A stretch of 64,000 bases of DNA, taken from assembly GCF_034531395.1 (NCBI RefSeq), contig NZ_JARVCO010000007.1:62001-126000 (forward strand). The letters are read 5' to 3'. Both the position numbers and the translations under genes were made by a program. Positions 1 to 64,000 of this stretch are shown here, in pieces. Source of the stretch: Pontiella agarivorans. GTDB lineage: Bacteria; Verrucomicrobiota; Kiritimatiellia; Kiritimatiellales; Pontiellaceae. Under the pieces are notes generated by a model that saw nothing but the letters and a program-made list of their open reading frames with translations, did no database searches and was not told where the DNA came from. Each line of letters starts with the position of its first letter. The stretch's first letter is position 1.

Positions 1-1
1 C

Positions 2-1603
2 GGAATTACGGTCGGGGTGATTGCTCTCCCGCTGGCGATGGCGTTTGCCATTGCCAGCGGTCTGCCGCCGGAGCGCGGCCTTTTCACCGCCATTGTTGCC
101 GGTTTTCTGATTTCTCTGTTTGGTGGAAGCCGGGTTCAGATCGGCGGGCCGACGGGCGCATTCGTGGTGATTGTTGCGGGGATTGTTGCCGAATTCGGTT
201 ACAGCGGGCTCGTCTGGTGCATGCTGCTCGCCGGTCTGCTTCTGATCCTCTTCGGTCTGTTCCGTCTCGGCGGTCTGATTCGTTTTATTCCGTTTCCCGT
301 CACGACCGGATTTACCAGCGGGATTGCACTGGTCATTTTTTCCACACAGATCAAAGATCTGTTCGGTCTGCACATCGAGACCGTTCCCGCGGAATTTATT
401 CCGAAATGGACGGTTTATTTTCAGGCTATGCATACCTGCACGCCGGCGGCTGCGGTGCTGGGTATAGGCACGATTTTAATCATTTATGCGTCGCGGCGGT
501 GGGCCCCCCGAACCCCTGCCATGCTGATCGCCATGCTGGCAACGACCGCCGCTGCGGCGCTACTGCACCTTGATGTTGAAACCATCGGCAGCCGTTTCGG
601 CGAACTGCCGCGCATGCTGCCCATGCCGGGCAATATTCCCCGGCTGGAACTGGCTCAGCTCAAAGACCTGATTGCCCCGGCCTTCACCGTGGCGATGCTC
701 GGTGCCATTGAATCGCTGCTGTCCGCCACCGTGGCTGACGGTATGATCGGCGGGAAGCACCGCCCGAATACGGAGCTGATTGCGCAGGGACTGGCCAATC
801 TCGGCTCGGCGTTTTTCGGCGGAATTCCTGCAACCGGCGCCATTGCGCGTACTGCGGCCAACGTGAAAAGCGGTGCCCAGAGCCCATTGGCCGGTATTAT
901 TCATGCGGTGGTGCTCGCGCTGATTCTGCTGCTGTTTGCCCCGTTTGCCAAAATGGTTCCGCTGTCAACGCTGGCGGGTATTCTTGTTGTGGTGGCATGG
1001 AATATGAGCGAAAAGCAGAATTTTATTGCCATTCTGAAAGGTCCGCGGAGTGATCGGCTGGTCCTGCTGCTCACCTTCCTGCTCACGGTGCTGATCGATC
1101 TGACGGTTGCGGTTGAAGTCGGTATTGTGCTTTCGGCACTGCTCTTCATCCGACGGATGTCCGAAATTGCCAACGTGAGTGTCATCACCGACGCCGTCAG
1201 CGGCGATGTGGATGCCGCCGAAGATCCGAAGGCCTTTGCGCTGCGGGAAGTGCCTGCCGGGGTGGAGGTATACGAAGTGGAAGGTCCGTTTTTCTTCGGG
1301 ATGGCCGACACCTTCTGGAATGTACTGGGCAAACGGCGTAAAGACACGCCGGTGCTGGTGCTTCGCATTCGCCACGTTCCGGCCATTGATGCCACCGGTC
1401 TGCATAATCTGCGGCAGCTGCATGCGCAATGCCGCAAAAAGAAAACCGCGCTGGTCTTTTCCGGTGTTGCCGCCCAGCCGTACAGAACCTTTAAGCAGTC
1501 CGGTTTTCTCGACGAACTCGGTCCGGAAAATTTCTGCTCCTCCATTGATGCCGCTCTTGAGCGTGCACGGGAGCTAAATCAGAAAGGAAAGAAACATGTC
1601 TAA
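2..1603 (+). CDS. SulP/SLC26 family anion transporter with STAS domain (5' end outside window)
   Basis: The frame is open from the first bases, so the gene begins upstream and about 530 C-terminal residues are seen. Hydrophobic segments fill roughly the first 385 visible residues, and a soluble STAS domain follows (about 410-510), the standard SulP layout. The opening GVIALPLAMAFAIASGLPP matches the conserved early membrane segment of the family. SulP proteins move sulfate, bicarbonate or other small anions across the inner membrane; the substrate cannot be read from the sequence. A carbonic anhydrase gene 1.3 kb downstream makes bicarbonate a reasonable guess. The stop overlaps the next gene by 8 bases, so the two are probably translated together. 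Confidence 0.93.
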   Translation, partial: GITVGVIALPLAMAFAIASGLPPERGLFTAIVAGFLISLFGGSRVQIGGPTGAFVVIVAGIVAEFGYSGLVWCMLLAGLLLILFGLFRLGGLIRFIPFPVTTGFTSGIALVIFSTQIKDLFGLHIETVPAEFIPKWTVYFQAMHTCTPAAAVLGIGTILIIYASRRWAPRTPAMLIAMLATTAAAALLHLDVETIGSRFGELPRMLPMPGNIPRLELAQLKDLIAPAFTVAMLGAIESLLSATVADGMIGGKHRPNTELIAQGLANLGSAFFGGIPATGAIARTAANVKSGAQSPLAGIIHAVVLALILLLFAPFAKMVPLSTLAGILVVVAWNMSEKQNFIAILKGPRSDRLVLLLTFLLTVLIDLTVAVEVGIVLSALLFIRRMSEIANVSVITDAVSGDVDAAEDPKAFALREVPAGVEVYEVEGPFFFGMADTFWNVLGKRRKDTPVLVLRIRHVPAIDATGLHNLRQLHAQCRKKKTALVFSGVAAQPYRTFKQSGFLDELGPENFCSSIDAALERARELNQKGKKHV

Positions 1604-2438
1604 TCGTAAACTCATTAATCAGCTGATTCAGTTGCAGGAACTTGTTGTTGCCCGCATCCAGAAAAAAGTTGCGATGCCCAAAGCACCGCTCGACGTACTT
1701 GACCAGAATATTGCATTGCTCAGCGAAAACATTCCGCAACGCACAAAGAGCCATATCAACGATCTGCTCAAAAAGCATCCGGAAGCAGTGGTGCCGCTGA
1801 TTGACGGGCACTGTACGGGGTGCGGTATGAAGCTCAGCATCAGCCAGGCCAATGAGGTCCATCATGCCGAAGAAATTCACCGCTGTCCGAACTGCACCCG
1901 CTATCTTTACGTGCCGTCCGAAGTGGTGGCCCGGGAACACGCCAGCCGGGTCTATGGTGAAAAACGAAAAATCGGTATTGCCCGGTTTTCTACACAGCCG
2001 CTGATGATTACCCCGCTGACCGGAAATACGTCCGAGGAAGTGCTTGGCGAAATCTGTGAACGGATGCAGTCCGAAGGCTTTGTGGAGGACGGTCGCCAGC
2101 TGTTGTATATGGCGATGCAGCGCGAAGACATCATCAGCACCGCCATTGACGGCGGCATGGCTTTTCCGCATGTCCGCGGAGTTGAAGGCGGCGGCCTGAC
2201 CATGGCGCTGGGCATTCACAAAAAAGGAATTCATTTCGGCGGCCCCGGCCGGACGCTGACGCGGCTCTTTTTCTTTATGGTGATTCCGACGGCCACCAGC
2301 GCGTTTTACCTCAAACTGCTCGCCGGACTTTCCCAGACCTTCCGCGATAAAACAGCCCGCGAGCTGCTGCTCAACGCTGAAAATGAGGAAGAACTCTGGA
2401 AAGCCCTCGTTCAGCAGACCCGCAAGGTGATCAAATAG
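1596..2438 (+). CDS. Zinc-ribbon plus PTS EIIA-like (fructose/nitrogen type) regulatory protein
   Basis: This 280-residue protein has two parts. Around residues 73-100 two Cys pairs (C73/C76 and C97/C100) form a four-Cys zinc ribbon after a helical N-terminus. From about residue 135 to the end it resembles the EIIA-2 domain of the phosphotransferase system, with a candidate phospho-His at H192 in the motif AFPHVR. No membrane EIIB/EIIC partner lies nearby, so a regulatory role like that of PtsN is more likely than sugar uptake. It overlaps the SulP gene by 8 bases and may control that transporter; this link is inferred from position only. The 3' end runs 8 bases into the convergent thioesterase-like gene. 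Confidence 0.7.
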   Translation: MSNRKLINQLIQLQELVVARIQKKVAMPKAPLDVLDQNIALLSENIPQRTKSHINDLLKKHPEAVVPLIDGHCTGCGMKLSISQANEVHHAEEIHRCPNCTRYLYVPSEVVAREHASRVYGEKRKIGIARFSTQPLMITPLTGNTSEEVLGEICERMQSEGFVEDGRQLLYMAMQREDIISTAIDGGMAFPHVRGVEGGGLTMALGIHKKGIHFGGPGRTLTRLFFFMVIPTATSAFYLKLLAGLSQTFRDKTARELLLNAENEEELWKALVQQTRKVIK

Positions 2439-2853
2439 CGATTACGGCATAGGATGCCGTCATACGGGCACAGCCGGGAATTTCAGCATCGAGTCGAATG
2501 CGGCTGCGGCCGCGGGTTTCCAATTCCTGGAAAACGCGCGCCGTTTCGGCATCGGTGGTTTCGCAGGCAGCCATGAAATCCCCGGTGACCGGAGCGGTAA
2601 ATTCGGTTTCGGATTTCACGACCATGACCTCCGCCTGAATGCCGGCTTCGTGAAGCGCCCGGGTCATTAATGCCCAGCCGGCGAGCGTGAGGATGGATGA
2701 AATGGAACCGGCAAATCCGGTTCCTTTGTCATTCCGGTTGTTTTCCAGCGGGGCACACAGCTCAATGCCGTTTTTCCACTGTCTGGAAACCGTGATGCCC
2801 ATCATCAGGGCAGGTTCTATATCGGCAAAGAGATTCATGGAAAATGCGGACAC
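2431..2853 (-). CDS. YiiD C-terminal type hot-dog thioesterase-like protein
   Basis: A 140-residue single-domain protein. The segment LENNRNDKGTGFAGS resembles the conserved N-x-N-x-K-G-T-x-F-G-G-S stretch of the YiiD C-terminal/thioesterase-like hot-dog family, and the length suits one hot-dog fold. Members are presumed to act on acyl thioesters, but substrates are mostly unknown. It stands alone on the minus strand, convergent with the EIIA-like gene and just downstream of the carbonic anhydrase gene (25 bases between), so it may be read through from that promoter. Two copies of the dispersed TTCCA-N5-TGGAA palindrome lie inside it (2518 and 2774), read in different frames as FQELE and SRQWK. 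Confidence 0.65.
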   Translation of the reverse strand: MSAFSMNLFADIEPALMMGITVSRQWKNGIELCAPLENNRNDKGTGFAGSISSILTLAGWALMTRALHEAGIQAEVMVVKSETEFTAPVTGDFMAACETTDAETARVFQELETRGRSRIRLDAEIPGCARMTASYAVIAI

Positions 2854-2878
2854 GAAGGGTGCGCCGCGCTTTTATTAA

Positions 2879-3484
2879 CTAACCATCCAGTCCGGTGGCG
2901 GTGACATCCATATCACGGAGCAGACCGTCTTCGAGGCGGTAGATCCAGCCATGAACATGCAGTTGCTGCCCGGATTTCCAGGCATTCTGCACGATGGTGG
3001 TGCTGCAGACATTGCCGACCTGCTCCACAACATTGAGTTCGCACAGACGCTCTTTGCGGGCATGAGGATCTTCGATGGCATCGAGTTCCGCGGCATTAAA
3101 CCGGTAGACATCGCGAATGTGCCGCAGCCAGTTGTCGATCAGGCCGTGGTCGGCATCTTCCAGCGATGCCGCCACGCCGCCGCAGCCATAGTGTCCGCAG
3201 ACAATGATGTGTTTCACCTTCAGCACTTCCACAGCATATTGAATGACCGAGAGGCAGTTGAGATCCGTATGCACCACGACATTGGCAATGTTGCGGTGTA
3301 CAAAAACCTCGCCCGGCGGCAGATCAATGATTTCATTGGCCGGCACCCGGCTGTCCGCACAGCCGATCCAGAGAATATCCGGGGCCTGCATTTTGGAAAG
3401 TTCTTCAAAAAATCCGGGCTGTTCCTTTTCGATTTTTTCCGCCCATTCGCGGTTTTTATTAAAAAGCGGTTTCAGTGTTTTCAT
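2879..3484 (-). CDS. can: Beta-carbonic anhydrase
   Basis: This 201-residue protein interconverts CO2 and bicarbonate in the cytoplasm using zinc. The zinc ligands and catalytic dyad of the beta class are all visible: C42 with D44 and R46 in the motif CADSRV, and H98 and C101 in HYGCGG. HRNIAN is another class signature. Length and motif order match the E. coli Can type. The start is followed by the basic, helical N-terminus usual for the class. A SulP transporter lies in the same 3.5 kb, a pairing that would fit inorganic carbon handling, though the genes are on opposite strands. Confidence 0.95.
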   Translation of the reverse strand: MKTLKPLFNKNREWAEKIEKEQPGFFEELSKMQAPDILWIGCADSRVPANEIIDLPPGEVFVHRNIANVVVHTDLNCLSVIQYAVEVLKVKHIIVCGHYGCGGVAASLEDADHGLIDNWLRHIRDVYRFNAAELDAIEDPHARKERLCELNVVEQVGNVCSTTIVQNAWKSGQQLHVHGWIYRLEDGLLRDMDVTATGLDG

Positions 3485-3522
3485 GCTTATCCTCTCATTT
3501 TAATTCTCATTTTTAACCACTC

Positions 3523-3591
3523 GCTTCGCTGGAGGTCACGGAGTGCGCAGAGGTTTTTCCTCGGTGATACTCCATGCCTCTGTGGTGAATC
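3523..3591. repeat. Dispersed CACGGAG/CACAGAGG-type repeat, degenerate inverted
   Basis: The spacer between carbonic anhydrase and aguB holds GGAGGTCACGGAG, GCGCAGAGG, and then the roughly complementary GCCTCTGTGGTGA. The two arms make a weak inverted repeat. The same sequence type recurs at 43850-43931 next to other genes. It may fold and end transcription, but there is no clear T-run. Confidence 0.5.
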
Positions 3592-4456
3592 AGTCGATAA
3601 AGCGTTTGGTTAAGTCTCCGTAGGCGTCGATGCGGCGGTCGCGGAAAAAAGGCCACATACGCCGGACCGTTTCCGAACGGGTTTTATCCAGCTTCACAAT
3701 CAGTTCCTTTTCCTCATCGATTCCGGCCTGCGCCAGCAGTTCGCCCTGACAGCCCGCGGCAAAGCTCGAACCCCAGAACACCGCGCCGCCGGGTTCGGTG
3801 CCAACCCGATTGACGCTCAGCACCGGAATGCCGTTGGCTACCGCGTGTGACCGCTGAATCGTGATCCACGCCTCGCGCTGGCGCGCCTGCTCTTCGGAAT
3901 CATCAGCCGGATCCCAGCCGATCGCCGTGGGATAAATCAGTACCTCCGCCCCCGCCATGGCCATCAGCCGCGCCGCCTCCGGATACCACTGATCCCAGCA
4001 GACCAAAACGCCCAGCTTTCCGACCGACGTTTCCAAGGGTTGGAAACCGAGATCGCCCGGCGTGAAATAAAATTTTTCATAATAGCCCGGATCATCGGGA
4101 ATATGCATTTTGCGGTATTTGCCCGCAATCGATCCGTCGGCTTCCAATACCACGGCGGTATTGTGATACAGCCCCGGCGCGCGCTTTTCAAAAAGGGACG
4201 TGACGATGACGACACCCAGTTCTTTTGCCAACGCCCCGAAGGTTTCCGTCGACGGGCCGGGAATTGTTTCCGCCAGATCAAAATTTGCCGGATCCTCCAC
4301 ATCGCAGAAATAGAGCGAATTATGCAGCTCCTGCAAAACCACCAATTTTGCACCCCGCTCCGCGCAGCGCCGGATTCCGGCGATACTCTTCTCTATATTT
4401 GCCGCGCGGTCCGCAGTGCATGACTGCTGTACCAAACCTGTGATCAATGTGCTCAT
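3590..4456 (-). CDS. aguB: N-carbamoylputrescine amidohydrolase
   Basis: A carbon-nitrogen hydrolase (nitrilase superfamily) of 288 residues from the chosen start. The Glu-Lys-Cys catalytic triad is visible: Glu in LQELHNS, Lys in KYRKMHIPDD, and Cys in LVCWDQWYPEA. The wording around the triad (LHNSLYF, DDPGYYEKFYF) is that of the AguB subgroup, which turns N-carbamoylputrescine into putrescine. An in-frame start 36 bases upstream would pass through a dispersed repeat, so ATG at 4456 (MSTLITGLVQQSC) is preferred. The partner enzyme aguA lies immediately upstream on the same strand. A palindrome copy at 4031 is read here as FQPLE. Confidence 0.93.
   Translation of the reverse strand: MSTLITGLVQQSCTADRAANIEKSIAGIRRCAERGAKLVVLQELHNSLYFCDVEDPANFDLAETIPGPSTETFGALAKELGVVIVTSLFEKRAPGLYHNTAVVLEADGSIAGKYRKMHIPDDPGYYEKFYFTPGDLGFQPLETSVGKLGVLVCWDQWYPEAARLMAMAGAEVLIYPTAIGWDPADDSEEQARQREAWITIQRSHAVANGIPVLSVNRVGTEPGGAVFWGSSFAAGCQGELLAQAGIDEEKELIVKLDKTRSETVRRMWPFFRDRRIDAYGDLTKRFID
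4031..4045. repeat. Exact copy of TTCCAA-N3-TTGGAA palindrome
   Basis: TTCCAAGGGTTGGAA, flanked by further pairing bases (GT and AC). It lies inside aguB and is read as FQPLE on the minus strand. See the finding on the dispersed palindrome family. Confidence 0.85.
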
Positions 4457-4466
4457 GGCGGTCTTT

Positions 4467-4497
4467 TTAACCACGAAATACACGAAGTACACGAAAC
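4467..4497. repeat. ACGAAATACACGAAGTACACGAAA-type tandem repeat
   Basis: Three near-copies of a TACACGAA-like unit lie in tandem just upstream of the aguB start. The order is ccacgaaa, tacacgaag, tacacgaaa. It is non-coding and is one of three short repeat types in spacers of this window. Confidence 0.55.
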
Positions 4498-4671
4498 AAA
4501 AGGAACTTTGTTGCTGGTTCAGACCGCGTGATCACACATTGTAATCACGGTATTGAACTCAGAGCTGGGTTACTGATCCAGCTGCCGGCGCGCTTATAGG
4601 GATCGCCGTTGGAAGCTTCGTCTGCCGTTTTTCGGTAGCAGGATAAACGTTGTGCAAATATCCCGTTGAGC

Positions 4672-5610
4672 TCAGGGCATTACGCCTTTGGGGAACTGCA
4701 TGGTGGAGCAGTGGAGGGAGCCGCCCTGGCGGATGAGCACGGAGCAGTCGATGCCGATGATTTCGCGGTCGGGGAAGGCTTTTCCGATGGTTTCGAGGGC
4801 GAGGGCGTCGGCGGGATCGTTGTAGGTGGGGACGAGGACGGCGCCGTTGATGACGAGGTAGTTGGCGTAGGTGGCGGGCAGGCGTCGGCCGTCGTCGAAT
4901 TTCGGTTTGGGCCAGGGGAGGGGAAGAAGGCGGTAATCCTGAAATTGCCGGATCTCTTTTTCCAATGATTGGAAAATTTCGTAGTGCTCGTCGGCGGGAT
5001 CGTTACACGACACATAGAGGATGGTTTTGTTTGGTGCGAGGCGGGCGAGGGTGTCGATGTGGGCGTCGGTGTCGTCGCCGGCGAGGTGGCCGTTTTCGAG
5101 CCATAGGATGTTGGAGGGGCCGAAGAGGTCGGTCAGTTTTTCCTCGATCTGTTTTTTGGAGAGATTGGAATTCCGGTTTTTATTGAGCAGGCAGGCTGCG
5201 GTGGTGAGCAGGGTGCCCTGGCCGTCGGATTCGATGCTGCCGCCTTCGAGTATGAGGTCGATTTCCCGTATTTCCGTTTTTCCAAAGGTACCGCGTTTGT
5301 GGAGGCGTTTGGAAAGGGCGTTGTCCAGATCGTGGGGAAATTTGCCGCCCCAGCCGTTGAAGGTGAAATCGAGCAGGACGGGTTTTTCGTTTTCTTCGAT
5401 GGTGATGGGGGCGATGTCGCGGCTCCAGGTGTCGTTCGTTTCCAGATCTTCGACGATGATGACGGGCTGGAAGCGTTCGATGGTTTTCCGGATAATGGAA
5501 AAGGTGGCGCGTGCGTCGTCGAGGCAGTAGGCCCAGTCCATATTTTTCTGAGGCCAAATCAGCAGGACGGCGTCCTGCGGTTCCCATTCGGCTGGCAGTC
5601 TTCTTTTCAT
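4672..5610 (-). CDS. aguA: Agmatine deiminase
   Basis: A 312-residue protein of the Porphyromonas-type peptidyl-arginine deiminase/agmatine deiminase family. It converts agmatine to N-carbamoylputrescine and ammonia. The catalytic Cys is C301 in the C-terminal motif GGSLHCSTMQFP. The His-containing motif GDDTDAHIDT and the Asp-containing NDTWSRDIAP are also in place. It lies upstream of aguB, so the two genes together take agmatine to putrescine, even though about 215 bases separate them and aguB may have its own promoter. A palindrome copy at 4960 is read as FQSLE. The upstream spacer carries two more copies. Confidence 0.94.
   Translation of the reverse strand: MKRRLPAEWEPQDAVLLIWPQKNMDWAYCLDDARATFSIIRKTIERFQPVIIVEDLETNDTWSRDIAPITIEENEKPVLLDFTFNGWGGKFPHDLDNALSKRLHKRGTFGKTEIREIDLILEGGSIESDGQGTLLTTAACLLNKNRNSNLSKKQIEEKLTDLFGPSNILWLENGHLAGDDTDAHIDTLARLAPNKTILYVSCNDPADEHYEIFQSLEKEIRQFQDYRLLPLPWPKPKFDDGRRLPATYANYLVINGAVLVPTYNDPADALALETIGKAFPDREIIGIDCSVLIRQGGSLHCSTMQFPKGVMP
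4960..4974. repeat. Exact copy of TTCCAA-N3-TTGGAA palindrome
   Basis: TTCCAATGATTGGAA with T/A flanks that lengthen the palindrome. It lies inside aguA and is read as FQSLE on the minus strand. Confidence 0.85.
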
Positions 5611-5656
5611 GGGGCAGGAGCATTTCCAAGGTTTGGTAAAAACGCGAGCGGAAAAG

Positions 5657-5671
5657 TTCCAATCCTTGGAA
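5657..5671. repeat. Exact copy of TTCCAA-N3-TTGGAA palindrome (intergenic)
   Basis: TTCCAATCCTTGGAA in the spacer upstream of aguA, not coding. A degenerate copy (TTCCAAGGTTTGGTA, 5624-5638) lies 33 bases away, between this one and the aguA start. Confidence 0.85.
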
Positions 5672-5677
5672 ATTCAA

Positions 5678-6333
5678 CTGATCTTTTTTATGAATTTACG
5701 GAGATTATTACGGGGCGCTTTGTGTTCCGGAGAAGCGGTCTGAAATCAAAGTGGATCCGGGGTGATGCTGGGGATTCGGCCCCGTGAATCTGGCTGAGTG
5801 AGTATGGCGCCGATCCTCTGGAGTTGAAAATGATCTGCTGATATTGCCATTGAGCTGCCGGTGTTCATCACAAAATGGAAGCCGAATGCGGTGCGCCGGT
5901 TGTGCCACCGGCCGAGCCCGGAACGTGGCCGTGAGCAGCCGGGCTCAGTCATTGGCTCTGGGTTTTCCCGGTTGGGAGAAAACTGTTGGTAGAAAGCTGA
6001 AAAACAAAGTTCCAGTTTTTCTATGAACCCCTTACAATCTGCTCCAATAAATCCGGCCGTATCGGGTGGAAGTGGGTGGTCAGTTCCGGGCTTCGGGAAA
6101 CGCTGTTATTGAATCGATATATAAATAGCGAAAAAAGCGAGAGCGGGCTTGATGACCTATGGGTCGAGGACTACACTTCGCGGCTTGTTTGTTAAATATA
6201 AGTGCCTAACTTCGGTGAAATGTATCGGTAATTTACGAGAAATCGCAAATAATCGGTTTGCAATTGCTGGAAATTATTATAGGAATGCTCATCTATTCCT
6301 ATATAGGCGGAAATTAACCAGGGAATACATGTA
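5678..6333. other. Long non-coding stretch upstream of sdhC
   Basis: About 650 bases carry no convincing gene. Short frames on both strands have Arg/Pro-rich or otherwise unnatural compositions. The last 200 bases before sdhC are clearly more AT-rich and most likely hold the promoter and leader of the TCA run, but I cannot fix -35/-10 boxes. The block could also be a decayed gene. No tRNA or clear hairpin with a T-run was seen. Confidence 0.5.
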
Positions 6334-6996
6334 ATGAGTATAAAAACATCGATATTATCTTCGATAGGTCAGAAGCTGTTGCTGGCGACCTCCGGACTGA
6401 TAATGTTTCTTCTGTTTCTGATCCCGCACATGGGAGGAAACATATTGTTTCTGTTCGGGAAGGATTTATTTAATTCCTACGCCCACCATCTGCATAAGCT
6501 GGTTCCGATTGTCATCGGGATTGAAGTGCTGATGCTGGTCTCGATCTCCGTGCACATGATCATGGGTATTCGCGTAGTGCTGGCCAATAGAAAGGCCTCT
6601 GCCAAGCGTCTCTCCCAGAAATCATCCAAGGAACGTTCGCTTGCGGCGCGTCTGATGCCTGTTTCGGGCGGTATGATTTTCATTTTCATCGTCAAGCATC
6701 TGCTTGATTTCACGATTGCCGGTGAAAAGGCCGAAATCGATATGCACGGTCAAACAGGCTACGACGTCTATGGCATGGTTTTGGATAAATTCCAGGATCC
6801 GGTTCACGTGGCGTTTTATGTTTTGTTCATGGTCGCCGTCGGGTTGCATCTCAGCCACGCGCTGCAGAGTGCTCTCCAGACTTATGGCATTTATGTCCCG
6901 CGTGAAGGCAGCAAAATTAAAGTGGTATCCACCGTCATTGCGACGCTGATGGCTGCGACGTTTGCTATCATTCCGATCATTGCATTCACACGTTAA
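6334..6996 (+). CDS. sdhC: Succinate dehydrogenase cytochrome b subunit (b558 type)
   Basis: A 220-residue membrane protein with about five hydrophobic segments, the single-subunit diheme type of membrane anchor found with SdhA/SdhB in many non-proteobacterial lineages. Candidate heme-ligand histidines sit in IPHMGGN, SVHMIMG, VKHLLDF and LHLSHALQ. It passes electrons between the SdhAB catalytic arm and the quinone pool in the inner membrane. There is no separate sdhD, as expected for this type. It is first in the run sdhC-sdhA-sdhB, with a 19-base gap to sdhA, and the long AT-rich leader upstream suggests the main promoter lies there. Confidence 0.93.
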
Positions 6997-7015
6997 TCCA
7001 GGGGGACATAGAAAC

Positions 7016-8929
7016 ATGAAACTTGATGCAAAGATTCCAGAAGGCCCGATGGCCGAAAAATGGAAAAACCACAAATTTAACGCAAAGCTGGTCAACCCGT
7101 CCAACCGCCGTAAATACAATGTGATTGTTGTCGGAACCGGTCTGGCAGGCGCTTCAGCTGCTGCCACGTTGGCGGAGCAGGGCTATAATGTGGACTGCTT
7201 TACGTATTCCGACAGTCCGCGCCGCGCGCACTCGATTGCCGCACAGGGCGGTATTAATGCCGCGAAAAACTATCCGAACGACGGCGATTCCGTTCATCGT
7301 CTTTTTTACGACACGGTCAAGGGCGGCGACTTTCGTTCGCGCGAAGCCAATGTGCATCGCCTGGCGGAATGCTCCAACCTGATTATTGATCATTGTGTGG
7401 CGCAAGGGATTCCGTTTGCGCGTGAATACGGCGGCTATCTGGCCAACCGTTCCTTCGGCGGCGCGCAGGTTTCCCGTACATTCTATGCCCGCGGCCAGAC
7501 TGGTCAGCAGTTGCTGATCGGGGCTTACGGCGCACTCTGCAAAGAGATCAAATCCGGCGGTGTTAAAATGCACACCCGCTGTGAAGTGATTGATGTGGTG
7601 GTGATCGACGGGCAGGCGCGCGGTATCATTTCCCGTAATCTGGTGACCGGCGAGCTGACCCGTCATGTGGCGGATGCGGTTGTTCTTGCAACCGGCGGCT
7701 ACGGCAACGTGTTCTTCCTGTCCACCAATGCAATGAACTGCAACGCATCGGCGGCGTGGCGCGTATACAAAAAGGGTGCGGCTTTTGCCAATCCGTGTTT
7801 CACACAGATTCATCCGACCTGTATTCCGGTGCACGGCGAATATCAGTCGAAACTGACGCTGATGTCCGAGTCGCTGCGTAATGACGGCCGTATCTGGGTG
7901 CCGAAGAAAAAAGGCGATACCCGCCCGCCGGCACAGATTCCGGAAGATGAGCGCGATTATTATCTCGAACGGAAATATCCGAGTTTCGGTAACCTTGTTC
8001 CGCGCGACCTCGCTTCGCGTAACGCGAAAGTGGTCTGCGACGAAGGCCGCGGCGTCGGCCCGACCGGTCAGGCGGTTTATCTCGATTTTGCCGATGCGAT
8101 CAACCGCCTTGGTAAAGAGGTGATTGAAGCGCGTTACGGAAACCTGTTTGAGATGTATAACCGGATTACCGATGACGACCCGTATGAAACCCCGATGATG
8201 ATCTATCCTGCGGTGCACTACACCATGGGCGGTCTCTGGGTGGACTACAACCTGATGACTACAATTCCCGGTCTTTATGCGCTGGGTGAGTGCAACTTCT
8301 CCGACCACGGGGCCAACCGCCTCGGAGCATCGGCGCTCATGCAGGGATTGGCGGACGGATATTTTGTGATCCCGAATACGATCAACGACTATCTGGCCTC
8401 CACGAAGATCGAAAAAGCCACGACCGACCATGAAGAGTTCGTGAAAGCCGAAACGGTTGCCAAGGAAAAACTCGACAAGCTGCTTTCCATCAACGGTAAG
8501 CGTACGGTTGACGACTTCCATAAGGAACTCGGACATTTGCTGTGGAATAACTGCGGCATGGCCCGTAACGAAAAGGGCCTCAAAGAAGCTCTGGAGAAAA
8601 TTCCGAAGATCCGTGAGGAATTCTGGAAAGACCTCAACGTCCCGGGATCTGCAGACGACCTGAACCAGGCGCTGGAAAAAGCCAACCGCGTGGCCGACTT
8701 TATGGAGTTTGCCGAGCTGATGGTGAAAGATGCCCTTGAACGCAAAGAATCCTGCGGCGGCCACTTCCGTGAAGAGAGCCAGACCGAGGAAGGCGAAGCG
8801 AAACGTGATGACGAAAACTTCTGCTATGTTGCGGCCTGGGAATTCCAGGGATTGGATAAAGAACCGGTTCTGCATAAAGAGCCGCTCGAGTTCGAAGAAG
8901 TCAAACTTACACAGAGGTCGTACAAATAA
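7016..8929 (+). CDS. sdhA: Succinate dehydrogenase/fumarate reductase flavoprotein subunit
   Basis: A 637-residue flavoprotein that oxidises succinate to fumarate (or the reverse). The dinucleotide-binding motif [17 protein letters not shown] and the covalent-FAD region [14 protein letters not shown] are visible, as are the active-site stretches [11 protein letters not shown] and [15 protein letters not shown] at 7016 is chosen because it follows AGGGGGA at a normal distance and the first residues ([12 protein letters not shown]) look like a real N-terminus. An earlier in-frame start would overlap sdhC. The stop overlaps the sdhB start by one base (TAATG), so translation is coupled. A long antisense frame across the gene is a codon-bias shadow. 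Confidence 0.96.
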
Positions 8930-9681
8930 TGTCTAAGCAAATTAATCTTACACTGAAGGTATGGCGCCAGAGCAAAGGAGAAGCTGGGCGCTTCGAAACC
9001 TATGAAGCGAAGAATATCGATACCGACGCTTCATTTCTGGAAATGCTCGATGTGGTGAACGATGAGCTCACCGTTAAGGGCGTTGAACCGATTGCGTTCG
9101 AGCACGACTGTCGCGAAGGTATCTGCGGATGCTGCGGGGCGTTGGTGAACGGAAAGACGCACGGTTCGCACGACCGCACCACGCTGTGTCAGCTGCATAT
9201 GCGCCATTTTGAAGATGGCCAGGAGCTGGTGCTGGAGCCGTTCCGTGCGGATGCATTTCCGGTTCTTAAGGACCTGATCGTGGATCGCAGCGGTCTGGAT
9301 GAAATCATCACTGAAGGCGGCTATGTGGCGGTCAAAACCGGTAATGCGCCGGAAGCCTCCACCACGCCGATTAAGAAAGAGTTTGCCGAAGCGGCCATGG
9401 ATGCCGCGGAATGTATCGGTTGCGGAGCCTGTGTGGCATCCTGCCCGAACGGTTCGGCCATGCTCTTTACTTCGGCGAAGGTTTCCCAGTATGCACTGCT
9501 TCCGCAGGGTCATCCGGAACGCGCAAAACGCGTGAAAGCCATGGTTTCGAAAATGGATGAACTGGGTTTCGGCAACTGCTCGAATGAATACGAGTGTGCC
9601 GTTGCCTGCCCGAAAGGGATCGATGTGAAAAACATCGCACGACTTAACCGTGAGTTCATCAAACACGGCTTTAAAAGTTAA
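8929..9681 (+). CDS. sdhB: Succinate dehydrogenase/fumarate reductase iron-sulfur subunit
   Basis: A 250-residue protein carrying the three iron-sulfur clusters that link the flavin in SdhA to the heme/quinone site in SdhC. The plant-ferredoxin-type [2Fe-2S] motif is CREGICGCCG in the N-terminal third. The bacterial-ferredoxin-type motifs CIGCGACVASCP and CSNEYECAVACPKG in the C-terminal half supply the other two clusters. It starts within the sdhA stop codon. An intercistronic hairpin follows before sucC. Confidence 0.96.
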   Translation: MSKQINLTLKVWRQSKGEAGRFETYEAKNIDTDASFLEMLDVVNDELTVKGVEPIAFEHDCREGICGCCGALVNGKTHGSHDRTTLCQLHMRHFEDGQELVLEPFRADAFPVLKDLIVDRSGLDEIITEGGYVAVKTGNAPEASTTPIKKEFAEAAMDAAECIGCGACVASCPNGSAMLFTSAKVSQYALLPQGHPERAKRVKAMVSKMDELGFGNCSNEYECAVACPKGIDVKNIARLNREFIKHGFKS

Positions 9682-9687
9682 AGGACT

Positions 9688-9710
9688 GGGGGCGGCCTCG
9701 GGTCGCCCCT
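9688..9710 (+). other. GC hairpin between sdhB and sucC
   Basis: GGGGCG and CGCCCC arms enclose about ten bases. There is no T-run, so it is more likely an RNA-stability or processing hairpin than a terminator. Confidence 0.45.
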
Positions 9711-9732
9711 ATTCCATTAAGGAAAGGATAAC

Positions 9733-10908
9733 ATGAAGATACATGAGTTTCAGGCAAAGCAGCTCCTGAAAAAATATGACATTCCGATTCAGGACGGTGT
9801 GACCATTGAGGATCTCTCCGAGGTTGAAGCGGCTCTGGATCACGTGGAAAAAAAACTGGGGTCGGACGGGTTTGTGATCAAAGCCCAGATCCACGCCGGC
9901 GGCCGGGGCAAAGGCGGCGGTGTGAAGCTTTCTCCAACCCGTGAAGCCGCACTTGAAAATATCAAAAAGATGATGGGAATGACGCTCGTCACGAAGCAGA
10001 CCGGTGAAGAAGGTCAACGGGTCCGCAAAGTGATGGTTGCCCAGGAATTTGATATGCAGCTGCTCTTCTATGTGGCGATCACACTTGATCGTTCTTCCGG
10101 CATGGATGTCTTCATGGTTTCCTCCGAAGGCGGGGTTGAAATTGAAGAAGTAGCGAAAGAAACCCCCGAGAAAATTGTCAAAGAACTGGTGCGTCCGGGT
10201 CTCGGGCTCCGTCCGTTTCAGGCGCGCAATCTTGCCGCCGCGCTCGGTCTGAAAGGGCAGGAAGCCAAGCAGGCGATGGGGATCTTTACCAATCTCTATA
10301 CATGCTACCGCGAGCAGGACTGCTCGATTGTTGAAATCAATCCGCTCGTTACCACCCCCGATTCCGGTTTGGTGGCTCTAGACGCCAAAATAAACTTCGA
10401 TGAAAACGCGCTCTACATGCATCCCGAAACTGCGGCCCTGCGCGACCTCGATGAGGAGGATCCGGCAGAAGTCGAAGCCGGTAAATTCAACCTGAACTAT
10501 ATTAAGCTCGACGGCAATGTCGGCTGCATGGTGAACGGGGCCGGTCTGGCCATGGCCACCATGGATATCATCAAACAGCGGGGCGGTTCGCCGGCCAACT
10601 TTCTGGATGTCGGCGGCGGTGCCAATGTGGAGACCGTGAAGAACGGGTTCCGCATCATTCTCTCCGATTCAAATGTGAAAGCGGTGCTGATTAATATTTT
10701 CGGCGGAATCGTCCGTTGCGACCGTATTGCCAACGGCATTATTGAAGCGCTGAAAGAACTCGACCTGAAGGTTCCGGTGGTGGTTCGGCTGGCCGGCACC
10801 AATGCCGATGTGGCGAAAGAGCTGCTGGCGAATGCCGATGTTGACCTGATCTCGGCTGATAACTTTGAGGATGCGGCGACTAAAGTTGTGGCGGCTGCGG
10901 GGCTTTAA
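9733..10908 (+). CDS. sucC: Succinyl-CoA synthetase (ADP-forming) beta subunit
   Basis: A 391-residue protein with an N-terminal ATP-grasp domain (about 1-235) and a C-terminal CoA-ligase domain. The start MKIHEFQAKQLLKKY, the motif AGGRGKGGGVKL and the later GCMVNGAGLAMATMD and NIFGGIVRCD are family signatures. With SucD it makes ATP (or GTP) from succinyl-CoA in the TCA cycle. It follows sdhCAB on the same strand after a 51-base spacer with a hairpin, and sucD follows after 37 bases, so the whole set is probably one transcription unit. An AAGGAAAGG ribosome site precedes the start. Confidence 0.96.
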   Translation: MKIHEFQAKQLLKKYDIPIQDGVTIEDLSEVEAALDHVEKKLGSDGFVIKAQIHAGGRGKGGGVKLSPTREAALENIKKMMGMTLVTKQTGEEGQRVRKVMVAQEFDMQLLFYVAITLDRSSGMDVFMVSSEGGVEIEEVAKETPEKIVKELVRPGLGLRPFQARNLAAALGLKGQEAKQAMGIFTNLYTCYREQDCSIVEINPLVTTPDSGLVALDAKINFDENALYMHPETAALRDLDEEDPAEVEAGKFNLNYIKLDGNVGCMVNGAGLAMATMDIIKQRGGSPANFLDVGGGANVETVKNGFRIILSDSNVKAVLINIFGGIVRCDRIANGIIEALKELDLKVPVVVRLAGTNADVAKELLANADVDLISADNFEDAATKVVAAAGL

Positions 10909-10945
10909 CCGCGTTTTTTTTCACGGTTTAAAATAGGACTGAATT

Positions 10946-11821
10946 ATGGCGATTTTAGTAGATAAAGATTCAAAGATCATTGTGCAGGGCATTACCGGAT
11001 CGGAAGGTTCGTTCCATGCAGGGCAATGTCTTGAATACGGCGGCAATGTGGTGGGCGGTGTCACGCCGGGCAAAGGCGGTCAGACCGCGCTGGACGGACA
11101 GGTTCCGGTCTTCAACAGCTGTCTGGAAGCCCGAAAGGAAACCGGCGCAAACGTCTCCCTTATTTTCGTGCCCCCACCGTTCGCAGCCGATGCAATTATG
11201 GAAGCGGCTTCCGCCGGAATTGAGCTTATTGTCTGTATTACGGAGGGAATTCCGGTGGCGCAGATGGTTGAAGTGAAGGCTTTTGTGGAAACAACGGAAT
11301 CCCGTTTTATCGGGCCGAACTGTCCGGGCATTCTGACCCCCGAAGGTGCCAAAGTGGGTATTATGCCCGGTTTCATTGCAAAGAAAGGAACCGTGGGCGT
11401 GATCTCAAAATCCGGAACGTTGACCTATGAGGCGGTGGACCAGCTGGTGCAGCAGGGCCTCGGCCAGTCGACCTGTATCGGTATCGGCGGCGATCCAATC
11501 ATTGGAACCACGATGAAGGACCTGCTTGAAATGTTTGAAAACGATCCTGAAACCGAGGCGATTGTGATGATCGGTGAAATCGGGGGATCGATGGAAATTG
11601 AAGCGGCGCAGTATGCAAAGGATAACGTCACGAAGCCGATCGTTGGCTTCATTGCGGGTCAGACTGCACCACCCGGTCGGCGCATGGGCCATGCCGGAGC
11701 CATTGTGTCCGGCGCGGATGAGTCTGCAGCCGCCAAGAAAAAGCTGATGGCTGAGTGCGGAATCAATGTGGCGGAATCGCCCGCTGATATCGGTCGTATG
11801 GTGAAGCAGGTACTGAACTAA
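10946..11821 (+). CDS. sucD: Succinyl-CoA synthetase alpha subunit
   Basis: A 291-residue protein with an N-terminal CoA-binding Rossmann domain ([18 protein letters not shown]) and a C-terminal ligase domain. The active-site His that is phosphorylated during catalysis lies in [21 protein letters not shown] and [10 protein letters not shown] are further family motifs. It forms the catalytic complex with SucC. It lies 37 bases after sucC and 25 bases before the preferred gltA start, in the same transcription run. No departures from the family are seen. Confidence 0.96.
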
Positions 11822-11846
11822 TTCAAAAGAGAGTATGGAGAAAGCT

Positions 11847-13136
11847 ATGAGCGATACAAAAGCAACGCTGGAGTACGAGGGCAAAACGATCGAGCTCGAC
11901 ACGATTGTGGGAACAGAAAATGAAGTCGGCATCGATATTACATCTCTGCGCGCAAAAACCGGGATGATTACTTTGGATCCGGGGTTCGGGAATACCGGTT
12001 CATGTACCTCTGAGATCACGTTTATCAACGGGGAAAAAGGCATCCTGAAATACCGCGGATATGCGATTGAAGAACTCGCGGAAAAGTCGACCTTTATGGA
12101 GACTGCTTTTTTGGTGCTCTATGGACACCTTCCGAACAAGGCGGAGTTGGATAAGTTTGAATCAGGCATCGGTTCTGAAGCCTCGCTGCATTATGGCATG
12201 AAAGGTCATTTTGATGGTTTTCCTGACAACGCGCCGCCGATGGCTGTGCTGTCGGCCATGCTGAATGTGCTCTCCTGTTATAATACCGATTTACTGACCA
12301 CGGCTACAGAAGGTCCGGCTTTTGAACTGCCGGCGACCAAAATTATTTCCAAAGTCCGGGCTATTGCGGCATGGGCTTACCGGACCTCGATCGGCAAACC
12401 GTTTATGCCGCCGCGTCCGGATCTGAGCTACAGTGCGAACTTTCTGCACATGATGTTTTCTGAAACGTTCAATATGTATGAAGTGCATCCGGACGTTGAG
12501 CGGGCTTTGGACCTCTTCCTGATTCTGCATGCCGACCACGAACAGAACTGTTCCACGTCGACGGTACGTATGGTGGGTTCGTCGCACGCGAGCCTTTTCA
12601 GTGCGGTGTCCGCGGGTGTCGGCGCGCTCTGGGGGCCGCTTCATGGCGGGGCCAACTGCGAAGTGATTAAAATGCTCTCTCGCATTCATGATGAAGGCAT
12701 CAGCCCGGCGGATTTCGTTGAAAAAGCGAAGGACAAAAATTCTCCGGAAAAACTGATGGGCTTCGGTCATCGCGTCTACAAGAGTTTCGATCCGCGCGCC
12801 AAGATTCTCAAGGGGCAGGTTGATAATGTGCTCAAAGCGCTGAATATTCAGGATCCGCTGCTCGACATTGCATACGAGCTTGAAGAGATGGCTCGGTCGG
12901 AAGATTACTTCATCGAACGCAATCTTTATCCGAATGTGGATTTCTACTCGGGTATTCTGCTGCGTGCGATTGGTATTCCGGTGGACATGTTCACCGTACT
13001 GTTTGCCATCGGCCGTATGCCGGGCTGGGTTTCACATTGGCGTGAAATGCATGTGCAGAGCTTGCGGATCAGCCGTCCGCGGCAGGTTTATACCGGCGAA
13101 ACCCAACAGAGCTACGTTCCGGTTAACGAGCGCTAA
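11847..13136 (+). CDS. gltA: Citrate synthase
   Basis: A 429-residue type II citrate synthase that condenses acetyl-CoA with oxaloacetate. Catalytic residues sit in the motifs LHADHEQNCSTSTVR and GPLHGGANCEV, with the Asp in the C-terminal part and GFGHRVYKSFDPRA between. The ATG at 11847 is favoured because GGAGAAAG directly before it forms a ribosome site; the in-frame ATG at 11835 overlaps that site. It ends the TCA run and is followed by a strong hairpin with a T-run. Confidence 0.96.
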   Translation: MSDTKATLEYEGKTIELDTIVGTENEVGIDITSLRAKTGMITLDPGFGNTGSCTSEITFINGEKGILKYRGYAIEELAEKSTFMETAFLVLYGHLPNKAELDKFESGIGSEASLHYGMKGHFDGFPDNAPPMAVLSAMLNVLSCYNTDLLTTATEGPAFELPATKIISKVRAIAAWAYRTSIGKPFMPPRPDLSYSANFLHMMFSETFNMYEVHPDVERALDLFLILHADHEQNCSTSTVRMVGSSHASLFSAVSAGVGALWGPLHGGANCEVIKMLSRIHDEGISPADFVEKAKDKNSPEKLMGFGHRVYKSFDPRAKILKGQVDNVLKALNIQDPLLDIAYELEEMARSEDYFIERNLYPNVDFYSGILLRAIGIPVDMFTVLFAIGRMPGWVSHWREMHVQSLRISRPRQVYTGETQQSYVPVNER

Positions 13137-13156
13137 ACGCCGGGGGCAATGCAAAG

Positions 13157-13190
13157 GAAAAAGGCGGTCCTTCTGGGGCGGCCTTTTTTT
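13157..13190 (+). terminator. Rho-independent terminator after gltA
   Basis: A stem of AAAAAGGC-type arms against GCCTTTTT, with an inner GTCC/GGGG part and a seven-T run. It lies 20 bases after the gltA stop. Confidence 0.8.
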
Positions 13191-13216
13191 GTGGAAGACC
13201 GCGTGCGCAACGGGGC

Positions 13217-13669
13217 TTATCGGGTTTCCGGCGGGCGGCGTTCAAAGATGGCTTTTGCATTTCTGTTGCCGACAAGGTACAGCGCGAACAGGCAGATCAG
13301 CAGTCCGCTGAGGTGTTCCGGTCCGCGCTGGATTGAAACCACATTCACCATGCCGAACATAAAATAGTAGACCACTGCAGCTCGGTAAGCCATGAGAGAA
13401 AACCGGAGCAGTCCATAGCCCAGTGCGCAATTCACGATGACCAGCACTGCAACAACTGCCGGTGAGGGCAGTTCAGACATTTGTAACAGAATGATCCCCG
13501 CCGCAAAAAAATGGGCGAACGCAACAAGCCGTATGCTGTGGGCATGTAAACGGGCTTTCTTTTCGTCTTGTGTGAGGTTCGACCGGCTCTTGTTTGCCTC
13601 AATTCCGCAGTACGGGCAGCGGTTATCGATGAACTCGGTTTTGGCTTTGCAGTGCTTACAATGTGTCAT
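13217..13669 (-). CDS. Zinc-ribbon membrane protein of unknown function
   Basis: A 150-residue protein that begins with two CxxC pairs (CKHCK and CPYCG, within residues 4-21), a zinc ribbon, followed by a basic, charged linker and about four hydrophobic segments from residue 46 on. The C-terminus is basic. The layout is that of many small bacterial membrane proteins with a cytoplasmic zinc ribbon whose role is unknown. It lies alone on the minus strand between gltA and hsp20. I do not recognise a named family. Confidence 0.6.
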   Translation of the reverse strand: MTHCKHCKAKTEFIDNRCPYCGIEANKSRSNLTQDEKKARLHAHSIRLVAFAHFFAAGIILLQMSELPSPAVVAVLVIVNCALGYGLLRFSLMAYRAAVVYYFMFGMVNVVSIQRGPEHLSGLLICLFALYLVGNRNAKAIFERRPPETR

Positions 13670-13958
13670 TCATGCTCCTTAAGGTGGGATAAAATAGAGG
13701 AGCTGTCCGTGTTGAACACGGATAAACATGGTTTTTCTTCGGGGGAGACGCTTTGCAGAAAGTCACTGGGGAACGACTGCTGTACTGTGCCCCCACTGTC
13801 TCACCTGTGTCTTCAAACCGGGCGCTGATGGCGCAGATTCCAATCCGTGAAAAGGTATATTCGTTGGAAATAAGGAGGTTACGGTGATGGCACAGCCGTT
13901 GCAATAAGAGAGGCACTTACTGAACGAACTTAACATCAATAATCACAGGAGGTGTGTC

Positions 13959-14399
13959 ATGTTCCATCCAGTAAAAAGAAACAGCAATGTTGTATACGCG
14001 GATCCGTTTGCGCATATCTTCGAATCCTTTTTCGGAGATTCCGCACGTTACAGTCCGGCGGAAACCAAATTGAATCCGCAGTTCGAAATTACAGAAACGG
14101 ACGATGCCTTTTCCGTGGCGGCTGAACTTCCAGGCCTTGGAAAAGAGCAGATTGAAATTGTGCTGGAAAACGATGTTCTGACGGTGAAGGGCGAAAAGAA
14201 AGCCGAGGAGCAGAAGGAGGATCGGAACTGTCTTTACAGCACTCGCCAGTACGGTTCTTTTGAACGCAAATTCCAGCTTCCGGATTCAGTGGATCAGGCG
14301 GAGGTTAAAGCGCATTATGAAAATGGCTTGCTGATGTTGAATCTGCCGAAAAAACCGGAGGCGGTGAAACCCGCACCGCGGCAAATTGAAGTGAAGTAA
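13959..14399 (+). CDS. Small heat-shock protein, Hsp20/alpha-crystallin family
   Basis: A 146-residue ATP-independent holdase chaperone. The alpha-crystallin domain covers about residues 37-135, with the beta-strand pattern FEITETDDAFSVAAELPGL and the C-terminal GLLMLNLPKK, which corresponds to the conserved G-x-L motif. The proline-rich tail KPAPRQIEVK takes the place of the usual I-x-I/V anchor. AGGAGGTGTGTC ahead of the ATG is a near-perfect ribosome site. The 289 bases upstream hold no gene and presumably contain the heat-shock promoter, but no CIRCE or sigma-32 box is clear. A terminator follows. A palindrome copy at 14128 is read as LPGLGK. Confidence 0.92.
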   Translation: MFHPVKRNSNVVYADPFAHIFESFFGDSARYSPAETKLNPQFEITETDDAFSVAAELPGLGKEQIEIVLENDVLTVKGEKKAEEQKEDRNCLYSTRQYGSFERKFQLPDSVDQAEVKAHYENGLLMLNLPKKPEAVKPAPRQIEVK

Positions 14400-14427
14400 C
14401 GTTAACCATCAACCCCTGCAAAAAGAG

Positions 14428-14458
14428 AACGGCGTTCCCATGACGGGAGCGCCGTTTT
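14428..14458 (+). terminator. Terminator after hsp20
   Basis: AACGGCGTTCCC pairs with GGGAGCGCCGTT around a five-base loop and runs into TTTT. It lies 30 bases after the hsp20 stop. Confidence 0.75.
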
Positions 14459-14487
14459 GCATAGATCGCGGGGTGAATATGCCGTTT

Positions 14488-14530
14488 AAAAAGTGAACGG
14501 GCCGCCAAGGGGGAAAGCGGCGGCCCGTTC
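14488..14530 (-). terminator. Terminator after tpx (minus strand)
   Basis: GAACGGGCCGCC and GGCGGCCCGTTC form a 12-pair stem with a 12-base loop. On the minus strand it is followed by ACTTTTTAAA, so it serves the tpx transcript. Confidence 0.75.
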
Positions 14531-14558
14531 TGTTGGGGTGGTTGTTTCGGGGAATGGT

Positions 14559-15056
14559 TTAAAGCGCGGAAAGTGCGGCTTCGTAGTTCGGTTCCTGTGT
14601 GATTTCCGGGACCTGTTCGGTGTAGACGACTTTTCCGGTTTCGTCGATGACGACGACGGCACGGGAAAGGAGGCCTTTGAGGGGACCGTCTTCGATGGTT
14701 ACGCCGTAGCCGCTGCCGAATTCAGGATTGCGGAAAACGGAAACGGGGATCACATCTTCAAGTCCTTCTGCACCGCAGAAGCGGCCGAGTGCGAAGGGAA
14801 GGTCCACCGAAACACAGAGTACCACGGTGTTGTCGAGTTTTCCGGCTTCAGCATTGAATTTGGTGGTCGACATCGCGCATACGCCGGTGTCGATGCTGGG
14901 GAAGATGTTGAGAACGACTTTTTTACCCGATAGATCGCTGAGGGCGCATTCGGAGAGATCGGTTTTGATTGCGGAGAATGCGGGGGCATCTGTACCGACG
15001 GCCGGGAGTTCGCCTGCGGTGCTGACGGGATTTCCTTTTAATGTGATAGAAGCCAT
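14559..15056 (-). CDS. tpx: Thiol peroxidase, atypical 2-Cys peroxiredoxin
   Basis: A 165-residue peroxiredoxin that reduces hydrogen and alkyl peroxides with thioredoxin as donor. The peroxidatic Cys lies in [11 protein letters not shown] and the resolving Cys in GRFCGAEG, the spacing of the Tpx class. ATG at 15056 ([10 protein letters not shown]) is preferred because GGAAAAAGA precedes it and known family members begin this way; an upstream in-frame ATG adds an unrelated 11 residues. The 3' end is closed by a strong terminator. A short inverted repeat 60 bases upstream may be an operator. Confidence 0.94.
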
Positions 15057-15114
15057 TCTTTTTCCTTCGGTTAGTGGTTGATGCCGCACGATAACCGCCG
15101 GCCGGGATATATCA

Positions 15115-15131
15115 AGTACAAAAAAAGTACT
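15115..15131. promoter_or_regulatory. Possible operator upstream of tpx
   Basis: AGTAC, seven A's, then GTACT make a perfect 5-bp inverted repeat about 60 bases upstream of the tpx start. It could also simply be part of an AT-rich promoter. Confidence 0.3.
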
Positions 15132-15173
15132 AAATTAAGGGTTTTGGGATTTCCCGGTTTTGAGGAGGATTTT

Positions 15174-15554
15174 CTAGGCAAAAAAATCGAGCAAAAGGGC
15201 AATCAGACTGAGGATACAGATGAAGGCATAATTGAAGAGTTCTTTTGAGCGCACGATGGAGCGCAGGATGTAGATGGTGCCATCGCGGGTGGTTTGGTCG
15301 AGGCCTTCGGCGGCGCGTATGTTTTCGATGAGCTGGTGCTGAACGACAATGCGGCGCCGTCGTCGGCCGATGATGTAGCGGTAGAGGAAAAAGATAAAGT
15401 AGCTGGCCATGGCGAAGCGCCAGACAAAGACGGCGGCGGGGGGATACCAGCGGTTGAGAATCATCAGCATGCGCACGGCGATTCCGGCACTGAGTCCAAT
15501 CCAGAGGAACAGGTTGATTAGCCATTTCGGCAGGACGGCAAATTCGTTTTTCAT
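15174..15554 (-). CDS. Small membrane protein of unknown function
   Basis: A 126-residue protein from ATG at 15554. It has two hydrophobic segments in the first 65 residues (KWLINLFLWIGLSAGIAVR and FAMASYFIFFLYRYIIG), then a very basic RRRRR patch at the expected cytoplasmic side, a soluble stretch of about 35 residues, and a last hydrophobic segment at the C-terminus. A longer frame starts 96 bases upstream but adds an unlikely Arg-rich lead. I do not recognise the family. It is transcribed away from the divergent lipoprotein gene. Confidence 0.55.
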   Translation of the reverse strand: MKNEFAVLPKWLINLFLWIGLSAGIAVRMLMILNRWYPPAAVFVWRFAMASYFIFFLYRYIIGRRRRRIVVQHQLIENIRAAEGLDQTTRDGTIYILRSIVRSKELFNYAFICILSLIALLLDFFA

Positions 15555-15705
15555 AAAATCCCCAAAAGGTTGAATGAAGCGTAGCGTGAAAAATATGAAT
15601 TGCAACGTTGGGTTACATCGCATGCGTGTTCTGGTTGACCGAGCCTGCAATTGAACATACGTTCGCTGTTGAAAGAGGTTGGTGAAAGACGATCAGGAGA
15701 AACAA

Positions 15706-16284
15706 ATGAAAACGACTCTTATTGTGACGGTGCTGGGAACGACTGTGTTGTTGTGCGGCTGCGCGAGCACTTCGAAAGTTCAGGAAATGATTGATGCCAA
15801 TCAGCAGGATTATACCAACCGGCTCGATGCGCATGAAGCATCCATTGATGTGCTCAAAAAGACTTCCATGGCCAGTTTGGAAAAGGCAAAGGCGAATGCT
15901 GCGCTACTGGATGAAATTCAGGCTGAGCTGGTGAAGATGAATCAGCAGATGAAAGTGAACAAGGGGTTTGCCGAAGCCTCGAAAGTAATGAGTGCAGCCA
16001 ATACGGTTAAGGTGGCGGAACTCGATGAACATCTGACGCAGAATACGCAGGCCGATGAAGAAGCTCGCGAACGGCTGATGGAAATCGACCGGCTCTATGA
16101 AGGCGTAATGATTACCCACTATGAAAAAATCGTTGAAAGCGCGTCGGAGGCCATTGAACTGCTGAAAAGTGAAGGATGGACAGGCAGCACCAATGCCCCG
16201 GTGGCTATTGATGAGCCGATTGAAATTATTGCGCCGACGGCGGTTCCATCCTCTAATGCCCCCGGGGATGAACCTTTAGATTAA
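15706..16284 (+). CDS. Lipoprotein with coiled-coil region, unknown function
   Basis: A 192-residue protein with a clear lipoprotein signal peptide: a Lys-containing start, a hydrophobic core and the lipobox LCGC, so the mature protein starts CASTSKVQE. The rest is rich in Ala, Glu, Lys and Gln in heptad-like order (about residues 25-150) and probably forms a long coiled coil, followed by a Pro/Ala-rich acidic tail. This resembles small envelope lipoproteins in general, but I cannot assign a named family. ATG at 15706 is chosen because CAGGAGAAACAA precedes it and it opens the signal peptide. A terminator follows. Confidence 0.7.
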   Translation: MKTTLIVTVLGTTVLLCGCASTSKVQEMIDANQQDYTNRLDAHEASIDVLKKTSMASLEKAKANAALLDEIQAELVKMNQQMKVNKGFAEASKVMSAANTVKVAELDEHLTQNTQADEEARERLMEIDRLYEGVMITHYEKIVESASEAIELLKSEGWTGSTNAPVAIDEPIEIIAPTAVPSSNAPGDEPLD

Positions 16285-16307
16285 AGCGCTTTTCCGGGGC
16301 TGACTTC

Positions 16308-16340
16308 ATCCGCATCAGTAACGGTGCGGATTTTTATTTT
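16308..16340 (+). terminator. Terminator after the lipoprotein gene
   Basis: ATCCGCA and TGCGGAT arms enclose a ten-base loop and lead into TTTTTATTTT. It lies between the lipoprotein gene and hisB. A near-copy of the dispersed palindrome (TTCCGGACGCTGGAA, 16339) begins at its T-run. Confidence 0.7.
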
Positions 16341-16419
16341 CCGGACGCTGGAAAGGGTGCTTTCCGGCTTGATGGAAGAATGGGGCGCTCGTAAGTTATC
16401 GCGAACCTGAGGGAATCAA

Positions 16420-17028
16420 ATGGATAAACCACGTACTGCACACATTGAACGCAACACGAAAGAGACGCAGATTGATCTGACGCTGAATATCGACGGTCAG
16501 GCTAATTATGAAAACTCTACCGGCGTTCCTTTTTTTGACCATATGCTCGATCTGCTGGCGAAACACGCATTGCTGGATCTCAAGATTCAAGCCTCGGGGG
16601 ATATCGATGTGGATTACCATCATCTTGTTGAGGATGTCGGTATTGTGCTGGGTGAGGCATTTAATCAGGCTTTGGGCGACCGCAAGGGGATTAACCGCTA
16701 TGGATTCTGGGTGTTGCCGATGGATGAGGCGCAGGCTGCCGCGGAAGTCTGTCTGGATCTGGGGGGGCGGCCGTTTTTTGTCTATAAAATGGATCATCCG
16801 CAGCATTACATCCGTGATTTTGATGTGATCATTATCAAGCATTTCTGGCGCTCATTCTGCGATTCGGCCAAAATGAATCTGCATATTGAACTGAAATTCG
16901 GCGAAGATCTGCATCACTGTATTGAAGCCATTTTCAAATCGGTGGCGCGGGCGCTGCGTGTGGCTTGCGATTCCGATCCACGCGCGCTGGACCTGTTGCC
17001 GTCGAGCAAGGGACGCATCGGCGCATAG
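16420..17028 (+). CDS. hisB: Imidazoleglycerol-phosphate dehydratase
   Basis: A 202-residue monofunctional enzyme for the sixth step of histidine synthesis. The metal-binding His motifs are visible: PFFDHMLDLLAKHA, DYHHLVEDVGI, KHFWRSFCDSAKMNLH and DLHHCIEAIFKSVARA. It lacks the phosphatase half found in enteric HisB. Translation begins MDKPRTAHIERNTKET, a normal family start. It is followed directly by a TSUP transporter gene with no gap. The other his genes here are limited to hisH, 1.3 kb downstream. Confidence 0.96.
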   Translation: MDKPRTAHIERNTKETQIDLTLNIDGQANYENSTGVPFFDHMLDLLAKHALLDLKIQASGDIDVDYHHLVEDVGIVLGEAFNQALGDRKGINRYGFWVLPMDEAQAAAEVCLDLGGRPFFVYKMDHPQHYIRDFDVIIIKHFWRSFCDSAKMNLHIELKFGEDLHHCIEAIFKSVARALRVACDSDPRALDLLPSSKGRIGA

Positions 17029-17820
17029 ATGATGGAATTTCTGGCCGATTACAGTTTTCTTGATCTGTTCTGGATCGGGTTGAGTCTGTTTCTGACTGGA
17101 ATGAGCAAAGGCGGTTTTCCGGTGGGGGGAATTGCGTTGCCGATTCTGATTCTCATGTGGCCGGCGCAGGCCAATGCGGCAAGGGCGGCGGTGGGTTTTA
17201 TGCTGCCGATGCTGTGTCTGATGGATGTGGTGGCTCTTTTTTTCTATCGCAGGCATGTGTTGTGGGGCCGATTGATTTATCTGATGCCGGCAACGCTGTT
17301 CGGGGTTGCAATTGCGAGTTATCTTTTTGTGTCTGATTCGGCAATGATTTCGGTGTCGGATCAGGCCCTGAAACTGCTGATCGGTTTGCTGGGTATTGTG
17401 TTTGTGATTTATTTTGCGGCGAAAAAATGGATTCTGAATCATATTCATGCATCCCAGCCAAACTGGAGCAAGGGAATGGTTTTCGGCATTGGTGCCGGGG
17501 TGACTTCAACGCTGGCGCATGCGGCAGGACCGGTGATGCAGATGTATCTGTTGCCGCAGCAATTGGAAAAGAAAAAATTTGCCGGAACGAGCTGTGCCTT
17601 TTTCTGGATGCTTAATCTGATTAAGCTACTCCCGTTCTCCATGATGGGACGCATTCAGCCGGAGGGTTTGAAGCTGGGGGCGGTACTGCTGCCGGTAATC
17701 CCGCTCGGCGTGGCATTCGGCTGGTGGCTGACGCATAAGACGGAGCAAAAGCATTACACCGTGTTGATTTATGCTGTGCTGCTGATCACATCGATTACGC
17801 TTATTTTTAAAGCGTTTTAA
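17029..17820 (+). CDS. TSUP family (TauE/SafE) membrane transporter
   Basis: A 263-residue protein with about eight hydrophobic segments and the repeated glycine-rich stretches typical of the TSUP family (GMSKGGFPVGGIALPIL near the N-terminus and GIGAGVTSTLAHAAGPVMQM in the middle). Family members export or import sulfite, sulfoacetate or related anions; this one's substrate is unknown. The start codon comes immediately after the hisB stop, so it is probably co-translated with hisB, which is an odd functional pairing. The gene is complete. Confidence 0.9.
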   Translation: MMEFLADYSFLDLFWIGLSLFLTGMSKGGFPVGGIALPILILMWPAQANAARAAVGFMLPMLCLMDVVALFFYRRHVLWGRLIYLMPATLFGVAIASYLFVSDSAMISVSDQALKLLIGLLGIVFVIYFAAKKWILNHIHASQPNWSKGMVFGIGAGVTSTLAHAAGPVMQMYLLPQQLEKKKFAGTSCAFFWMLNLIKLLPFSMMGRIQPEGLKLGAVLLPVIPLGVAFGWWLTHKTEQKHYTVLIYAVLLITSITLIFKAF

Positions 17821-17882
17821 GGTTTTCGGTGGCGTGGAATCCGATCGGCGGTGAAGGTTCGGGATGGAAGTTCCGTGGGCGT

Positions 17883-18122
17883 TTAAATCCGGAATTTTTT
17901 ATAGAGCTCCTGGCGAACGGGACAGGTGCAGATAAAAGAGGTGCCGAAAGCGTGCTGATAGGGACAGGTGCAGGGGTTGCGTGCATCCGTGAAGAAAACG
18001 GATCCATTTACGGTGTCTGTTATTTTGCAATACGGCTTCCCACCGTCTGTACGGCAGATTTCATGGTGCGGGCATTGGTCCGCTGATTTTTCATGGGCTG
18101 TATCAATTTTAAGATCTATCAT
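17883..18122 (-). CDS. Small Cys-rich protein of unknown function
   Basis: A 79-residue protein with eight Cys spread in motifs such as CPHHEIC, PYCKI, NPCTCPYQHAFG and FICTCPVRQELYKKF. The ordered Cys/His pattern and the conserved-looking C-terminus argue that it is a real gene that may bind zinc or an iron-sulfur cluster. GAAGAG lies 6-11 bases ahead of the ATG. It is the only convincing gene in the nearly 500 bases between the TSUP gene and hisH. I do not know a named family for it. Confidence 0.55.
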   Translation of the reverse strand: MIDLKIDTAHEKSADQCPHHEICRTDGGKPYCKITDTVNGSVFFTDARNPCTCPYQHAFGTSFICTCPVRQELYKKFRI

Positions 18123-18305
18123 TTTTTACACTCTTCATTTCTGTGTAAACCCTACGGATATGCTTAAAGCAATGCCACTTTTTTATTCTGGCAGAAAATA
18201 CTAGATGTAAAGGATTTGTGGAACGGGCGGTTGATTTCGCTGTGTTTTTGAATTTCATTGAAAGCCGGGCCCGATACACTACGTGCTCTTTCAAGAGGAA
18301 ATATC

Positions 18306-18926
18306 ATGATTGGCATAATTGACTACGGCATGGGTAACCTGGGCAGCGTAACGAATGCGTTCCGTTTTCTCGAACTGGATGCAAAAATCGTGACCCGAAA
18401 ACAGGAGATGGATGAATGCCGCGCACTGATCCTTCCGGGAGTCGGAGCTTTCGGTGATTGCATGGCGCATCTGGTTGAGCACCATTTTGTGGATGCTGTT
18501 GAAAGCTGGGCGGAAGCCGGAAAACCGTTGATGGGCATCTGTCTCGGGCTGCAGGCGCTTTTCCAGCATTCGGAAGAATCGCCGGGCGTCCCGGGTCTTG
18601 GAATTTTTGAGGGAGCGGTGAAGAAGTTCGATCTTCCGACGGAACTGAAAGTGCCGCAGATCGGATGGAACCGGATGACGGAGGTGCAGCCTGACTGTCC
18701 GATGTTTAAAGGGATTCCGGACGAATCGTTTTTCTATCTGGTGCACTCGTTTTATGTTTGCCCGGAGGATGAATCGGTCGTGGCAGGAAAAACCGGATAC
18801 GGGATCGATTACACGTCGTGTGTTTGGAAAGACAATGTTTTTGCCACACAGTTCCATCCTGAAAAATCGCAGGCTGTCGGGTTGCAGATGCTTAAAAATT
18901 TCTGGCAATGGGCGGAAGTGCAATAG
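18306..18926 (+). CDS. hisH: Imidazole glycerol phosphate synthase glutaminase subunit
   Basis: A 206-residue class I glutamine amidotransferase that supplies ammonia to HisF. The nucleophile Cys is in GICLGLQALF, the His in ATQFHPEKSQ, with Glu two residues later. The N-terminal IIDYGMGNLGSVTNAF and the QIGWN motif are HisH-specific. ATG at 18306 follows AGAGGAAATATC; an earlier in-frame ATG is less likely. hisF is not adjacent downstream, so the gene stands alone here, with about 180 bases of AT-rich sequence upstream that probably hold its promoter. A palindrome near-copy at 18561 is read as FQHSE. Confidence 0.95.
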   Translation: MIGIIDYGMGNLGSVTNAFRFLELDAKIVTRKQEMDECRALILPGVGAFGDCMAHLVEHHFVDAVESWAEAGKPLMGICLGLQALFQHSEESPGVPGLGIFEGAVKKFDLPTELKVPQIGWNRMTEVQPDCPMFKGIPDESFFYLVHSFYVCPEDESVVAGKTGYGIDYTSCVWKDNVFATQFHPEKSQAVGLQMLKNFWQWAEVQ

Positions 18927-19024
18927 GAAGCGTATTAATCTTTTTCATTTACAGTAGATTTTATACGTGTGCCCTATAAAACAAATGGTATCACTAGCAT
19001 GTTTATATTTAATTAAGGGGTGCC

Positions 19025-20482
19025 ATGGGATTAAAAAACAAAATCCTGCTGATTGTGTTTATTGCTTCGATCGCAGCCTCTGCGGTGACCGGGGCGGCTC
19101 TGGTGTTTGTTCTCAAACTAATGGGTATGCTGGAGGTTGTTGAAAGCCCGGCGATGGTTGCGGCCACACTGGTCTGCCTGTTCAGTATGCTGTTTATGCT
19201 GGTGCTGCTCATCATCCTGCTGAGTAAGAATGTCATAATGCCGGCCGTTGAGCGGGAGATGCTTGAGAATGAGCGTGAAATGCTCAACGAACAACTGCTT
19301 CACTCGCAGAAAATGGAAGCCGTTGGCCGGCTGGCCGGCTCGATTGCGCATGATTTTAATAATCTGCTTACGATTATTGATGGCTATTCAAGTCTGATTG
19401 TCGCCGATCCCAAAGCTGAGGAAACGGCTCAAAATGCCAACGAAGTTATCGAAGCGGCCCGAAAAGCCTCATTTATTACGCGAAAGCTGCTCAGCTTCAG
19501 TCAGAAGGAAAAAACCGAACCGGTTACCCTCGATCTTAACAGCACGTTGCAGGATACCGACAAAATGCTTGCGCGGCTGATCGGGGAAAAAATTACGCTG
19601 GTTACAAAGCCGCATGATACACCGATTTATGTCAATGCCGATCCCGTGCAAATGGGGCAGGTCCTCATGAATCTGGCTGTTAATGCGCGGGATGCCATGC
19701 CGAACGGCGGGCGAATTACCATTAAAGTAAGCAGTAAGAGCATTGCACAAGGGGAATGCCGCAAGCCGGATAAACTGGCCGAAGGCATGTATGCTGAAAT
19801 TTCCGTGCACGATACCGGCCATGGAATCGGTGAAGAAATTCTGGGCCGCATTTTCGAGGCCTTCTTCACGACGAAAGGCTCCGGAAAAGGAACTGGACTC
19901 GGGCTTTCGATCGTGAAGAGCATCATGAAAGAAAATGATGGGTTTATTGATGTCCGCAGTAAACAGGGTTCCGGCACGACCTTCTTCATCTACCTTCCGG
20001 TAATCGATCTTTCAGAAGATGCCTATCATGGTGCCAAAGCCTCAGAGAAAAAAAGAGAGCAGAGTGACGGTGCGGTGTTTGAAAGGGGAGAAGAAGAGGC
20101 TGTCGCAGAGCTGGCTGCCAGTGGACCGACGATTCTGCTGGTGGAGGATGATCCGATGATACTCAATCTTGTTGCCCAGACGCTGGAAACGCAGGATTAT
20201 ACGATTTTGCAGGCCACGGAAGGCTGGGAAGGCATCAAGGTGGCACGTAATCACAAAGGTAAAATCGATCTGCTGTTCACCGATGTGGTGATGCCCGGTC
20301 TCGGCGGAGCTGAACTGGCGATGGCGGCCGCAGAATTGTACCCGGAAATCAAGGTTCTCTTCATGTCGGGCTATTCCCGGTCACAGCTTAATGAAGAAGG
20401 AGTTCCCGCCGATGCTGCGATTCTCGAAAAACCCTTCACGCCCGACAAAGTCATCAACATGGTCCGGCAGCTTTTAGGGTAG
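19025..20482 (+). CDS. Hybrid sensor histidine kinase with C-terminal receiver
   Basis: A 485-residue inner-membrane kinase. Two hydrophobic segments (about 7-30 and 43-66) enclose almost no periplasmic domain, so it probably senses within or at the membrane, or through partners. A HisKA-type helix carries H109 in SIAHDFNNLLTIIDG, followed by a HATPase domain with NLAVNARDAMP, DTGHGIG and GTGLGLSIVK. A receiver domain fills about residues 367-485 with the acidic pair EDD and phospho-acceptor D420 in LLFTDVVMPG. Such HDFNNLL kinases often pass phosphate on to separate regulators. It is convergent with batE and overlaps its 3' end by 9 bases. Confidence 0.92.
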   Translation: MGLKNKILLIVFIASIAASAVTGAALVFVLKLMGMLEVVESPAMVAATLVCLFSMLFMLVLLIILLSKNVIMPAVEREMLENEREMLNEQLLHSQKMEAVGRLAGSIAHDFNNLLTIIDGYSSLIVADPKAEETAQNANEVIEAARKASFITRKLLSFSQKEKTEPVTLDLNSTLQDTDKMLARLIGEKITLVTKPHDTPIYVNADPVQMGQVLMNLAVNARDAMPNGGRITIKVSSKSIAQGECRKPDKLAEGMYAEISVHDTGHGIGEEILGRIFEAFFTTKGSGKGTGLGLSIVKSIMKENDGFIDVRSKQGSGTTFFIYLPVIDLSEDAYHGAKASEKKREQSDGAVFERGEEEAVAELAASGPTILLVEDDPMILNLVAQTLETQDYTILQATEGWEGIKVARNHKGKIDLLFTDVVMPGLGGAELAMAAAELYPEIKVLFMSGYSRSQLNEEGVPADAAILEKPFTPDKVINMVRQLLG

Positions 20483-21250
20483 GGCCAGAGTCTGTGCCGC
20501 GCGGGCGGGAATCCAGCAGGTCTGGCCGTCGGCCAGTTCAATATGCCACCAGTTTTCACGTTGTTCCAGACGCTGGAACTCTGTGCCTGAATGAAGGGGA
20601 TCCAGAAAAGCCGGTGCATACATGGGGCCGTCGCCCTTGCGCGCAACGACTTCTGCGGCAGTGATCACGCCGGGCTGGGTTTGCAGGTTCATGATACCTT
20701 CGGTAATCAGAGAAATCAGCAATACGGCAGAAACCAGTGCACAGGTTACGGTTGTGATCCGGGCTTCTTTCCGTGGAGTGCGCTTCATCCAGAACCACGT
20801 TCCCCAGAAACCGATCCAGAGGATGGAAAACAGCCCCCAGCGGAAACGAGGCGAGGTGTTTAAATGCCAGCCCAGCAGTCGGGCCGCCACAGGAGAGGGT
20901 TCTTTTTCCGGAATCAGATCCGGTCGGAGCTCCAGTGCCGCGGACAGATTGTGCTGCAGGTCGGCATCGTTCGGCATATAGCGCTCGGCGCGCCGGTAAT
21001 TCAGAATCGTGCGGCCCATATTCCCGGCCATAAACCAGGCATTCCCCGCTGTATAAAAAAGATGCCCGTTGCGGATGCCTTCTTCTTGAATGAGCATTTC
21101 ATAGCGTTCGGCCGCCTCTGCATAGCCGGCGGCATTGGTTGCTGTTCTGAAAGAGGCATGAGCATCCTCCAGCGCCTGTAAACGGTAGTCTTTTCCAAAG
21201 GCTGGAAAAATCCATGCGGCAAGTATGATCAGGAGAAGATGTTTTTTCAT
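20474..21250 (-). CDS. batE: BatE-like TPR and SH3-type protein of the Bat operon
   Basis: A 258-residue protein with a signal peptide (to about residue 19), a TPR-type helical region (about 20-105), two hydrophobic segments near 140-160 and 170-190, and a C-terminal SH3-like domain (about 195-255) containing TEFQRLEQRENWWHIEL and GQTCWIPA. This is the layout of BatE in Bacteroides-type aerotolerance operons. It is the last gene of the minus-strand operon and overlaps batD by 4 bases. The function of BatE is not known in detail; it is presumed to act in the periplasm with the VWA proteins. Palindrome copies lie at 20564 and 21193. Confidence 0.8.
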   Translation of the reverse strand: MKKHLLLIILAAWIFPAFGKDYRLQALEDAHASFRTATNAAGYAEAAERYEMLIQEEGIRNGHLFYTAGNAWFMAGNMGRTILNYRRAERYMPNDADLQHNLSAALELRPDLIPEKEPSPVAARLLGWHLNTSPRFRWGLFSILWIGFWGTWFWMKRTPRKEARITTVTCALVSAVLLISLITEGIMNLQTQPGVITAAEVVARKGDGPMYAPAFLDPLHSGTEFQRLEQRENWWHIELADGQTCWIPARAAQTLALP

Positions 21251-23058
21251 TTCAGTTTCCTCTCAACAGTACGGACGATTCGGGTGGCCTCACGCACAAT
21301 TTTGGCAGCGTTGCCTGTTTCGTTATAATCCCGGGTAAAGCGGTAGGCTTCGCAGAGTGCAAAGAGATGCTTCAGTTCCTCCAAGGTCTTGTCATCGGCA
21401 CCGACGTCCAGCAGGCGGGCTTCGGCATCCCGGTAGGAAAGTGCACCGGGGACGAGATGTAGGCGGTCGCCAAAATAAGCACGCAGACACCGGTCGAGAT
21501 CGCCATAGATTTCCGCCTTCATGGAATGTGTTTTAATGTGCGCCACGTTCCGGCGGAATACGTTGAATGCCCGGGCAGCTTTTGCTGTGCGATGAATGTG
21601 ATGTTTTTTCTCGCCGAAGAGTGAGGCCAGCGAAACTCCTCCAAACACGGCAGGCGGTAACAGCAGGATCAGCAGTACAAGGGCGGGGTGCGCCCATCCG
21701 AACAGGGGCAGCTGTCGCGATTTCAGCATGTCCGGATCTTCATAGTTCTGGCGAATTCCTTCTTCCACAGAGCGCAAACGGTTTTGATAGAACGAGCCTC
21801 CGAATACGCCGATTTCTTCTGCGGCGGACACCTGCAACGGAATGGGAGCGGATTCCCGGATGATATACTTTTGCTGCGTTGGACTGAAGTAGGCCAGTTG
21901 TATTGGGGGTATTTCGGTATTGCTGAGGGAAAGCGGCCGGATTGTCTGTGTGTAGACTTTGGATTTACCTTTGCGTTCCGGCAGCGAACGGTCGGCGGGA
22001 ATTTCAAACCGGTTGACCAGATTGGGTTGGTAGCGCAATGGTTCAAAGAAAATATTTTCCAGATAATTGGAAGCCGTTACGGTGATCGTCAGGGTAATCG
22101 GTTCTCCGACACGGACTGAGGTAGGTTCGGCTGCAACCTCAATATCAAATTCGCCGACCATGCCATTGAACAGATCGGGGCGACCCGCTTGCGGAAGCGG
22201 TTTAACGTCGATTTCAATCGGTTTGGATTCAGTATATATCCGCGTCCATTGATCTCCGGTTGCATTGCGATCGAAGAAGGTGTTGTCGAAATAGGCGGGA
22301 TATTGAAACGCCGTGCGGCGGGCTCTTTTAGCGGAGGTTTTATCTTCGGCCTCCGCCGCGCATAGCAGAGTGGCGGGCGCAACGGCAATACGGCCGCTTT
22401 TTTTCGGGATCAGGATTTTGCTGAATTCCAGGCTTTGGTGCTGTGTGCCGTCGACCTGATAACTCCGCCGCGTGGCCAATACGCGTGTGCCGTGCACCGG
22501 CAGACCGGTCGTGTTGGCCTGGTTTTCTTTGCCCGGATCATAGATTTCGAGGATCTGGAACCGGGGATCGTTGAGAATCGGGAAGTGAAAATCGACGGCC
22601 TTGATGGCGCCGAACGGGTAAGTGCTGTCCCATTGCGTTGTCAGCAGGAGCGGTTCACCCACATAAACGGAAGCCGCAGAAACATTTTGTTCGAGTTTCA
22701 TCCGGTCCGACGCTGCGGGTTTGCTGGCCTTGATCTGGATCGGTTTGGAATAGACGCTGCCGAAGTGCAATGAAGGCACAATAAGTTCGCCCTCCTGTTT
22801 CGGACGCAGGGCATAGCGATACAACCAGGTATTCTCCCCGCTGGTATCCTGTCCATTCACCAGCATCGTGGTATGGAATTCCGGAGATTGGAACGCCGGA
22901 GCGTCGGGTTTTTTTTCGGCCTTTACCAGCACATCAAGATTGAATACCTGCCCGAGGAACACATTGGTTTCCGATGCGGTGGCCTGTGCATAAAAATTGG
23001 TAGAGGCCGAAGCCGACCCCGCAACGATTAAACCTGTCAATAGGATAAGCTTTTTCAT
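21247..23058 (-). CDS. batD: BatD-like oxygen tolerance protein
   Basis: A 603-residue envelope protein with a signal peptide (MKKLILLTGLIVAGSASAS), a large periplasmic region built of repeated beta-rich modules (for example VFLGQVFNLDVLVKAEKKPD, SVYVGEPLLLTTQWDS, SVRVGEPITLTITVTASN), one hydrophobic segment near residue 470 and a cytoplasmic helical tail. This is the BatD layout. ATG at 23058 opens the signal peptide; the frame extends upstream through a basic nonsense-like stretch that is a shadow of batC. It lies 1 base after the batC stop and overlaps batE by 4 bases, so it is tightly coupled. Confidence 0.85.
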   Translation of the reverse strand: MKKLILLTGLIVAGSASASTNFYAQATASETNVFLGQVFNLDVLVKAEKKPDAPAFQSPEFHTTMLVNGQDTSGENTWLYRYALRPKQEGELIVPSLHFGSVYSKPIQIKASKPAASDRMKLEQNVSAASVYVGEPLLLTTQWDSTYPFGAIKAVDFHFPILNDPRFQILEIYDPGKENQANTTGLPVHGTRVLATRRSYQVDGTQHQSLEFSKILIPKKSGRIAVAPATLLCAAEAEDKTSAKRARRTAFQYPAYFDNTFFDRNATGDQWTRIYTESKPIEIDVKPLPQAGRPDLFNGMVGEFDIEVAAEPTSVRVGEPITLTITVTASNYLENIFFEPLRYQPNLVNRFEIPADRSLPERKGKSKVYTQTIRPLSLSNTEIPPIQLAYFSPTQQKYIIRESAPIPLQVSAAEEIGVFGGSFYQNRLRSVEEGIRQNYEDPDMLKSRQLPLFGWAHPALVLLILLLPPAVFGGVSLASLFGEKKHHIHRTAKAARAFNVFRRNVAHIKTHSMKAEIYGDLDRCLRAYFGDRLHLVPGALSYRDAEARLLDVGADDKTLEELKHLFALCEAYRFTRDYNETGNAAKIVREATRIVRTVERKLK

Positions 23059-23059
23059 G

Positions 23060-24133
23060 TTACCAGTCTTTCTCAACCGCTTTGTATTCGCCGGCCTTCT
23101 TTTCTTTCCGCCGTTCCTGATTCCGGATCTCCTCAGCCAGAATATCCATCTCTGTCTGGTTCGGGGGCGGAACGCCGCGGATTTCTTCATATTCGGAAAA
23201 ATCGCCGAACGGATCGGCCTCCTCATACATATCCGCATCCTGATCCGACTCCTCATACTCCATATCATAATCTTCGTAGTCCTCCGACTCTTCGTCGGAT
23301 TCACCTTCCTGCTGATTGGGGTCTTCGGGGGCCGATCCGAGTGCCGCCGTCAGTTCCGCCAGTGCCGTCGGCTGATCCGGAACGGCCATGGCTTCGGCAG
23401 CTTTGACCGTATGTTCCCAGGTTTCTTTCAGCGGGCCGGGGACTGTCGTGCCGTCGGGCATCGGAATATCGGCTTGAAGCCCGGAGGTCTCTATTAGTTT
23501 AGCGAGTTCCCGCGTTTCGTTTTCCAGCTGTTTCTGTGCTTCGCCGATATCCTGTATGCTCAGCAACTGTGCCTGTCGTTCGATAAACTCCTGCAGTTTT
23601 TCGCGGATGTAGGTAATGAGCTCATTTTGTTTCTGCTCATCCTCTTCCTTTTGCTGAATTTCCTCTTCGATACCGGCGACGATGCGCTGACTCATTTCGA
23701 GATTGTATGCCGCATCGGAAAAGGTCGGGTCGTAGTCGAGCGCCATGCGGTAGAACCAGGCGGCCTGCCGGCAGTAGTCCGCCGCCGCATGCGCATCGGT
23801 TTCCCGCAGCGCCTCGCCGTTTTTGATCATACAATTACCCATATTGTACCAGCTGCGTCCGCGGGTATGTTCGGATTCCGTCATGGAGGCCGCGAATTCA
23901 TATGAAGCCATCGCCTCTTCATAGCTTCCGGCGCGATACTGTGCATTGCCCAGGTTGAAATAGAGTTCCCCCGATTCGGGCGCCTCGGCGATGGCCTCAT
24001 GATACAGATTGATGGCGTCATCGAAGCGCCCTTCCGCCAGTGCCCGGTTTCCTGCTTTGAAGGTTTTTGGTGCGGCCTGTACGAGAGTTGCGGCAAGCAG
24101 AGGCAGTATTATTTTACAACCCTTGGAAATCAT
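23060..24133 (-). CDS. batC: BatC-like TPR protein
   Basis: A 357-residue protein with a signal peptide (to about residue 20) and at least three TPR motifs (about 25-155: GNRALAEGRFDDAINLYHEA, LGNAQYRAGSYEEAMASYE, MGNCMIKNGEALRET). Next comes a Gln/Glu-rich helical region, then a strongly acidic, Glu/Asp/Tyr-rich segment (about 275-325). This matches BatC, which in Bacteroides binds the VWA proteins. The acidic tract is longer than I expect and may be disordered. It overlaps batB by 4 bases. Confidence 0.8.
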   Translation of the reverse strand: MISKGCKIILPLLAATLVQAAPKTFKAGNRALAEGRFDDAINLYHEAIAEAPESGELYFNLGNAQYRAGSYEEAMASYEFAASMTESEHTRGRSWYNMGNCMIKNGEALRETDAHAAADYCRQAAWFYRMALDYDPTFSDAAYNLEMSQRIVAGIEEEIQQKEEDEQKQNELITYIREKLQEFIERQAQLLSIQDIGEAQKQLENETRELAKLIETSGLQADIPMPDGTTVPGPLKETWEHTVKAAEAMAVPDQPTALAELTAALGSAPEDPNQQEGESDEESEDYEDYDMEYEESDQDADMYEEADPFGDFSEYEEIRGVPPPNQTEMDILAEEIRNQERRKEKKAGEYKAVEKDW

Positions 24134-25134
24134 GACGTTTTCCTCCAGCGATTGGAAATCAAGAGAAGAATAACGGCGCCGGAGAGAAAGAGATGGAACT
24201 TTTCTTCATAACGTTCCATGACCTGTTTATCGGTTGCGGTGCGTTGGGCGTCGACCATGATCTGACGATAGATCTGACTGAGATTGAACGGGCCGCTGCC
24301 GACATCAAAATAGATGCCGTCCTGAATTGCGCCAGCCATGCGGCGCAGTGTTTCCGAGTTCAGTTTCGTCCAGATTTCCTGATTTCCGTTTTTGAGGTAA
24401 GACCGGACTCCCGTTTCTTCATCAAGAACCGCAATGCGGCTGCCGCGCGAACGGTCGCCCAGTCCGATACCGATGAAGCGCACACCGGCCTCTTCAAGTT
24501 TCCGGACCGCCTCCACTTCATCGGGGCCATCAATCTGGTCTTCGCCATCCGTAATCATGATGAGGTCAACCATGCCGGATTTTTCGTCCATCACGAGTTT
24601 CTCCAGCGTGCGCTCCAGCGCGTGTGCAATCATGGTTCCGCCGGCTGCCACACTGTCGGGCGAAGCCTGCCGGAGGGCCATGCGGAAGTAGTCGTAGTCC
24701 ACGGTCAGCGGACAGCGGATTTCGGCCGAACCGGCAAAAAGAACGAGTCCGACACGGTCGCCGGAAAGTCCTTCGATACAATCATGAATGGCCGTTTTCG
24801 CATTTTCGAGCCGGGTCGGATGCATATCTTCTGCGAGCATGGAGCGGGACACATCCAGCAGGAAGATGACGTCGCGACCACTTTCCTGGAGTTTGGTCTC
24901 TTCCAGATTCCATGCCGGGCGGGCAAGGGCGATGATGATCAGTCCGGTTGCAGCTGTGGCACTGAATGCTTCGCGTTTCCGGCTGATAAAGTGTCCGCCG
25001 GCACCGAATGCCGCAATGGCTTTTCGGCGTTTGGCCGAAGAATAGATGAACAGTCCGGCAACCACCGGAACAAGCCACAGCCAAAGCAGAGCGGAAGGCG
25101 TATAAAAATAGATCACGGAATCCTCCTGAGCCAT
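24130..25134 (-). CDS. batB: BatB-like VWA-domain membrane protein
   Basis: A 334-residue protein with hydrophobic segments near the N-terminus (about 10-31 and 55-72), a von Willebrand factor A domain (about 85-290) and a C-terminal hydrophobic segment. The metal-dependent adhesion site is intact: DVSRSM (D-x-S-x-S), a later Thr, and ITDGED. This is the BatB architecture. It follows batA, overlapping it by about 22 bases, and probably pairs with it. A near-copy of the dispersed palindrome (24143) sits at the C-terminus, read as SNRWRK. Confidence 0.88.
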   Translation of the reverse strand: MAQEDSVIYFYTPSALLWLWLVPVVAGLFIYSSAKRRKAIAAFGAGGHFISRKREAFSATAATGLIIIALARPAWNLEETKLQESGRDVIFLLDVSRSMLAEDMHPTRLENAKTAIHDCIEGLSGDRVGLVLFAGSAEIRCPLTVDYDYFRMALRQASPDSVAAGGTMIAHALERTLEKLVMDEKSGMVDLIMITDGEDQIDGPDEVEAVRKLEEAGVRFIGIGLGDRSRGSRIAVLDEETGVRSYLKNGNQEIWTKLNSETLRRMAGAIQDGIYFDVGSGPFNLSQIYRQIMVDAQRTATDKQVMERYEEKFHLFLSGAVILLLISNRWRKTS

Positions 25135-26144
25135 GTGGTGGACAGCACAGAGTGACTGGCCAGAAGAATCAACGCGAGTATTGCGAAGGGCTGGAAAACA
25201 TCTTTATAGGTGTGATAGCGGTCGGACTCGATCTCGGATTTCTCCATGGTGTTGATTTCATTGTAGACATCGCGAAGGGAAGCCTCGTCGGTGGCACGGC
25301 GATAGATCCCTCCGGTCTCTTCGGCCATTTTCTGAAGAATGCGTTCCTGCACCAGGGGTTCTTCTTCGATTTCGACGGGGCCTTCGGGAGTCTGAATGGT
25401 TTTCATTTCCGGCGGATCGGTGATGGCGATGGTATGGAGTCGGATGCCCCAGTGCTGGGCCAGTGCGGCTCCTTCCATCGGAAGATGGCGTCCACAGTTG
25501 TTGTTTCCGTCCGTCAGCAGGATAATGACTTTCGATTTAATTTCGTAACCGGCAGCTTCGTCTTCCTGGCTGTAGCGTTCTTCCGCCGTTTTCAGGCGGG
25601 CGGCAGCCAGTGTGACGGCGTCGCCGAAGGCGGTGCCGTCTTCATTCGGACGGGATTCGATTTCCAGCTGCCGGATAAAAAATTCGAGCGAATCATGGCT
25701 GAGGGTCAACGGACAGACGGTATCGGCATAGCGTGCAAAAGTAATCAGCCCGAGGAGGTCGTCCGGCCGTTCGGCGGCAAATTGTTCGACCACCATTTTG
25801 GTCACATCCATACGGCTCATGGTGGTATCCTGAAACGGCATGGAAATATCCATGGAACTGGAAATGTCGACTACGAGCTCAATGGCGACGCCTTCTTTTG
25901 GAATGCCCTGTGTCATATCCTTGATCTGGGGCCGGGCCGCAGCGAATACGAGTAATGCCAGAGCGAAGACCTGCAACCAGAAGAGCAACGGCATAAACCG
26001 CTGCCGTGTGGTGGCCGGGACTTTTTTAAACGAAGCCAATGTTGAAAAAATGAGCGCCGGACTTCCCTTTTTCCGGAAGTGATCGAAGATCATTTTCAGG
26101 ATAGGCAACAGCAGAAGCAGCATCCATGGAAGTGCAAGTTTCAT
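25113..26144 (-). CDS. batA: BatA-like VWA-domain membrane protein
   Basis: A 343-residue protein with an N-terminal membrane segment (LPWMLLLLLPILKMIF), a second at about 55-75, a VWA domain (about 88-300) with the metal-site motif DISSSMDIS and LLTDGNNNCG, and a C-terminal hydrophobic segment. The layout is that of BatA. ATG at 26144 (MKLALPWML) is chosen because the family starts just before its first membrane segment; the longer frame adds an Arg-rich lead that shadows the upstream gene. It overlaps the preceding lipoprotein gene by 4 bases and batB by about 22, as expected for a coupled operon. Confidence 0.88.
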   Translation of the reverse strand: MKLALPWMLLLLLPILKMIFDHFRKKGSPALIFSTLASFKKVPATTRQRFMPLLFWLQVFALALLVFAAARPQIKDMTQGIPKEGVAIELVVDISSSMDISMPFQDTTMSRMDVTKMVVEQFAAERPDDLLGLITFARYADTVCPLTLSHDSLEFFIRQLEIESRPNEDGTAFGDAVTLAAARLKTAEERYSQEDEAAGYEIKSKVIILLTDGNNNCGRHLPMEGAALAQHWGIRLHTIAITDPPEMKTIQTPEGPVEIEEEPLVQERILQKMAEETGGIYRRATDEASLRDVYNEINTMEKSEIESDRYHTYKDVFQPFAILALILLASHSVLSTTWLRRIP

Positions 26145-27037
26145 TCCGGAACCTCCATGGTTTTTTCCACGTAGGCGCGGACAAACTGTTCTGCTTCTTC
26201 GGCGAAACCTTCCGGAACTTTGTTGGAGAAACGGATGTCGTCGCAACGTTCCAGAAATGAAATGATTGCGGTGTCCTCAAGAACCACAGCAAGTTCTACG
26301 GCGGTTTTTCCAATCATGGGAAGTCCAAAGCGTGCTTCGTGGTAGGTGCGGAAAATGCGGTTGAGTTCATGAATACGTTCGACGGTGTTTTCCGGCAGGT
26401 TTTCCAAGGCCTGGAACGCCGCCTCGTGGGGAAGGGTTACAGCAACTGTTTTCGGTTTGCGCAGGAGATAAATGATGAACGGAATCAGGCTGAGGATGAA
26501 AAGGGAGCCGACCACGGTGTAGATGGAGCGCCGCTTTTTTTCCTGGGAGGGCAGCAGTTCGATGGGGGCGGCGATGTCTCGAATTTCCAACGAATCCGTT
26601 CCTTCGGGAATCAGGGAGGTGATTTCGATGGGGATTGGCTCGGTGGTGATGGAGTCGGTCCCGGCTGACAGTTCCAGAGGCTGAAGGACGGTTTTTCCCG
26701 GAAGGGAGGGGAGAAGCTGCCAGACTCGGCGATACATTTGTTTGCCGTTGGGCAGGGTTTGAACGGGTTCGGTGTATCCTTCACCCAGTGAGAACGGATC
26801 AATCTTGTTTCCAATGTTCGGAAAGGTCGGTTCCGTACCGGCGGGGGTATGAATTTCAAGCATCAGGATAATTTTTCCAGAGCTTGGAAGATTGGTTTCG
26901 CTGAGCGAAACGATGGCGGTCATGGCATGGTCACGGTACTGCTTTGAATAAACAGGTTCCAAATGGGATTGAGGTTTGGTCTGTTGTTCTGAACAACCGA
27001 AAATAAGCAGGGCAATAACGGGTAAAAGTTTTTTCAC
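26141..27037 (-). CDS. Bat-operon lipoprotein with one membrane segment
   Basis: A 298-residue protein that begins with a lipoprotein-type signal (MKKLLPVIALLIFGC, mature start CSEQQTK). A beta-rich extracytoplasmic domain follows (about 35-165), then one hydrophobic segment (about 172-192) and a helical C-terminal region resembling the tails of BatD/DUF4381-type proteins. A lipid-anchored N-terminus combined with an internal membrane segment is unusual. Its place between the DUF58 gene and batA, with 4-base overlaps on both sides, makes it a Bat-system part. Palindrome copies at 26402 (FQALE) and 26875 (LPSSGK) lie within. Confidence 0.65.
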   Translation of the reverse strand: MKKLLPVIALLIFGCSEQQTKPQSHLEPVYSKQYRDHAMTAIVSLSETNLPSSGKIILMLEIHTPAGTEPTFPNIGNKIDPFSLGEGYTEPVQTLPNGKQMYRRVWQLLPSLPGKTVLQPLELSAGTDSITTEPIPIEITSLIPEGTDSLEIRDIAAPIELLPSQEKKRRSIYTVVGSLFILSLIPFIIYLLRKPKTVAVTLPHEAAFQALENLPENTVERIHELNRIFRTYHEARFGLPMIGKTAVELAVVLEDTAIISFLERCDDIRFSNKVPEGFAEEAEQFVRAYVEKTMEVPE

Positions 27038-27924
27038 AGGGTCTGCCTTTCTCCTCGGGTTCGGAAAAAGCGGGCTAGATCGCGTACGTGGTCGCGGTCG
27101 GTGTGGACATCGATCTGGTCGATATTGAGCCGGGTGAACTGCTCTCTGATTTCGAGTTGCCGCGCTTTGGCTGCAGTATTGAATCTTTTACGTGCAGCTG
27201 CACTGGCGGTATCAACGAGAATCTGCTCGCCGGTTTCGGCATCCTGCAGTTCCACGAGCCCGGCGTTGGGAAGTTCACGTTCTCGCGGATCGGTGATGGT
27301 TACGGCAATGAGGTCGTAGTGATAGGCCGCGAGTTTCAGCTGTTTGTCATAATTGGTGTCCTGGAAATCGGAGATGAGAAAAGTGACGCATTGGCGCTTG
27401 ATCATTTTTCCGAGATAGTCGAGCGCGCCGGCAATACTGGTGCCGGTGCCTTTGGGATTAAAACTGAGGATTTCGCGAATGATGCGCAGTACGTGGTGTT
27501 GACCTTTATCGGGGGCGATAAAGCATTCGACTTCATCGGTGAAAATGAGCAGTCCGACCCGGTCGTTGTTTTTGATGGCCGAAAAAGCAAGCATGCCGCA
27601 AATTTCTGCGGCGATTTCATTTTTGGTTTGTTTCATCGATCCGAATGCGCCGGAGGCCGACATATCGACCAGAAAGAAGAGCGCTTGTTCGCGCTCTTCG
27701 ATAAAGCGTTTCACAAAGGGTTTGCCCGTGCGCGCCGTGACGTTCCAGTCGATAGTGCGTACTTCGTCTCCGGGCATGTATTCGCGGACTTCATCGAATT
27801 CCATACCGCGTCCTTTGAAGACGCTTTTATATTCTCCGCCCAGTAGTTCGGTGACGACCTTGCGACTTTTAATGTCGATTTGGCGGACGCGTTTCAGCAG
27901 TTCAGTTTGACGTTGATCGCTCAT
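27034..27924 (-). CDS. DUF58 domain protein of the MoxR/Bat cluster
   Basis: A 296-residue soluble protein. The segment GRGMEFDEVREYMPGDEVRT followed by DWNVTARTGKPFVK is the hallmark of DUF58 proteins, which carry a VWA-like fold with the partial metal motif DMSASGAFGS. DUF58 proteins are nearly always next to a MoxR ATPase and are thought to act with it on envelope or redox-enzyme assembly. ATG at 27924 (MSDQRQTELL) is preferred; the 18 residues before it are low in family resemblance. It overlaps the lipoprotein gene by 4 bases and lies 63 bases after moxR. Confidence 0.88.
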   Translation of the reverse strand: MSDQRQTELLKRVRQIDIKSRKVVTELLGGEYKSVFKGRGMEFDEVREYMPGDEVRTIDWNVTARTGKPFVKRFIEEREQALFFLVDMSASGAFGSMKQTKNEIAAEICGMLAFSAIKNNDRVGLLIFTDEVECFIAPDKGQHHVLRIIREILSFNPKGTGTSIAGALDYLGKMIKRQCVTFLISDFQDTNYDKQLKLAAYHYDLIAVTITDPRERELPNAGLVELQDAETGEQILVDTASAAARKRFNTAAKARQLEIREQFTRLNIDQIDVHTDRDHVRDLARFFRTRGERQTL

Positions 27925-27987
27925 GGATGTGAGACGTGACGACTGAGGCGTGAAAGAAAAACACGACTCATGCAGCACGGGTCTGTA

Positions 27988-28977
27988 TTACGGCACTTCG
28001 ACGGTATCGAGGATTTGTTTGAGGATGTCCTCGGAGGACTTTTCTTCGGCGGCGGCTTCGTAGGTGAGCAGTACGCGGTGGCGGAGCACATCCATGGCGA
28101 CATCTTTTACGTCCTGCGGAACGACATAGCCGCGGCCGTTGAGCATGGCTTTACCGCGAGCGGCGACGGAGAGAAAAATGGTGGCGCGCGGTGAGGCGCC
28201 GTAGCGGATCATATCGGCGCAATCGAGACCGAATTTTTCGGGGTCGCGGGTGGCCTGAACCAGATCGAGAATGTAGTGTTCGAGTTTTTCATCCATAAAG
28301 ACGTCATCAACCAATTTCCGGAGCCGGTTGATATCTTCGATTTGCATGACCGCCTGGATATCAATTTTTACGTCGGTTTTGCCCATGCGTTTCAGGATGC
28401 GGTGTTCTTCATCTTTCGTGGGGTAAACCACGTCGAGTTTGAACATGAAGCGGTCAACCTGAGCTTCGGGGAGGTGATAGGTGCCTTCCTGTTCAACAGG
28501 ATTCTGAGTGGCGAGCACGAGGAACGGTTCGTCGAGTTTATATGTTTCATCGCCGATGGAGACCTGATGTTCCTGCATGGCTTCAAGCAGGGCACTCTGA
28601 ACTTTGGCGGGGGAACGGTTGATTTCGTCGGCGAGAATGATGTTGGCGAAGATCGGACCTTTGTGGGGTGTGAACTCGCTGGTTTTCGGATTATACATCA
28701 TGGTTCCGAGCAGGTCGCCGGGTAAAAGGTCGGGCGTGAACTGAATGCGGTTAAAGCCGGCATGCAGCGTCTGCGAAAGGGTGGTGACGGCGAGGGTTTT
28801 CGCGAGTCCGGGAATGCCTTCGATCAGCACATGGCCGTTGCAGAGCAGGGCGAGGAGGAGCGCTTCGATGAGATCCTCCTGACCGATGATCACTTTGCCC
28901 ACTTCATCGCGGACCTTCTGGAGCACTTCACTTTCAGCCTGATAGCGCTCGTTCATCTTAACTATATCGTCATGCAT
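27988..28977 (-). CDS. moxR: MoxR family AAA+ ATPase
   Basis: A 329-residue chaperone-like ATPase. Walker A is GIPGLAKT, Walker B is LADEINRSPAKVQ, and sensor regions include ATQNPVEQEGTYHLPEAQ, all typical of MoxR. The C-terminal lid domain runs from about residue 225. It is the first gene of the minus-strand Bat operon, upstream of the DUF58 and VWA genes it is expected to remodel. ATG at 28977 (MHDDIVKMN) is chosen over one five codons upstream, because GGCAAAG there fits poorly as a leader peptide; the choice is not certain. The promoter should lie in the 168 bases up to the UspA gene. Confidence 0.93.
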   Translation of the reverse strand: MHDDIVKMNERYQAESEVLQKVRDEVGKVIIGQEDLIEALLLALLCNGHVLIEGIPGLAKTLAVTTLSQTLHAGFNRIQFTPDLLPGDLLGTMMYNPKTSEFTPHKGPIFANIILADEINRSPAKVQSALLEAMQEHQVSIGDETYKLDEPFLVLATQNPVEQEGTYHLPEAQVDRFMFKLDVVYPTKDEEHRILKRMGKTDVKIDIQAVMQIEDINRLRKLVDDVFMDEKLEHYILDLVQATRDPEKFGLDCADMIRYGASPRATIFLSVAARGKAMLNGRGYVVPQDVKDVAMDVLRHRVLLTYEAAAEEKSSEDILKQILDTVEVP

Positions 28978-29160
28978 ATCTTTGCCTTTCAAAAAAGAAA
29001 CGGGGGAATATAGCCCCGTTTATCAGCTGGAACACTAATAAAACGCCCTGAAAAACGGAGCTTGGACAATCCCTTTGGTTAGAGGCATGTGTTATGAAAT
29101 TATGAGTGAAATGCTAAGATAACGGGGCGGAATCGGAGTCTTAAGATTTATTAAGGAACA

Positions 29161-29643
29161 TTATGCAGCAGGGTTCGGCACAATCAGAACATTGCATTTT
29201 GCGTGGCGGATGACGGCTTCGGAGACGCTGCCCAGCAGTGCTTTGTGCAGCAGTCCATGACCGTGTGAACCCAGGATAATCATGCTGCATTCCTGTTCCT
29301 GTGCTTTTTCCAGAATCATTTCGGCCGCATCGCCTTTTACGAGGAGGGCTTGAGCATCGGCGCCGTTTTTCCGGAGATTGGAAGAAATATTAAGTAATTC
29401 GTTGTGTTCGCGCTTGAGTTCTTCTGCGCTGATATCGCGCGCCAGCTGGACATCGCCGGGCAGGGAAACGACTTCGGGGGCGTAGTCGGAGAACTGGGAG
29501 GTTTGATAAACCAGGGCTGTGGCATCGTCGCCAACCACATGAAGAACCCATAGTTTGGCTTTCAGTTTTTTAGAAAGGTCCGCGGCTTCTGTGAGCACGG
29601 AACCGGTGTTGCGGGAAAAATCGACGGCAACGAGCAGATTCAT
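29161..29643 (-). CDS. Universal stress protein, UspA family
   Basis: A 160-residue single Usp domain. The ATP-binding signature G-x2-G-x9-G-S is visible near the C-terminus in GSHGHGLLHKALLGSVSE, and the N-terminal MNLLVAVDFSRNTG holds the usual VAVD motif. It belongs to the ATP-binding branch. It lies 69 bases downstream of the small Fis-type HTH gene on the same strand, so it may be the last gene of the kinase operon or have its own promoter. A palindrome near-copy at 29369 is read as SNLRK. Confidence 0.9.
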   Translation of the reverse strand: MNLLVAVDFSRNTGSVLTEAADLSKKLKAKLWVLHVVGDDATALVYQTSQFSDYAPEVVSLPGDVQLARDISAEELKREHNELLNISSNLRKNGADAQALLVKGDAAEMILEKAQEQECSMIILGSHGHGLLHKALLGSVSEAVIRHAKCNVLIVPNPAA

Positions 29644-29712
29644 CTGAGATCCTCCTGTTCTGACCTATCCATTTTAGTCTGGAACTGTTGTTTGGCAATG
29701 ATGTTTCCGGAA

Positions 29713-29925
29713 TTAGACGTTTTTTCCGTATTGAGGTTCAATGCCAAGTTTATCCATACGGTAGCGCAGAATGCGGCGGGTGGTGCCGAGGTGTCTGGCG
29801 GCCTGGGTATGGACACCGTTGCATTTTTCCAGTGCCTCATGTATCAGGCTGCGCTCAAAATCGCCGACGGCCTTTTCAAGGTTGATCGGAGTCTCCGGGG
29901 GCCGGACGCTGGCGCAGCGGTTCAT
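29713..29925 (-). CDS. Stand-alone Fis-type helix-turn-helix protein
   Basis: A 70-residue protein consisting almost wholly of the C-terminal DNA-binding domain of NtrC-type regulators: FERSLIHEALEKCNGVHTQAARHLGTTRRILRYRMDKLGI. The receiver and sigma-54 AAA+ domains that normally precede this domain are absent. The start codon shares ATGA with the stop of the sensor kinase upstream, so it is translationally coupled. It could be a small Fis-like DNA-binding protein or the remnant of a full regulator. The reading frame is intact and the helix-turn-helix looks undamaged, which favours a working protein. Confidence 0.72.
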   Translation of the reverse strand: MNRCASVRPPETPINLEKAVGDFERSLIHEALEKCNGVHTQAARHLGTTRRILRYRMDKLGIEPQYGKNV

Positions 29926-31913
29926 ACTTCGTCTTCCAGTGCCGGGAAAAGGATGGTGATGGTTGTTCCGCCGGAGCTGGTATCGATGTCGATTTGACCG
30001 TTGTGATCGATCACGGCTCGTTTTGCAATCGGCAGGCCCAGCCCGAGGCCGCGGGCTTTGATGGTGGAGAATGGCGAGAATACTTTGTCGCGAATGGATT
30101 CGTCGATTCCGGAGCCGTTGTCAGTGATGATCAGGTAGATGCTGCCGGTCTGCTTATCCGGAGAGCGACCCTTCACGGTTACATTAACGCGCGAGCCCGG
30201 TTTGTTGGCCAGATTTTCGGCGGCGTTTTTCAGGAGATGATATACGCCTTCTTCGAGGGATGTCGGAGCGCCGTAGACCATCAGCGAAGAGTCATCGGCC
30301 GAAAGATGAATCTTAAGGTTGTCGTGGTCGAGTTCGTTCTGGATGCGGGTGACGGCGTGTTCAATCGGTTTGCGGATATCCACAGGCTGGAAGGCCGGTT
30401 TGGGCGGGTTGGCAAATTCGTTGATTTTATCAACAATCTGGTTGAGCCGGTCAACTTCATGATTGACCTCTTTGCTGAATTCAGCGCGGAAATCGGGATC
30501 TTCGTAACGTTCCGGAAGCATTTGTGAAAAAGTTTTAATGGCCACGAGCGGGTTGCGTATTTCGTGGCTCATGCTGGAGGCGAGTTCGTTCCAGAAAGAG
30601 GCGCGTTCAAGCTGCTCTTCTTTTTCCTGCAGCAGTTTTGCGCCGGTAATATCGCGGAGCATCATCATGGCTCCGACGCAACCTGCGTTGTCTGTGAGGC
30701 ACCGGGTCTCGGCAGATACGGTAAGTTTGGTTCGGTTGTCGGTCCATTCAGTAACGTCGTGCGCGGTCTGGTTTCCGATGGTTCTTCGGAACAAGTCTGC
30801 AATACGGGAACCGAGTGTTTCAACCCGCCGGCCGATGATGTCTGTTTCTTCCGGTTTGAGTATTTCTCGTGCGCTGGAGTTGAACCAGCGTATGGTGGCT
30901 TTTTCATCGCACGCCACAATGCCGAAGGGGATTGAGTGCAGGACCGTTTCCGCGAGAGCTTTCTGGAGGGCGGTTTCTTCGTATTGGAACGCTTTTTCAA
31001 GGGTGGTGGATATATGGTCAGCAAGTCCGGTGAGATCTTCGAGGTCGGCGACCTCGAAAGGAATGCCGGTGGAGCGCTGACCAACGAAGATCCAGCCCTT
31101 AATTCGGCCGGCGGCATAAATGGGAATGATGATCTCACCACCGAGGGAGTCGAGCATCTGCTTGAGCATGGCCCGTTCCTGGGGATCGGCAATGTTCTCA
31201 AGGGTTTTTCGCGATACCAGATGGGTATTCATTTCCAGCCATCGAATGAACGCATCGTGCGGATGGATGCTCAGTTGTTCTGTGGCGGCTAGGCAGCGGG
31301 TGCCTGCCTGGAATATATAGTCGGCCTGCGGGTCGGGCTGAATGAAGATACCGGCCCGCGACACCCGTGCGGTGGCCACAAGGCCTTCCACAACACTTTC
31401 GAACAGGGCATCAACGTTGTCGAAGTTGCGCTGGGCTTTGGAGAAATTCTGAAGTGGTGCTGAAAAAAAACTGCGCGGTTGTGGCCGCTGCTCGCTTTTA
31501 CGGGCATTCAGCTTGGTGAGCTCTTCTTCCAGAATGCGGGTTTTCTGACGGAGCATCTGGCATTCAATGGCCTGTTTCAGCAGGGCTTGTAGTGCACGGC
31601 GTTCCGGCTCGAAAGAGGTTCTGGCGAAGGGCTCGAGCAATTCGGCTGCGAGCATAGGGTCGGAGCGGTCGGTTCCGATAACGATAATGATGGTGGTTGG
31701 CCGCTCGCGGCGCAGCATGGAGAGGACATCGAGACAGTTGGGTGCCCGTAGATCCGCCAGCAGTACGGTATCGCCGAACTGTTGAAACCATTGTTCGAGT
31801 TCAGTTTGTTCTTCCAGCTGCTGGATCGCCGTGATGGAGGAGGCCACGCGGATGAAGCGCGAGGTCAGTTCTTCGTCGCGGGAATAAAGAAGGCTGGAGG
31901 GGAGTGTTCTCAT
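29922..31913 (-). CDS. Cytoplasmic sensor histidine kinase (pseudo-receiver, GAF, PAS, HisKA, HATPase)
   Basis: A 663-residue kinase without membrane segments. Residues 1-115 look like a receiver fold with D54 in LLADLRAP but without the acidic pair near the N-terminus, so probably a pseudo-receiver. A coiled coil (115-140), a GAF domain (about 165-305), a PAS domain (about 320-430), the HisKA helix with H450 in SMSHEIRNPLVAIKTF, and an HATPase domain (to the end, with NAAENLAN, DNGSGID and GLGLGLPIAK) follow. It resembles NtrB/AtoS-type kinases. The start overlaps the 837-residue kinase by 4 bases and the stop overlaps the Fis-type gene by 4 bases. Confidence 0.92.
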   Translation of the reverse strand: MRTLPSSLLYSRDEELTSRFIRVASSITAIQQLEEQTELEQWFQQFGDTVLLADLRAPNCLDVLSMLRRERPTTIIIVIGTDRSDPMLAAELLEPFARTSFEPERRALQALLKQAIECQMLRQKTRILEEELTKLNARKSEQRPQPRSFFSAPLQNFSKAQRNFDNVDALFESVVEGLVATARVSRAGIFIQPDPQADYIFQAGTRCLAATEQLSIHPHDAFIRWLEMNTHLVSRKTLENIADPQERAMLKQMLDSLGGEIIIPIYAAGRIKGWIFVGQRSTGIPFEVADLEDLTGLADHISTTLEKAFQYEETALQKALAETVLHSIPFGIVACDEKATIRWFNSSAREILKPEETDIIGRRVETLGSRIADLFRRTIGNQTAHDVTEWTDNRTKLTVSAETRCLTDNAGCVGAMMMLRDITGAKLLQEKEEQLERASFWNELASSMSHEIRNPLVAIKTFSQMLPERYEDPDFRAEFSKEVNHEVDRLNQIVDKINEFANPPKPAFQPVDIRKPIEHAVTRIQNELDHDNLKIHLSADDSSLMVYGAPTSLEEGVYHLLKNAAENLANKPGSRVNVTVKGRSPDKQTGSIYLIITDNGSGIDESIRDKVFSPFSTIKARGLGLGLPIAKRAVIDHNGQIDIDTSSGGTTITILFPALEDEV

Positions 31914-34423
31914 CCGGCAACTTTCTCCTCAAGCAACGGCATGTAGAGATAAAATGTTGTGCCTCTTCCCGGTTCGCTGTCGACTTCAATGACGCCGTGA
32001 TGCTCGCTGATGATTCCGTGCGCAACGGAGAGCCCCATTCCGGTACCCTCACTTTTGCTGGTAAAGAACGGATCGAAGATTTTCTGGAGATTCTCGCGGG
32101 CAATGCCTTTGCCGTTATCAGTGATTTGAATTCGGATACATTTCCGGGTAACGGCGCGGTCCGGTGTATCTCCGTTGGCAAAGCGATAGGCGCAGTTGAG
32201 GGTGCCGACGGTCAGGGTTCCATTTTCACCGATGGCATCGATGGCATTCAAAGCAAGGTTGATGAAGGCCTGTGAAAGCAGCTTGGCATCCCCAAAAATA
32301 TCCGATTTATCCGCTTTGCAGTTGTTTTTCAGTTTGATGTTGTTCTGGGACAGTTGCTCATGAATCAGCTTGAGAGTCTGATCAACGGTCTCCTGCACAT
32401 CCATGGGGACAAGGTGAGGCTTTGCGGGTTTTGAAAAACTGAGCAGTTCGTTAACGATACCATCAATACGCTCCACCTCATGGGCAACCAGCGAGGAGAA
32501 ATCCTTGCGGAAATCTTCGTCGTTATAGCGGCGGGGCAACAGCTGGGTGAAGGTTTTAATGGTTACGAGCGGATTTTTTATTTCATGTGCCATACCGGCG
32601 GCCAGCGTGCCTACACTGGACAGCTGGTCGGACCGGCGCACCTGTTCTTCCAGTGCCTTGAGTTCTGTGATGTCGGTGAAGACCAGCAGTGCTCCCATAG
32701 GTTTGCCGTCATGCCCAAAAAGAAAGGCGGAGCTTATACGGATATATTTTGGGAAATCCTCGCTGTCTTCGTCAGGATAAAGCGTTGCGTCAATGTTGCG
32801 GACACCGTTTTCATTCTCGAGCGTGACTTCGAGAGCCAGATGAATTTCCCGTGGCAATACGGCAATATTTTCGCCGATGGCATTTTTTTCACCGATGCCG
32901 GTGATTTTCTGTGCTTCGTTGTTAAAGAGTGTGATTTTGCGGTTCGGGCTCGCTACCACAACGCCGCTGGCCAGCTGATCCAGCATGATCTCATTCTGGA
33001 TCTTGCTATCCTGCATGGCGGTATAAAGCCGCGCATTTTCAAGAGCAACAGCAAACTGATTGCAGAGGATTTGAAGGGTATCCTGTTCTATTTTGTCATA
33101 GATCTGATTTTTGTTTTTTGGAGCGAGTAAAATCAGGCCAATGATCTGGGATTTTGAATATATTCCTGCGGCGACAGAGACCTCATAACAATTTAATGAT
33201 TTTATTGCTGAGCATATTTCTGAAGTTTGCCGGATACGGGTTAAATGGTCAGAACTGATCGGTTCGTGGATCTTTTTCAGTAATGATGTTATGGGGTTGT
33301 CTGCGGGGAGCTGAAATTTTAATTCTGGCGATATATCAGTTTCCACATATTGATTATTTTGTTTGATGAGAATATGCAGTTTATCTGTTTTGTATGCCTC
33401 AGAAAGTAAAGCGTAAAAGTGTTGTAGTAAAGCGGCACTCGTAGTAACCGATTGGAATATTTCTCCAGCTTCTTTCAGGACACTTTGAACATTGAAAATA
33501 TTAAAGGGTGTAAATATTTTTTCCGTAGCCCTGAGGAAGCGCTGTCGCGCGGGCAGCATGCAGAAAGCAACTGTTAGAGTTGAAATAAAATGACTGGGTC
33601 CAGCCAGACCGATCCCTAATAGTTCAAATAGCGTGCTCGCCACGTAAAATGTCAAATAATACACTATCCCCAAGAAAACAACGACCAGCGCATATGCAGA
33701 TATACGCTGAAGAAGAGCTGATACAGTAAGAATACGGTGTACTGAGATGCCATATGCCACAATCCCGGAAACAGTGAGAACACTTCCTGCGTTGGCAACA
33801 GGTACCGAATTAGCAGATTGGGTAATGAGTCCGACGATAGTTCCTAAAAAAATTCCCACTACTAGTCCGGAAAGACAGGCGAAGATTAAGAAGTCCAGCT
33901 CGAGACGTTTTGATCCTTGAAGGGTTTTTCTGTCTTTTATTACATTAATACTTAAAGCAAAAATTGATCCCAGCATGTATATTAAGAAGAAGATAAAGGC
34001 TGGCCCGTAGTTGGGCTTGGCAATATTAATACTATTCTCAGGGTTGGGAAATTCAACCGATTCTGTAAAGGCAGGGAGGAAGCATAGTGCGACTGCGATA
34101 AAGTTTAGAAGGAGTTGATATTTGCATCGGTTGCTGATTTGTCTTCTAGATGCATTTGGAAATTTAATGGCCAATCTTAGTAACTGAAATGATGTTGGTA
34201 AGCATGATGAGATAGCTGAGGCTAGGTTTATATGAAAAATAGCTTGCGATTCTTCTGAAGAGTTTAATATTAGAATGTTGGCACACAGCCAAAGGACCAT
34301 AAGAAATGCGGAAAGCAAGAAGGCCTGATTCACTCGACGATGTCTATTGGTGAAATAAACAATAACCCCTAGACAGAGATTGGCTGATAGTGCCAAAAAT
34401 AAAATAAAGGTAAGTATAATCAT
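31910..34423 (-). CDS. Membrane sensor histidine kinase (multi-TM, GAF, PAS, HisKA, HATPase)
   Basis: An 837-residue kinase. About eight hydrophobic segments fill residues 1-290, a sensor layout like the 7TM/PrsK-type kinases. A GAF domain (about 310-470), a PAS domain (about 475-590), the HisKA helix with H613 in GMAHEIKNPLVTIKTF, and an HATPase domain (NLALNAIDAIG, DNGKGIA, GTGMGLSVAHG) follow. The kinase core is strikingly like that of the next gene (both read NPLV-x-IKTF-x-QxLPxRY), suggesting a duplication. The DNA for roughly the first 470 residues is clearly more AT-rich than the rest. It begins 1 base after the ketoacyl synthase stop. Confidence 0.92.
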   Translation of the reverse strand: MIILTFILFLALSANLCLGVIVYFTNRHRRVNQAFLLSAFLMVLWLCANILILNSSEESQAIFHINLASAISSCLPTSFQLLRLAIKFPNASRRQISNRCKYQLLLNFIAVALCFLPAFTESVEFPNPENSINIAKPNYGPAFIFFLIYMLGSIFALSINVIKDRKTLQGSKRLELDFLIFACLSGLVVGIFLGTIVGLITQSANSVPVANAGSVLTVSGIVAYGISVHRILTVSALLQRISAYALVVVFLGIVYYLTFYVASTLFELLGIGLAGPSHFISTLTVAFCMLPARQRFLRATEKIFTPFNIFNVQSVLKEAGEIFQSVTTSAALLQHFYALLSEAYKTDKLHILIKQNNQYVETDISPELKFQLPADNPITSLLKKIHEPISSDHLTRIRQTSEICSAIKSLNCYEVSVAAGIYSKSQIIGLILLAPKNKNQIYDKIEQDTLQILCNQFAVALENARLYTAMQDSKIQNEIMLDQLASGVVVASPNRKITLFNNEAQKITGIGEKNAIGENIAVLPREIHLALEVTLENENGVRNIDATLYPDEDSEDFPKYIRISSAFLFGHDGKPMGALLVFTDITELKALEEQVRRSDQLSSVGTLAAGMAHEIKNPLVTIKTFTQLLPRRYNDEDFRKDFSSLVAHEVERIDGIVNELLSFSKPAKPHLVPMDVQETVDQTLKLIHEQLSQNNIKLKNNCKADKSDIFGDAKLLSQAFINLALNAIDAIGENGTLTVGTLNCAYRFANGDTPDRAVTRKCIRIQITDNGKGIARENLQKIFDPFFTSKSEGTGMGLSVAHGIISEHHGVIEVDSEPGRGTTFYLYMPLLEEKVAG

Positions 34424-34424
34424 G

Positions 34425-35657
34425 CTATACTTTCCCTAATATCAGGGAACTGTTTACCCCCCCGGTTCCATGGCTATTGATCAGCGAAAAATCGGCAACC
34501 GTTAATCGTTCTGATCTTGCTACAAAGTCAAGGTCGCACATTGGATCAGGAGTTTCCAAATTGGTTGTCGGCGGAATAGTGCTGTTCTTTAAGCTTAAGG
34601 CGGTCATGATCGACTGTATTGCCCCTCCTGCCGCTAAAGGATTCCCTGTTGATCCTTTTATTGAGGTTGTCGGAATGTGTTGAGCTTGAATGCCAAATAC
34701 GTTTTTGATGGCCTGCACTTCGGAAATGTCTAAAAAGGGATCGCTGGACCCGTGGGCATTTATGCTGTTTATATCCGAAGGTAGTATAGAGGAGTTTTCT
34801 ATTGCCATTTTCATGCTTCGTTCAAGTCCGACTGCCGGTAATGAGTTGATATTGCTTGAGGCCCCATATCCTAAGATTTCTGCATATGGCGATTTCCCCC
34901 GGTTTAGAGCATGATCATATGATTCGAGCACAAGCACTCCCGAACCTTCCGCGATCACACCGCCTGATCGCATAGAGTCGAATGGTCTGCTCATTTTTTC
35001 AGGGGGTAGGTTCGTGTTGTCGGCGAGCATGCCGGCAAACCCAAGTCCTGTAACGACCGACGGTATAATAACTGCATCCGTTCCTCCAACAATAGCAGTG
35101 TCACAAATCCCTTCGCGGATTAAGCGCGCACCTTCGGCAACTGCATCTAATCCACCGGTGCAGCTGTTGGATATGACTGAAATTTTTGTCTCTATGCCCA
35201 GCATAGAACTGATAAAACTTGGAGCGATAACATGAACGCATGCTGAAACAGTAGGCAGGCCTTTCGTAATGCCTTTGTCGACTAAACGACGAGTATGTTG
35301 TTCGACTAAATCAAGCCCGCCTAAACTGATCCCTAAAACGATGGGAAGAGAATCAATCTCCTTCAGGTTCTCAGAGTCTAATTTAGCATCTTTTAGGGCC
35401 ATTACTGTTGCTGCAGCTGCCAATTGAGTATTTCGGCTTTGTCGTTTGGGTTTTAATGATCGATCGATAAAGTCTTCAGGTTTGAATCCGGTAACTTCTC
35501 CTGCAATTTTCCAAGGAATGTCTGAGGCATCAAACTGGGTGATGGGCCCGATGCCGGATTCGCCGGCGAGGAGAGAGTTCCAGAAGGCGTCTTTGCCAAT
35601 GCCATTGGCGGCGAGCACTCCAACGCCGGTTACTACCACTCTGTTTTTGCCGATCAC
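34425..35657 (-). CDS. Divergent beta-ketoacyl synthase (FabF-like) with Cys-His-Asn site
   Basis: A 410-residue condensing enzyme of the KAS I/II fold. The nucleophile is C166 in ISNSCTGG (usual FabF wording is T-A-C-A-T-G), the first His is H302 in NAHGSSDP, and Lys is K334. The position of the second catalytic His (normally G-H-x-x-G-A-A-G) reads GNPLAAGG, so Asn339 replaces it. The C-terminal glycine loop is NSHGTGGVN rather than the usual NSFGFGGTN. It may still extend acyl chains, but the site differs from housekeeping FabF. It heads an operon with two sensor kinases and lies divergent from a FadL-like gene. DNA is AT-rich compared with most of the window. Confidence 0.85.
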   Translation of the reverse strand: MIGKNRVVVTGVGVLAANGIGKDAFWNSLLAGESGIGPITQFDASDIPWKIAGEVTGFKPEDFIDRSLKPKRQSRNTQLAAAATVMALKDAKLDSENLKEIDSLPIVLGISLGGLDLVEQHTRRLVDKGITKGLPTVSACVHVIAPSFISSMLGIETKISVISNSCTGGLDAVAEGARLIREGICDTAIVGGTDAVIIPSVVTGLGFAGMLADNTNLPPEKMSRPFDSMRSGGVIAEGSGVLVLESYDHALNRGKSPYAEILGYGASSNINSLPAVGLERSMKMAIENSSILPSDINSINAHGSSDPFLDISEVQAIKNVFGIQAQHIPTTSIKGSTGNPLAAGGAIQSIMTALSLKNSTIPPTTNLETPDPMCDLDFVARSERLTVADFSLINSHGTGGVNSSLILGKV

Positions 35658-35899
35658 GCGTTTCTGTCCCCTTATCTAGATTTAAGCGTATCCTTATGTA
35701 GCGGAATCGGGTGTCGGCCGCAATCATAGATGATAAGTCTGTATATATATTGGTGTACAATTTTGTACATCAAATATCAATATGTAGTATATATCAAGTG
35801 TTTTTATACAACCTGTAGGTAAAAAATATAGGTGACCAATGGCATATCAAATGCTACAAACAGCCCGGTTTTTTAATGGCCATTTATAGAGGGGTACAT
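35658..35899. promoter_or_regulatory. Divergent AT-rich promoter region
   Basis: This spacer separates the ketoacyl synthase operon (minus) from the FadL-like operon (plus), so it must drive both. It is the most AT-rich non-coding DNA in the window, with runs such as GTATATATATTGG and AGTATATATCAAG. A near-palindrome in its middle is listed separately. Exact -35/-10 boxes cannot be fixed by eye. Confidence 0.6.
35754..35769. promoter_or_regulatory. Candidate operator TGTACA-ATTT-TGTACA
   Basis: Two TGTACA hexamers, each self-complementary, stand 4 bases apart in the middle of the divergent promoter. The 16-bp element is close to a full palindrome and has the size of a dimeric regulator site. 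The coupled Fis-type HTH protein is one possible ligand, by position only. Confidence 0.4.
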
Positions 35900-37108
35900 A
35901 TGAACAAGAATCACAAGCTATTTGTGTCTGGGATCTGCGCTGGGCTTTTTGTGTTGTCTCGCGCTGTTATGGCGGACGGCTACCGCAATCCGCCGCCGAC
36001 CGCCGAGGGGATTGCAAAATCGGGCGTGAATTCGGTGTGGGTGGATGATGCCTCGGCGATTTCCTATAACCCGGCCAATCTGGCCTTTCAGACCAATCAG
36101 TCTTTTGTGCTTTCGACAACCTTTGCCCGCACGGAAAACACATATCAGAACCCGTTGGCACCTAATGCTTTTGAGTCGGATGGGGAGTGGAATTATCTGC
36201 CAAATATATACTACGCTCTACCTTTGGGGGATCGGTGCTCGGTGGGCTTAGGGATTAATACTCCCTATGGGCAGGGGCTCTCTTGGGATAAAGATGACTT
36301 CGCACCATTTGTCACTGCGCCGGGTGTTTTTGTGCCCTACGAAGCTCAGATGATGATGATCAATTTCAATCCAACGGTTGCGGCAAAACTAACTGACACT
36401 CTGGCGCTTGGAGCCGGTCTGAATGTAGCTTATTCCCAACTTACCCTTAAAGCTTTGCAGGGGACTCCGGGGCCGACTGTTGAGGTTGAAGGTGAGGGTG
36501 ACGGCTGGGGAGTTGGGGCAAACCTTGGTTTGACCTGGAATCCTGTGGAAGGGCAGCGTTTGACGCTGACCTACCGAAACCAAATGCAGATCGACTATGA
36601 GGGTGATTTTAAAGTAGACGGTGCGGGAGCCGGAACCTTTGAAACTGAAATCAAGCTACCCAACATCATTGGTGTTGGGTATGGATTTGCCTTGAACGAC
36701 AAAGTGCAGATTGAAGCATTGGTGGAGTGGCTGCAGTGGTCTTTGAATGATTCGCAGAAGCTTGTGGCGGGAGCTCCGGCCCCTGATCTTGAAAACAACT
36801 GGGATGACACGTTCACCTTCGGTATTGGCGGCAGCTGGCAGGCGCTGGATTCGTTGGTTGTTCGTGCGGGCTATGCCTTCATTCCGAGCCCGATTCCAGA
36901 TGAAACCATTACGCCGCTATTGCCGGATGCGGATCGTCATGCCGTCAGTTTCGGCTTGGGGTATACCCGCGGCGCTCACACGATTGATCTGGCTTATACG
37001 GTTAGTATTTATGAAGATCGCAGTGCTCCGGTTTCCAATCTGAGCGGAGCGGGCATTTATGATATTGATTCCAACCTGATTGGTCTGACATACTCTATTG
37101 CGTTTTAG
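35900..37108 (+). CDS. FadL/OMPP1-type outer-membrane transport protein
   Basis: A 402-residue protein with a signal peptide (MNKNHKLFVSGICAGLFVLS to about residue 24). The mature N-terminus is DGYRNPPPTAEG, and an early stretch, DDASAISYNPANLAF, is the family signature near the plug. The rest alternates polar and nonpolar residues as in a 14-strand beta-barrel and ends in an aromatic residue (YSIAF). FadL proteins let long-chain fatty acids or other hydrophobic compounds cross the outer membrane. ATG at 35900 follows AGAGGGGTAC. The receiver/kinase gene follows 9 bases later. Its place opposite the ketoacyl synthase operon suggests a shared lipid-related role. Confidence 0.88.
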   Translation: MNKNHKLFVSGICAGLFVLSRAVMADGYRNPPPTAEGIAKSGVNSVWVDDASAISYNPANLAFQTNQSFVLSTTFARTENTYQNPLAPNAFESDGEWNYLPNIYYALPLGDRCSVGLGINTPYGQGLSWDKDDFAPFVTAPGVFVPYEAQMMMINFNPTVAAKLTDTLALGAGLNVAYSQLTLKALQGTPGPTVEVEGEGDGWGVGANLGLTWNPVEGQRLTLTYRNQMQIDYEGDFKVDGAGAGTFETEIKLPNIIGVGYGFALNDKVQIEALVEWLQWSLNDSQKLVAGAPAPDLENNWDDTFTFGIGGSWQALDSLVVRAGYAFIPSPIPDETITPLLPDADRHAVSFGLGYTRGAHTIDLAYTVSIYEDRSAPVSNLSGAGIYDIDSNLIGLTYSIAF

Positions 37109-37117
37109 GGAATTCTC

Positions 37118-38308
37118 ATGATCGCTGATTGCAAGGACAAAAAAGGTAAGGTACTGGTCATTGATGATGAACGCGGACCGCGTGAAAGTCTGCGTATGGT
37201 GCTGAAGTATGATTACGATATGGTGCTCGCGGAGCGGGTCGATGCCGGAATTAATGCTCTGCGAGAACATAATCCGGATCTGGTCATCATGGATATCCGC
37301 ATGCCTGAAAAAAGCGGTATTGAAGGGTTGCAAGAGATCCGCGAGATCAATCCGAATGTCTCGATTGTGATGCTCACGGGTTATGGAGATCTAGAGACGG
37401 CGCAGCAGGCTATCCGTTACGGAGCAAATGATTATCTCCAAAAGCCGTTTGATACCGATGAGATTCAGGCGGTAGTTAAAAAATATGTGGACCGAACCAA
37501 GCTGAATTCCCGCAAAAAACAGGCGCAGGAAGAGCTGAATAAAATGACGCAGTCACTCAGCCGCGAAGTGGGAAAGACGAACAAGCTGACTTCGCTCGGA
37601 GCGGCCTCTTCCGAGCTGGTTCGTGACTTGCGCAATCCGCTGACGATCATTCGCGGTTATCTGGATCTGCTGAATTATGAACTGAAGGAAAAGCGCGATT
37701 CCACTTCGGATGAAATGAGTGAGTATCTTGATCAGATCGAACGGAATGTGGAACGCTGTGCAGAACTGGTGGAATCCTGGCGCGCACTGGGCCGATTCGA
37801 TTTTTCCCAGATGCAACGGGTGAATTTGCCGAAGCTGATGAACGATTGTTTTCGGGATGCGGCTGCACACTCTGAAATCTCTTTTTCGGTTCAGGTTGAT
37901 GGTGCTGAAGATCAGTATGAAATGTTGGGTGAGCGACTGCAGATCAAGCGGGCGCTGCAGAATCTGATCGATAATGCGGTTACCGCAGTTGATAGCGAGT
38001 TTGCTCCGGGCATTACGGTTGAATTTTCTCTTTCGAACTCAGACATCGATCTGAAAGTGAAAGATAACGGATGCGGTGTGGACACTTCCACACTGCGTTG
38101 GATCTTTGAACCTTTTGATAATACTGCGACCATTGAAAAAGGGGCAGGCCTAGGTCTGTTCATCACCAAGAAGGTGCTTGAAGAGCACCGCGGGTCGCTC
38201 GTCTTTGAGAGTCGTGTTGGAGAGGGCAGTATTGTATCGGTCCGCGTACCTCAGGCCCACACGGCTCTCGGCTATTTTTCCAGTCCTGCTTCACTGGCAC
38301 AGGCCTGA
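37118..38308 (+). CDS. Receiver domain fused to a kinase-like module lacking the phospho-accepting His
   Basis: A 396-residue soluble protein. The receiver (about 10-125) has all key residues: D16/D17, D59 in VIMDIRMP, T87 and K109. A coiled-coil linker leads to a HisKA-like helix that reads SSELVRDLRNPLTIIRG, where the usual H-E-I-R-N-P-L has Arg (R169) in place of His. The HATPase domain looks whole, with DNAVTAVD, DNGCGVD and GAGLGLFITKK. So it may bind ATP without autophosphorylating in the normal way, acting as a phosphate sink, phosphatase or allosteric partner of the two kinases across the promoter. It sits between the FadL-like and flavoenzyme genes with gaps of 9 and 8 bases. Confidence 0.88.
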   Translation: MIADCKDKKGKVLVIDDERGPRESLRMVLKYDYDMVLAERVDAGINALREHNPDLVIMDIRMPEKSGIEGLQEIREINPNVSIVMLTGYGDLETAQQAIRYGANDYLQKPFDTDEIQAVVKKYVDRTKLNSRKKQAQEELNKMTQSLSREVGKTNKLTSLGAASSELVRDLRNPLTIIRGYLDLLNYELKEKRDSTSDEMSEYLDQIERNVERCAELVESWRALGRFDFSQMQRVNLPKLMNDCFRDAAAHSEISFSVQVDGAEDQYEMLGERLQIKRALQNLIDNAVTAVDSEFAPGITVEFSLSNSDIDLKVKDNGCGVDTSTLRWIFEPFDNTATIEKGAGLGLFITKKVLEEHRGSLVFESRVGEGSIVSVRVPQAHTALGYFSSPASLAQA

Positions 38309-38316
38309 TCTGACTC

Positions 38317-39921
38317 ATGTCTGTACATTCCGCCATCGAAGCTTGGGAAGCCCAATTGGGTGCGGATGCGGTTATTCACGATATCCAGGCCTTGGAAAAG
38401 TATACGCGCAGCGTGTGTGCCTCTGAGCGACAGGTTGTTGCCGTCCTCAAACCGGTAAGTCACGAGCAGGTCGAACAGATTATCGAGGCGGCAAATGCCC
38501 ATCGCGTTCCGCTCTATCCCATCAGTCGGGGCAAGCAGTGGGGTATGGGTTCGAAACTTCCAGTTCGCGACGGTGTTGCAATTGTCGACCTTTCAGGACT
38601 GGACCGAATCCTTGAAATCAACGAGCAGTTTCACTATGCCGTCGTCGAGCCCGGTGTGACCCAGCGACAGCTGCTGGATCATATCGCTGAAAATCAGCTT
38701 GATCTGATGCTCAATGTTACAGGGTCAACCTCCGATACCAGCCTCATCGGAAATGCAATGGACCGCGGCGTCGGGTATTTTGATACGCGGGCGCATGGAA
38801 TCTCCAACATGCGGATTGTTCTGGGGAACGGAGCAACCATACAGACCGGATTCGGCCATTTTGAACATGCACAAACGCAGAATCTTTACAGGCATGGGGT
38901 CGGTCCCTCGCTCGATGGGTTGTTTCCGCAGGGAAACTTCGGTATTGTTACGTCCGCCTGCATCGATCTGATGCCTAAGCCTGAAGAGCATCTGGCCGTC
39001 ATTGTAAAAATTGATGTGGAGGAGAAACTGCCTTTACTTGTTGATACGCTCAAAGCTCTTCGTTCCCGGGGGATTTTTACCACGATTGCGCATATCGGAA
39101 ACCGGGAGCGTTCCTATATTACCCTTGCGCCGTTGTTGTACGAACAACTGTTGAAAAACGGTGAGCCGGAAAGCGAGGCCACGCGCAGTAAAACGATTCG
39201 GCTTCTGGAAGATGGCGGCTTCGGGCCGTGGAGTGCTGCGATCGGCGTGCTTGGAACCAAAGCGCAGCTCAAGTTAGCGCGACGTGAGCTTAAAAAAGCA
39301 TTTTCAGGATTTGCAAAGACCATGTTTCTGAATGATGCATTGGTTGCTTCGGCAGAAAAATATTTGTCAAAATTTTCGTTTTTTCCTGCGCTGAAAACGC
39401 AACTGATGATGTTACGGGCCGTGAAACCGGTTTACGGTTACACCGGCGGCCGTGCAACCGATAAATCGCTGTGTTCGGTTTTCTGGGCGGCTGGCGATTT
39501 TCAGCGATTGGAAGAGCCGAACCCCGACGATTCTGATTCCGGTATTCTGTTCTGCCTGCCCATTTTTCCCGCCTCTGGAAAAGAAGTGGCTGAGGGGGTT
39601 GAAGAAACCCGAAAAATCTTTTCGGCGCATGGCTTCGAAGCGGCCATCACGGTTAATCTGATGGATACTAAGGCGATGGAGGGGGTTGTCAGCCTTTCCT
39701 TCAACCGGACGGATAAAAAGCAGACTGCCCGGGCGCAGGCCTGTATTCAGGCGATGGAAACCCGATATATGGAAATGGGCTATCCGCCCTACCGCGTCGG
39801 GATCAATTCGATGCACCAGGTCGTACATGAAAATGATCCGTTCTGGCAAACCATCCGCGATCTAAAATCAGCACTCGATCCCAATGGAATCATAGCCCCC
39901 GGCCGATACAACCTTATTTAG
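38317..39921 (+). CDS. VAO/4-cresol dehydrogenase-type FAD-linked oxidase
   Basis: A 534-residue flavoenzyme of the vanillyl-alcohol oxidase superfamily. The FAD-binding N-terminal half shows LYPISRGKQWGMG, VEPGVTQRQLLDH, GSTSDTSLIGNAMDRGVGYFDTR and GNFGIVTSACIDLMP, and the C-terminal cap domain ends in DPNGIIAPGRYNL. The pattern is closest to the 4-cresol dehydrogenase/vanillyl-alcohol oxidase branch, which oxidises para-substituted phenols. The superfamily also holds alkyl-dihydroxyacetone-phosphate synthase, of interest because a PlsY-like acyltransferase follows. The substrate cannot be told by eye. It starts 8 bases after the receiver/kinase gene. A palindrome near-copy (38383) is read as IQALE. 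Confidence 0.82.
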   Translation: MSVHSAIEAWEAQLGADAVIHDIQALEKYTRSVCASERQVVAVLKPVSHEQVEQIIEAANAHRVPLYPISRGKQWGMGSKLPVRDGVAIVDLSGLDRILEINEQFHYAVVEPGVTQRQLLDHIAENQLDLMLNVTGSTSDTSLIGNAMDRGVGYFDTRAHGISNMRIVLGNGATIQTGFGHFEHAQTQNLYRHGVGPSLDGLFPQGNFGIVTSACIDLMPKPEEHLAVIVKIDVEEKLPLLVDTLKALRSRGIFTTIAHIGNRERSYITLAPLLYEQLLKNGEPESEATRSKTIRLLEDGGFGPWSAAIGVLGTKAQLKLARRELKKAFSGFAKTMFLNDALVASAEKYLSKFSFFPALKTQLMMLRAVKPVYGYTGGRATDKSLCSVFWAAGDFQRLEEPNPDDSDSGILFCLPIFPASGKEVAEGVEETRKIFSAHGFEAAITVNLMDTKAMEGVVSLSFNRTDKKQTARAQACIQAMETRYMEMGYPPYRVGINSMHQVVHENDPFWQTIRDLKSALDPNGIIAPGRYNLI

Positions 39922-40034
39922 CTTTTCCTGAACGGCAAAACTCCCGTCAGTCCATGCAAGGTTGGCAATTCGTATTGTAAAAGATTCAGTTCCTGCTAAT
40001 CTGCTAACAGCATGGAAACGCTGGGGAGTGTTGT

Positions 40035-40625
40035 ATGACGGGGAGGGGTGCCATCTGTATTCTGATTGCCTATCTGCTTGGTGGAATCTGTAGCGGATAT
40101 TGCCCGGTTAGCCTGAAGACGAGGACCGATATCTGTGAGGTCGGAAGCGGGAGAGTCGGAGCACGCAATGTCGGTCGGATTCTGGGCCGGCCGGGTTTTT
40201 CGGCTGCCTTGGCGGCAGATGCGCTGAAAGGCTTTGTCGCTGTTCTTCTTGCGCAAAATTCGGAACTTCCCGAAGCAGTGGTTTTTCTGGTTCTGGTGTC
40301 AGTTGTTGCGGGGCATGTCTGGCCGGTTTTTATTCAATTTCGCGGGGGGCGGGGTATTGCCCCGGCGATCGGAGCTTATCTTGCGTTCGACGTGATAATT
40401 GCCCTGCTTCCTCTCGGTCTTGCCCTCTTGTTGATGCTTTTCCGCCAGAGTTTTATCCTCAGCGGTCTGGCCGCTTTTCTGATTCTTCCGAGCGTGGCTT
40501 ATGCTCTTGTAATGCCCGCCCATTGTGTTGCTGCGCTTACAACGGTTGCGGCGATTATACTTTTTACTCACCGCGACCGGATTCGGAAGGAATTTGCGGC
40601 GGCCCAGCCGCGGAAGGAGGCATAA
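40035..40625 (+). CDS. PlsY-like glycerol-3-phosphate acyltransferase family protein
   Basis: A 196-residue membrane protein with about five hydrophobic segments. The three PlsY motifs are recognisable: GSGRVGARNVGRILG (usual S-G-N-x-G-A-T-N), DALKGF, and GHVWPVFIQFRGGRG (usual G-H-x-F-P-V-F-x-x-F-x-G-G-K-G). Some key positions differ (R for N or T, R for K), so this is probably a divergent member rather than the housekeeping enzyme. PlsY moves an acyl group from acyl-phosphate to glycerol-3-phosphate in the inner membrane. It lies 113 bases after the flavoenzyme gene, and its stop directly adjoins the next start. Confidence 0.8.
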   Translation: MTGRGAICILIAYLLGGICSGYCPVSLKTRTDICEVGSGRVGARNVGRILGRPGFSAALAADALKGFVAVLLAQNSELPEAVVFLVLVSVVAGHVWPVFIQFRGGRGIAPAIGAYLAFDVIIALLPLGLALLLMLFRQSFILSGLAAFLILPSVAYALVMPAHCVAALTTVAAIILFTHRDRIRKEFAAAQPRKEA

Positions 40626-42248
40626 ATGGGACTACTCGCCGGATTTATCTATAAGGTTGCACGGGAAGACTGGGAAATAGAGGCGGTTGACGCACTCAAT
40701 TATAAAACATTCGTGGAAGAAATCCCCCAGCATGAGGCCAATCCGGAGCGTAAGCTGAGAGATAGGTTTCATGAGGAAAACACCTATATAATCTGTGTTC
40801 ATGAAGATCAGCGCGTGCTGGCCGGAATGATTGCCTTCCGTAATAAGCGTCCGTTTTCACTCGATAAAAAACTGGAGAATCTGGATTCCTATTTGCCGCC
40901 GGACCGCTCGCTCTGTGAAATCCGTTTGTTGGCGGTTGAAGAGGAATTCCGTTATACCCGGATCTCGCAGGGCCTGATTGCGACGCTGGTGCAGCATGCG
41001 ATTGACTGCGGGCACGATCTGGCCGTCATTTCCGGTACTGTGCGGCAAATCAAACTCTATAAATTCCTAGGGTTCATTTCATTCGGTCCGCTGGTCGGTA
41101 TCGAGAAGGCGCAGTATCAGCCGATGTATCTCACGCTCGAAGCATACAAAGGTCTGAAAACGCGCTCCCGTTCTTTCGCGATAGATGAGCCGGAGCTCGC
41201 CACCGATGATACCATGCTATTCAATTTTCTGCCCGGTCCGGTAGATTTCGGGAAACAGGTGGTGGAGGTTTATAAAGAAAAACCGAGTTCGCACCGCGGG
41301 AATGATTTTGTAAACGATTTTCAGAACAGCCGGAAACTGCTGTGCGAGCTGGTCGGATCCCGGCAGGTGCAGATTCTGATGGGACCGGGAACACTCGCCA
41401 ATGATGCGGTAGCGGGCCAGTTATCGCTGTTGTGTTCCACCGGTCTGATTCTGGTGAGCGGCGAATTCGGCCATCGCCTCACCAAAAATGCCAACGGGGC
41501 GAAGCTGTTTTTCCATACTCTGGAAATCCCGGAAGGGGAATCCTTCTCCCGAAAAATGATCGAACAGCAGTTTAAGCAACATCCTGAAATCGACTGGGTT
41601 TGGGCGACGCATTGCGAAACGTCAACGGGAGTTCTGCATGATATCGAAATGCTTCAGAGCGTTTGTGAAGCCCACGAAGCAAAGCTGTGTCTGGACTGCA
41701 TCAGTTCACTCGGCACAGTTCCGGTGGACCTTTCTGGGGTCTATCTGGCCTCGGGAACCAGTGGAAAAGGGCTGGCTTCCATTTCCGGACTCTGCATGGT
41801 GTTTCATAATCACGATCTGCAGCCGGAACCGGATGATCTGCCGTGTGTACTGGATCTGGGAATTTATCAGAAACAGGCGGGAATTCCGTTTACCATTCAA
41901 TCCAATCTGGTCTATGCCCTGCTCGCAGCACTGCAATCACACGACTGGAAAAAACGTTTTGCGGATGTGCGCGACTGGTCTGCCAGTATCCGGCGGAAAC
42001 TGGCCGAAATCGACGCCCCGATTCTGGCACCGGATTCCTGTGCGATGCCGGCCGTGGTTACCATTGCTTTGCCGGAAATGCACTCCTCGGAGCGTATCGG
42101 TGATAAACTAAAAGAGCATGGTGTGTTAATCAGTTATCGTAGCGACTACCTGCTCGAACGGAACTGGATTCAAGCCTGCATGATGGGGGCTGAGCATAAA
42201 CCAGCAGAGAAATTTATTCGTCTGCTCAGGAAGGAGCTCGGGGCTTAG
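40626..42248 (+). CDS. Fusion of GNAT/acyl-HSL-synthase-like acyltransferase and class V aminotransferase
   Basis: A 540-residue two-domain protein. Residues about 10-165 have a GNAT-type fold resembling the FeeM/LuxI-like N-acyl amino acid synthases (CEIRLLAVEEEFRYTRISQG and IKLYKFLGF). Residues about 195-535 form a PLP enzyme of aminotransferase class V, with FLPGPVDF, SSHRG, Asp in LCLDCISS (D357) and the PLP lysine K381 in SGTSGKGLAS. One half may make an amine and the other acylate it; this is an inference from the fusion. It starts immediately after the PlsY-like gene and ends in a convergent 4-base overlap with the next gene. Confidence 0.83.
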   Translation: MGLLAGFIYKVAREDWEIEAVDALNYKTFVEEIPQHEANPERKLRDRFHEENTYIICVHEDQRVLAGMIAFRNKRPFSLDKKLENLDSYLPPDRSLCEIRLLAVEEEFRYTRISQGLIATLVQHAIDCGHDLAVISGTVRQIKLYKFLGFISFGPLVGIEKAQYQPMYLTLEAYKGLKTRSRSFAIDEPELATDDTMLFNFLPGPVDFGKQVVEVYKEKPSSHRGNDFVNDFQNSRKLLCELVGSRQVQILMGPGTLANDAVAGQLSLLCSTGLILVSGEFGHRLTKNANGAKLFFHTLEIPEGESFSRKMIEQQFKQHPEIDWVWATHCETSTGVLHDIEMLQSVCEAHEAKLCLDCISSLGTVPVDLSGVYLASGTSGKGLASISGLCMVFHNHDLQPEPDDLPCVLDLGIYQKQAGIPFTIQSNLVYALLAALQSHDWKKRFADVRDWSASIRRKLAEIDAPILAPDSCAMPAVVTIALPEMHSSERIGDKLKEHGVLISYRSDYLLERNWIQACMMGAEHKPAEKFIRLLRKELGA

Positions 42249-42721
42249 TCCTCTGCGCCGGGCATGCCCGGATACTTGAATTCCGAGAGTACAAACCGCT
42301 CGAGGTCATTGGCACTCAGCTGGATTTTAAGAATACGGTCATTGACTTCAATGAGTTCATCCAGAGTGTGTCTTCCCGTTCCGACCGCATCGGCCAAGCT
42401 GTACACAATACTGTTCAGCTGGACAATAAAGGTCTCGATTGCCTCCACAAAAGTGAGGTTGGGGTTGATGGTGGTGGTTTTCATATCGAGCTGTTTTGCA
42501 ATAGAAGTGAGTTCTTCAAACATGGAATTGAACTGATCTCTACAGGAGGGCCAGGCGGACTCAATGTCCACTTTTTTGCGAACCTCGTGAGCTGGAGTTG
42601 GCTTATATCGTTTTTCCTTAAATCCCAGAATTTCGGTGAGCACATTTCGGATGGAGCCGAAGTTTTCCCCCAGCAGGGAGGCATCGACGGCTTTTTTTCT
42701 AAATCTTTTCATGAACAGCAT
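42245..42721 (-). CDS. Hypothetical helical protein downstream of the RdgC-like gene
   Basis: A soluble, mostly helical protein of about 158 residues; the start is ATG at 42721 or, equally possible, 42712. It has a basic N-terminus (MKRFRKKAVD), a central stretch with regularly spaced hydrophobic residues suggesting helical bundles, and an acidic C-terminus. It has no recognisable motifs. It follows the RdgC-like gene after 14 bases on the same strand and so is probably co-transcribed. I do not recognise a family. Confidence 0.55.
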   Translation of the reverse strand: MLFMKRFRKKAVDASLLGENFGSIRNVLTEILGFKEKRYKPTPAHEVRKKVDIESAWPSCRDQFNSMFEELTSIAKQLDMKTTTINPNLTFVEAIETFIVQLNSIVYSLADAVGTGRHTLDELIEVNDRILKIQLSANDLERFVLSEFKYPGMPGAED

Positions 42722-42735
42722 ATCAGCGCCTCCGT

Positions 42736-43836
42736 TTATACCGTGGTGGGCCGATCGGCCACCCACTTGCGCATCTCTTCCTTGGTCTCTTTCCATTGCT
42801 TGGAATCGTTACGCTCTTTAGCAAATTCGCTGTAAAGGTGGAAGAAACTCTGCCGGAAGGTTTCCAGGAAGACCATGCGTTCCTGGAATTTTCCAACGCG
42901 GTCAAAGGTTTCGGTTTCCGGAAGTTTCAGGCTGCGGAACACAAAGTCATCCGCATCGAATGTGAATGCCCAGACCTCTTCACCGCGAACAAACTGCATT
43001 TTGGCCTTTTTCAGTTTTTTCCCGCTCAGCAACGCGGTTCGTGCTTCCGCGGAAAGCATCGGTTCCCCTTTACGCAGCGTGATTTCGTGCGCACCTTTAC
43101 CTTCCATCACAAAGGTCAGCGGGCCTTCCACCATATAGGCCATTTCTCCAACATCGGGAATCTGTGCAATGCCCTGACGCTTTTCGGAGCAGAACCAGAG
43201 CCACATCAGAAATTCGCGGCCGGCGGTTCCGTCGACCATGCCGTCCTCCAGTTCGTCGGAAAAACTGGACGGAGCCCAGCCCTGCACATCCACCTGGGCC
43301 ACGCGCTCGCCGATCGTTTCCGGATCAGCCGGTGTTGCACCGCAGCCCGTCGTCTGCATCAGGGTCAGCACAAAGGCATCGACCTGTTTTTCCGAGGTGG
43401 CGGTGGAATAAATCATGTGGGAGCGTTCATCGAACACAAAATCGATCCCCTTCAGCTGTACCGGCATTTCGGGCAGCAGCCGTTCCTGAATTGATTTTTT
43501 GATTTCCGACCGCTGCGTCTGGTTCAGATAATTTTTATCCTCGGCCTCCATCACCGCCATTTCCTCCAGCGCACATTCGGCCTGCAGCAGCGACGTGGGA
43601 ACTTTTTTCCTGGCCTGGGTCAGCGAAAGACGCAGGTAGCCGCCCAGAAACGCATTCTCTTCCGTGATATTGCGGTCCAGCAGATGACGTCCACCCACCC
43701 AGCCGTGCACTTCCTCCTCCGCCAGCGTACTGAGCGGCGGCAGTGCAGCCGCCGCAAATTTATCGATATCTTCGGTGGTCAGATCGCGCGATGCGAAATA
43801 CATACGGAAACTGATGGAACCTTTTTCAAAACCCAT
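42736..43836 (-). CDS. RdgC-like protein (putative recombination-associated)
   Basis: A 366-residue soluble protein. The region around residues 45-175 has the order of elements of RdgC: GWVGGRHLLD, a predicted helical stretch rich in Glu and Lys, KKSIQERLLPEMPV, and then VFDERSHMIYSTATSEKQVDAFVLTL, matching the RdgC core that forms a DNA-encircling ring. The protein is longer than E. coli RdgC (about 300 residues), and the C-terminal third is less similar. The assignment is by pattern only. A dispersed repeat with a long inverted repeat lies just upstream. A palindrome near-copy at 42791 is read as SKQWK. Confidence 0.5.
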   Translation of the reverse strand: MGFEKGSISFRMYFASRDLTTEDIDKFAAAALPPLSTLAEEEVHGWVGGRHLLDRNITEENAFLGGYLRLSLTQARKKVPTSLLQAECALEEMAVMEAEDKNYLNQTQRSEIKKSIQERLLPEMPVQLKGIDFVFDERSHMIYSTATSEKQVDAFVLTLMQTTGCGATPADPETIGERVAQVDVQGWAPSSFSDELEDGMVDGTAGREFLMWLWFCSEKRQGIAQIPDVGEMAYMVEGPLTFVMEGKGAHEITLRKGEPMLSAEARTALLSGKKLKKAKMQFVRGEEVWAFTFDADDFVFRSLKLPETETFDRVGKFQERMVFLETFRQSFFHLYSEFAKERNDSKQWKETKEEMRKWVADRPTTV

Positions 43837-43849
43837 TATACAAATCCTT

Positions 43850-43931
43850 ATTTTTCCTCGCAGAGATGCTGAGGGCGCAGCGTTTCTTCATATGTACTCC
43901 TCTGCAGGCTCTGCGCCTCTGCGAGGAAACA
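43850..43931. repeat. Dispersed CTCTGCG-type repeat forming a long inverted repeat
   Basis: TTTCCTCGCAGA and TCTGCGAGGAAA arms about 55 bases apart, with an inner GGGCGCAG/CTGCGCC pair, lie between the TonB receptor gene and the RdgC-like gene. It resembles the repeat at 3523-3591. It may act as a transcription stop for the receptor gene, though it lacks a T-run on the minus strand. Confidence 0.6.
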
Positions 43932-43935
43932 TGTA

Positions 43936-45627
43936 TTACCAGTTCACAGAAAGTCCGGTGAAAACTGTGGTCGGGCGCGATTTCAGGCCGGGAATGGACT
44001 GGAAGTTCGAGCCCCACAGATTATCCACCAGAAACGAAAGGCGGGCATTCTGGGCAAAGGACGGAGAGTAATGCAAGCCCAGCGTCGCCAAAGCCCCGAA
44101 ATCATCGCCGGTGCGCACCGAATTTTCTGTTTGCAACCGCGTGGTCTGCGAAAACTGTACGGAAAACTGCTCCAGAAAATGCCAATAAGCTGAAAGGTTG
44201 AGCAGGTGTTCCGGATAGTCTGTTTCATACAATCCGTCTTCAATTTTATTATCTTTATAGACCCATTGATAATACACCGAGAGCCGGAGCTGTTCATTCG
44301 GATAATAGCTGAATGCGGCATCCAGACCCGAAATATTCAGCCGTCCCAGATCCGTTGCCGTACCGCCGATCCAGTCGCTGGCATTTTCCAGTGTCCGGAA
44401 AAACGCACCGATTTTCCAGTCACTGTTTTCCGACAAATACTGCTTAAAGCCCAGTTCTGTATTTTTCGAATGCTGCTGTTCCAGCAACGGATTATTTTCC
44501 AGCGTCTGGAAATCGGGCTGCTGTTCGGTTTCTGTATATGAAAGTGAAACCACGCCGTTATCCGTCAGAAACCAGTCGATTCCGGCTATGGGCAGAAAAT
44601 CCGTACTTTCCGCCGTCTGGAAAACGGAATTCACGCCCGCTTTCACCGTAAACCGCTCAAACCGTGCTTCCGGCAAAAAAAGCAATGATCCGCGGGTGCG
44701 GTCGTCGTCCGGAATACTGCCGCTGACCCGCTCATATTCGAGGTCGCCCCGAACGTAGAGCGCAAGATGCTGAATCTCCATGGTCCGGCCTTCGGCAGCC
44801 GCCGCAAAATTGCGCGAGAAGATATCGGTATAATCCGGTGTGGATACATCCAGTACCTGATCGCGCATATCCCGGTAAAACGCCGAAATCCGCACGAAAG
44901 CATCATCCGTATCCCCCCGTGTTGCGCCGGCATAAAGCAGGGTGTCGTCAAGCAGGTGCGAAACGTCGTTGGTTTGTCCGTAATAACCGTAAGCCCCGTA
45001 ATCCTTCGATTGTCCGGCCGCAATGAGGTCGATATTCCATTCCTCCGTCGCAATCCGGAAAACCGCCCCGCCGGCCGAACGCTCCAGATCATTTTCCGGG
45101 GAATCAATCCGCCGCGCCTTTTCCCAGTCAAAATATCCGCCGACATTTTCCGACGAAGCATAGATCCCGCCGGCATAATGCTCTTTTGTGCCGAGGCCGG
45201 CATAGACCTGCCGGGCATCGCCGAGCGGACGGGTGCTGAAATCCGCCGTGCCGACCAGATGGCCGGACGCATTGTCGATTCCGGTTCCAACGGTTGGAAC
45301 TGACAGCAGATTTCCAAGGATTGGAAACTCCGCATTCCAGTGGGCGGAATAGGGCGATTTCAGCCGCAGTCCGTTAATACTCAGGCCCGAGCCTGTATAA
45401 CTGCCGCCCCGGATCGATAAATTCCGCTGCGCCAGCCCCTGTGCATTCACCAGCACTTCCGGCTCGGTATCCAGTACCTGCCACGCCTGCCGCGTATTGA
45501 CACCATCCTGAGCCAGAACGGAAACGGCCGATGCGGAAACAATACTCATGAAAAACGCGATGCGTTTCAGCCGTCTGTTCCGGTCAGAACGATGCAGCAC
45601 CGCAGAATGAAAAAAGTGAGGGCTCAT
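43936..45627 (-). CDS. TonB-dependent receptor-like outer-membrane protein, coupled to bioD
   Basis: A 563-residue protein with a basic lead and signal peptide (to about residue 40), a short plug domain (QGLAQRNLSIRGGSYTGSGLSINGLRLKSP is plug-like, in parts) and a beta-barrel with alternating residues ending in TGLSVNW, whose last residue is aromatic. It is short for a TonB-dependent receptor, and a TonB box is not clear. The start codon shares ATGA with the bioD stop, so translation is coupled. Uptake of biotin or a precursor is the natural guess. Five palindrome copies lie inside, two of them exact and 12 bases apart. Confidence 0.8.
   Translation of the reverse strand: MSPHFFHSAVLHRSDRNRRLKRIAFFMSIVSASAVSVLAQDGVNTRQAWQVLDTEPEVLVNAQGLAQRNLSIRGGSYTGSGLSINGLRLKSPYSAHWNAEFPILGNLLSVPTVGTGIDNASGHLVGTADFSTRPLGDARQVYAGLGTKEHYAGGIYASSENVGGYFDWEKARRIDSPENDLERSAGGAVFRIATEEWNIDLIAAGQSKDYGAYGYYGQTNDVSHLLDDTLLYAGATRGDTDDAFVRISAFYRDMRDQVLDVSTPDYTDIFSRNFAAAAEGRTMEIQHLALYVRGDLEYERVSGSIPDDDRTRGSLLFLPEARFERFTVKAGVNSVFQTAESTDFLPIAGIDWFLTDNGVVSLSYTETEQQPDFQTLENNPLLEQQHSKNTELGFKQYLSENSDWKIGAFFRTLENASDWIGGTATDLGRLNISGLDAAFSYYPNEQLRLSVYYQWVYKDNKIEDGLYETDYPEHLLNLSAYWHFLEQFSVQFSQTTRLQTENSVRTGDDFGALATLGLHYSPSFAQNARLSFLVDNLWGSNFQSIPGLKSRPTTVFTGLSVNW
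45285..45299. repeat. Exact copy of TTCCAA-N3-TTGGAA palindrome
   Basis: TTCCAACGGTTGGAA with G/C flanks that extend it. It lies inside the TonB receptor gene and is read as VPTVGT on the minus strand. Another exact copy starts 12 bases downstream. Confidence 0.85.
45312..45326. repeat. Exact copy of TTCCAA-N3-TTGGAA palindrome
   Basis: TTCCAAGGATTGGAA with T/A flanks. It lies inside the TonB receptor gene and is read as FPILGN on the minus strand. It pairs with the copy at 45285. Confidence 0.85.
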
Positions 45628-46337
45628 AAGCACAGCTGATTCACAATTTTTTCGGTTTCAGCGACGACGGGGATCGGGAGATCGTCGAATTTCGGATTTT
45701 GGGAGGTTAGCTGTTCGCAGTACGGGATGGTTCCCAGAACCGGAACTTTTCCGAAGTGTTCGATGGTGGCGGCGTTGTCTTCCTCGATGAATGTGTATGC
45801 CTGATTCCCGGTATTCACAAAAACGACACCGGCAATGTTCAGCCCTTCGCTGCGCAGGGTCCGGATGGAGAGCAGCGTGTGATTGATGGTGCCAAGGCCT
45901 GGACGGGCAGCGAGCAGAACCGGAAATTTCAGGGCCTGCATGAGGTCGAGCATGGTCTCGCGTTGGTTCAGCGGAACAATCAGTCCGCCGGCCCCTTCGG
46001 CGAGAATAAGTTCAAAATCGTCGGCCAGCGCGCGCGCGGCAATCACCATTTCGGCGATATCGATTTCCGTGCCGGCCATTTCAGCGGCGAGGTGCGGCGA
46101 GCAGGCCGGTTCAAACTGGTAGACCGACATTTTCTGATAGGTGCTGGACGGAATATTCATTCCGGCCATTGAAAGAGAAAAGTCAAGGTCCGGAACTGCG
46201 CCGTCTCTGCACCCGGTTTGTGCGGGTTTAATGGGGGCGGCATTGATGTTCCGACGTCGGATTTCGGCCAGAAGCAGAGCGCTCAGTGCGGTTTTCCCAA
46301 CGTCTGTATCGGTTCCGGTTATAAAGAGTCCATGCAT
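45624..46337 (-). CDS. bioD: Dethiobiotin synthetase
   Basis: A 237-residue ATP-dependent enzyme that closes the ureido ring of dethiobiotin. The P-loop is GTDTDVGKT at residues 8-16, followed by PIKPAQTGC, the DAPA-binding stretch, and the later EGAGGLIVPLN. Length and motifs are typical. The stop codon overlaps the TonB receptor start (ATGA), so the receptor is probably part of the same biotin unit. Upstream on the same strand lie an esterase and an alcohol dehydrogenase, then bioC. Confidence 0.95.
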   Translation of the reverse strand: MHGLFITGTDTDVGKTALSALLLAEIRRRNINAAPIKPAQTGCRDGAVPDLDFSLSMAGMNIPSSTYQKMSVYQFEPACSPHLAAEMAGTEIDIAEMVIAARALADDFELILAEGAGGLIVPLNQRETMLDLMQALKFPVLLAARPGLGTINHTLLSIRTLRSEGLNIAGVVFVNTGNQAYTFIEEDNAATIEHFGKVPVLGTIPYCEQLTSQNPKFDDLPIPVVAETEKIVNQLCL

Positions 46338-46373
46338 GCGGTGGAGCTAATCATAATGGGGGGATGGTCTCAA

Positions 46374-47177
46374 CTAGATGTGTTGATCAATAAACCGCAG
46401 GGTGTCGCGCAGGTGGAGGGTCCAGTAGGGCCAGCTGTGTTCACCCTCGAATTCTTCATAAATATGGGAAATATCCGCTTCTTTCAATTGCTGATGCAGC
46501 TTCCGGTTTTCCTCGATCAGCAGATCATCGACCCCGCAGTCGAAACGCAGCGGCGGCAGGATTTTGCGGTTTTTCTGCATCCAGTAAAAGGCCGAAAGCG
46601 GATCGCCGGGATCCTTAAGGCGGTATTCCGAAAGCGGTTCTGCGACAAATTTTCCGAGTTGAGAAAAATCAGTGATTGAAGAATGGGCACTGACGGCGGA
46701 AAACAGCTCCGGATATTTTGCTCCCAGCCGCAGTGCGCCGTAACCGCCCATGGACAGCCCGCTGATGCAGGTTTTCGACTGATCGGTGACGGCGGGAATA
46801 TTTTCTTTGACCGCATCAATGACATCTTCGGTAATCCAGGCCTCGAAGTTCGCCTCTTCATGGGTCAGATATCCGCTGCCTTCGCGCCACAGCCCATCGG
46901 ACGGCATTGCAATTGCTAAGGGCTGAATTTCGCCGCCGGAGATCATTTCGTGAGCGGTGAGGTGCGCACCGGCTTTGAACGGCCAGACCCAGTGGCTGCC
47001 GTAGACGCCGTGCATCAGAATCAGCAGGGGCAGGTTTTCGATCTGTTCGTGGTTTTCCGGCAGAAAAAGCGACAGGTTTGCGCGGTGCCCGAGCGCAGGG
47101 CTTTTAACCGTGATAAAGCGGAGATTATCCCGCTCGTATTGCGGATCCGATACTTCTGTAGTGCGGAATTTTGACAT
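46374..47177 (-). CDS. Esterase D/S-formylglutathione hydrolase-like esterase
   Basis: A 267-residue alpha/beta hydrolase. The nucleophile Ser is in GLSMGGYGALRLG, the acid residue in DCGVDDLLIEENR, and the His in EGEHSWPYW, in the order expected for the esterase D (PF00756) family. The oxyanion-region motif LMHGVYGSHWVW fits too. Enzymes of this family cleave S-formylglutathione or feruloyl or acyl esters. The adjacent class III-type alcohol dehydrogenase, 2 bases upstream, supports a formaldehyde-linked role, but substrate specificity is not proven by these motifs. Confidence 0.85.
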   Translation of the reverse strand: MSKFRTTEVSDPQYERDNLRFITVKSPALGHRANLSLFLPENHEQIENLPLLILMHGVYGSHWVWPFKAGAHLTAHEMISGGEIQPLAIAMPSDGLWREGSGYLTHEEANFEAWITEDVIDAVKENIPAVTDQSKTCISGLSMGGYGALRLGAKYPELFSAVSAHSSITDFSQLGKFVAEPLSEYRLKDPGDPLSAFYWMQKNRKILPPLRFDCGVDDLLIEENRKLHQQLKEADISHIYEEFEGEHSWPYWTLHLRDTLRFIDQHI

Positions 47178-47179
47178 GG

Positions 47180-48286
47180 TTACTCCAGAATCAGCACGCC
47201 TTTTGCATTTTTTCCCGTGTGCATATCGTGAAAGGCCTGTTCCAGTTCTTCAAGCGGATAGGTCCGGGTGATCATTTCGTCGAGCAACAGCGAACCTTTG
47301 TCGTAGAGATTCATCAGTTTCGGCATATCGTAATAGGGATCACAGCTGCCGTAGAGCGGGTTGATGTAAATTTTGTCCCATTCGAACAGATTCATGTCGA
47401 TGCTGATTTCCTGTTCGATTCCGCTGACCTGACAGGCGGTTCCCGCATTCCGGATCATCGCCAGCGGTGCGGCTCCAAGCGCTGGAATTGCTGTGCATTC
47501 AAAGGCAAAATCGGCTCCGCGGCCATCGGTCAGTTTTTTGACTTCTTCGGCCGCCTTCATCAGCCCTTTGTCCGCTTTGTCGGCCACAATCGTGTGGGTG
47601 GCTCCAAAGGTTTTGGCAAATTCAAGGCGTTGTTCATTGATGTCGACGGCAATAATTTTATCCGCACCGGAAATCCGGCAGCCCTGGATGACATTGAGGC
47701 CGACGCCGCCGACGCCCAGCACCGCCGCGCTGGATCCCGGCGTGACTTTGGCGGCGTTCACCGCCGAGCCGTAACCGGTCATTACACCGCAGCCGATAAT
47801 ACAGGCGGAAGTGAAGGGGATTCCCGGGTTCATTTTCACCAGCGCTTCTTCGCGCACGACGGCATGCGTTGACATGGTGCCGATATTGAATGAACGCTCG
47901 ATGCCTTCGCCTTTATAAAGTGTTTTTTCAAGCGCGGCATGCCCCTGCATATAGTCCGGAGCGGTGACCTGGTTCTGCCGTTCACAGATGTGCCGGTTGC
48001 CGTGCAGACACTGGAAACATTGGCCGCAGGGGATTGCCCAGTTCATTACGACTTCGTCGCCGACAGAAACACGCGATACCCCCGCTCCGGTTTCAAGCAC
48101 AACACCGGCGCCTTCGTGGCCCATTACAATCGGGCGGCCCCAGTTCAGTGAATCCCAGTCGGTGTGGCAGACGCCCGATGCTTTGATCTGAACGAGCACC
48201 TCGTTCGGGCCCGGTGAATCCACCTGAATTTCCTCAATTGTAAATCCGCCTTTTCCATCGGCAATGGCCGCTTTTCCTGAAATCAT
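47180..48286 (-). CDS. Zinc-containing alcohol dehydrogenase, class III-like
   Basis: A 368-residue medium-chain dehydrogenase. Catalytic zinc ligands lie in GVCHTDWD, GHEGAG and the later GCGVMTGYG; the structural zinc is bound by four Cys in CGQCFQCLHGNRHIC. The NAD-binding motif is GVGGVGLNVIQG. The wording is that of class III (glutathione-dependent formaldehyde dehydrogenase) or close relatives, which convert S-hydroxymethylglutathione or long-chain alcohols. ATG at 48286 follows AGGAGAATGTG, a good ribosome site, whereas a longer frame adds a 10-residue lead. An esterase gene follows 2 bases downstream, and the two are presumably co-transcribed. Confidence 0.9.
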   Translation of the reverse strand: MISGKAAIADGKGGFTIEEIQVDSPGPNEVLVQIKASGVCHTDWDSLNWGRPIVMGHEGAGVVLETGAGVSRVSVGDEVVMNWAIPCGQCFQCLHGNRHICERQNQVTAPDYMQGHAALEKTLYKGEGIERSFNIGTMSTHAVVREEALVKMNPGIPFTSACIIGCGVMTGYGSAVNAAKVTPGSSAAVLGVGGVGLNVIQGCRISGADKIIAVDINEQRLEFAKTFGATHTIVADKADKGLMKAAEEVKKLTDGRGADFAFECTAIPALGAAPLAMIRNAGTACQVSGIEQEISIDMNLFEWDKIYINPLYGSCDPYYDMPKLMNLYDKGSLLLDEMITRTYPLEELEQAFHDMHTGKNAKGVLILE

Positions 48287-48369
48287 GATCACATTCTCCT
48301 GTTTAATGGCATCCAATCTAAAGAAGAGCCGGTCAAAAGGCTATGGATCAACTGGCTGAATCGATGGAT

Positions 48370-49134
48370 TTATTTTGTGAGCAGGAAGGCGGCGGTTTCA
48401 TAGGTGGCATAAACTCCACCGTCGGAGGCGAACTCCTCCTGATAATCGACCACCAGCCGGCTCAGTTCTCCGCGCGTCAGCGGGGCATTGCCGGAACTGA
48501 CTTTTCCACCGGTTACACCTTGCTCGTGAATGGCGCGAAGAAAGGCTTTGGCATCGCCGTAAAGGATTTTTTCCTCGGCATGCTGCCGGCGTTTGAGTCT
48601 GAATCCGGCGGATTTTAATGCCTCCAGTATTTCAGAATAGGTCGGCAGCGTAATTCCGGGAGTCTTTTCCGGGGAAATTTCACGGCGCAGTTGATGCAGT
48701 TCTTTCAGGGTGCCCTGCAGCATCATCCCCAATGAAAAGATACCGCCGGGTTCCAGGCTTTGGAAAACATTTTCGAAGGTTGCGGACAGGTCCGCCGCCC
48801 AGTGCAGCGCAGCGCTCGATGCAATCAGCGGATAGCGGCGGCCGTTCCAGAAGGTCTGGGCATCGCCGACCATCCAGTTGATCTGCGGGTAGGCCGCAAA
48901 TGTTTTACGACTGTGCGCGATCATCATTTCGGCCACGTCTACGGCATCGATCGGCACGTTCGGAAACCGCTCAAGCAGCAGGCGCGTCAGCTGACCGGTG
49001 CCCGGGCCGAGCTCAAGAATCTCTTCCGGAGCGGTTTTCGGAAGCATGGAAACGACCGCCTTCGCCAGGGCCAGCTGAGGCTGGGCGTGGCGGTCGTAGG
49101 TTTCTGCTGCAGCTGAAAAACGCGATCCAATCAT
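48370..49134 (-). CDS. bioC: Malonyl-ACP O-methyltransferase BioC-like
   Basis: A 254-residue SAM-dependent methyltransferase. Motif I is LELGPGTGQLTRLLLERFP, preceded by RFSAAAETYDRHAQPQ, which matches the BioC start (F-x-x-x-A-x-x-Y-x-x-x-A). BioC masks malonyl-ACP as a methyl ester so that fatty-acid enzymes can build pimeloyl-ACP. ATG at 49134 follows GGAAAAGTAACACC; a longer frame upstream is non-coding DNA shared with the divergent mscS promoter. A BioH-like esterase that would remove the methyl group lies 7.6 kb away. A palindrome copy at 48751 is read as FQSLE. Confidence 0.85.
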   Translation of the reverse strand: MIGSRFSAAAETYDRHAQPQLALAKAVVSMLPKTAPEEILELGPGTGQLTRLLLERFPNVPIDAVDVAEMMIAHSRKTFAAYPQINWMVGDAQTFWNGRRYPLIASSAALHWAADLSATFENVFQSLEPGGIFSLGMMLQGTLKELHQLRREISPEKTPGITLPTYSEILEALKSAGFRLKRRQHAEEKILYGDAKAFLRAIHEQGVTGGKVSSGNAPLTRGELSRLVVDYQEEFASDGGVYATYETAAFLLTK

Positions 49135-49252
49135 GGTGTTACTTTTCCGAAAGTGAGCGAGGGACCATGCTTGAAAATGCGGCCCAATGCAAACCCTTGC
49201 TTGCGCCGAGCGGGTGCAGGCCGCATAGTGCTTTAAATACCGAAAGCAGATC

Positions 49253-50158
49253 ATGATTGAGCAGATTGCAGCATTCTGGAAGCTGTCGCCCCGGACTACG
49301 GAGCGGATTCTCTATTCCGCGGCGGCCTTTGTTTTTCTTTTCCTGCTCAAGGAAATTACCTACCGCGTGATGAACCGCAAAATCCGGGATGATAAGCGGC
49401 GCTACCATGCACGAAAATCGATCAGCTATGCCTATTCCGCGGTGGTGATTCTGGTGATCGGTTCCATCTGGTTCCGTGGCATGACTTCGTTGGGGACTTT
49501 TCTCGGCCTGATGTCGGCCGGTCTGGCGGTAGCGCTGCATGACCCGATCTCCAACATGGCCGGGTTCTTTTTCATTGAAGGCCGTAAACCGTTCCGGGTG
49601 GGCGACCGGGTGGAAATCGACGGTACGCAGGGGGATGTCATCGATATCCGGTTGTTTCAGTTCAGCATTGTGGAAGTGGGAAACTGGGTCGATGCCGACC
49701 AGAGCACCGGTCGAATCATCCATGTTCCGAATAATCTGGCCATGCGCAAACCGCTCGCTAATTCGCACGCCGGATTTGAGTATATCTGGAACGAAATTCC
49801 AGTGCTGATCACATTTGAAAGCGATTGGAAAACCGCCAAAGACATCCTCCATAGAATCAGTCGCGAAAATACTGAATTCCTTTCCGAAGGAGCGCAGGTC
49901 CAGATCCGTAAAGCGGCGAAGAGGTATCTCATCGTGGCCGGCAAGCTGACGCCGACGGTCTACACAACGGTGAAAGAGTCCGGGGTTTGCCTGACGATCC
50001 GCTATCTGGTCAATCCGCGCCAGCGCCGCGGTACGGAGCAGAAGATCTGGGAAGAGGTGCTCGACGCGTTTGCCGGGCATTCGAATATCCATCTGGCTTA
50101 TCCCACCATCCGGTATTATTCCGGCCCCGCCCCCCTGAATCAGGAGCACAGTTCATGA
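49253..50158 (+). CDS. Mechanosensitive ion channel, MscS family
   Basis: A 301-residue inner-membrane channel that opens on membrane tension to release solutes in hypo-osmotic shock. Three hydrophobic segments are visible (about 18-36, 58-75, 82-105), the last with the pore-helix pattern SLGTFLGLMSAGLAVALHDP and GFFFIEGRKPFRVGDRVEI beyond it. The cytoplasmic beta and vestibule domains fill the rest. It shares a short region with the divergent bioC start, so both promoters lie in the 118 bases between. The stop overlaps the pfk start (ATGA). Confidence 0.92.
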   Translation: MIEQIAAFWKLSPRTTERILYSAAAFVFLFLLKEITYRVMNRKIRDDKRRYHARKSISYAYSAVVILVIGSIWFRGMTSLGTFLGLMSAGLAVALHDPISNMAGFFFIEGRKPFRVGDRVEIDGTQGDVIDIRLFQFSIVEVGNWVDADQSTGRIIHVPNNLAMRKPLANSHAGFEYIWNEIPVLITFESDWKTAKDILHRISRENTEFLSEGAQVQIRKAAKRYLIVAGKLTPTVYTTVKESGVCLTIRYLVNPRQRRGTEQKIWEEVLDAFAGHSNIHLAYPTIRYYSGPAPLNQEHSS

Positions 50159-51465
50159 ACACGTCTATTTCACAAACGGCCGAAACCGGCCATCCATCAC
50201 CCCTGCGGTATGCGGGCTGCGATTCAACGACGGCGATCCGGTACCGGTCCGACGTCGATGCGGTCCGCGTTTTTCCGTGCAAGACCGAAACACATGATGA
50301 TGCCGAAACGGTATTCGAACGGGCCGGACCGCGTGCGCAGCTTATCGGAGAGCCGGAAAAAATGACGGCGGCTATTCTGACCTGCGGCGGGCTGTGTCCC
50401 GGGTTGAATGATGTGCTTCGCGGTCTGGTGATGAGTCTGAGTCATCACTACGGGGTTCCGCGCATTCTCGGTATTCGTTACGGGTATGCGGGACTGACCG
50501 ACGGGGGGCTTTCTCCCTGGGAACTGACGCCGGATTCGGTGGATGAGATTCACCGTGACGGCGGAACGATGCTGGGGACCAGCCGCGGGGCACAGAATGT
50601 AGGTGAAATGGCCGACTGGATTCTGAAACAGGGAATTACGCAGCTGTATATCATCGGCGGTGATGGAACCCAGCGCGGTGCCCTTGAACTGAGTCAGGAG
50701 CTGGCGCGCCGTGCCCGGCCGGTCAACGTGATCGGTATTCCGAAGACCGTTGATAATGACATTATGTGGGTGGATCAGTCGTTCGGATACGACACGGCGG
50801 TGGAAATTGCCGCACGCGTGATCTCGGATGCACATGTTGAAGCGCGTTCCACGGAGCGCGGCGTGGGGATTGTGAAGGTGATGGGGCGCGATAGTGGATT
50901 TATTGCCGCCGGTGCGGCCATTGCCTCGCAGGAAGCCAATGTGGTGCTGGTGCCGGAAGTGGAGTTTGATTTTGACGGACCGAACGGGCTGCTGACCTAT
51001 CTTGAAAAGCGGCTGGAGCGAAAAGATCATGTTGTCATTGTTGTTGCAGAGGGGGCCGGACAGCGGCACTTCAAACAGCAGGGCCGGGAGGTTAAGGATG
51101 CCAGCGGAAATGTGCTGCACCGCGATATCGGGGAGCTTCTGTGTGAACGGATTCACCGGCATTTCCAGACCTTGGAAAAGCCGGTGAAGCTGAAATACCT
51201 CGACCCCGGCTATTCGGTGCGTTCGGCCCCGGCATGCGCTACGGACCGGATTTACTGTACACGGCTGGCGCATGCGGCGGTGCATGCGGCCATGGCGGGC
51301 CGGACGGCGATGATGGTCAGCCGCTGGAGCGGGCACTATGTGCATGTGCCGCTCGAACTGGTGACGAAGGGGCGGCGCAGAATCGACCCGACCGGCAGTC
51401 TCTGGCGTACGGTGCTGGAGGCTACAGGCCAGCCCTGCCTGAACCATGGTGAGGGAAGATGCTGA
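50155..51465 (+). CDS. Phosphofructokinase (group III/plant-type, ATP-dependent by motif)
   Basis: A 436-residue PFK. GGLCPGLNDVLRGLV is the ATP-site glycine loop, GGDGTQRGA holds Gly where the PPi-dependent form has Asp (GGDDT), and PKTVDNDI is the sugar-phosphate motif with a Lys typical of this branch. So it is likely ATP-dependent, but plant-type enzymes can be misread and a pyrophosphate role is not excluded. It phosphorylates fructose-6-phosphate in glycolysis. ATG at 50155 is chosen because CAGGAGCACAG precedes it and it overlaps the mscS stop. The N-terminal 60 residues are a lead of unknown function. A palindrome copy at 51163 is read as FQTLE. Confidence 0.85.
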   Translation: MNTSISQTAETGHPSPLRYAGCDSTTAIRYRSDVDAVRVFPCKTETHDDAETVFERAGPRAQLIGEPEKMTAAILTCGGLCPGLNDVLRGLVMSLSHHYGVPRILGIRYGYAGLTDGGLSPWELTPDSVDEIHRDGGTMLGTSRGAQNVGEMADWILKQGITQLYIIGGDGTQRGALELSQELARRARPVNVIGIPKTVDNDIMWVDQSFGYDTAVEIAARVISDAHVEARSTERGVGIVKVMGRDSGFIAAGAAIASQEANVVLVPEVEFDFDGPNGLLTYLEKRLERKDHVVIVVAEGAGQRHFKQQGREVKDASGNVLHRDIGELLCERIHRHFQTLEKPVKLKYLDPGYSVRSAPACATDRIYCTRLAHAAVHAAMAGRTAMMVSRWSGHYVHVPLELVTKGRRRIDPTGSLWRTVLEATGQPCLNHGEGRC

Positions 51466-51534
51466 TGAGAGCCTGCTCCACGAGTTGGCAAACAGACGCG
51501 TTTCGAAGGTTCACGAAAGGAAAGACGGGCCATT

Positions 51535-52632
51535 ATGCATAACCCCCTCAACATTTCGAATGGACGGCTCAAGCGGCTGTTCATTTCGGGTTCCGCAAAA
51601 AAGGACGTGCCACCGGGAACCATGGTTTATACCGGGGAGCAGACGGCCGAGCCGTTGCGGATTACAAGCCTGGATTACGCTGCCGACACGATTGCAGAGG
51701 AAAACGATGATTCCGTTGAGTCCTGTGCGCTGCTCAAAGGAAGCGGAAGCGTTTCGTGGATTAATATTACCGGGCTGAATGACACGGCGGTTATCGGAAA
51801 AATCGGGTCTGTGTTCGGCATCCACCCGCTCGTGCTGGAGGATATTCTGCACACCGCTCAGCGCCCGAAACTGGAGGATATGGGGGATTACCTGTTCCTG
51901 GTGGTCCGCATGCTGTTTGTGGAACCGGAAAACGGCGGTATTCATTCGGAGCAGATCAGTTTTATTCTGACGGAAGACTGCCTGATTTCGTTTCAGGAAC
52001 GGGCCGGTGATGTGTTTGATGCGGTGCGTGACCGCCTCCGCAAGGGACATGGGCGTATTCGGAAAATGGGCGCTGACTATCTGCTGTATGCCCTGATGGA
52101 TGCGATTGTGGATAACTATTTTATGATTCTGGAAAAAACCGGGGAGCAGATCGAGGATATCGAGGAGGCTCTGATGGAAAATCCCAACAGCCTGCTGCTC
52201 AACGAACTCTATGCCCAGAAACGAGAGCTGCTTTATATCCGCAAAGCCATCTGGCCCCTGCGTGAAGCCGTCAGCGGGCTGGAGCGCGGAGAGAGCGGAC
52301 TGCTCAGTGCAAAAGTCGGCGCCTACCTGCGTGACCTTTATGACCATACGATTCAGGTGATCGACACGGTTGAAACCTTCCGCGATATGCTCAGCGGGGT
52401 GCAGGATCTTTATCTGTCGAGCATGGGCCAGAAAACCAATCAGGTGATGCAGGTACTGACCATTATTGCCACCATCTTTATTCCGCTTACTTTTGTGGCG
52501 GGCATTTACGGTATGAACTTTGAACATATGCCGGAGCTGGGCTGGAAATACAGCTATCCCGTTTTCTGGATCGTTATGGTTTTGATCACGACGGCAATGC
52601 TGTTTTATTTTCGTCGGAAGAAGTGGTTTTAG
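51535..52632 (+). CDS. corA: CorA family magnesium/cobalt transporter
   Basis: A 365-residue divalent-cation channel. The large N-terminal cytoplasmic domain (1-300) is helical and acidic, and two hydrophobic segments close the protein (about 302-322 and 333-353). The selectivity signature G-M-N lies in GIYGMNFEHMPE, and IPLTFVAGIYGMNF is typical of CorA. RKKWF at the end gives a basic tail. AAGGAAAG precedes the start. It lies 69 bases after the pfk gene on the same strand and 23 bases before the next gene. Confidence 0.95.
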   Translation: MHNPLNISNGRLKRLFISGSAKKDVPPGTMVYTGEQTAEPLRITSLDYAADTIAEENDDSVESCALLKGSGSVSWINITGLNDTAVIGKIGSVFGIHPLVLEDILHTAQRPKLEDMGDYLFLVVRMLFVEPENGGIHSEQISFILTEDCLISFQERAGDVFDAVRDRLRKGHGRIRKMGADYLLYALMDAIVDNYFMILEKTGEQIEDIEEALMENPNSLLLNELYAQKRELLYIRKAIWPLREAVSGLERGESGLLSAKVGAYLRDLYDHTIQVIDTVETFRDMLSGVQDLYLSSMGQKTNQVMQVLTIIATIFIPLTFVAGIYGMNFEHMPELGWKYSYPVFWIVMVLITTAMLFYFRRKKWF

Positions 52633-52655
52633 ACTGAGCGTTCAGGAGGGTAGCT

Positions 52656-54206
52656 ATGGATAGCGGTGCACAGGACATCATCGAACTCCGTCACCTGGAG
52701 ATCGAAGACTATGTTGATTTAAGAAATTCGATGGATAAAGCCTATGAGCAGACCGGCCTCGGTTCGTGGAAAGAGACGGATATCCGCCGTCTGCTCAGGA
52801 TTTTTCCGGAAGGGCAGCTCTGTATTACGCTCAACGGCAAGGTGGTGGCCAGTGCGCTTTCGCTGATCATTCAGTATGACCGGTTCGGGGATAACCATAC
52901 GTATGACCAGATTCACGGGAACGAAACGTTCGATACCCACGATCCCGAAGGCGATGTGCTTTACGGAATTGATGTTTTTGTGCATCCGGAATACCGCGGC
53001 ATGCGGCTGGGACGCCGCCTTTATGAAGGAAGAAAAGAGCTGTGCGAAAATATGAACCTGCGCGCCATTATGGCCGGCGGGCGAATCCCGAACTATAAAA
53101 ACTATGCCGACCATATGTCGCCCCGCGTTTATATCGAAAAAGTGCAGGGCAAAGAGATTCACGACCCGACGCTTTCCTTTCAGCTGGCTAACGGTTTTCA
53201 TGTGAAAAAGGTGCTGAAAAACTATCTGGAAGGGGATGTGGAAAGCTGCGAATTTGCGACGCTGCTGGAGTGGAACAACATTTATTATCAGTCCGATCCC
53301 AAAGTGCTCAACATGGAACGCACAGAGGTTCGTGTCGGTCTGGTTCAATGGCAGATGCGCCCGTTCGAAAGCCTCGAAAAACTGATGGAGCAGGCGGAAT
53401 ATTTCATCGACGCGGTTTCAGATTATAAGGCGGATTTCGTCCTCTTTCCCGAGTTTTTCAATGCACCGCTCATGTCGCCGCACAACCATCTTCCCGAAGC
53501 CAAAGCCATCCGTGCGCTGGCCCGCTTCACCGAGCCGCTGCGGGAACGCTTTCTGGAGCTGGCGGTGGCCTATAACGTCAATGTGATTACCGGCAGCATG
53601 CCGGAGGTGGCGGATGACGGCCGGCTGCTCAACGTTTCGTTTCTCTGCCGCCGCGACGGTACCTTCGACCGTTTTCATAAAATCCATCCCACGCCGTCGG
53701 AGGTGGAGGCCTGGGGTATGGCGGGCGGGGATCGGATTGAGGCCTTCGATACCGACTGCGGGAAAATCGGCATTCTGGTCTGCTACGATGTCGAGTTTCC
53801 GGAGGTTTGCCGCATCCTTGCCGACCAGGGCATGAACATTCTGTTTGTTCCGTTTCTGACCGATACGCAGAACGGCTATATGCGGGTCCGGCACTGCGCC
53901 CAGGCGCGCGCCATCGAAAATGAATGCTATGTCGTCATCGCCGGCGCGGTCGGCAATCTGCCGAACGTCAATAACATGGATATCCAGTATGCGCAGTCGG
54001 CCATCTTTACCCCTTCCGACTTTTCCTTCCCTACCAATACCATCAAGACCGAGGCCACACCCAATACCGAAATGGTGCTGATTGCGGACGTCAACTTTGA
54101 CCTGCTCAAAGAGCTGCACGCTCGCGGCAGTGTTAGAAACAAACAGGATCGTCGGAATGATCTGTACCGTATTGTAGCACAGAAAAAAGCGGATGACCGG
54201 CTGTAA
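52656..54206 (+). CDS. GNAT N-acetyltransferase/carbon-nitrogen hydrolase fusion
   Basis: A 516-residue fusion. The N-terminal part (about 10-200) is a GNAT acyltransferase, with acetyl-CoA-binding region YRGMRLGRRLYEGRKELCE. The C-terminal part (about 225-505) is a nitrilase-family hydrolase with the triad Glu in VLFPEFFNAP, Lys in FHKIHPTPSE and Cys in LVCYDVEFPEVCR. This domain order is known in many bacteria as a NAT-nitrilase pair; the substrate is not established. The gene follows corA after 23 bases and ends convergent with the aspartoacylase-like gene 33 bases away. No residues of either active site are missing. Confidence 0.9.
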   Translation: MDSGAQDIIELRHLEIEDYVDLRNSMDKAYEQTGLGSWKETDIRRLLRIFPEGQLCITLNGKVVASALSLIIQYDRFGDNHTYDQIHGNETFDTHDPEGDVLYGIDVFVHPEYRGMRLGRRLYEGRKELCENMNLRAIMAGGRIPNYKNYADHMSPRVYIEKVQGKEIHDPTLSFQLANGFHVKKVLKNYLEGDVESCEFATLLEWNNIYYQSDPKVLNMERTEVRVGLVQWQMRPFESLEKLMEQAEYFIDAVSDYKADFVLFPEFFNAPLMSPHNHLPEAKAIRALARFTEPLRERFLELAVAYNVNVITGSMPEVADDGRLLNVSFLCRRDGTFDRFHKIHPTPSEVEAWGMAGGDRIEAFDTDCGKIGILVCYDVEFPEVCRILADQGMNILFVPFLTDTQNGYMRVRHCAQARAIENECYVVIAGAVGNLPNVNNMDIQYAQSAIFTPSDFSFPTNTIKTEATPNTEMVLIADVNFDLLKELHARGSVRNKQDRRNDLYRIVAQKKADDRL

Positions 54207-54239
54207 CGGCTCGTCCGCCCGGTTCTTCATGGAAGCGGG

Positions 54240-55289
54240 TCAGCTGATCAGGGGCGGTTCTTCGCTTTCCACGGTATCCGTTTCCGGGTCGAAGGCATCC
54301 TGGAAATTTTCAATGGATTCCGCCGCGGCCGCCGGGCGCGCAAACGTTGCAATATGGAAAATGGCTTCGCCTTCATGCACCAACGGCAGCCGGGTGCGGC
54401 CGATCACAATTCCGGAGACGGTACTTTTCACCACTTCCTCCAGTTCGCCGAGCGGACCGCTGATGTAGGCCAGTTTATCGCCGGTTTTTACCCGTTCACC
54501 GAGCGCAATCACAGAACGGGCAATCCCGCTCTGCGGCGCCCGGACCCACGAGGAGCTCTTGGCGAGCAGCGGCGGGTGGTCTTTGCGTGCGGTCCGTTTG
54601 CGGATCATACCGAGACTGCTGAGTACGTTCAGAATGCCGGCGACCCCGGCACGGATCGAAATTTCATCGAAACGGAGCGCTTCGCCGGCTTCATAAACCA
54701 GCGTGGGAATACCGCGGCTGTGGGCCGCCTTCCGGAAAGTGCCGTCGCGGAGCGGAGCATCGAGAATGACCGGAGCATTGAATGCCTTCGCCAGTTCCAT
54801 GAGGGTGGCATCGCCGTTGAGCGTTGCCCGGATCTGGGGCAGATTTTCGCGGTCGATGGCCCCCGTGTGCAGGTCAATGATATGGGTGCAATGCGGAAAA
54901 AGTTCCGACATGATAACATGGGCGAGCCGGCCGGCCATGGAGCCTTTCGGCGATCCGGGAAACGAGCGGTTGAGGTCGCGCCGGTCCGGCAGATACCGCG
55001 AACGGGCAACCAGACCGAATACATTCACCACCGGCACGAGAATCAGTGTGCCCTTGAGCCGCCTGAGCGCTTTCTGACCAAGCAGGCGACGGATGATTTC
55101 GATGCCGTTAATCTCATCGCCGTGCAGACAGGACGTCACCATCATACACGGCCCGGCTTCTTTTCCATGGATGACCTGAATGGTCATCGATGCCGGCGTG
55201 TTGGTGTAGAATTCCGGCAGCGGAAGCTGAATGGAGGCTTCCGTTCCGCCTTCAATCCGTCGGTTGCCCAGGGTGATGGCCGCCTGCAT
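54240..55289 (-). CDS. Succinylglutamate desuccinylase/aspartoacylase family protein
   Basis: A 349-residue zinc amidohydrolase of the M14/AstE-ASPA family. The zinc-binding His and Glu lie in SCLHGDEINGIEI and the second His in IIDLHTGAID; RDLNRSFPG is a family motif. A C-terminal biotinyl/lipoyl-like beta domain (about 245-325) follows, with VRAPQSGIARSVIALGERVKTGDKL. It follows rimK by 3 bases, and family members adjacent to RimK are thought to act on its products or substrates; this is inferred. The gene is complete and convergent with the NAT-nitrilase fusion. Confidence 0.88.
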   Translation of the reverse strand: MQAAITLGNRRIEGGTEASIQLPLPEFYTNTPASMTIQVIHGKEAGPCMMVTSCLHGDEINGIEIIRRLLGQKALRRLKGTLILVPVVNVFGLVARSRYLPDRRDLNRSFPGSPKGSMAGRLAHVIMSELFPHCTHIIDLHTGAIDRENLPQIRATLNGDATLMELAKAFNAPVILDAPLRDGTFRKAAHSRGIPTLVYEAGEALRFDEISIRAGVAGILNVLSSLGMIRKRTARKDHPPLLAKSSSWVRAPQSGIARSVIALGERVKTGDKLAYISGPLGELEEVVKSTVSGIVIGRTRLPLVHEGEAIFHIATFARPAAAAESIENFQDAFDPETDTVESEEPPLIS

Positions 55290-55292
55290 GGA

Positions 55293-56198
55293 CTACCCCT
55301 TTCCTCTGGTTTGCGTTTTTCCGGCTTTGCCGTTTTTCTCGATGTATTCAATGACCATCCCGGCAATATCTTTACCGGTGGCATTTTCGATGCCTTCCAG
55401 TCCCGGGCTGGAATTCACTTCCATCACCACCGGGCCGTGGTTGGAACGCAGCAGATCAACGCCGGCGACGTTGAGGCCCATAATTTTTGCGGCGCGAACG
55501 GCGGTCGAACGCTCCTCCGGTGTGATTTTTATCAGCGACGAACTGCCGCCGCGATGCAGGTTGGAGCGGAATTCTCCGGGCGCGGCCTTGCGCTGCATGG
55601 AAGCCACCACTTTTCCGCCGATTACAAAACAGCGGATATCCGCCCCTTCGGATTCCTTGATATATTCCTGCACCAGAATATTGGCTTTCACGCCCATAAA
55701 ACCTTCAATCACGCTTTCCGCCGCCTTCTGGGTTTCAGCCAGAACCACGCCGATACCCTGCGTGCCTTCCAGCAGTTTGACCACCAGCGGTGCGCCGCCG
55801 ACCATTTTGATCATGTCTTTAATATCATCGGGTTTGCTGGCAAATCCTGTAACCGGCAGGCCGATGCCTTTGCGGGAAAGCAGCTGCAGTGAGCGGAGTT
55901 TATCGCGCGACCGGGTAATCGCCACAGACTCGTTCAGCGGATAAACGCCCATCATTTCAAACTGACGCAGTACGGCGGCCCCGTAAAAGGTGACGGATGC
56001 TCCGATACGCGGGATCACGGCATCAAAGCCCGTGAGCGGTTCCCCTTTATAGTGAATGGTGGGGTGGTGCGAGGCGATATTCATGTAGGCGCGCAGGACA
56101 TCGATAATCTGAACTTCGTGGCCCCGGTCCTCGGCCGCCTCTTTGAGTCGTCGGGTGGAATAGAGTTTCGGGTTTCGTGACAGCAGGGCAATTTTCAT
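55293..56198 (-). CDS. rimK: RimK family ATP-grasp glutamate ligase
   Basis: A 301-residue ATP-grasp enzyme that adds Glu residues to ribosomal protein S6 in enteric bacteria, or makes other alpha-linked peptides in other members. The motifs [59 protein letters not shown] and [14 protein letters not shown] cover the ATP and Mg sites. It lies 14 bases after the RimB-like gene and 3 bases before the aspartoacylase-like gene, so the three form one unit. Confidence 0.94.
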
Positions 56199-56212
56199 AG
56201 GGTTCTCCAGGT

Positions 56213-56671
56213 TCAGGCCAGGTCATACAAAGACCGGGCCTCGAGCTTTCCGTTGAGATAGGAAGCCGCCGGGTCGACGAGGGTGTTTTCTGCCATGGCA
56301 CGGCGGCCGAGCAGCATGCGGAAGCGCATGGAGTCCCGGTTCGTCAGCGACATTTCAATCAACCGCTCCTTATCGCCAATTCGCATCCGGGTTTCAATGA
56401 TATAGCGCATCTCTTTATGCCCGCCGGAATCGCTGACCTCCCGCTCATCCTTCACCGGGGCTGTGCATTCCACGATGACCGTGTCATTTTTCTGAAGCGG
56501 GTGGACGTTGAAGCGCACAAAATAAATGCCGTTTTCATAATACGGCTCAATACAGAACGTATGCAGGCAGGAGGTTTTGGCCCCTGTGTCTACCTTGGCT
56601 TTAATGGCCGGAATGCCCAGGTCCGGGAGTGCACACCACTCCCGCCAGCCCAGTCTAAGAGGTTCGTTCAT
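56213..56671 (-). CDS. RimB-like retropepsin-type zinc protease family protein
   Basis: A 152-residue protein with the motif [15 protein letters not shown] at about residues 25-39, the aspartate-protease-like signature of the PF05618 family, and the closing [19 protein letters not shown]. These proteins are always near rimK and are called RimB or ATP-dependent zinc protease; their exact activity is not settled. It is the first gene of the three-gene unit, and the 69-base gap to the BioH-like gene upstream holds its promoter. No membrane segment or signal peptide is seen. Confidence 0.85.
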
Positions 56672-56740
56672 AGGATATCCTTTTAGGTCATTGGCCTGAA
56701 TAGGCGATATCCGCTGAGCAATCGAGTTTTTAATCGCGGA

Positions 56741-57385
56741 TTACGGCAAAAGAAATTCCCGAATACCGGTCATCATATCCTGAAAATGATGCGCCGCCAG
56801 ACCGTGGCCGTCTTCATAGACCGTTAAATCGCTGTTCGGCAGATGATCCGCCAGCCACTGCGCGGCCCCCGGCGGAATGATCCGGTCCTGTGATCCATGG
56901 AAAAGCTGTACCGGAATTCCAAGGGTTGGAACTTTTTCCCGCACATCCGATTTCTGTAGATATTCCAGTCCGGCGACCAGGTCTTCAAGCGGTTCGTTCA
57001 CACCTTCGAAGGTGTGAAATTCATAGGGATGGTGCACATTTCTGAAGAACTCGCTCAGTACGGCTTCCGGCTTACGTTTCAGCTGCACAATCATCCGCTT
57101 CAGAATTTTTTCGTGCGTACCGCAGGGATAATCTTCCGCCGCGCAGAATTTGGCCGTGGAAGAAATGAGGACCAGTTTTTTACAGGTTTCCGGCAACAGC
57201 TCCATAGCCAGCAGTCCGCCCATCGAACCCGTCACAATAACGTCCGTATCCGGAATTTTGCGGTTTTTCAAAACCTGCGTTCCCGTCATCAGCTCAACTT
57301 CAAACTGATCGCGCAGCGCATTGCCGATCGGCCGGATGGCATCCAGCCCGTGGGCCCAACCTGAAATGACGATAACGGTTTTCAT
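56741..57385 (-). CDS. BioH/BioG-like alpha/beta hydrolase (putative pimeloyl-ACP methyl ester esterase)
   Basis: A 214-residue esterase. Ser lies in VTGSMGGLLAM (G-x-S-x-G), Asp in HGSQDRIIPPG and His in YEDGHGLAAHH, and GWAHG takes the place of the oxyanion motif HGWG. Length is shorter than BioH but suits BioG/BioV-like enzymes. bioF lies directly upstream on the same strand, and bioC is 7.6 kb away, so removal of the pimeloyl-ACP methyl group is the likely task. An exact palindrome copy at 56917 is read as VPTLGI. Confidence 0.7.
   Translation of the reverse strand: MKTVIVISGWAHGLDAIRPIGNALRDQFEVELMTGTQVLKNRKIPDTDVIVTGSMGGLLAMELLPETCKKLVLISSTAKFCAAEDYPCGTHEKILKRMIVQLKRKPEAVLSEFFRNVHHPYEFHTFEGVNEPLEDLVAGLEYLQKSDVREKVPTLGIPVQLFHGSQDRIIPPGAAQWLADHLPNSDLTVYEDGHGLAAHHFQDMMTGIREFLLP
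56917..56931. repeat. Exact copy of TTCCAA-N3-TTGGAA palindrome
   Basis: TTCCAAGGGTTGGAA inside the BioH-like gene, read as VPTLGI on the minus strand. Its core is identical to the copy at 4031, where the same bases are read as FQPLE. Confidence 0.85.
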
Positions 57386-57387
57386 AT

Positions 57388-57516
57388 GCTTAGACAGGAT
57401 TAACGGATTCTAAAAAACCATATCCCAGTTTCTTATGCACCTTGAAAGCACATCCGATAATCTGCTCTGTGAGTTTTTCAGATTCCATCCTGTAGATCCT
57501 GTTAATCCAGTCAGAA
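57388..57516. repeat. Dispersed GATTAACAGGAT-type repeat between bioF and the BioH-like gene
   Basis: The spacer carries GACAGGATTAACGGATTC at one end and GATCCTGTTAATCCAGTC at the other. These are inverted relative to each other and belong to one repeat type. It is a third kind of short spacer repeat in the window and could fold across its 130 bases. Confidence 0.5.
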
Positions 57517-58704
57517 TTAGCCCTTGATGGTTTTTATGATGGCTTTGGCGGCGCGTTCGAGGTCGTCGACCAGGTGCGCCAGGGTAATTGAAATCCGCAG
57601 CCGCGCGGTGCCCGTCGGAACGGTGGGGGGCCGGATGGCGGCGCAGATGATATTTTCCTCGCGCAGCTTTTGCGAAACAGCGAGTGCTTTTTCGTTATCG
57701 CCGATGATCACCGGAATAATCTGGCTTCGGCTGTCGAGCGTGTCCAGTCCGGCGTCGTGCAATAGCGACCGGAAATAGTCGGCATTCGCCTGCAGAATAT
57801 TTCCAAGCCTTGGAGAAGCTTCAAATACTTCGAGGGCTCCGAGCGCCGCGCCGATGACCGCCGGCGGCGGGGCGGTGGTATAGATAAAGGCGCGGGAGGA
57901 ATGAACCAGCAGTTTCCGAAGGTTGGAAGAGCAGGCCACGTAGCCGCCGAAACCGGCCATGGCTTTGCTCATGGTGCCCATGGAAACCGTGACGGCGTTT
58001 TCAAGGCCCAGCTCCCGAACCAGTCCGGCGCCGTTGGGACCGAACGTGCCGGTGCTGTGGGCTTCGTCGATCATCAGCATCGCCCCGTGTTTTTCCGCCA
58101 GCGCGGCGATCTCTTTCAGCGGCGCGATATCGCCATCCATGCTGAAAACGGATTCCGTGATAATGAGTTTCCGACCCTTGGAACTTTCATATTGTTCCAG
58201 TCGTTTTTCCAGAGCCTGGACCTCGTTATGGGTCCAGCGGACAAGTTTGGCGCCGGAGAGTTTACAGGCGTCGATCATTGAGGCGTGTACGAGTTTGTCT
58301 GCAAAAATCAGGTCGTCGCGACCGGCGAGAACGGGAATAGTGCCGGCGTTGGCCATGTAGCCGGAGCCGAAGACGAGGGCGGATTCATAGCCTTTTTCTT
58401 TGGCGAGCCGGTTTTCAAGTTCTTCGTGAATGGGCAGCGTGCCCGAAACCAGCCGCGAAGCGGTGGTCCCGCTTCCGAATTCGTCGAGGGCCTGACGGGC
58501 GCGGTCGGTAACATGCGGGTGGCGGGCGAGGTCGAGATAGTCGTTGCTCGAAAAATTGAGCATTTCTGTTCCGTCAATGCGGATGAGTCCCCCGGCCTGA
58601 GGGAAAACGCGGGCGCGGCGTTCGAGTCCCTGTTTCGCGAAAATGTCGAGTTGCTGTTGAATCCATGTGTCGTCCATCGGGTCACTTTGTCCAAGTTGTT
58701 TCAT
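57517..58704 (-). CDS. bioF: 8-amino-7-oxononanoate synthase
   Basis: A 395-residue PLP enzyme that condenses pimeloyl-ACP or pimeloyl-CoA with alanine, the first committed step of biotin ring building. The PLP lysine is K247 in GTMSKAMAGFGGY; DEAHSTGTFGPNGAG and FSSNDYLDLARHP are family motifs. The start at 58704 is kept because AAGG lies nine bases ahead; an in-frame ATG at 58677 is possible. Three palindrome copies (57801, 57914, 58169) plus a weaker one (58207) fall inside in 420 bases. Related 2-oxoamine synthases (KBL) remain an alternative on motif grounds, but the bio neighbours favour BioF. Confidence 0.9.
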   Translation of the reverse strand: MKQLGQSDPMDDTWIQQQLDIFAKQGLERRARVFPQAGGLIRIDGTEMLNFSSNDYLDLARHPHVTDRARQALDEFGSGTTASRLVSGTLPIHEELENRLAKEKGYESALVFGSGYMANAGTIPVLAGRDDLIFADKLVHASMIDACKLSGAKLVRWTHNEVQALEKRLEQYESSKGRKLIITESVFSMDGDIAPLKEIAALAEKHGAMLMIDEAHSTGTFGPNGAGLVRELGLENAVTVSMGTMSKAMAGFGGYVACSSNLRKLLVHSSRAFIYTTAPPPAVIGAALGALEVFEASPRLGNILQANADYFRSLLHDAGLDTLDSRSQIIPVIIGDNEKALAVSQKLREENIICAAIRPPTVPTGTARLRISITLAHLVDDLERAAKAIIKTIKG

Positions 58705-58739
58705 TGGCGCAACCTTGAAAATGCAATATAGGTTGCGTC

Positions 58740-59348
58740 ATGAAAATCGTTCCCGCTCTGATTCCGTATCTGGCTGTGCTGCTGGGGATGCATGTGCTCA
58801 GCAGCGCATGGGCGGCTATGCTGTTTTATCACGCCGGTATGCTGTTATTTCTGTGTATAAGAAAATCTTCCGGAGATTGGAAAAAGATCGGCCGGGGCTG
58901 TTCGCCCCTGCTGATTCCGGCGATGATCGTATGTGCGCTGGCCGCGCCGGTGGTTTATTTTATGTGGCCGTTTTTACGGATATCGGAACATGCGCTGGTG
59001 GAATGGATGGCGGAATACGGTCTTACCGGAGCTGCGTGGATGCTGCTGATCCCCTGGTTTTCGGTCGTACATCCGATGCTGGAAGAGCTTCACTGGCGGG
59101 GTATCGGACCGGAAGGGGCGGAGAGGCTGTGCTGGCAGGATTTTGCTTTTGCGGGATATCATGTATTCGTGTTGTATGAGCTGGTTTACTGGCCTTGGCT
59201 GTTTATGGTGTTCGGTATATTGGTCGGGAGCTCGTTTTTCTGGCGCTGGGCGGCGGAGCGGTTCGGCGGATATCTGTTGCCGGTGTTGACGCATGCGGTG
59301 GCGGATGCCGGGGTTCTAATGGGCGTTTGGTTATTGATAAGGAGATGA
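58740..59348 (+). CDS. CPBP family intramembrane protease-like protein
   Basis: A 202-residue membrane protein with about five hydrophobic segments. The sequence EELHWRG matches the E-E-x-x-x-R motif of the CPBP (CAAX prenyl protease/bacteriocin-processing) family; additional His lie in FAGYHVFVLYEL and LLPVLTHAVADA, as expected for the metal site. Family members cleave membrane proteins or confer bacteriocin immunity, but the substrate here is not known. It is divergent from bioF (35 bases), and the atypical SDR follows it after 2 bases, so they may be co-expressed. A palindrome copy at 58868 is read as SGDWK. Confidence 0.75.
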   Translation: MKIVPALIPYLAVLLGMHVLSSAWAAMLFYHAGMLLFLCIRKSSGDWKKIGRGCSPLLIPAMIVCALAAPVVYFMWPFLRISEHALVEWMAEYGLTGAAWMLLIPWFSVVHPMLEELHWRGIGPEGAERLCWQDFAFAGYHVFVLYELVYWPWLFMVFGILVGSSFFWRWAAERFGGYLLPVLTHAVADAGVLMGVWLLIRR

Positions 59349-59350
59349 TT

Positions 59351-60142
59351 ATGGATCTGGGATTACATGGAAAAGTGGCGATGGTTGCCGCTTCAAGTAA
59401 AGGGCTGGGTTTCGGCATTGCCCGCGAACTGGTTAAAGCAGGCGCTCTGGTTTCCATCGGTGCGCGTACAGAAGCGGAAGTATTTGACGCTGCTGACGTA
59501 TTGATTGAGGAAACCGAAGCCGAGGTGCTGCCGAATGTGCTTGATGCAGCTGATCCGAATTCGATTTCCCGGTGGGTGGAGAATACAACGGATGCCTTTG
59601 GCGGCGTGGATGCGCTGGTGGTGAATGCCGGCGGGCCGCCGGCGGGTAAATTTGATGATTTTGACGATGCCGACTGGGAAAAGGCGTTTAATCTTACGCT
59701 GATGAGTTCGGTCCGGATGATTCGGCAGGTATTGCCGCTGATGCGTCAGGCGGGCGGTGGGTCGATTCTCACCATCACCTCTGTTTCCGTGAAAGAGCCG
59801 ATTGATTTTCTGTTGCTGTCCAATGTTATGCGCTCCGGCGTGACCAGTCTGGCCAAGAGCCTGTCGAAACAGCTCGCTCCGGAAAATATCCGGGTCAACA
59901 ATCTGATGCCCGGGCGCATCGATACTGACCGTGTGCAGTCTTTAGACAGTATGAATGCGGAAAACCTGAAGCGTCCGGTCGATGAGGTTAAAGCCGCTAA
60001 TGAAGCGGGAATTCCGCTGGGCCGTTACGGCACGATTGAGGAATTCGGAAAGCTCGGTGCCTTTCTGCTCTCCGATGCGTCCAGCTACATCACCGGCCAG
60101 ACGATTGCTGTCGATGGCGGATCTGTTAATACGGTTTGGTAA
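59351..60142 (+). CDS. Atypical SDR (3-oxoacyl-ACP reductase-like) lacking the Tyr-x3-Lys motif
   Basis: A 263-residue short-chain dehydrogenase. The cofactor motif is AASSKGLGFGIA, the NNAG-like element reads VNAGGPPAG, and the later VDGGSVNTVW ends the protein as usual. The catalytic region reads SVSVKEPIDFLLLSNVMRSG, where Tyr and Lys of the usual Y-x3-K are replaced by Ser and Arg. Such SNxxR-type SDRs form a known side branch of FabG-like proteins with unclear activity. ATG at 59351 suits AAGGAGATGATT; an ATG six bases upstream is less well spaced. An aldo/keto reductase follows 4 bases later. Confidence 0.87.
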   Translation: MDLGLHGKVAMVAASSKGLGFGIARELVKAGALVSIGARTEAEVFDAADVLIEETEAEVLPNVLDAADPNSISRWVENTTDAFGGVDALVVNAGGPPAGKFDDFDDADWEKAFNLTLMSSVRMIRQVLPLMRQAGGGSILTITSVSVKEPIDFLLLSNVMRSGVTSLAKSLSKQLAPENIRVNNLMPGRIDTDRVQSLDSMNAENLKRPVDEVKAANEAGIPLGRYGTIEEFGKLGAFLLSDASSYITGQTIAVDGGSVNTVW

Positions 60143-60146
60143 ACTC

Positions 60147-61085
60147 ATGAAATATAATCAGCTTGGAAAGACGGGAATAGAGGTTTCGGCTTTAACCATC
60201 GGTGCCTGGCAGCTGGGCGGACCGCTGTTTTTTGACGGCAAGCCGGACGGGCATCCGGACCCCGGGAAAGAAAATGTGATCCGCATGATCCATGAGCTGG
60301 GGGACCTCGGTATCAATGCTATCGACACGGCGGAGCAGTACAGTGCCGGGGAATCCGAGCGGCGCGTGGGTGAAGCCTTGAAGGGACGGCGAGACCAATG
60401 GGTGATTTCCACCAAATTCGGCTATCGTGTAGGCGAGGGCGGAATGCGGATTGACGATTCGTCGCCGCCGACCATTCTGCCGAGTCTGGAAGGGTCGCTG
60501 AAGCGGCTGGGCACCGATTATATCGATGTTTATCTCTATCACTGCGCACCGGATGTTGAAGATCTCGAGGCCGGCCGCGAAATTCTGGAAAAGGCGCAGG
60601 GTGATGGAAAAATCCGGGCGTACGGGATTTCGACCGGCGATTTTCAACTGCTGGAAACGATGGTTAAGGCCGGGAATGTCGAGGTGGTGCAGTTTCCGGT
60701 CAGTTTGCTCGATCCGGCTTCCGAAGCCTGGAAAATTGCACGGGAAAATCAGCTTGGCACCCAGTTGCGCGGGGTGATGGCACAGGGGCGGTTGAGCGGA
60801 AAATATTTTCAGAAAAAACCGAAATTCGCTTCCGATGACAATCGGTCCAATTGGTGTGCGGACGAAGACTATTCGAAATTTGCCGTTCTTGCCGAGTGTC
60901 TCCCCGAAGGGATGACCATGGCGCAGGCCGCCATTAAATGGATTCTCGACCAGCCCGGTGCTCATACGATTTGCATGGGGGCCAAAAATATCGAAGATTA
61001 TCGCTCTGCCATCGCGGCGGTTGAGATGCCCGCATTAGGTGCCGAAGTACGTTCCCGGCTGGAATTTTTGGCGCAAAGTCTTTGA
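60147..61085 (+). CDS. Aldo/keto reductase
   Basis: A 312-residue NADPH-dependent reductase of the AKR family. The catalytic Asp and Tyr are in IDTAEQYSAGESE, the Lys in VISTKFGY, and the His in YLYHCAPD, all in the order of the TIM-barrel. The substrate cannot be inferred. It begins 4 bases after the SDR gene, with the same strand and likely the same transcript, so the pair may act on one pathway. There is no terminator right after the stop, but the following AT-rich stretch may hold a new promoter. Confidence 0.93.
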   Translation: MKYNQLGKTGIEVSALTIGAWQLGGPLFFDGKPDGHPDPGKENVIRMIHELGDLGINAIDTAEQYSAGESERRVGEALKGRRDQWVISTKFGYRVGEGGMRIDDSSPPTILPSLEGSLKRLGTDYIDVYLYHCAPDVEDLEAGREILEKAQGDGKIRAYGISTGDFQLLETMVKAGNVEVVQFPVSLLDPASEAWKIARENQLGTQLRGVMAQGRLSGKYFQKKPKFASDDNRSNWCADEDYSKFAVLAECLPEGMTMAQAAIKWILDQPGAHTICMGAKNIEDYRSAIAAVEMPALGAEVRSRLEFLAQSL

Positions 61086-61149
61086 TTTCTTTTTTCGAAA
61101 GCTGTTATGTTGCTTAACATTTAAGTCAGCTTAACTAAAGGAGGCCTTT

Positions 61150-61797
61150 GTGGCATTAAAACGTTTACTTATATTAGGGATTACAGTTGCTGTAAGTGGC
61201 AGTGTTTTGGCTGCTGATGAAATTAATGAAGCCAATAAAACCAAGGACAAAGCAAACTCTATTCGTATTTCTCTGGGTTCTGCACCGGGCATTGATGAGG
61301 TTGAGGATTCGACGGGAACCTATTCTGTAGATGACGATGGCGGTGCACGTGTAGAGATTCTTTATGTTCACCGGTTCTGGAGTAAGAATAATCCTGCGAT
61401 TGGCGGTATGCTGGGTGGCGGGATATTTATCGGAAGTCATGCTCTTTCAGATGGGGCTGCTGACGTTGATTTAACAACATTCGGACTGCTGCTGCAGGGT
61501 GGACTCGCTGCAAAAGTCGGTGAGCAGGTGGTTATCGAGGCCGGACCGTATCTGGGCTTGGGAATAGCCGAAAATGAAACGACAGGATATGATGATGGTA
61601 CCGGCGGTTACGGACTTTTCGGACTGAAAGCCGGTGTTTTTGTTCTGCTCGGAGAAAATGTAGAGCTGGGTCTTGAAGTGGGTTATGAAGGGTTCTCGCA
61701 CGAGCAGGAATATGACGGCGGTTGGATCGGGACCGACGATGTTACGTTTTCAGGCAGCGGTGCACACGTCGCCGGTGTTCTGGCCATCAAGTTTTAA
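61150..61797 (+). CDS. Outer-membrane beta-barrel-like protein
   Basis: A 215-residue exported protein beginning with GTG after a strong AAAGGAGG ribosome site. A signal peptide (MALKRLLILGITVAVSGSVLAA) leads to a mature protein with eight or so amphipathic stretches rich in Gly, aromatic residues at strand ends and a Phe at the C-terminus (HVAGVLAIKF), the signs of a small outer-membrane barrel. No catalytic motif is seen. Several GGG and GxGY stretches resemble OmpW/OmpA-like barrels in a general way. It is monocistronic: a strong terminator follows. Confidence 0.7.
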   Translation: MALKRLLILGITVAVSGSVLAADEINEANKTKDKANSIRISLGSAPGIDEVEDSTGTYSVDDDGGARVEILYVHRFWSKNNPAIGGMLGGGIFIGSHALSDGAADVDLTTFGLLLQGGLAAKVGEQVVIEAGPYLGLGIAENETTGYDDGTGGYGLFGLKAGVFVLLGENVELGLEVGYEGFSHEQEYDGGWIGTDDVTFSGSGAHVAGVLAIKF

Positions 61798-61817
61798 GGT
61801 TTGATTTCAAGATTTTG

Positions 61818-61854
61818 GAAAAGCCGCTCCGGTTCGGGGCGGCTTTTCTTTTTT
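61818..61854 (+). terminator. Terminator after the outer-membrane protein gene
   Basis: GAAAAGCCGC and GCGGCTTTTC arms with a short loop, followed by TTTTTT. It lies 20 bases past the stop. Confidence 0.85.
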
Positions 61855-61929
61855 AGGCCGGGGTTTACTTAAAAGACGGCTCTGGTACTATTGCCCACCA
61901 TTCAACGCTTTAAGAAAGGACCAGGTAAA

Positions 61930-63600
61930 ATGCGCAGTGATAGAACAAAAAAGGGATTAGAACGGGCTCCGCACCGTGCGCTTATGCGTGCTACGGGGAT
62001 GTCATCCGAGGATATTAAAAAACCGTTTATTGCGGTTTGTAATGCTTTCAACGAGGTGATTCCGGGCCACGCTCATCTCGATCAGGTCGGAAAAATTATT
62101 AAGGATGCTGTGCGTGAGGCCGGCGGCACCCCGATTGAATTCAATATGATCGGCGTCTGCGACGGCATTGCGATGGGGCACGCGGGCATGAAATATTCGC
62201 TGCCGAGCCGGGAGCTGATTGCCGATGCCGTGGAAACCATGGTCGGTGCCCATGCGTTCGATGCAATGATCTGCATTCCGAACTGCGATAAAATCGTTCC
62301 GGGCATGATCATGGGCGCGATGCGTGTGAATATTCCGACGATCTTCGCATCCGGCGGTCCGATGAAAGCCGGAAAAACAAAAGATGGTCGGGTCGTTGAC
62401 CTGATCAGTGTTTTTGAAGCGGTGGCTGAGCATAAACAGGGCTCCATTTCCGACGAAGAACTGGAAGAGATCGAATGCAAAGGCTGCCCGAGTCAGGGCT
62501 CCTGCTCCGGGATGTTTACGGCCAACTCGATGAACTGTCTGTGCGAAGCGATCGGTCTGGCGCTGCCGGGCAACGGTACCATTCTTGCTCTGGATCCGGC
62601 GCGGCATCAGCTCTGGAAAGATGCCGCGAAACGCGCCGTGGAAATGGCCCGCGCCGATGGCCCGCTGCCGCGAGAGATCGTGACGCAGGAATCGCTCGAC
62701 AATGCCTTTGCGCTGGATATGGCGATGGGCGGCAGCACCAACACCGTGCTGCATACGCTGGCCATTGCGAAAGAAGCCGGGGTGGAATACGATCTGGACC
62801 GCATCAATACCGTTTCCAAAAAATGCCCGAACATCTGCAAGGTTTCGCCGTCTTCGCACTATCATATTGAAGATGTGCATGCCGCCGGCGGCATCAGTGC
62901 GATTCTGGCGGAAACAGCAAAGAAAGAAGGATTGCTGAATCTCGACTGCCCGACGGTGACGGGTAAAACGCTGGGCGAAAATATTGCCGGAGCGGAAAGC
63001 AAGGATCTTGAGTGTATTCGTAAGGTTGAAAACGCCTATTCCGAAACCGGCGGCCTCTCTATTCTCTGGGGTAACCTGGCGGAAGGCGGCTGCGTAGTGA
63101 AAAAAGCCGGCGTAGATCCGAAAATGCTGGTGCATACCGGCCCGGCGGTCATCTTTGAATCGCAGGAAGATGCGTGTGAAGGCATTCTGGAAGGCAAGGT
63201 TAAAGCCGGCGACGTGGTGGTCATCCGCTATGAAGGCCCGAAGGGCGGACCGGGTATGCAGGAAATGCTGGCACCGACCTCTTACATTATGGGGCAGGGA
63301 CTCGGTGACAGTGTGGCACTGATTACCGACGGCAGGTTCAGCGGCGGAACGCACGGTGCGTGCATCGGTCATATTTCCCCGGAAGCGGCGGAAGGCGGCC
63401 CGATCGGTCTGCTGAACGAAGGCGATATCATTGAAATCGATATTCCGAATAACCGGTTATCCGTCGCATTGTCCGAAGAGGAGCTTGCGGAACGTCGTAA
63501 GAACTGGAAGGAGCCGGAACCGCGCTTCACCACCGGATGGCTTGCGCGTTATGCCAAAATGGCGACCAATGCCAGCAACGGAGCGGTTCTGCAGGGATAA
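61930..63600 (+). CDS. ilvD: Dihydroxy-acid dehydratase
   Basis: A 556-residue iron-sulfur enzyme of isoleucine, valine and pantothenate synthesis. Cluster Cys are visible in [26 protein letters not shown] and [17 protein letters not shown], and the C-terminal motif [21 protein letters not shown] is a family hallmark. ATG at 61930 ([20 protein letters not shown]) follows AAAGGACCAGGT, and known IlvD proteins start this way, so the longer frame is rejected. It has no leader peptide or attenuator that I can see. The next gene starts 1 base after the stop. Confidence 0.96.
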
Positions 63601-63601
63601 C

Positions 63602-64000
63602 GTGCAACTGAAATTAAAACGTTTATGTCTGGGCATGCTGGCGGTTTCGCTGGCGTGCTCCGCTGTGGGTGGTTTTAAAGAGCGAGAACAGGAAATAAAG
63701 GAACGCTCCAAGGCCAAAAAAGCAAAGGATGCAGGGAAGAAAGTTTATTCTGATAATGATGATATTGCACATGTAGCGTTCGGTTCCGGAACTTATCCTA
63801 CTGCCAGTAATGCTTCATCAGGCGGTTTTATGTCTGATTTCTGGGGCTGGCTGGTTATGGCACCCTTTGCTTATAGGAATGATGACCCTTTAACCTCTAT
63901 GAATAGCGAACAGAATGTTTGGAGCGATGAGCCTCGATCTCTTTTTCCACATCATGAGGTAGGGCAGGCAACGGTTCCATATGTACGGTTCGACTACAAC
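63602..64000 (+). CDS. Secreted protein of unknown function (3' end outside window)
   Basis: A frame open to the window edge, starting with GTG directly after the ilvD stop. It opens with LKLKRLCLGMLAVSLACSA, a signal peptide. The next part is rich in Lys and Glu (about residues 25-45), then mixed polar sequence with Trp and Asp. A lipobox is weak (SLAC), so I cannot tell a lipoprotein from a plain secreted protein. A later in-frame ATG is possible. No family is recognised from the 133 residues seen. Confidence 0.45.
   Translation, partial: MQLKLKRLCLGMLAVSLACSAVGGFKEREQEIKERSKAKKAKDAGKKVYSDNDDIAHVAFGSGTYPTASNASSGGFMSDFWGWLVMAPFAYRNDDPLTSMNSEQNVWSDEPRSLFPHHEVGQATVPYVRFDYN

Follow-up and report, generated by a model that had tools for sequence, protein, structure and literature searches.

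Palindromes and helical spacing are typical of transcription-factor operators; the sequence-specific nucleoid proteins Noc, SlmA and MatP bind as dimers to palindromes spread on the chromosome, with tens of sites, and DNA uptake sequences (DUS) are oriented, not palindromic. Among the other described systems, HIP1 of cyanobacteria is a short palindrome present in enormous excess, which some lineages have lost (PMC4390886), the DUS of Neisseriaceae occur in thousands of copies (PMC3630211), REPs carry a GTAG tag (PMC3733652), and Lrp binds palindromes that share a helix face at intervals of two or three turns (PMC2995911). Here we analyse the 15-bp palindrome TTCCAANNNTTGGAA, of which many members of the Kiritimatiellia carry hundreds to thousands of copies. 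It is described in none of the papers listed by our literature searches, most subscription journals being outside their reach. It probably serves many Kiritimatiellia, across the whole chromosome, as the target of a homodimeric protein that binds DNA sequence-specifically.

Abundance and coding context

The genome of Pontiella agarivorans NLcol2 (G000; 12 contigs, 4,436,865 bp) contains 334 exact copies, and a single one of the reversed control pattern. A preliminary description of a 64,000-nucleotide stretch of this genome, hereafter the window, had proposed such a count, together with a codon-shuffled control, after reporting six exact copies. All six are present (Table 1), against a mean of 0.02 in dinucleotide shuffles, and sites with at most two mismatches number 40 for 4.2 expected. 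Its list of 26 near copies comprises 12 with one mismatch, 10 with two and four with three (16339, 44386, 44608 and 58207), and is incomplete, lacking four of the 16 one-mismatch copies of the window (11493, 24114, 26308 and 26809).

Among 387 genomes of the phylum, at least 50 exact sites were found in 33 of the 131 Kiritimatiellia, and at most 5 in each of the 256 others. Counts range widely, with 3,044 copies in G417, 1,339 in G048, 376 exact sites in G022 and 4 sites in G019; two genomes of a single genus, G001 (96% complete) and G004 (94% complete), contain 1,177 and 3 exact copies. No clear gradient along the chromosome was visible by eye in 20 stretches of G032.

The codon control consisted of ten synonymous-codon shuffles of the predicted coding sequences (420 kb) in 464 kb of the P. 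agarivorans genome. Exact sites in coding sequence numbered 28 against 0.8 in the shuffles, one-mismatch sites 76 against 10.1, and two-mismatch sites 85 against 53.4, so that well over half of the last are expected by chance, as had been cautioned for the weaker copies. The 28 exact coding copies are distributed 8/14/6 over the reading frames, which bears out the claim that all three are used. The palindrome is thus dispersed and far above both compositional and codon expectation, as is proper to a highly iterated palindrome. Sites in Pontiella are mostly single and genic; of the 36 exact ones in the 464-kb sample, 28 lie inside genes.

Table 1. Palindromic sites in the window and their state in related genomes (mismatches counted against the exact palindrome)
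Feature	Positions	Strand	Remarks
1-mismatch palindrome TTCCAATTCCTGGAA	2518..2532	.	in CDS
Exact palindrome TTCCAAGGGTTGGAA	4031..4045	.	aguB-like CDS; absent in sister G025 (6/12 core bases differ, flanks 5/120)
Exact palindrome TTCCAATGATTGGAA	4960..4974	.	aguA-like CDS
1-mismatch palindrome	5624..5638	.	33 bp before 5657; exact in G025
Exact palindrome TTCCAATCCTTGGAA	5657..5671	.	outside predicted CDS
1-mismatch palindrome	11493..11507	.	absent from preliminary list
Refined motif TTCCAGGCCTTGGAA	14128..14142	.	
Refined motif	16339..16353	.	3 mismatches; outside predicted CDS
Refined motif	20564..20578	.	2 mismatches
Refined motif	21193..21207	.	1 mismatch
Refined motif	22879..22893	.	2 mismatches
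1-mismatch palindrome	24114..24128	.	29 bp before 2-mismatch copy 24143; G025 lacks 9 of its bases; absent from preliminary list
1-mismatch palindrome	26308..26322	.	exact in G025; absent from preliminary list
Refined motif	26402..26416	.	1 mismatch
Refined motif	26809..26823	.	1 mismatch; absent from preliminary list
Refined motif	26875..26889	.	1 mismatch; G001 orthologue likewise 1 mismatch
Refined motif	29369..29383	.	2 mismatches
1-mismatch palindrome	42791..42805	.	1 mismatch also in G025, G001, G009
Refined motif	44386..44400	.	3 mismatches
Refined motif	44497..44511	.	2 mismatches
Exact palindrome, first of pair 27 bp apart	45285..45299	.	exact in G025, G017; 1 mismatch in G009, 2 in G001
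Exact palindrome, second of pair	45312..45326	.	exact in G025, G017, G009, G001; centre triplet differs in G017, G009, G001
Refined motif	48751..48765	.	1 mismatch; 1 mismatch in G001, G009, G022
Refined motif	51163..51177	.	1 mismatch
Exact palindrome	56917..56931	.	exact in G017, G009, G006, G022; 1 mismatch in G001; 3-4 in G025, G005, G019
1-mismatch palindrome	57801..57815	.	
Refined motif	57914..57928	.	1 mismatch, as in G017; 5 in G025
Refined motif	58169..58183	.	1 mismatch; 1 in G017, G001, G009; 5 in G025
Refined motif	58868..58882	.	2 mismatches
Refined motif	60719..60733	.	2 mismatches; absent from preliminary list

Motif structure and helical spacing of arrays

The half-sites TTCC and GGAA are nearly fixed, with their centres 11 bp apart, about one helical turn. 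The spacing TTCC-N7-GGAA was found 177 times against 32, and the ten other spacings tried reached only 1.0-1.9-fold. Variation among near matches is concentrated at the inner A positions, and the central base is C or G in all 361 exact sites of 80 array loci. The motif can be refined to TTCC-RR-NSN-YY-GGAA, that is TTCC-[AG][AG]-N-S-N-[CT][CT]-GGAA (117 against 12).

The sites had been said to contain CCA-N5-TGG, with methylation there as a possible driver. The first statement holds for the exact copies and fails at 9 of the 32 listed positions (16339, 18561, 22879, 29369, 44386, 44608, 57914, 58169 and 58868). Without the outer TT..AA, the core is not enriched (134 against 140.5); we therefore reject its methylation as the driver, and in this core, the one tested, the inner sequence is not in itself an enriched methylation target. 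The same result weighs against a HIP-like palindrome generated by methylation-linked repair and coupled to a cognate methyltransferase, the scenario put forward for HIP1. The genic copies can fairly be called HIP1-like, and loss of an iterated palindrome in some lineages has its parallel in HIP1 (PMC4390886), but deviations from HIP1 favour the first and last base (PMC4390886), not the inner ones, and repair would not set a helical spacing. Such an origin is very improbable.

In several families the sites form intergenic arrays in which the step is 22 or 30-32 bp, a whole number of helical turns. Among sites with at most one mismatch in the 80 array loci, which were chosen for triple sites 29-34 bp apart, neighbour distances were 31 bp (149), 32 bp (71), 30 bp (23) and 22 bp (26). 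Array spacing is typical of each genome, and the spacers are mostly unrelated. In the single-contig genome G032, sampled from stretches at even steps, 24 pairs lie within 200 bp of each other and 10.5 bp is the best of the periods from 6 to 20 (R=0.84, p=5e-8); the RR..YY motif in the same stretches gives 13 pairs (R=0.80, p=5e-5). G005 has 28 pairs, nine of them at 22 bp and four at 42 bp (p=0.003). The P. agarivorans genome contains 34 pairs at 20-50 bp, for about 7 expected at random; they peak at 30-32 bp (15 of 34, p=2e-7; Rayleigh test on all 34, p=0.013), and the four at 27-28 bp, the window pair included, are out of phase. Phasing was absent from the 464-kb sample of this genome (R=0.08 over 11 pairs separated by 16-100 bp; p=0.2 over 14 pairs up to 200 bp) and from 471 kb of other Pontiella. 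Palindromes two to three turns apart on one face, the Lrp/AsnC-type arrangement, are thus found outside these local Pontiella samples.

Palindromic sites in helical register would suit the operators of an ordinary transcription factor with a large regulon, as the case of Lrp illustrates (PMC2995911). Arrays, however, face 5' gene ends 127 times and 3' ends 131 times, 8 of 99 lie between convergent genes, and no neighbouring gene family recurs in more than 3 genomes. The equal encounter of both ends and the lack of a recurrent neighbour argue that the array is neither a promoter nor a terminator element, and, with no target family and most exact P. agarivorans sites inside genes, a large regulon is very unlikely. 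A search for RNA families in 5 array loci returned one cobalamin riboswitch near an array and nothing else. A multi-copy gene of 329 aa beside one rumen array, without a Pfam match, was discarded as a partner, since 11 of its 14 distinct matches (at least 318 aa) lie more than 600 bp from any site in the sequence examined. Nor do these resemble CRISPR arrays, given repeats of 15 bp, spacers mostly of 7 or 15-17 bp, hundreds of copies per genome and no recurrent neighbour family.

Conservation, gain and loss of sites

Core and flank divergence was compared at between 4 and 9 P. agarivorans sites in each relative, and at 21 in G025, with much overlap between relatives in the sites used. Sites are conserved two- to three-fold over their flanks in the three most site-dense relatives (G017, 0.074 core and 0.224 flank; G001, 0.074 and 0.229; G009, 0.095 and 0.217) and not in six others, among them G005 (0.357 and 0.235), G004 (0.375 and 0.221) and G019 (0.317 and 0.254). 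G022 has hundreds of exact sites of its own, yet those of P. agarivorans are unconserved in it (0.292 and 0.217, 8 sites). The excess over codon shuffles, the use of three frames and cores diverging by 7-10% where flanks diverge by 22-23% together support selection or spread at the DNA level, as first suggested.

The idea of small mobile insertions into Pontiella genes did not hold. For sites with at most one mismatch, 74 of 82 alignments to nine relatives show no gap inside the 15 bp; gaps occur in G025 (1/21), G006 (2/6), G022 (2/9), G005 (1/7), G019 (1/6) and G004 (1/4), and in none of those to G001 (11), G009 (9) and G017 (9). A looser protein comparison, which took in all sampled loci, gave 65 alignments, of which 20 were gapped at the site; distant homologues accounted for many of these. 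A burst of substitutions accompanying gain or loss, as at 4031, is not general (mean 0.21 in cores, 0.18 in flanks, 15 non-shared sites).

The palindrome could instead be a mobile or selfish repeat of the REP/MITE type that a transposase such as RAYT moves about. The arrays of the rumen genome JAFXQI have a recurring layout and some spacer pieces in common, two orthologous copies of one array differ in length by exactly 31 bp (7 sites against 6), and alignment breaks down at or beside the array in the four other near-locus pairs compared. Site number is weakly correlated with the number of Y1 transposases (Spearman 0.31, p=0.015, 61 genomes, uncorrected for phylogeny; medians 6 in 37 site-rich and 3 in 24 site-poor genomes). 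Against this, 3 of the 37 site-rich genomes lack a Y1_Tnp match and G048 has 2, whereas 14 were counted both in G113, which has no sites, and in site-poor G054; these are strong exceptions to a weak correlation. Moreover, spacers are mostly unrelated in the other genomes examined, most changes to the genic copies of Pontiella involve no indel, and the symmetric site of 15-17 bp has neither a fixed flanking tag nor any asymmetric unit that we could see, unlike the GTAG-tagged asymmetric unit of 20-40 bp of REPs. Mobility is, on this evidence, unlikely.

The palindrome could also be the preferred sequence of a competence receptor, spread and kept by transformation bias. As with the DUS of Neisseriaceae, there are many dispersed copies, maintained in 3 of 9 relatives; single genic copies lie in three frames, change is by substitution more than by insertion, abundance can reach that of G417, and a sister genome has fewer sites with near-neutral decay. 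Since Pontiella sites are mostly single and genic, an uptake signal fits them too. Helical phasing and genome-typical array spacing would not be expected of it, and the palindrome is perfect, whereas DUS are oriented. We give this explanation a small chance, though one worth keeping in view.

A putative binding site and its relation to known systems

Among the ideas first put forward, the helical spacing speaks most for a site bound by a protein throughout the chromosome, and our best reading is that the sites serve a putative cooperative dimeric DNA-binding protein across the chromosome. Each dimer would contact the two half-sites in successive major grooves, and adjacent dimers, lying on the same face of the helix, could touch one another and build filaments, bridges or wraps. 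Such structures would organise or mark the chromosome in the manner of a nucleoid protein, with a geometry that may be Lrp-like. If a lineage lost the protein, its sites would presumably be lost through ordinary decay. No binding protein was found for the palindrome, and the presence of Lrp/AsnC genes does not explain the sites, nor does that of RAYT genes seem to: AsnC (PF01037) occurs in 35 of the 36 site-rich genomes and in 21 of the 24 site-poor ones, and the AsnC proteins of P. agarivorans and of G019, with its 4 sites, are alike.

One might speculate, tentatively, that the Kiritimatiellia possess a chromosome-organising or self-marking system, with hundreds to thousands of sequence-specific sites in whole helical turns and a lineage-specific array geometry, maintained even through coding sequence, present on some phage contigs and lost whole within single genera. 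HIP1 long ago raised the question of what iterated palindromes do in the genomes that have them, and helical phasing here adds a structural clue. As related genomes exist with and without sites (G001 and G004), the binder should be findable by comparison of gene content and by pull-down, which would bring to light a protein system acting across the chromosome in a phylum that has received little study.

Like the sites of Noc, SlmA and MatP, those of the Kiritimatiellia would be dimer-binding palindromes spread over the chromosome, but they are far more numerous, form arrays and differ in sequence. REP/BIME elements share the intergenic palindrome arrays; here there is no GTAG tag, no asymmetric unit was seen, RAYT is apparently not required, spacing is fixed by the helix and spacers are mostly unrelated. 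With HIP1 the palindrome shares its shortness, its huge over-representation and its loss in some lineages (PMC4390886), and it differs in being 15 bp long with fixed ends and a 7-bp inner stretch, in its phased arrays in several families, in a CCA-N5-TGG core that is not enriched and in varying at inner, not outer, bases. Thousands of dispersed copies recall DUS/USS (PMC3630211), from which palindromy and, in several lineages, helically phased arrays set it apart. The clusters of Lrp/AsnC proteins likewise have palindromic sites on one helix face, two or three turns apart (PMC2995911), whereas in the Kiritimatiellia near-perfect sites number in the hundreds to thousands and we saw nothing that links them to promoters.

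Definition and abundance of the palindrome

The preliminary description had claimed six exact copies of the palindrome TTCCAA-N3-TTGGAA in the window, and all six were found, for an expectation of 0.02. The whole genome of P. agarivorans (12 contigs, 4,436,865 bases), a member of a genus that PMC7356697 assigns to the class Kiritimatiellae (phylum Verrucomicrobiota), contains 334 exact copies versus 1 for the reversed control, and 1,217 versus 7 when up to one mismatch is allowed. In a 464 kb sample of this genome (the window plus 400 kb, coding sequences from our own gene caller), 28 of 36 exact sites are inside coding sequences, where, as had also been claimed, all three frames are used (8, 14 and 6 sites). 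The codon-preserving shuffle then proposed as a control gave a mean of 0.8 exact sites over ten rounds in which synonymous codons were shuffled within these genes, well below the 28 found, and of 1.5 over twenty more. One-mismatch coding copies are likewise in excess (76 vs 10.1), whereas those with two mismatches (85 vs 53.4) are therefore mostly due to chance, as had been suspected of the weak copies. For this genic mode, the main rival to a dimeric DNA-binding protein is an uptake role of the palindrome.

Among one-mismatch coding copies, the commonest substitutions are A6>G (42 vs 2.75), A5>G (13 vs 1.05) and A6>T (7 vs 0.1), and the TTCC and GGAA half-sites are rarely altered (9 changes in all). 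TTCC-N7-GGAA occurs 177 times for 32.4 expected, versus 1.0-1.9 times expectation for the other gaps (N2-N6 and N8-N12). The form TTCC-RR-NSN-YY-GGAA reaches 117 for 12.2 expected, and its counterpart with A or T at the centre 11 for 2.4. The CCA-N5-TGG core put forward in the preliminary description shows no excess without the outer TT..AA (134 vs 140.5), and is therefore not the unit.

Distribution and evolution of the sites

We counted exact copies in 387 genomes of the phylum. Among the 131 of the same class, 33 have at least 50 copies, another 3 fall in the range 10-49 and the other 95 reach at most 7; none of the 256 outside the class exceeds 5. Counts within the genus range from 0 to 1,177 (28 genomes of varying completeness), and the MAG AM-2014_bin-1020 has 3,044 copies in its 6.7 Mb. 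A three-site array pattern run on a genome collection (84,980 species) matched at least 108 stretches; the titles among the 80 matches listed are Kiritimatiellae (also Kiritimatiellia, Kiritimatiellaeota), Lentisphaerae, Verrucomicrobia, Spartobacteria, unnamed bacteria and one Bacteroidales MAG. The five sites of the latter are on a single contig (L148), on which the array flank matches, at 97% identity, a locus of the genome record CACXEY (L155), and which is probably misbinned. Site pairs are also present on three IMG/VR viral contigs (L080-L083), and the predicted proteins of two of these look, by eye, like tailed-phage structural genes. With 7 exact sites, one 18.9-kb IMG/VR record is more densely populated than most of the genomes counted.

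Sites of P. agarivorans with at most one mismatch were aligned to nine relatives, and divergence of the 12-base core was compared with that of the flank. The sites are kept in G017, G001 and G009 (core/flank 0.074/0.224 at 9 sites, 0.074/0.229 at 9 and 0.095/0.217 at 7, respectively), the three relatives richest in exact copies (640-1,177). They are not kept in G022 (0.292/0.217, 8 sites), G005 (0.357/0.235, 7), G006 (0.306/0.254, 6), G004 (0.375/0.221, 4) and G019 (0.317/0.254, 5), part of this core excess being expected because the sites were picked in P. agarivorans. G022 has 376 exact sites, yet does not keep these, and thus falls outside a simple rich/poor rule. The sister genome G025 (84% identity over the window, mostly collinear) shows the pattern of neutral decay (0.179/0.156, 21 sites), in line with its lower copy number (82 vs 334). 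The arms stay constant while the centre triplets change, for example at window positions 45312 and 56917. No gap falls within the site in 74 of the 82 alignments; gain and loss thus proceed mainly by substitution, and the site-sized insertions earlier suggested are not supported in Pontiella genes. One array shared by two rumen genomes has 7 and 6 sites, the difference being one 31-bp unit, so arrays can change by units too.

Spacing and context of the arrays

The 80 array loci (587 kb) contain 361 exact sites, all with C or G as the middle base. Neighbouring sites with at most one mismatch are 31 (149), 32 (71), 30 (23), 22 (26) or 20-21 bp (5) apart, with few other distances, the 31-bp peak being partly due to the selection of these loci on three sites 29-34 bp apart. 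The spacers are mostly unrelated in sequence, and the spacing is typical of each genome record: 32 in CAIVKH, 31 in RZZM, SKLK and JAQVYB, and 22/30/31 in the rumen genome JAFXQI. Stretches of 14 other genomes, mostly fetched because exact sites were listed in them, gave 22 or 30-32 bp, the remainder being 16, 62, 63 and 94.

Twenty stretches taken at even steps along the single contig of G032 (3.88 Mb) provided an unselected test of phase: 24 pairs within 200 bp gave R=0.84 at 10.5 bp (p=5e-8), the best period over the range 6-20. In P. agarivorans, 34 pairs of TTCCARNNNYTGGAA are 20-50 bp apart, for about 7 expected at random, and 15 of them fall at 30-32 bp (p=2e-7, range set from other genomes); their R at 10.5 bp is just 0.36 (p=0.013). 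Local samples of this and other Pontiella genomes gave no helical phasing, and the 27-28-bp pair class of Pontiella is out of phase. G005 has 28 pairs (nine at 22 bp, four at 42 bp; p=0.003), or 25 without one mirrored copy (p=0.0008), and G017 gave p=0.024 on the first 13 of 105 pairs. Pair totals are 118 in G001, 61 in G009 and 76 in G032.

In the 80 loci, 99 of 105 sites or clusters are intergenic by our gene caller (54 tandem, 17 divergent, 8 convergent, 20 at an edge; 120/41/31 for the first three types among gaps of at least 100 bp in these loci). Around clusters of at least two sites in the array loci analysed, the gene end facing the array is 3' 131 times versus 5' 127 times, and no adjoining gene family recurs in more than three genomes.

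Features located in the course of the analysis (L, fetched loci or contigs; G005, a relative)
Location	Feature	Remarks
L148:661-781	Rumen-type array	
L065:7289-8275 (-)	329-aa gene family without Pfam match	Many diverged copies (~67-82% DNA identity) in two rumen Kiritimatiellia genomes; a few adjoin arrays, most fetched do not
L088:3894-4101	Cobalamin riboswitch	Same locus carries a six-site array
G005:C4:1166344-1166464 and 1171395-1171514	Mirrored site clusters	~5 kb apart, near contig end
G005:C5:190956-191054	Symmetric four-site unit	22-40/42-22 bp
G005:C1:2180272-2180372	Symmetric four-site unit	22-40/42-22 bp; GC-rich inverted repeat inside middle gap
L229:1312-1791	Conserved AsnC/Lrp-like protein, 160 aa	Relatives in L225-L234

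Candidate binders and known systems

Judging from its geometry, the motif, in which a dyad with a central S relates two TTCC half-sites lying 11 bp from each other, would suit a predicted helix-turn-helix dimer. Such a dimer would read the paired half-sites around the dyad, and whole-turn spacing would set neighbouring dimers on one face of the helix. One-face binding of this sort, at two or three turns, is described for Lrp-like proteins in an excerpt of PMC2995911. PF01037 matches were found in 56 of 60 genomes, one or two apiece. AsnC was rejected as the determinant, its presence not tracking the sites (found in 35 of the 36 genomes rich in sites and in 21 of the 24 poor in them), and Y1/RAYT-type transposases are only weakly associated with them, with clear exceptions; the identity of the binder is therefore given by neither.

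Our literature search on the palindrome found no paper describing the site, which may represent a new kind of chromosome-wide system. Among known systems, those closest to it are HIP1, uptake sequences and the sites of sequence-specific nucleoid proteins.

Follow-up and report, generated by a model that had tools for sequence, protein, structure and literature searches.

What does a locus do in which a ketosynthase and two histidine kinases are encoded back to back with an outer-membrane channel and a flavoenzyme? The locus lies within a 64,000-nucleotide stretch of Pontiella agarivorans DNA (the window), for which an earlier note had listed nine genes around one AT-rich divergent region. All nine open reading frames (ORFs) were found at the claimed positions, with order and gaps correct, and Pfam concurred with every assignment. 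The minus strand carries a 70-aa Fis-type HTH protein (29713 to 29925; Pfam HTH_8), the soluble histidine kinase HK1 (29922 to 31913; HATPase/HisKA/PAS), a 7TM histidine kinase (31910 to 34423; HisKA_7TM) and a FabF-fold ketosynthase, KAS, which is the candidate synthase (34425 to 35657; ketoacyl-synt); by the ORF calls, these genes are spaced by overlaps of 4 and 4 bases and a gap of 1. HK1 comprises a divergent receiver-like N terminus, GAF, PAS, HisKA with the His retained, and HATPase. The plus strand carries a FadL-type outer-membrane channel (35900 to 37108; Toluene_X), a receiver plus HisKA/HATPase protein (receiver/kinase; 37118 to 38308; Response_reg), a VAO/4-cresol-dehydrogenase-type flavoenzyme (VAO; 38317 to 39921; FAD_binding_4), a PlsY-like acyltransferase (40035 to 40625; G3P_acyltransf) and a fusion of a FeeM-type GNAT with a PhnW-like aminotransferase (GNAT/AT; 40626 to 42248; FeeM and Aminotran_5), with called gaps of 9, 8, 113 and 0 bases. 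The FadL ORF is open from 35876, and a ribosome site and a signal peptide (MNKNHKLFVSGICAGLFVLSRAVMADG) suggest that the true start is at 35900. The divergent intergenic region was AT-rich, as claimed, with a GC of 0.353 against 0.529 for the window (2445-base stretches).

The arrangement recurs in relatives. An HTH protein or NtrC-type activator, a histidine kinase, a 7TM histidine kinase and KAS, divergent from FadL, receiver/kinase and VAO, were found in many families of the little-studied class Kiritimatiellia at about 33 to 51% protein identity, a layout far beyond chance. Co-occurrence of at least four genes had been proposed as the test of the locus, and seven of the nine passed it. The locus is thus a real, conserved one about a single divergent region, and in a mostly open-access literature we found neither a description nor a name for this gene set, no report of ketosynthase-plus-kinase signaling in the phylum (Verrucomicrobiota), and no communication system described in the class. 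There is no ACP, reductase or exporter within the locus, and KAS, VAO, PlsY and GNAT/AT had no match among the PADLOC defense families. Second KAS-like genes in genomes G360, G226, G375, G417 and G372 had no other locus gene adjoining.

Upstream of FadL, a predicted sigma-54 −24/−12 promoter (TGGCATATCAAATGCT; 35840 to 35855, plus strand) precedes the FadL-receiver/kinase-VAO operon, with the palindrome TGTACAATTTTGTACA at 35754 to 35769 (no strand assigned). Sigma-54 sites were found upstream of FadL in 19 of 35 loci (0.11 expected), a recognizable site being absent from about half, and TGTACA-N4-TGTACA palindromes in 16 of the 35 (0.23 expected); upstream of KAS, no sigma-54 site was convincing across loci. 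A −24/−12 promoter with a palindrome farther upstream, ahead of the target operon, is the layout expected of NtrC-type control, and the palindrome is probably the binding site of the NtrC-type activator or HTH protein. A wider palindrome regulon in the genome was considered and rejected: the exact sequence occurs once, and there is only one other perfect TGTACA-N4-TGTACA site.

Relatives encode a full receiver-AAA-HTH NtrC-type activator after HK1, at the position of the window's HTH protein, and a sister genus has a receiver-HTH intermediate there. In the genus Pontiella, the receiver and AAA+ domains are gone, leaving only the HTH in the window; on sequence grounds, the 70-aa protein is a remnant of an NtrC-type activator. 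The predicted sigma-54 promoter persists in Pontiella despite the loss of the AAA domain, and the host genome contains two rpoN genes and nine strong sigma-54 activators. Among relatives, the activators of four out of seven carry GAFT(S/H/N)A in place of GAFTGA.

KAS has an altered active site. Its sequence and NCBIfam matches point to FabF (beta-ketoacyl-ACP synthase II), and its model shares the full-length FabF fold (Z 64.8, rmsd 1.6 over 402 residues). Cys166, His302 and Lys334 are kept, and the nucleophilic Cys, first His and Lys are invariant among loci. However, the second catalytic His (FabF His340 position) is replaced by Asn, Ser or Cys in all 20 loci, so that the C-H-H triad is lost; a new invariant His, His396, has been gained. 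Compared with FabF, the Phe398 equivalent is His and the gate residue is variable. The host genome's other KAS is canonical.

The earlier note had called the receiver/kinase protein a pseudo-kinase. This holds for the genus Pontiella, where the motif reads VRDLRNPL and the phospho-acceptor His is replaced by Arg, but not for most relatives outside the genus, which retain the His (VHDLRNPL and similar). VAO shows homology to VAO/4-cresol dehydrogenase members across the FAD-binding and cap domains (E about 1e-58). Like 4-cresol dehydrogenase and vanillyl-alcohol oxidase, it is a two-domain flavoprotein with the Tyr-Arg pair kept, and the C-terminal Arg is kept in the window protein. Unlike them, it lacks the first phenol-binding Tyr (the VAO Tyr95 equivalent is Met, Leu, Phe or Ile), leaving the phenolate-binding set incomplete, and the locus has no partner cytochrome. 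The VAO His422-equivalent position holds Ile, Leu or Met, so the FAD is probably not covalently bound.

Further evidence on function came from sequence exchange between species. Relative to a sister species (L125), the window DNA was 81 to 87% identical outside two divergent tracts, one spanning KAS together with the 7TM/GAF sensor half, the other the VAO cap half: similarity ended at 33103, returned at 35549 and was absent again from 38978 to 39975. The first breakpoint sits at the boundary between the conserved kinase half of the 7TM kinase (31910 to 33103), which tracks species, and its hypervariable sensor half (33104 to 34423), which is exchanged jointly with KAS; the sensor/KAS tract is the region of minimum GC in the window. 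Identity between the pair was 95% for the housekeeping FabF, 93% for HK1, 95% for receiver/kinase and 89% for the kinase domain, against 27% for the 7TM part and 45% for KAS; within VAO, it was 83% for the N half but only 47% for the cap half. For the 7TM kinase, identity to the sister species was 21 to 39% in the sensor half and 72 to 98% in the kinase half, and a second replicate pair (L134 and L148) gave 76% for the kinase, 33% for the 7TM part and 50% for KAS.

The exchanged parts form matched types. The tree of the kinase half united the Pontiellaceae with a support of 1.0, whereas the trees of the 7TM half and of KAS split the family along similar lines; the histories of the 7TM kinase's two halves thus conflict, and only the kinase half follows the species. 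KAS type equaled sensor type in 18 of 22 loci (permutation P = 2e-5), also across family borders; L118 and L120 combine a type-I sensor with a type-II KAS. In partial Mantel tests on the class-wide set without L125, KAS and the 7TM part were coupled (r = 0.47, P = 0.0002) and KAS and FadL were not (r = 0.01). FadL and HK1, considered as members of the co-varying set, were ruled out by these type-coupling comparisons. A hypervariable sensor domain and synthase beside a conserved kinase domain and regulators, with types that are matched and incongruent with the species, is the pattern of a pherotype locus. The genes are adjacent, however, and one recombination event would therefore move both KAS and the sensor half, so that linkage alone could yield congruence. 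The cap half of VAO, from about 38979, was the sole exchanged tract apart from KAS/sensor, and its coupling to the sensor was strong in the Pontiellaceae (r = 0.65, P = 0.002) and weak in the class-wide set without L125 (r = 0.14, P = 0.03).

We propose, with confidence about evenly divided, that the seven genes from HTH to VAO form one polymorphic, pherotype-like synthase-sensor unit for a hydrophobic KAS-derived molecule. The locus looks like a communication system because the probable synthase and the probable sensor swap as a matched pair while the wiring stays constant. KAS would draw acyl groups from the cellular acyl-ACP pool and condense them into a small hydrophobic molecule, which the VAO-type enzyme would tailor, supplemented or replaced in some relatives by a methyltransferase. 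FadL would move the molecule through the outer membrane, and the 7TM kinase would recognize it and, with HK1, drive the NtrC-type activator, which would act on TGTACA-N4-TGTACA to turn on the sigma-54 promoter of FadL-receiver/kinase-VAO. Producing enzyme and sensing domain would be matched types, swapped jointly between species. In Pontiella, where the activator is reduced to its DNA-binding domain, a different activator would have to act, or the HTH protein may merely modulate. Linked exchange of the KAS and sensor types strengthens the earlier suggestion that the kinases might sense the product.

Several known systems resemble parts of this unit. In the Lqs/Cqs (alpha-hydroxyketone) and Rpf (DSF) systems, as proposed here, a synthase gene for a small lipophilic signal adjoins a multi-TM histidine kinase gene, but the enzymes that make those signals, a PLP enzyme and a crotonase, are of other kinds, and the systems are not known to include FadL, VAO or a sigma-54 activator. 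We know of no signal maker of the locus KAS type elsewhere. The photopyrone signal synthase PpyS forms a separate ketosynthase branch that has a catalytic Glu, and it is paired with a cytoplasmic receptor of the LuxR type. In Photorhabdus, PpyS is the ketosynthase that synthesizes a quorum-sensing signal, and its triad is C-H-N (PMC4578411). The likeness to KAS, drawn by description only, is that triad; the locus differs in its FabF-type sequence and fold and its membrane kinase. In ComQXPA of Bacillus and agr of Staphylococcus, modifying-enzyme/signal genes adjoin a multi-TM sensor kinase and the variable parts are kept together as types, but both use peptide signals and LuxR/LytTR-type regulators, whereas the locus has a ketosynthase in the signal-gene position and a predicted sigma-54 output. 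The ComQXPA sensor has a variable N terminus and a conserved cytoplasmic half, and the regulator is least variable (PMC4008528). A passage in PMC9938287 describes a FadL-family channel that modulates an extracellular long-chain AHL signal in rhizobia. AHL chemistry sets that case apart from the locus. We know of no shared locus of synthase, FadL and sensor kinase.

Only tentatively, and as the somewhat less probable outcome, do we suggest a new class of quorum sensing, in which rebuilt FabF-derived ketosynthases make polymorphic lipid-like autoinducers for cognate 7TM kinases with a sigma-54 response, and synthase plus sensor-domain exchange creates cross-family pherotypes. If true, this would place a communication system in a class where we found none described, and would offer natural matched ketosynthase/membrane-sensor variants for studies of lipid-like ligand recognition by 7TM kinases and of the evolution of signal specificity. 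Even without a signaling role, the paired types provide a direct route to the ligands of these sensor kinases.

Other readings of the matched types were weighed. The stimulus might instead come from outside: a hydrophobic or aromatic compound would be taken in via FadL, detected by the kinases and processed by VAO and KAS, with types differing because species use different compounds. Passages in PMC7728783 and PMC11837497 describe import of monoaromatic and polycyclic hydrocarbons by the FadL family, the locus VAO falls in the 4-cresol dehydrogenase/VAO family, and co-variation would also be expected between a sensor for such a compound and the enzymes acting on it. We nevertheless regard this as unlikely: a ketosynthase is biosynthetic and sits in the sensor operon, outside the induced one; FadL, the first contact with the compound, shows no co-variation with either KAS or the sensor; the family's first phenol-binding Tyr is missing; and no further conserved catabolic gene was found near the locus in relatives. 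Or the kinase might tune the supply of a nonsignal product (a membrane lipid, pigment or antibiotic) inside its own cell, types reflecting product chemistry. KAS, VAO and the methyltransferases do resemble biosynthetic enzymes, and product feedback would likewise couple sensor and synthase, but the induced operon holds only FadL, receiver/kinase and VAO, one KAS with no partner enzymes is scant equipment for making a bulk lipid, and matched types shared across families typify signaling or antagonism rather than structural lipids; such self-monitoring appears rather improbable. Adjacency of KAS and sensor and the GC dip at the tract would also fit tracts without functional pairing, produced by neutral recombination at a hot spot or by relaxed selection on both genes. 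That is very unlikely, given that the KAS catalytic residues are invariant, that the breakpoint lies where sensor meets kinase, that the same two sister species also show a separate VAO cap-half exchange, and that types agree across families.

The earlier note had instead read all nine genes as one pathway that builds an acyl chain, makes an amine and joins the two, as the adjacency of the genes (gaps of 0 to 113 bases in Pontiella) and the presence of PlsY and GNAT/AT in most Pontiella loci might suggest. We consider this extremely improbable. Across many phyla, PlsY and GNAT/AT occur as a two-gene cassette of their own, with no further neighbor in common and without the rest of the locus; the cassette adjoins the locus in the Pontiellaceae only, and it is missing from the 20 loci of the class that lie outside the family and bear FadL, receiver/kinase and VAO. 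It is also missing from the Pontiella genome L120, where VAO directly precedes the gene that normally follows GNAT/AT. By these comparisons, the cassette is a separate, mobile element outside the conserved unit; its two genes drop out of the locus, and because it is separable, acyl-amine joining is not the function of that unit. A mostly open-access literature held no report naming a PlsY/aminotransferase lipid cassette. The family largely retains the PlsY G3P-pocket residues taken from PMC5700162 (Ser35, Arg45, Lys104, His177 and Asn180); the window protein has Arg at the positions of Lys104 and Asn180, and Thr41 is Arg in 35 of 47 sequences. The fusion protein, a putative FeeM-type N-acyl amino acid synthase, scored 35.4 bits against the FeeM family (curated cutoff, 27), and the nearest structure to the model of its aminotransferase part is 2-aminoethylphosphonate transaminase. 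Among cassette neighbors, the best lead was a fused MFS-acyltransferase-AMP-ligase protein, present at six loci.

The nine ORFs have the strands, overlaps and gaps described in the earlier note, and Pfam backs each gene assignment made there within this 4.4-Mb genome assembly (Kiritimatiellales/Pontiellaceae). The "pseudo-kinase" label for the receiver/kinase protein held in part: the phospho-acceptor His is missing in Pontiellaceae, but relatives outside the family retain it. The probable start of FadL is 35900, a position that suits both a ribosome site and a signal peptide. The FadL of L125, the locus of the sister species, was matched in two pieces (11910-13132), which suggests a frameshift. 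Downstream of the minus arm (25113-28992), predicted MoxR-type ATPase, DUF58-like and von Willebrand-type genes lie in a row.

A search of the class Kiritimatiellia with the VAO-type flavoenzyme gave matches in 52 of 240 genomes. The loci found in this way carry HK1 (a soluble histidine kinase), the 7TM histidine kinase and the ketosynthase KAS divergent from FadL, receiver/kinase and VAO, without the PlsY-like acyltransferase and GNAT/aminotransferase (AT) fusion. Among the 26 VAO loci outside Pontiellaceae (L126-L151), two of which stop too early to judge, FadL and the receiver/kinase gene adjoin VAO in 20; KAS comes next, divergently, in 15 and lies on the same strand in L132. VAO, 60 to 62% identical to that of the window, occurs without the rest of the locus in three (L126-L128, from a single genus), and one (L147) has no FadL upstream of VAO. 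Clustering of all neighbours gave no further common gene. In L120, from Pontiella, the usual downstream gene directly follows VAO and the PlsY-GNAT/AT cassette is missing. Because the class loci and L120 lack this cassette, which is widespread by itself, the co-occurrence in relatives that the earlier note asked for was borne out for seven of the nine genes but not for PlsY and GNAT/AT. The nine-gene locus is two units, not one.

The GNAT/AT fusion belongs to a widespread family with at least 566 coding loci in a scan of species genomes, 80 of which include Verrucomicrobia, Planctomycetes, Desulfobacterota-type bacteria, Dadabacteria, Chloroflexi, Gammaproteobacteria and Bacillota. A PlsY gene immediately precedes it in most loci, and the pair shares no further common neighbour. 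This two-gene cassette (window 40035-42248; L049-L117) spans many phyla, and we found no described function for it in the literature. Its PlsY mostly retains the G3P pocket (compared against PMC5700162); the GNAT part is FeeM-type and the AT domain PhnW-like, with 2-aminoethylphosphonate transaminase as its nearest relative. An aminolipid carrying O-acyl and N-acyl chains, an amino analogue of phosphatidic acid, would be a highly speculative guess at the product. In six loci (L075, 302-3826, and five others), a fused MFS transporter/PlsC-type acyltransferase/AMP-ligase protein precedes the pair. At L124 (Pontiella; 11655-12617), GNAT/AT was matched only partly and no PlsY was found; the cassette may be decaying there.

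L125, from the one-contig genome G348, is closely related to the window, with identities of 95% for housekeeping FabF, 93% for HK1 and 95% for receiver/kinase. Their DNA similarity of 81 to 87% breaks off twice, at 33103-35549, comprising the 7TM/GAF sensor half and almost all of KAS, and at 38978-39975, the VAO cap half. Within the 7TM histidine kinase, the kinase half is 89% identical and the 7TM part 27%; within VAO, the N half is 83% identical and the cap half 47%. The sensor/KAS tract has a GC content of 0.428, nearly the window's lowest, versus a window mean of 0.529. The sensor/KAS identity pattern is seen again in another family (L134-L148). Kinase-half trees place Pontiellaceae together (support 1.0), while 7TM-half and KAS trees both group part of the family with L148 and L133, which come from other families, and set L023 and L125 close to L138. 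Across 21 loci, KAS and 7TM identities remain correlated once the kinase and VAO N domains are taken as background (r=0.47, p=0.0002); the same test gave no such correlation for KAS with FadL or HK1. KAS and sensor types, assigned by eye from the trees, match in 18 of 22 loci (permutation p=2e-5, relatedness ignored), and linkage accounts for part of this congruence, since the two are adjacent. The VAO cap tract stands apart from the sensor/KAS tract, and its class-wide coupling is weak.

KAS is FabF-like along its full length, and the alignment shows no change at Cys166, His302 or Lys334. Where FabF has His340, all 20 loci have Asn, Ser or Cys, and the Phe directly before the GFGG gate is replaced by an invariant His (residue roles from PMC7138838); the genome's other KAS is canonical. 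PpyS, a signal-making ketosynthase on a different branch, likewise has a C-H-N triad (PMC4578411). Given this altered triad, non-decarboxylative condensation or acyl transfer is a plausible reaction. VAO shares the Tyr-Arg pair and a C-terminal Arg with 4-cresol dehydrogenase but has lost the first phenol-binding Tyr of that enzyme. A methyltransferase occupies the VAO position in L191 and an O-methyltransferase is additional in L129 and L140, which points to a tailoring step.

In ComQXPA, synthase and sensor vary and kinase and regulator are conserved (PMC4008528), and the locus shows the same split. The simplest reading, to which we give about even chances, is a polymorphic synthase-sensor signalling unit, which would work like a pherotype system with a putative diffusible signal; we do not claim membership. 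The sensor and enzymes might instead form a set directed at external compounds, which we consider unlikely, or the sensor might monitor the cell's own non-signal product, which seems improbable.

A sigma-54 -24/-12 element (TGGCAYRNNNNTTGCW), with at most one mismatch, immediately precedes FadL in 19 of 35 loci, versus 0.11 expected from the remaining sequence of these loci; TGTACA-N4-TGTACA lies farther upstream in 16 of 35 versus 0.23 expected (at most two mismatches). Because the loci are related, the counts cannot be taken as fully independent, but both sites are kept across families. The window palindrome starts 86 bases before the element; its exact sequence occurs once in the genome, which has one other perfect TGTACA-N4-TGTACA. 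In relatives, HK1 is followed by an NtrC-type protein with a receiver, a sigma-54 AAA domain and a Fis-type HTH. The activator of L172, from the sister genus, is without the AAA part, and in Pontiella only the HTH is left, with the same recognition stretch (GTTRRIL-YRM-KL). With two rpoN genes and nine strong sigma-54 activators present in the genome, another activator could serve the surviving Pontiella promoter. The sigma-54 activators of L174, L175, L180 and L181 have GAFTSA, GAFTHA or GAFTNA in place of GAFTGA. Away from the locus, the window carries a perfect sigma-54 consensus (TGGCACAGCCGTTGCA) at 13888-13903.
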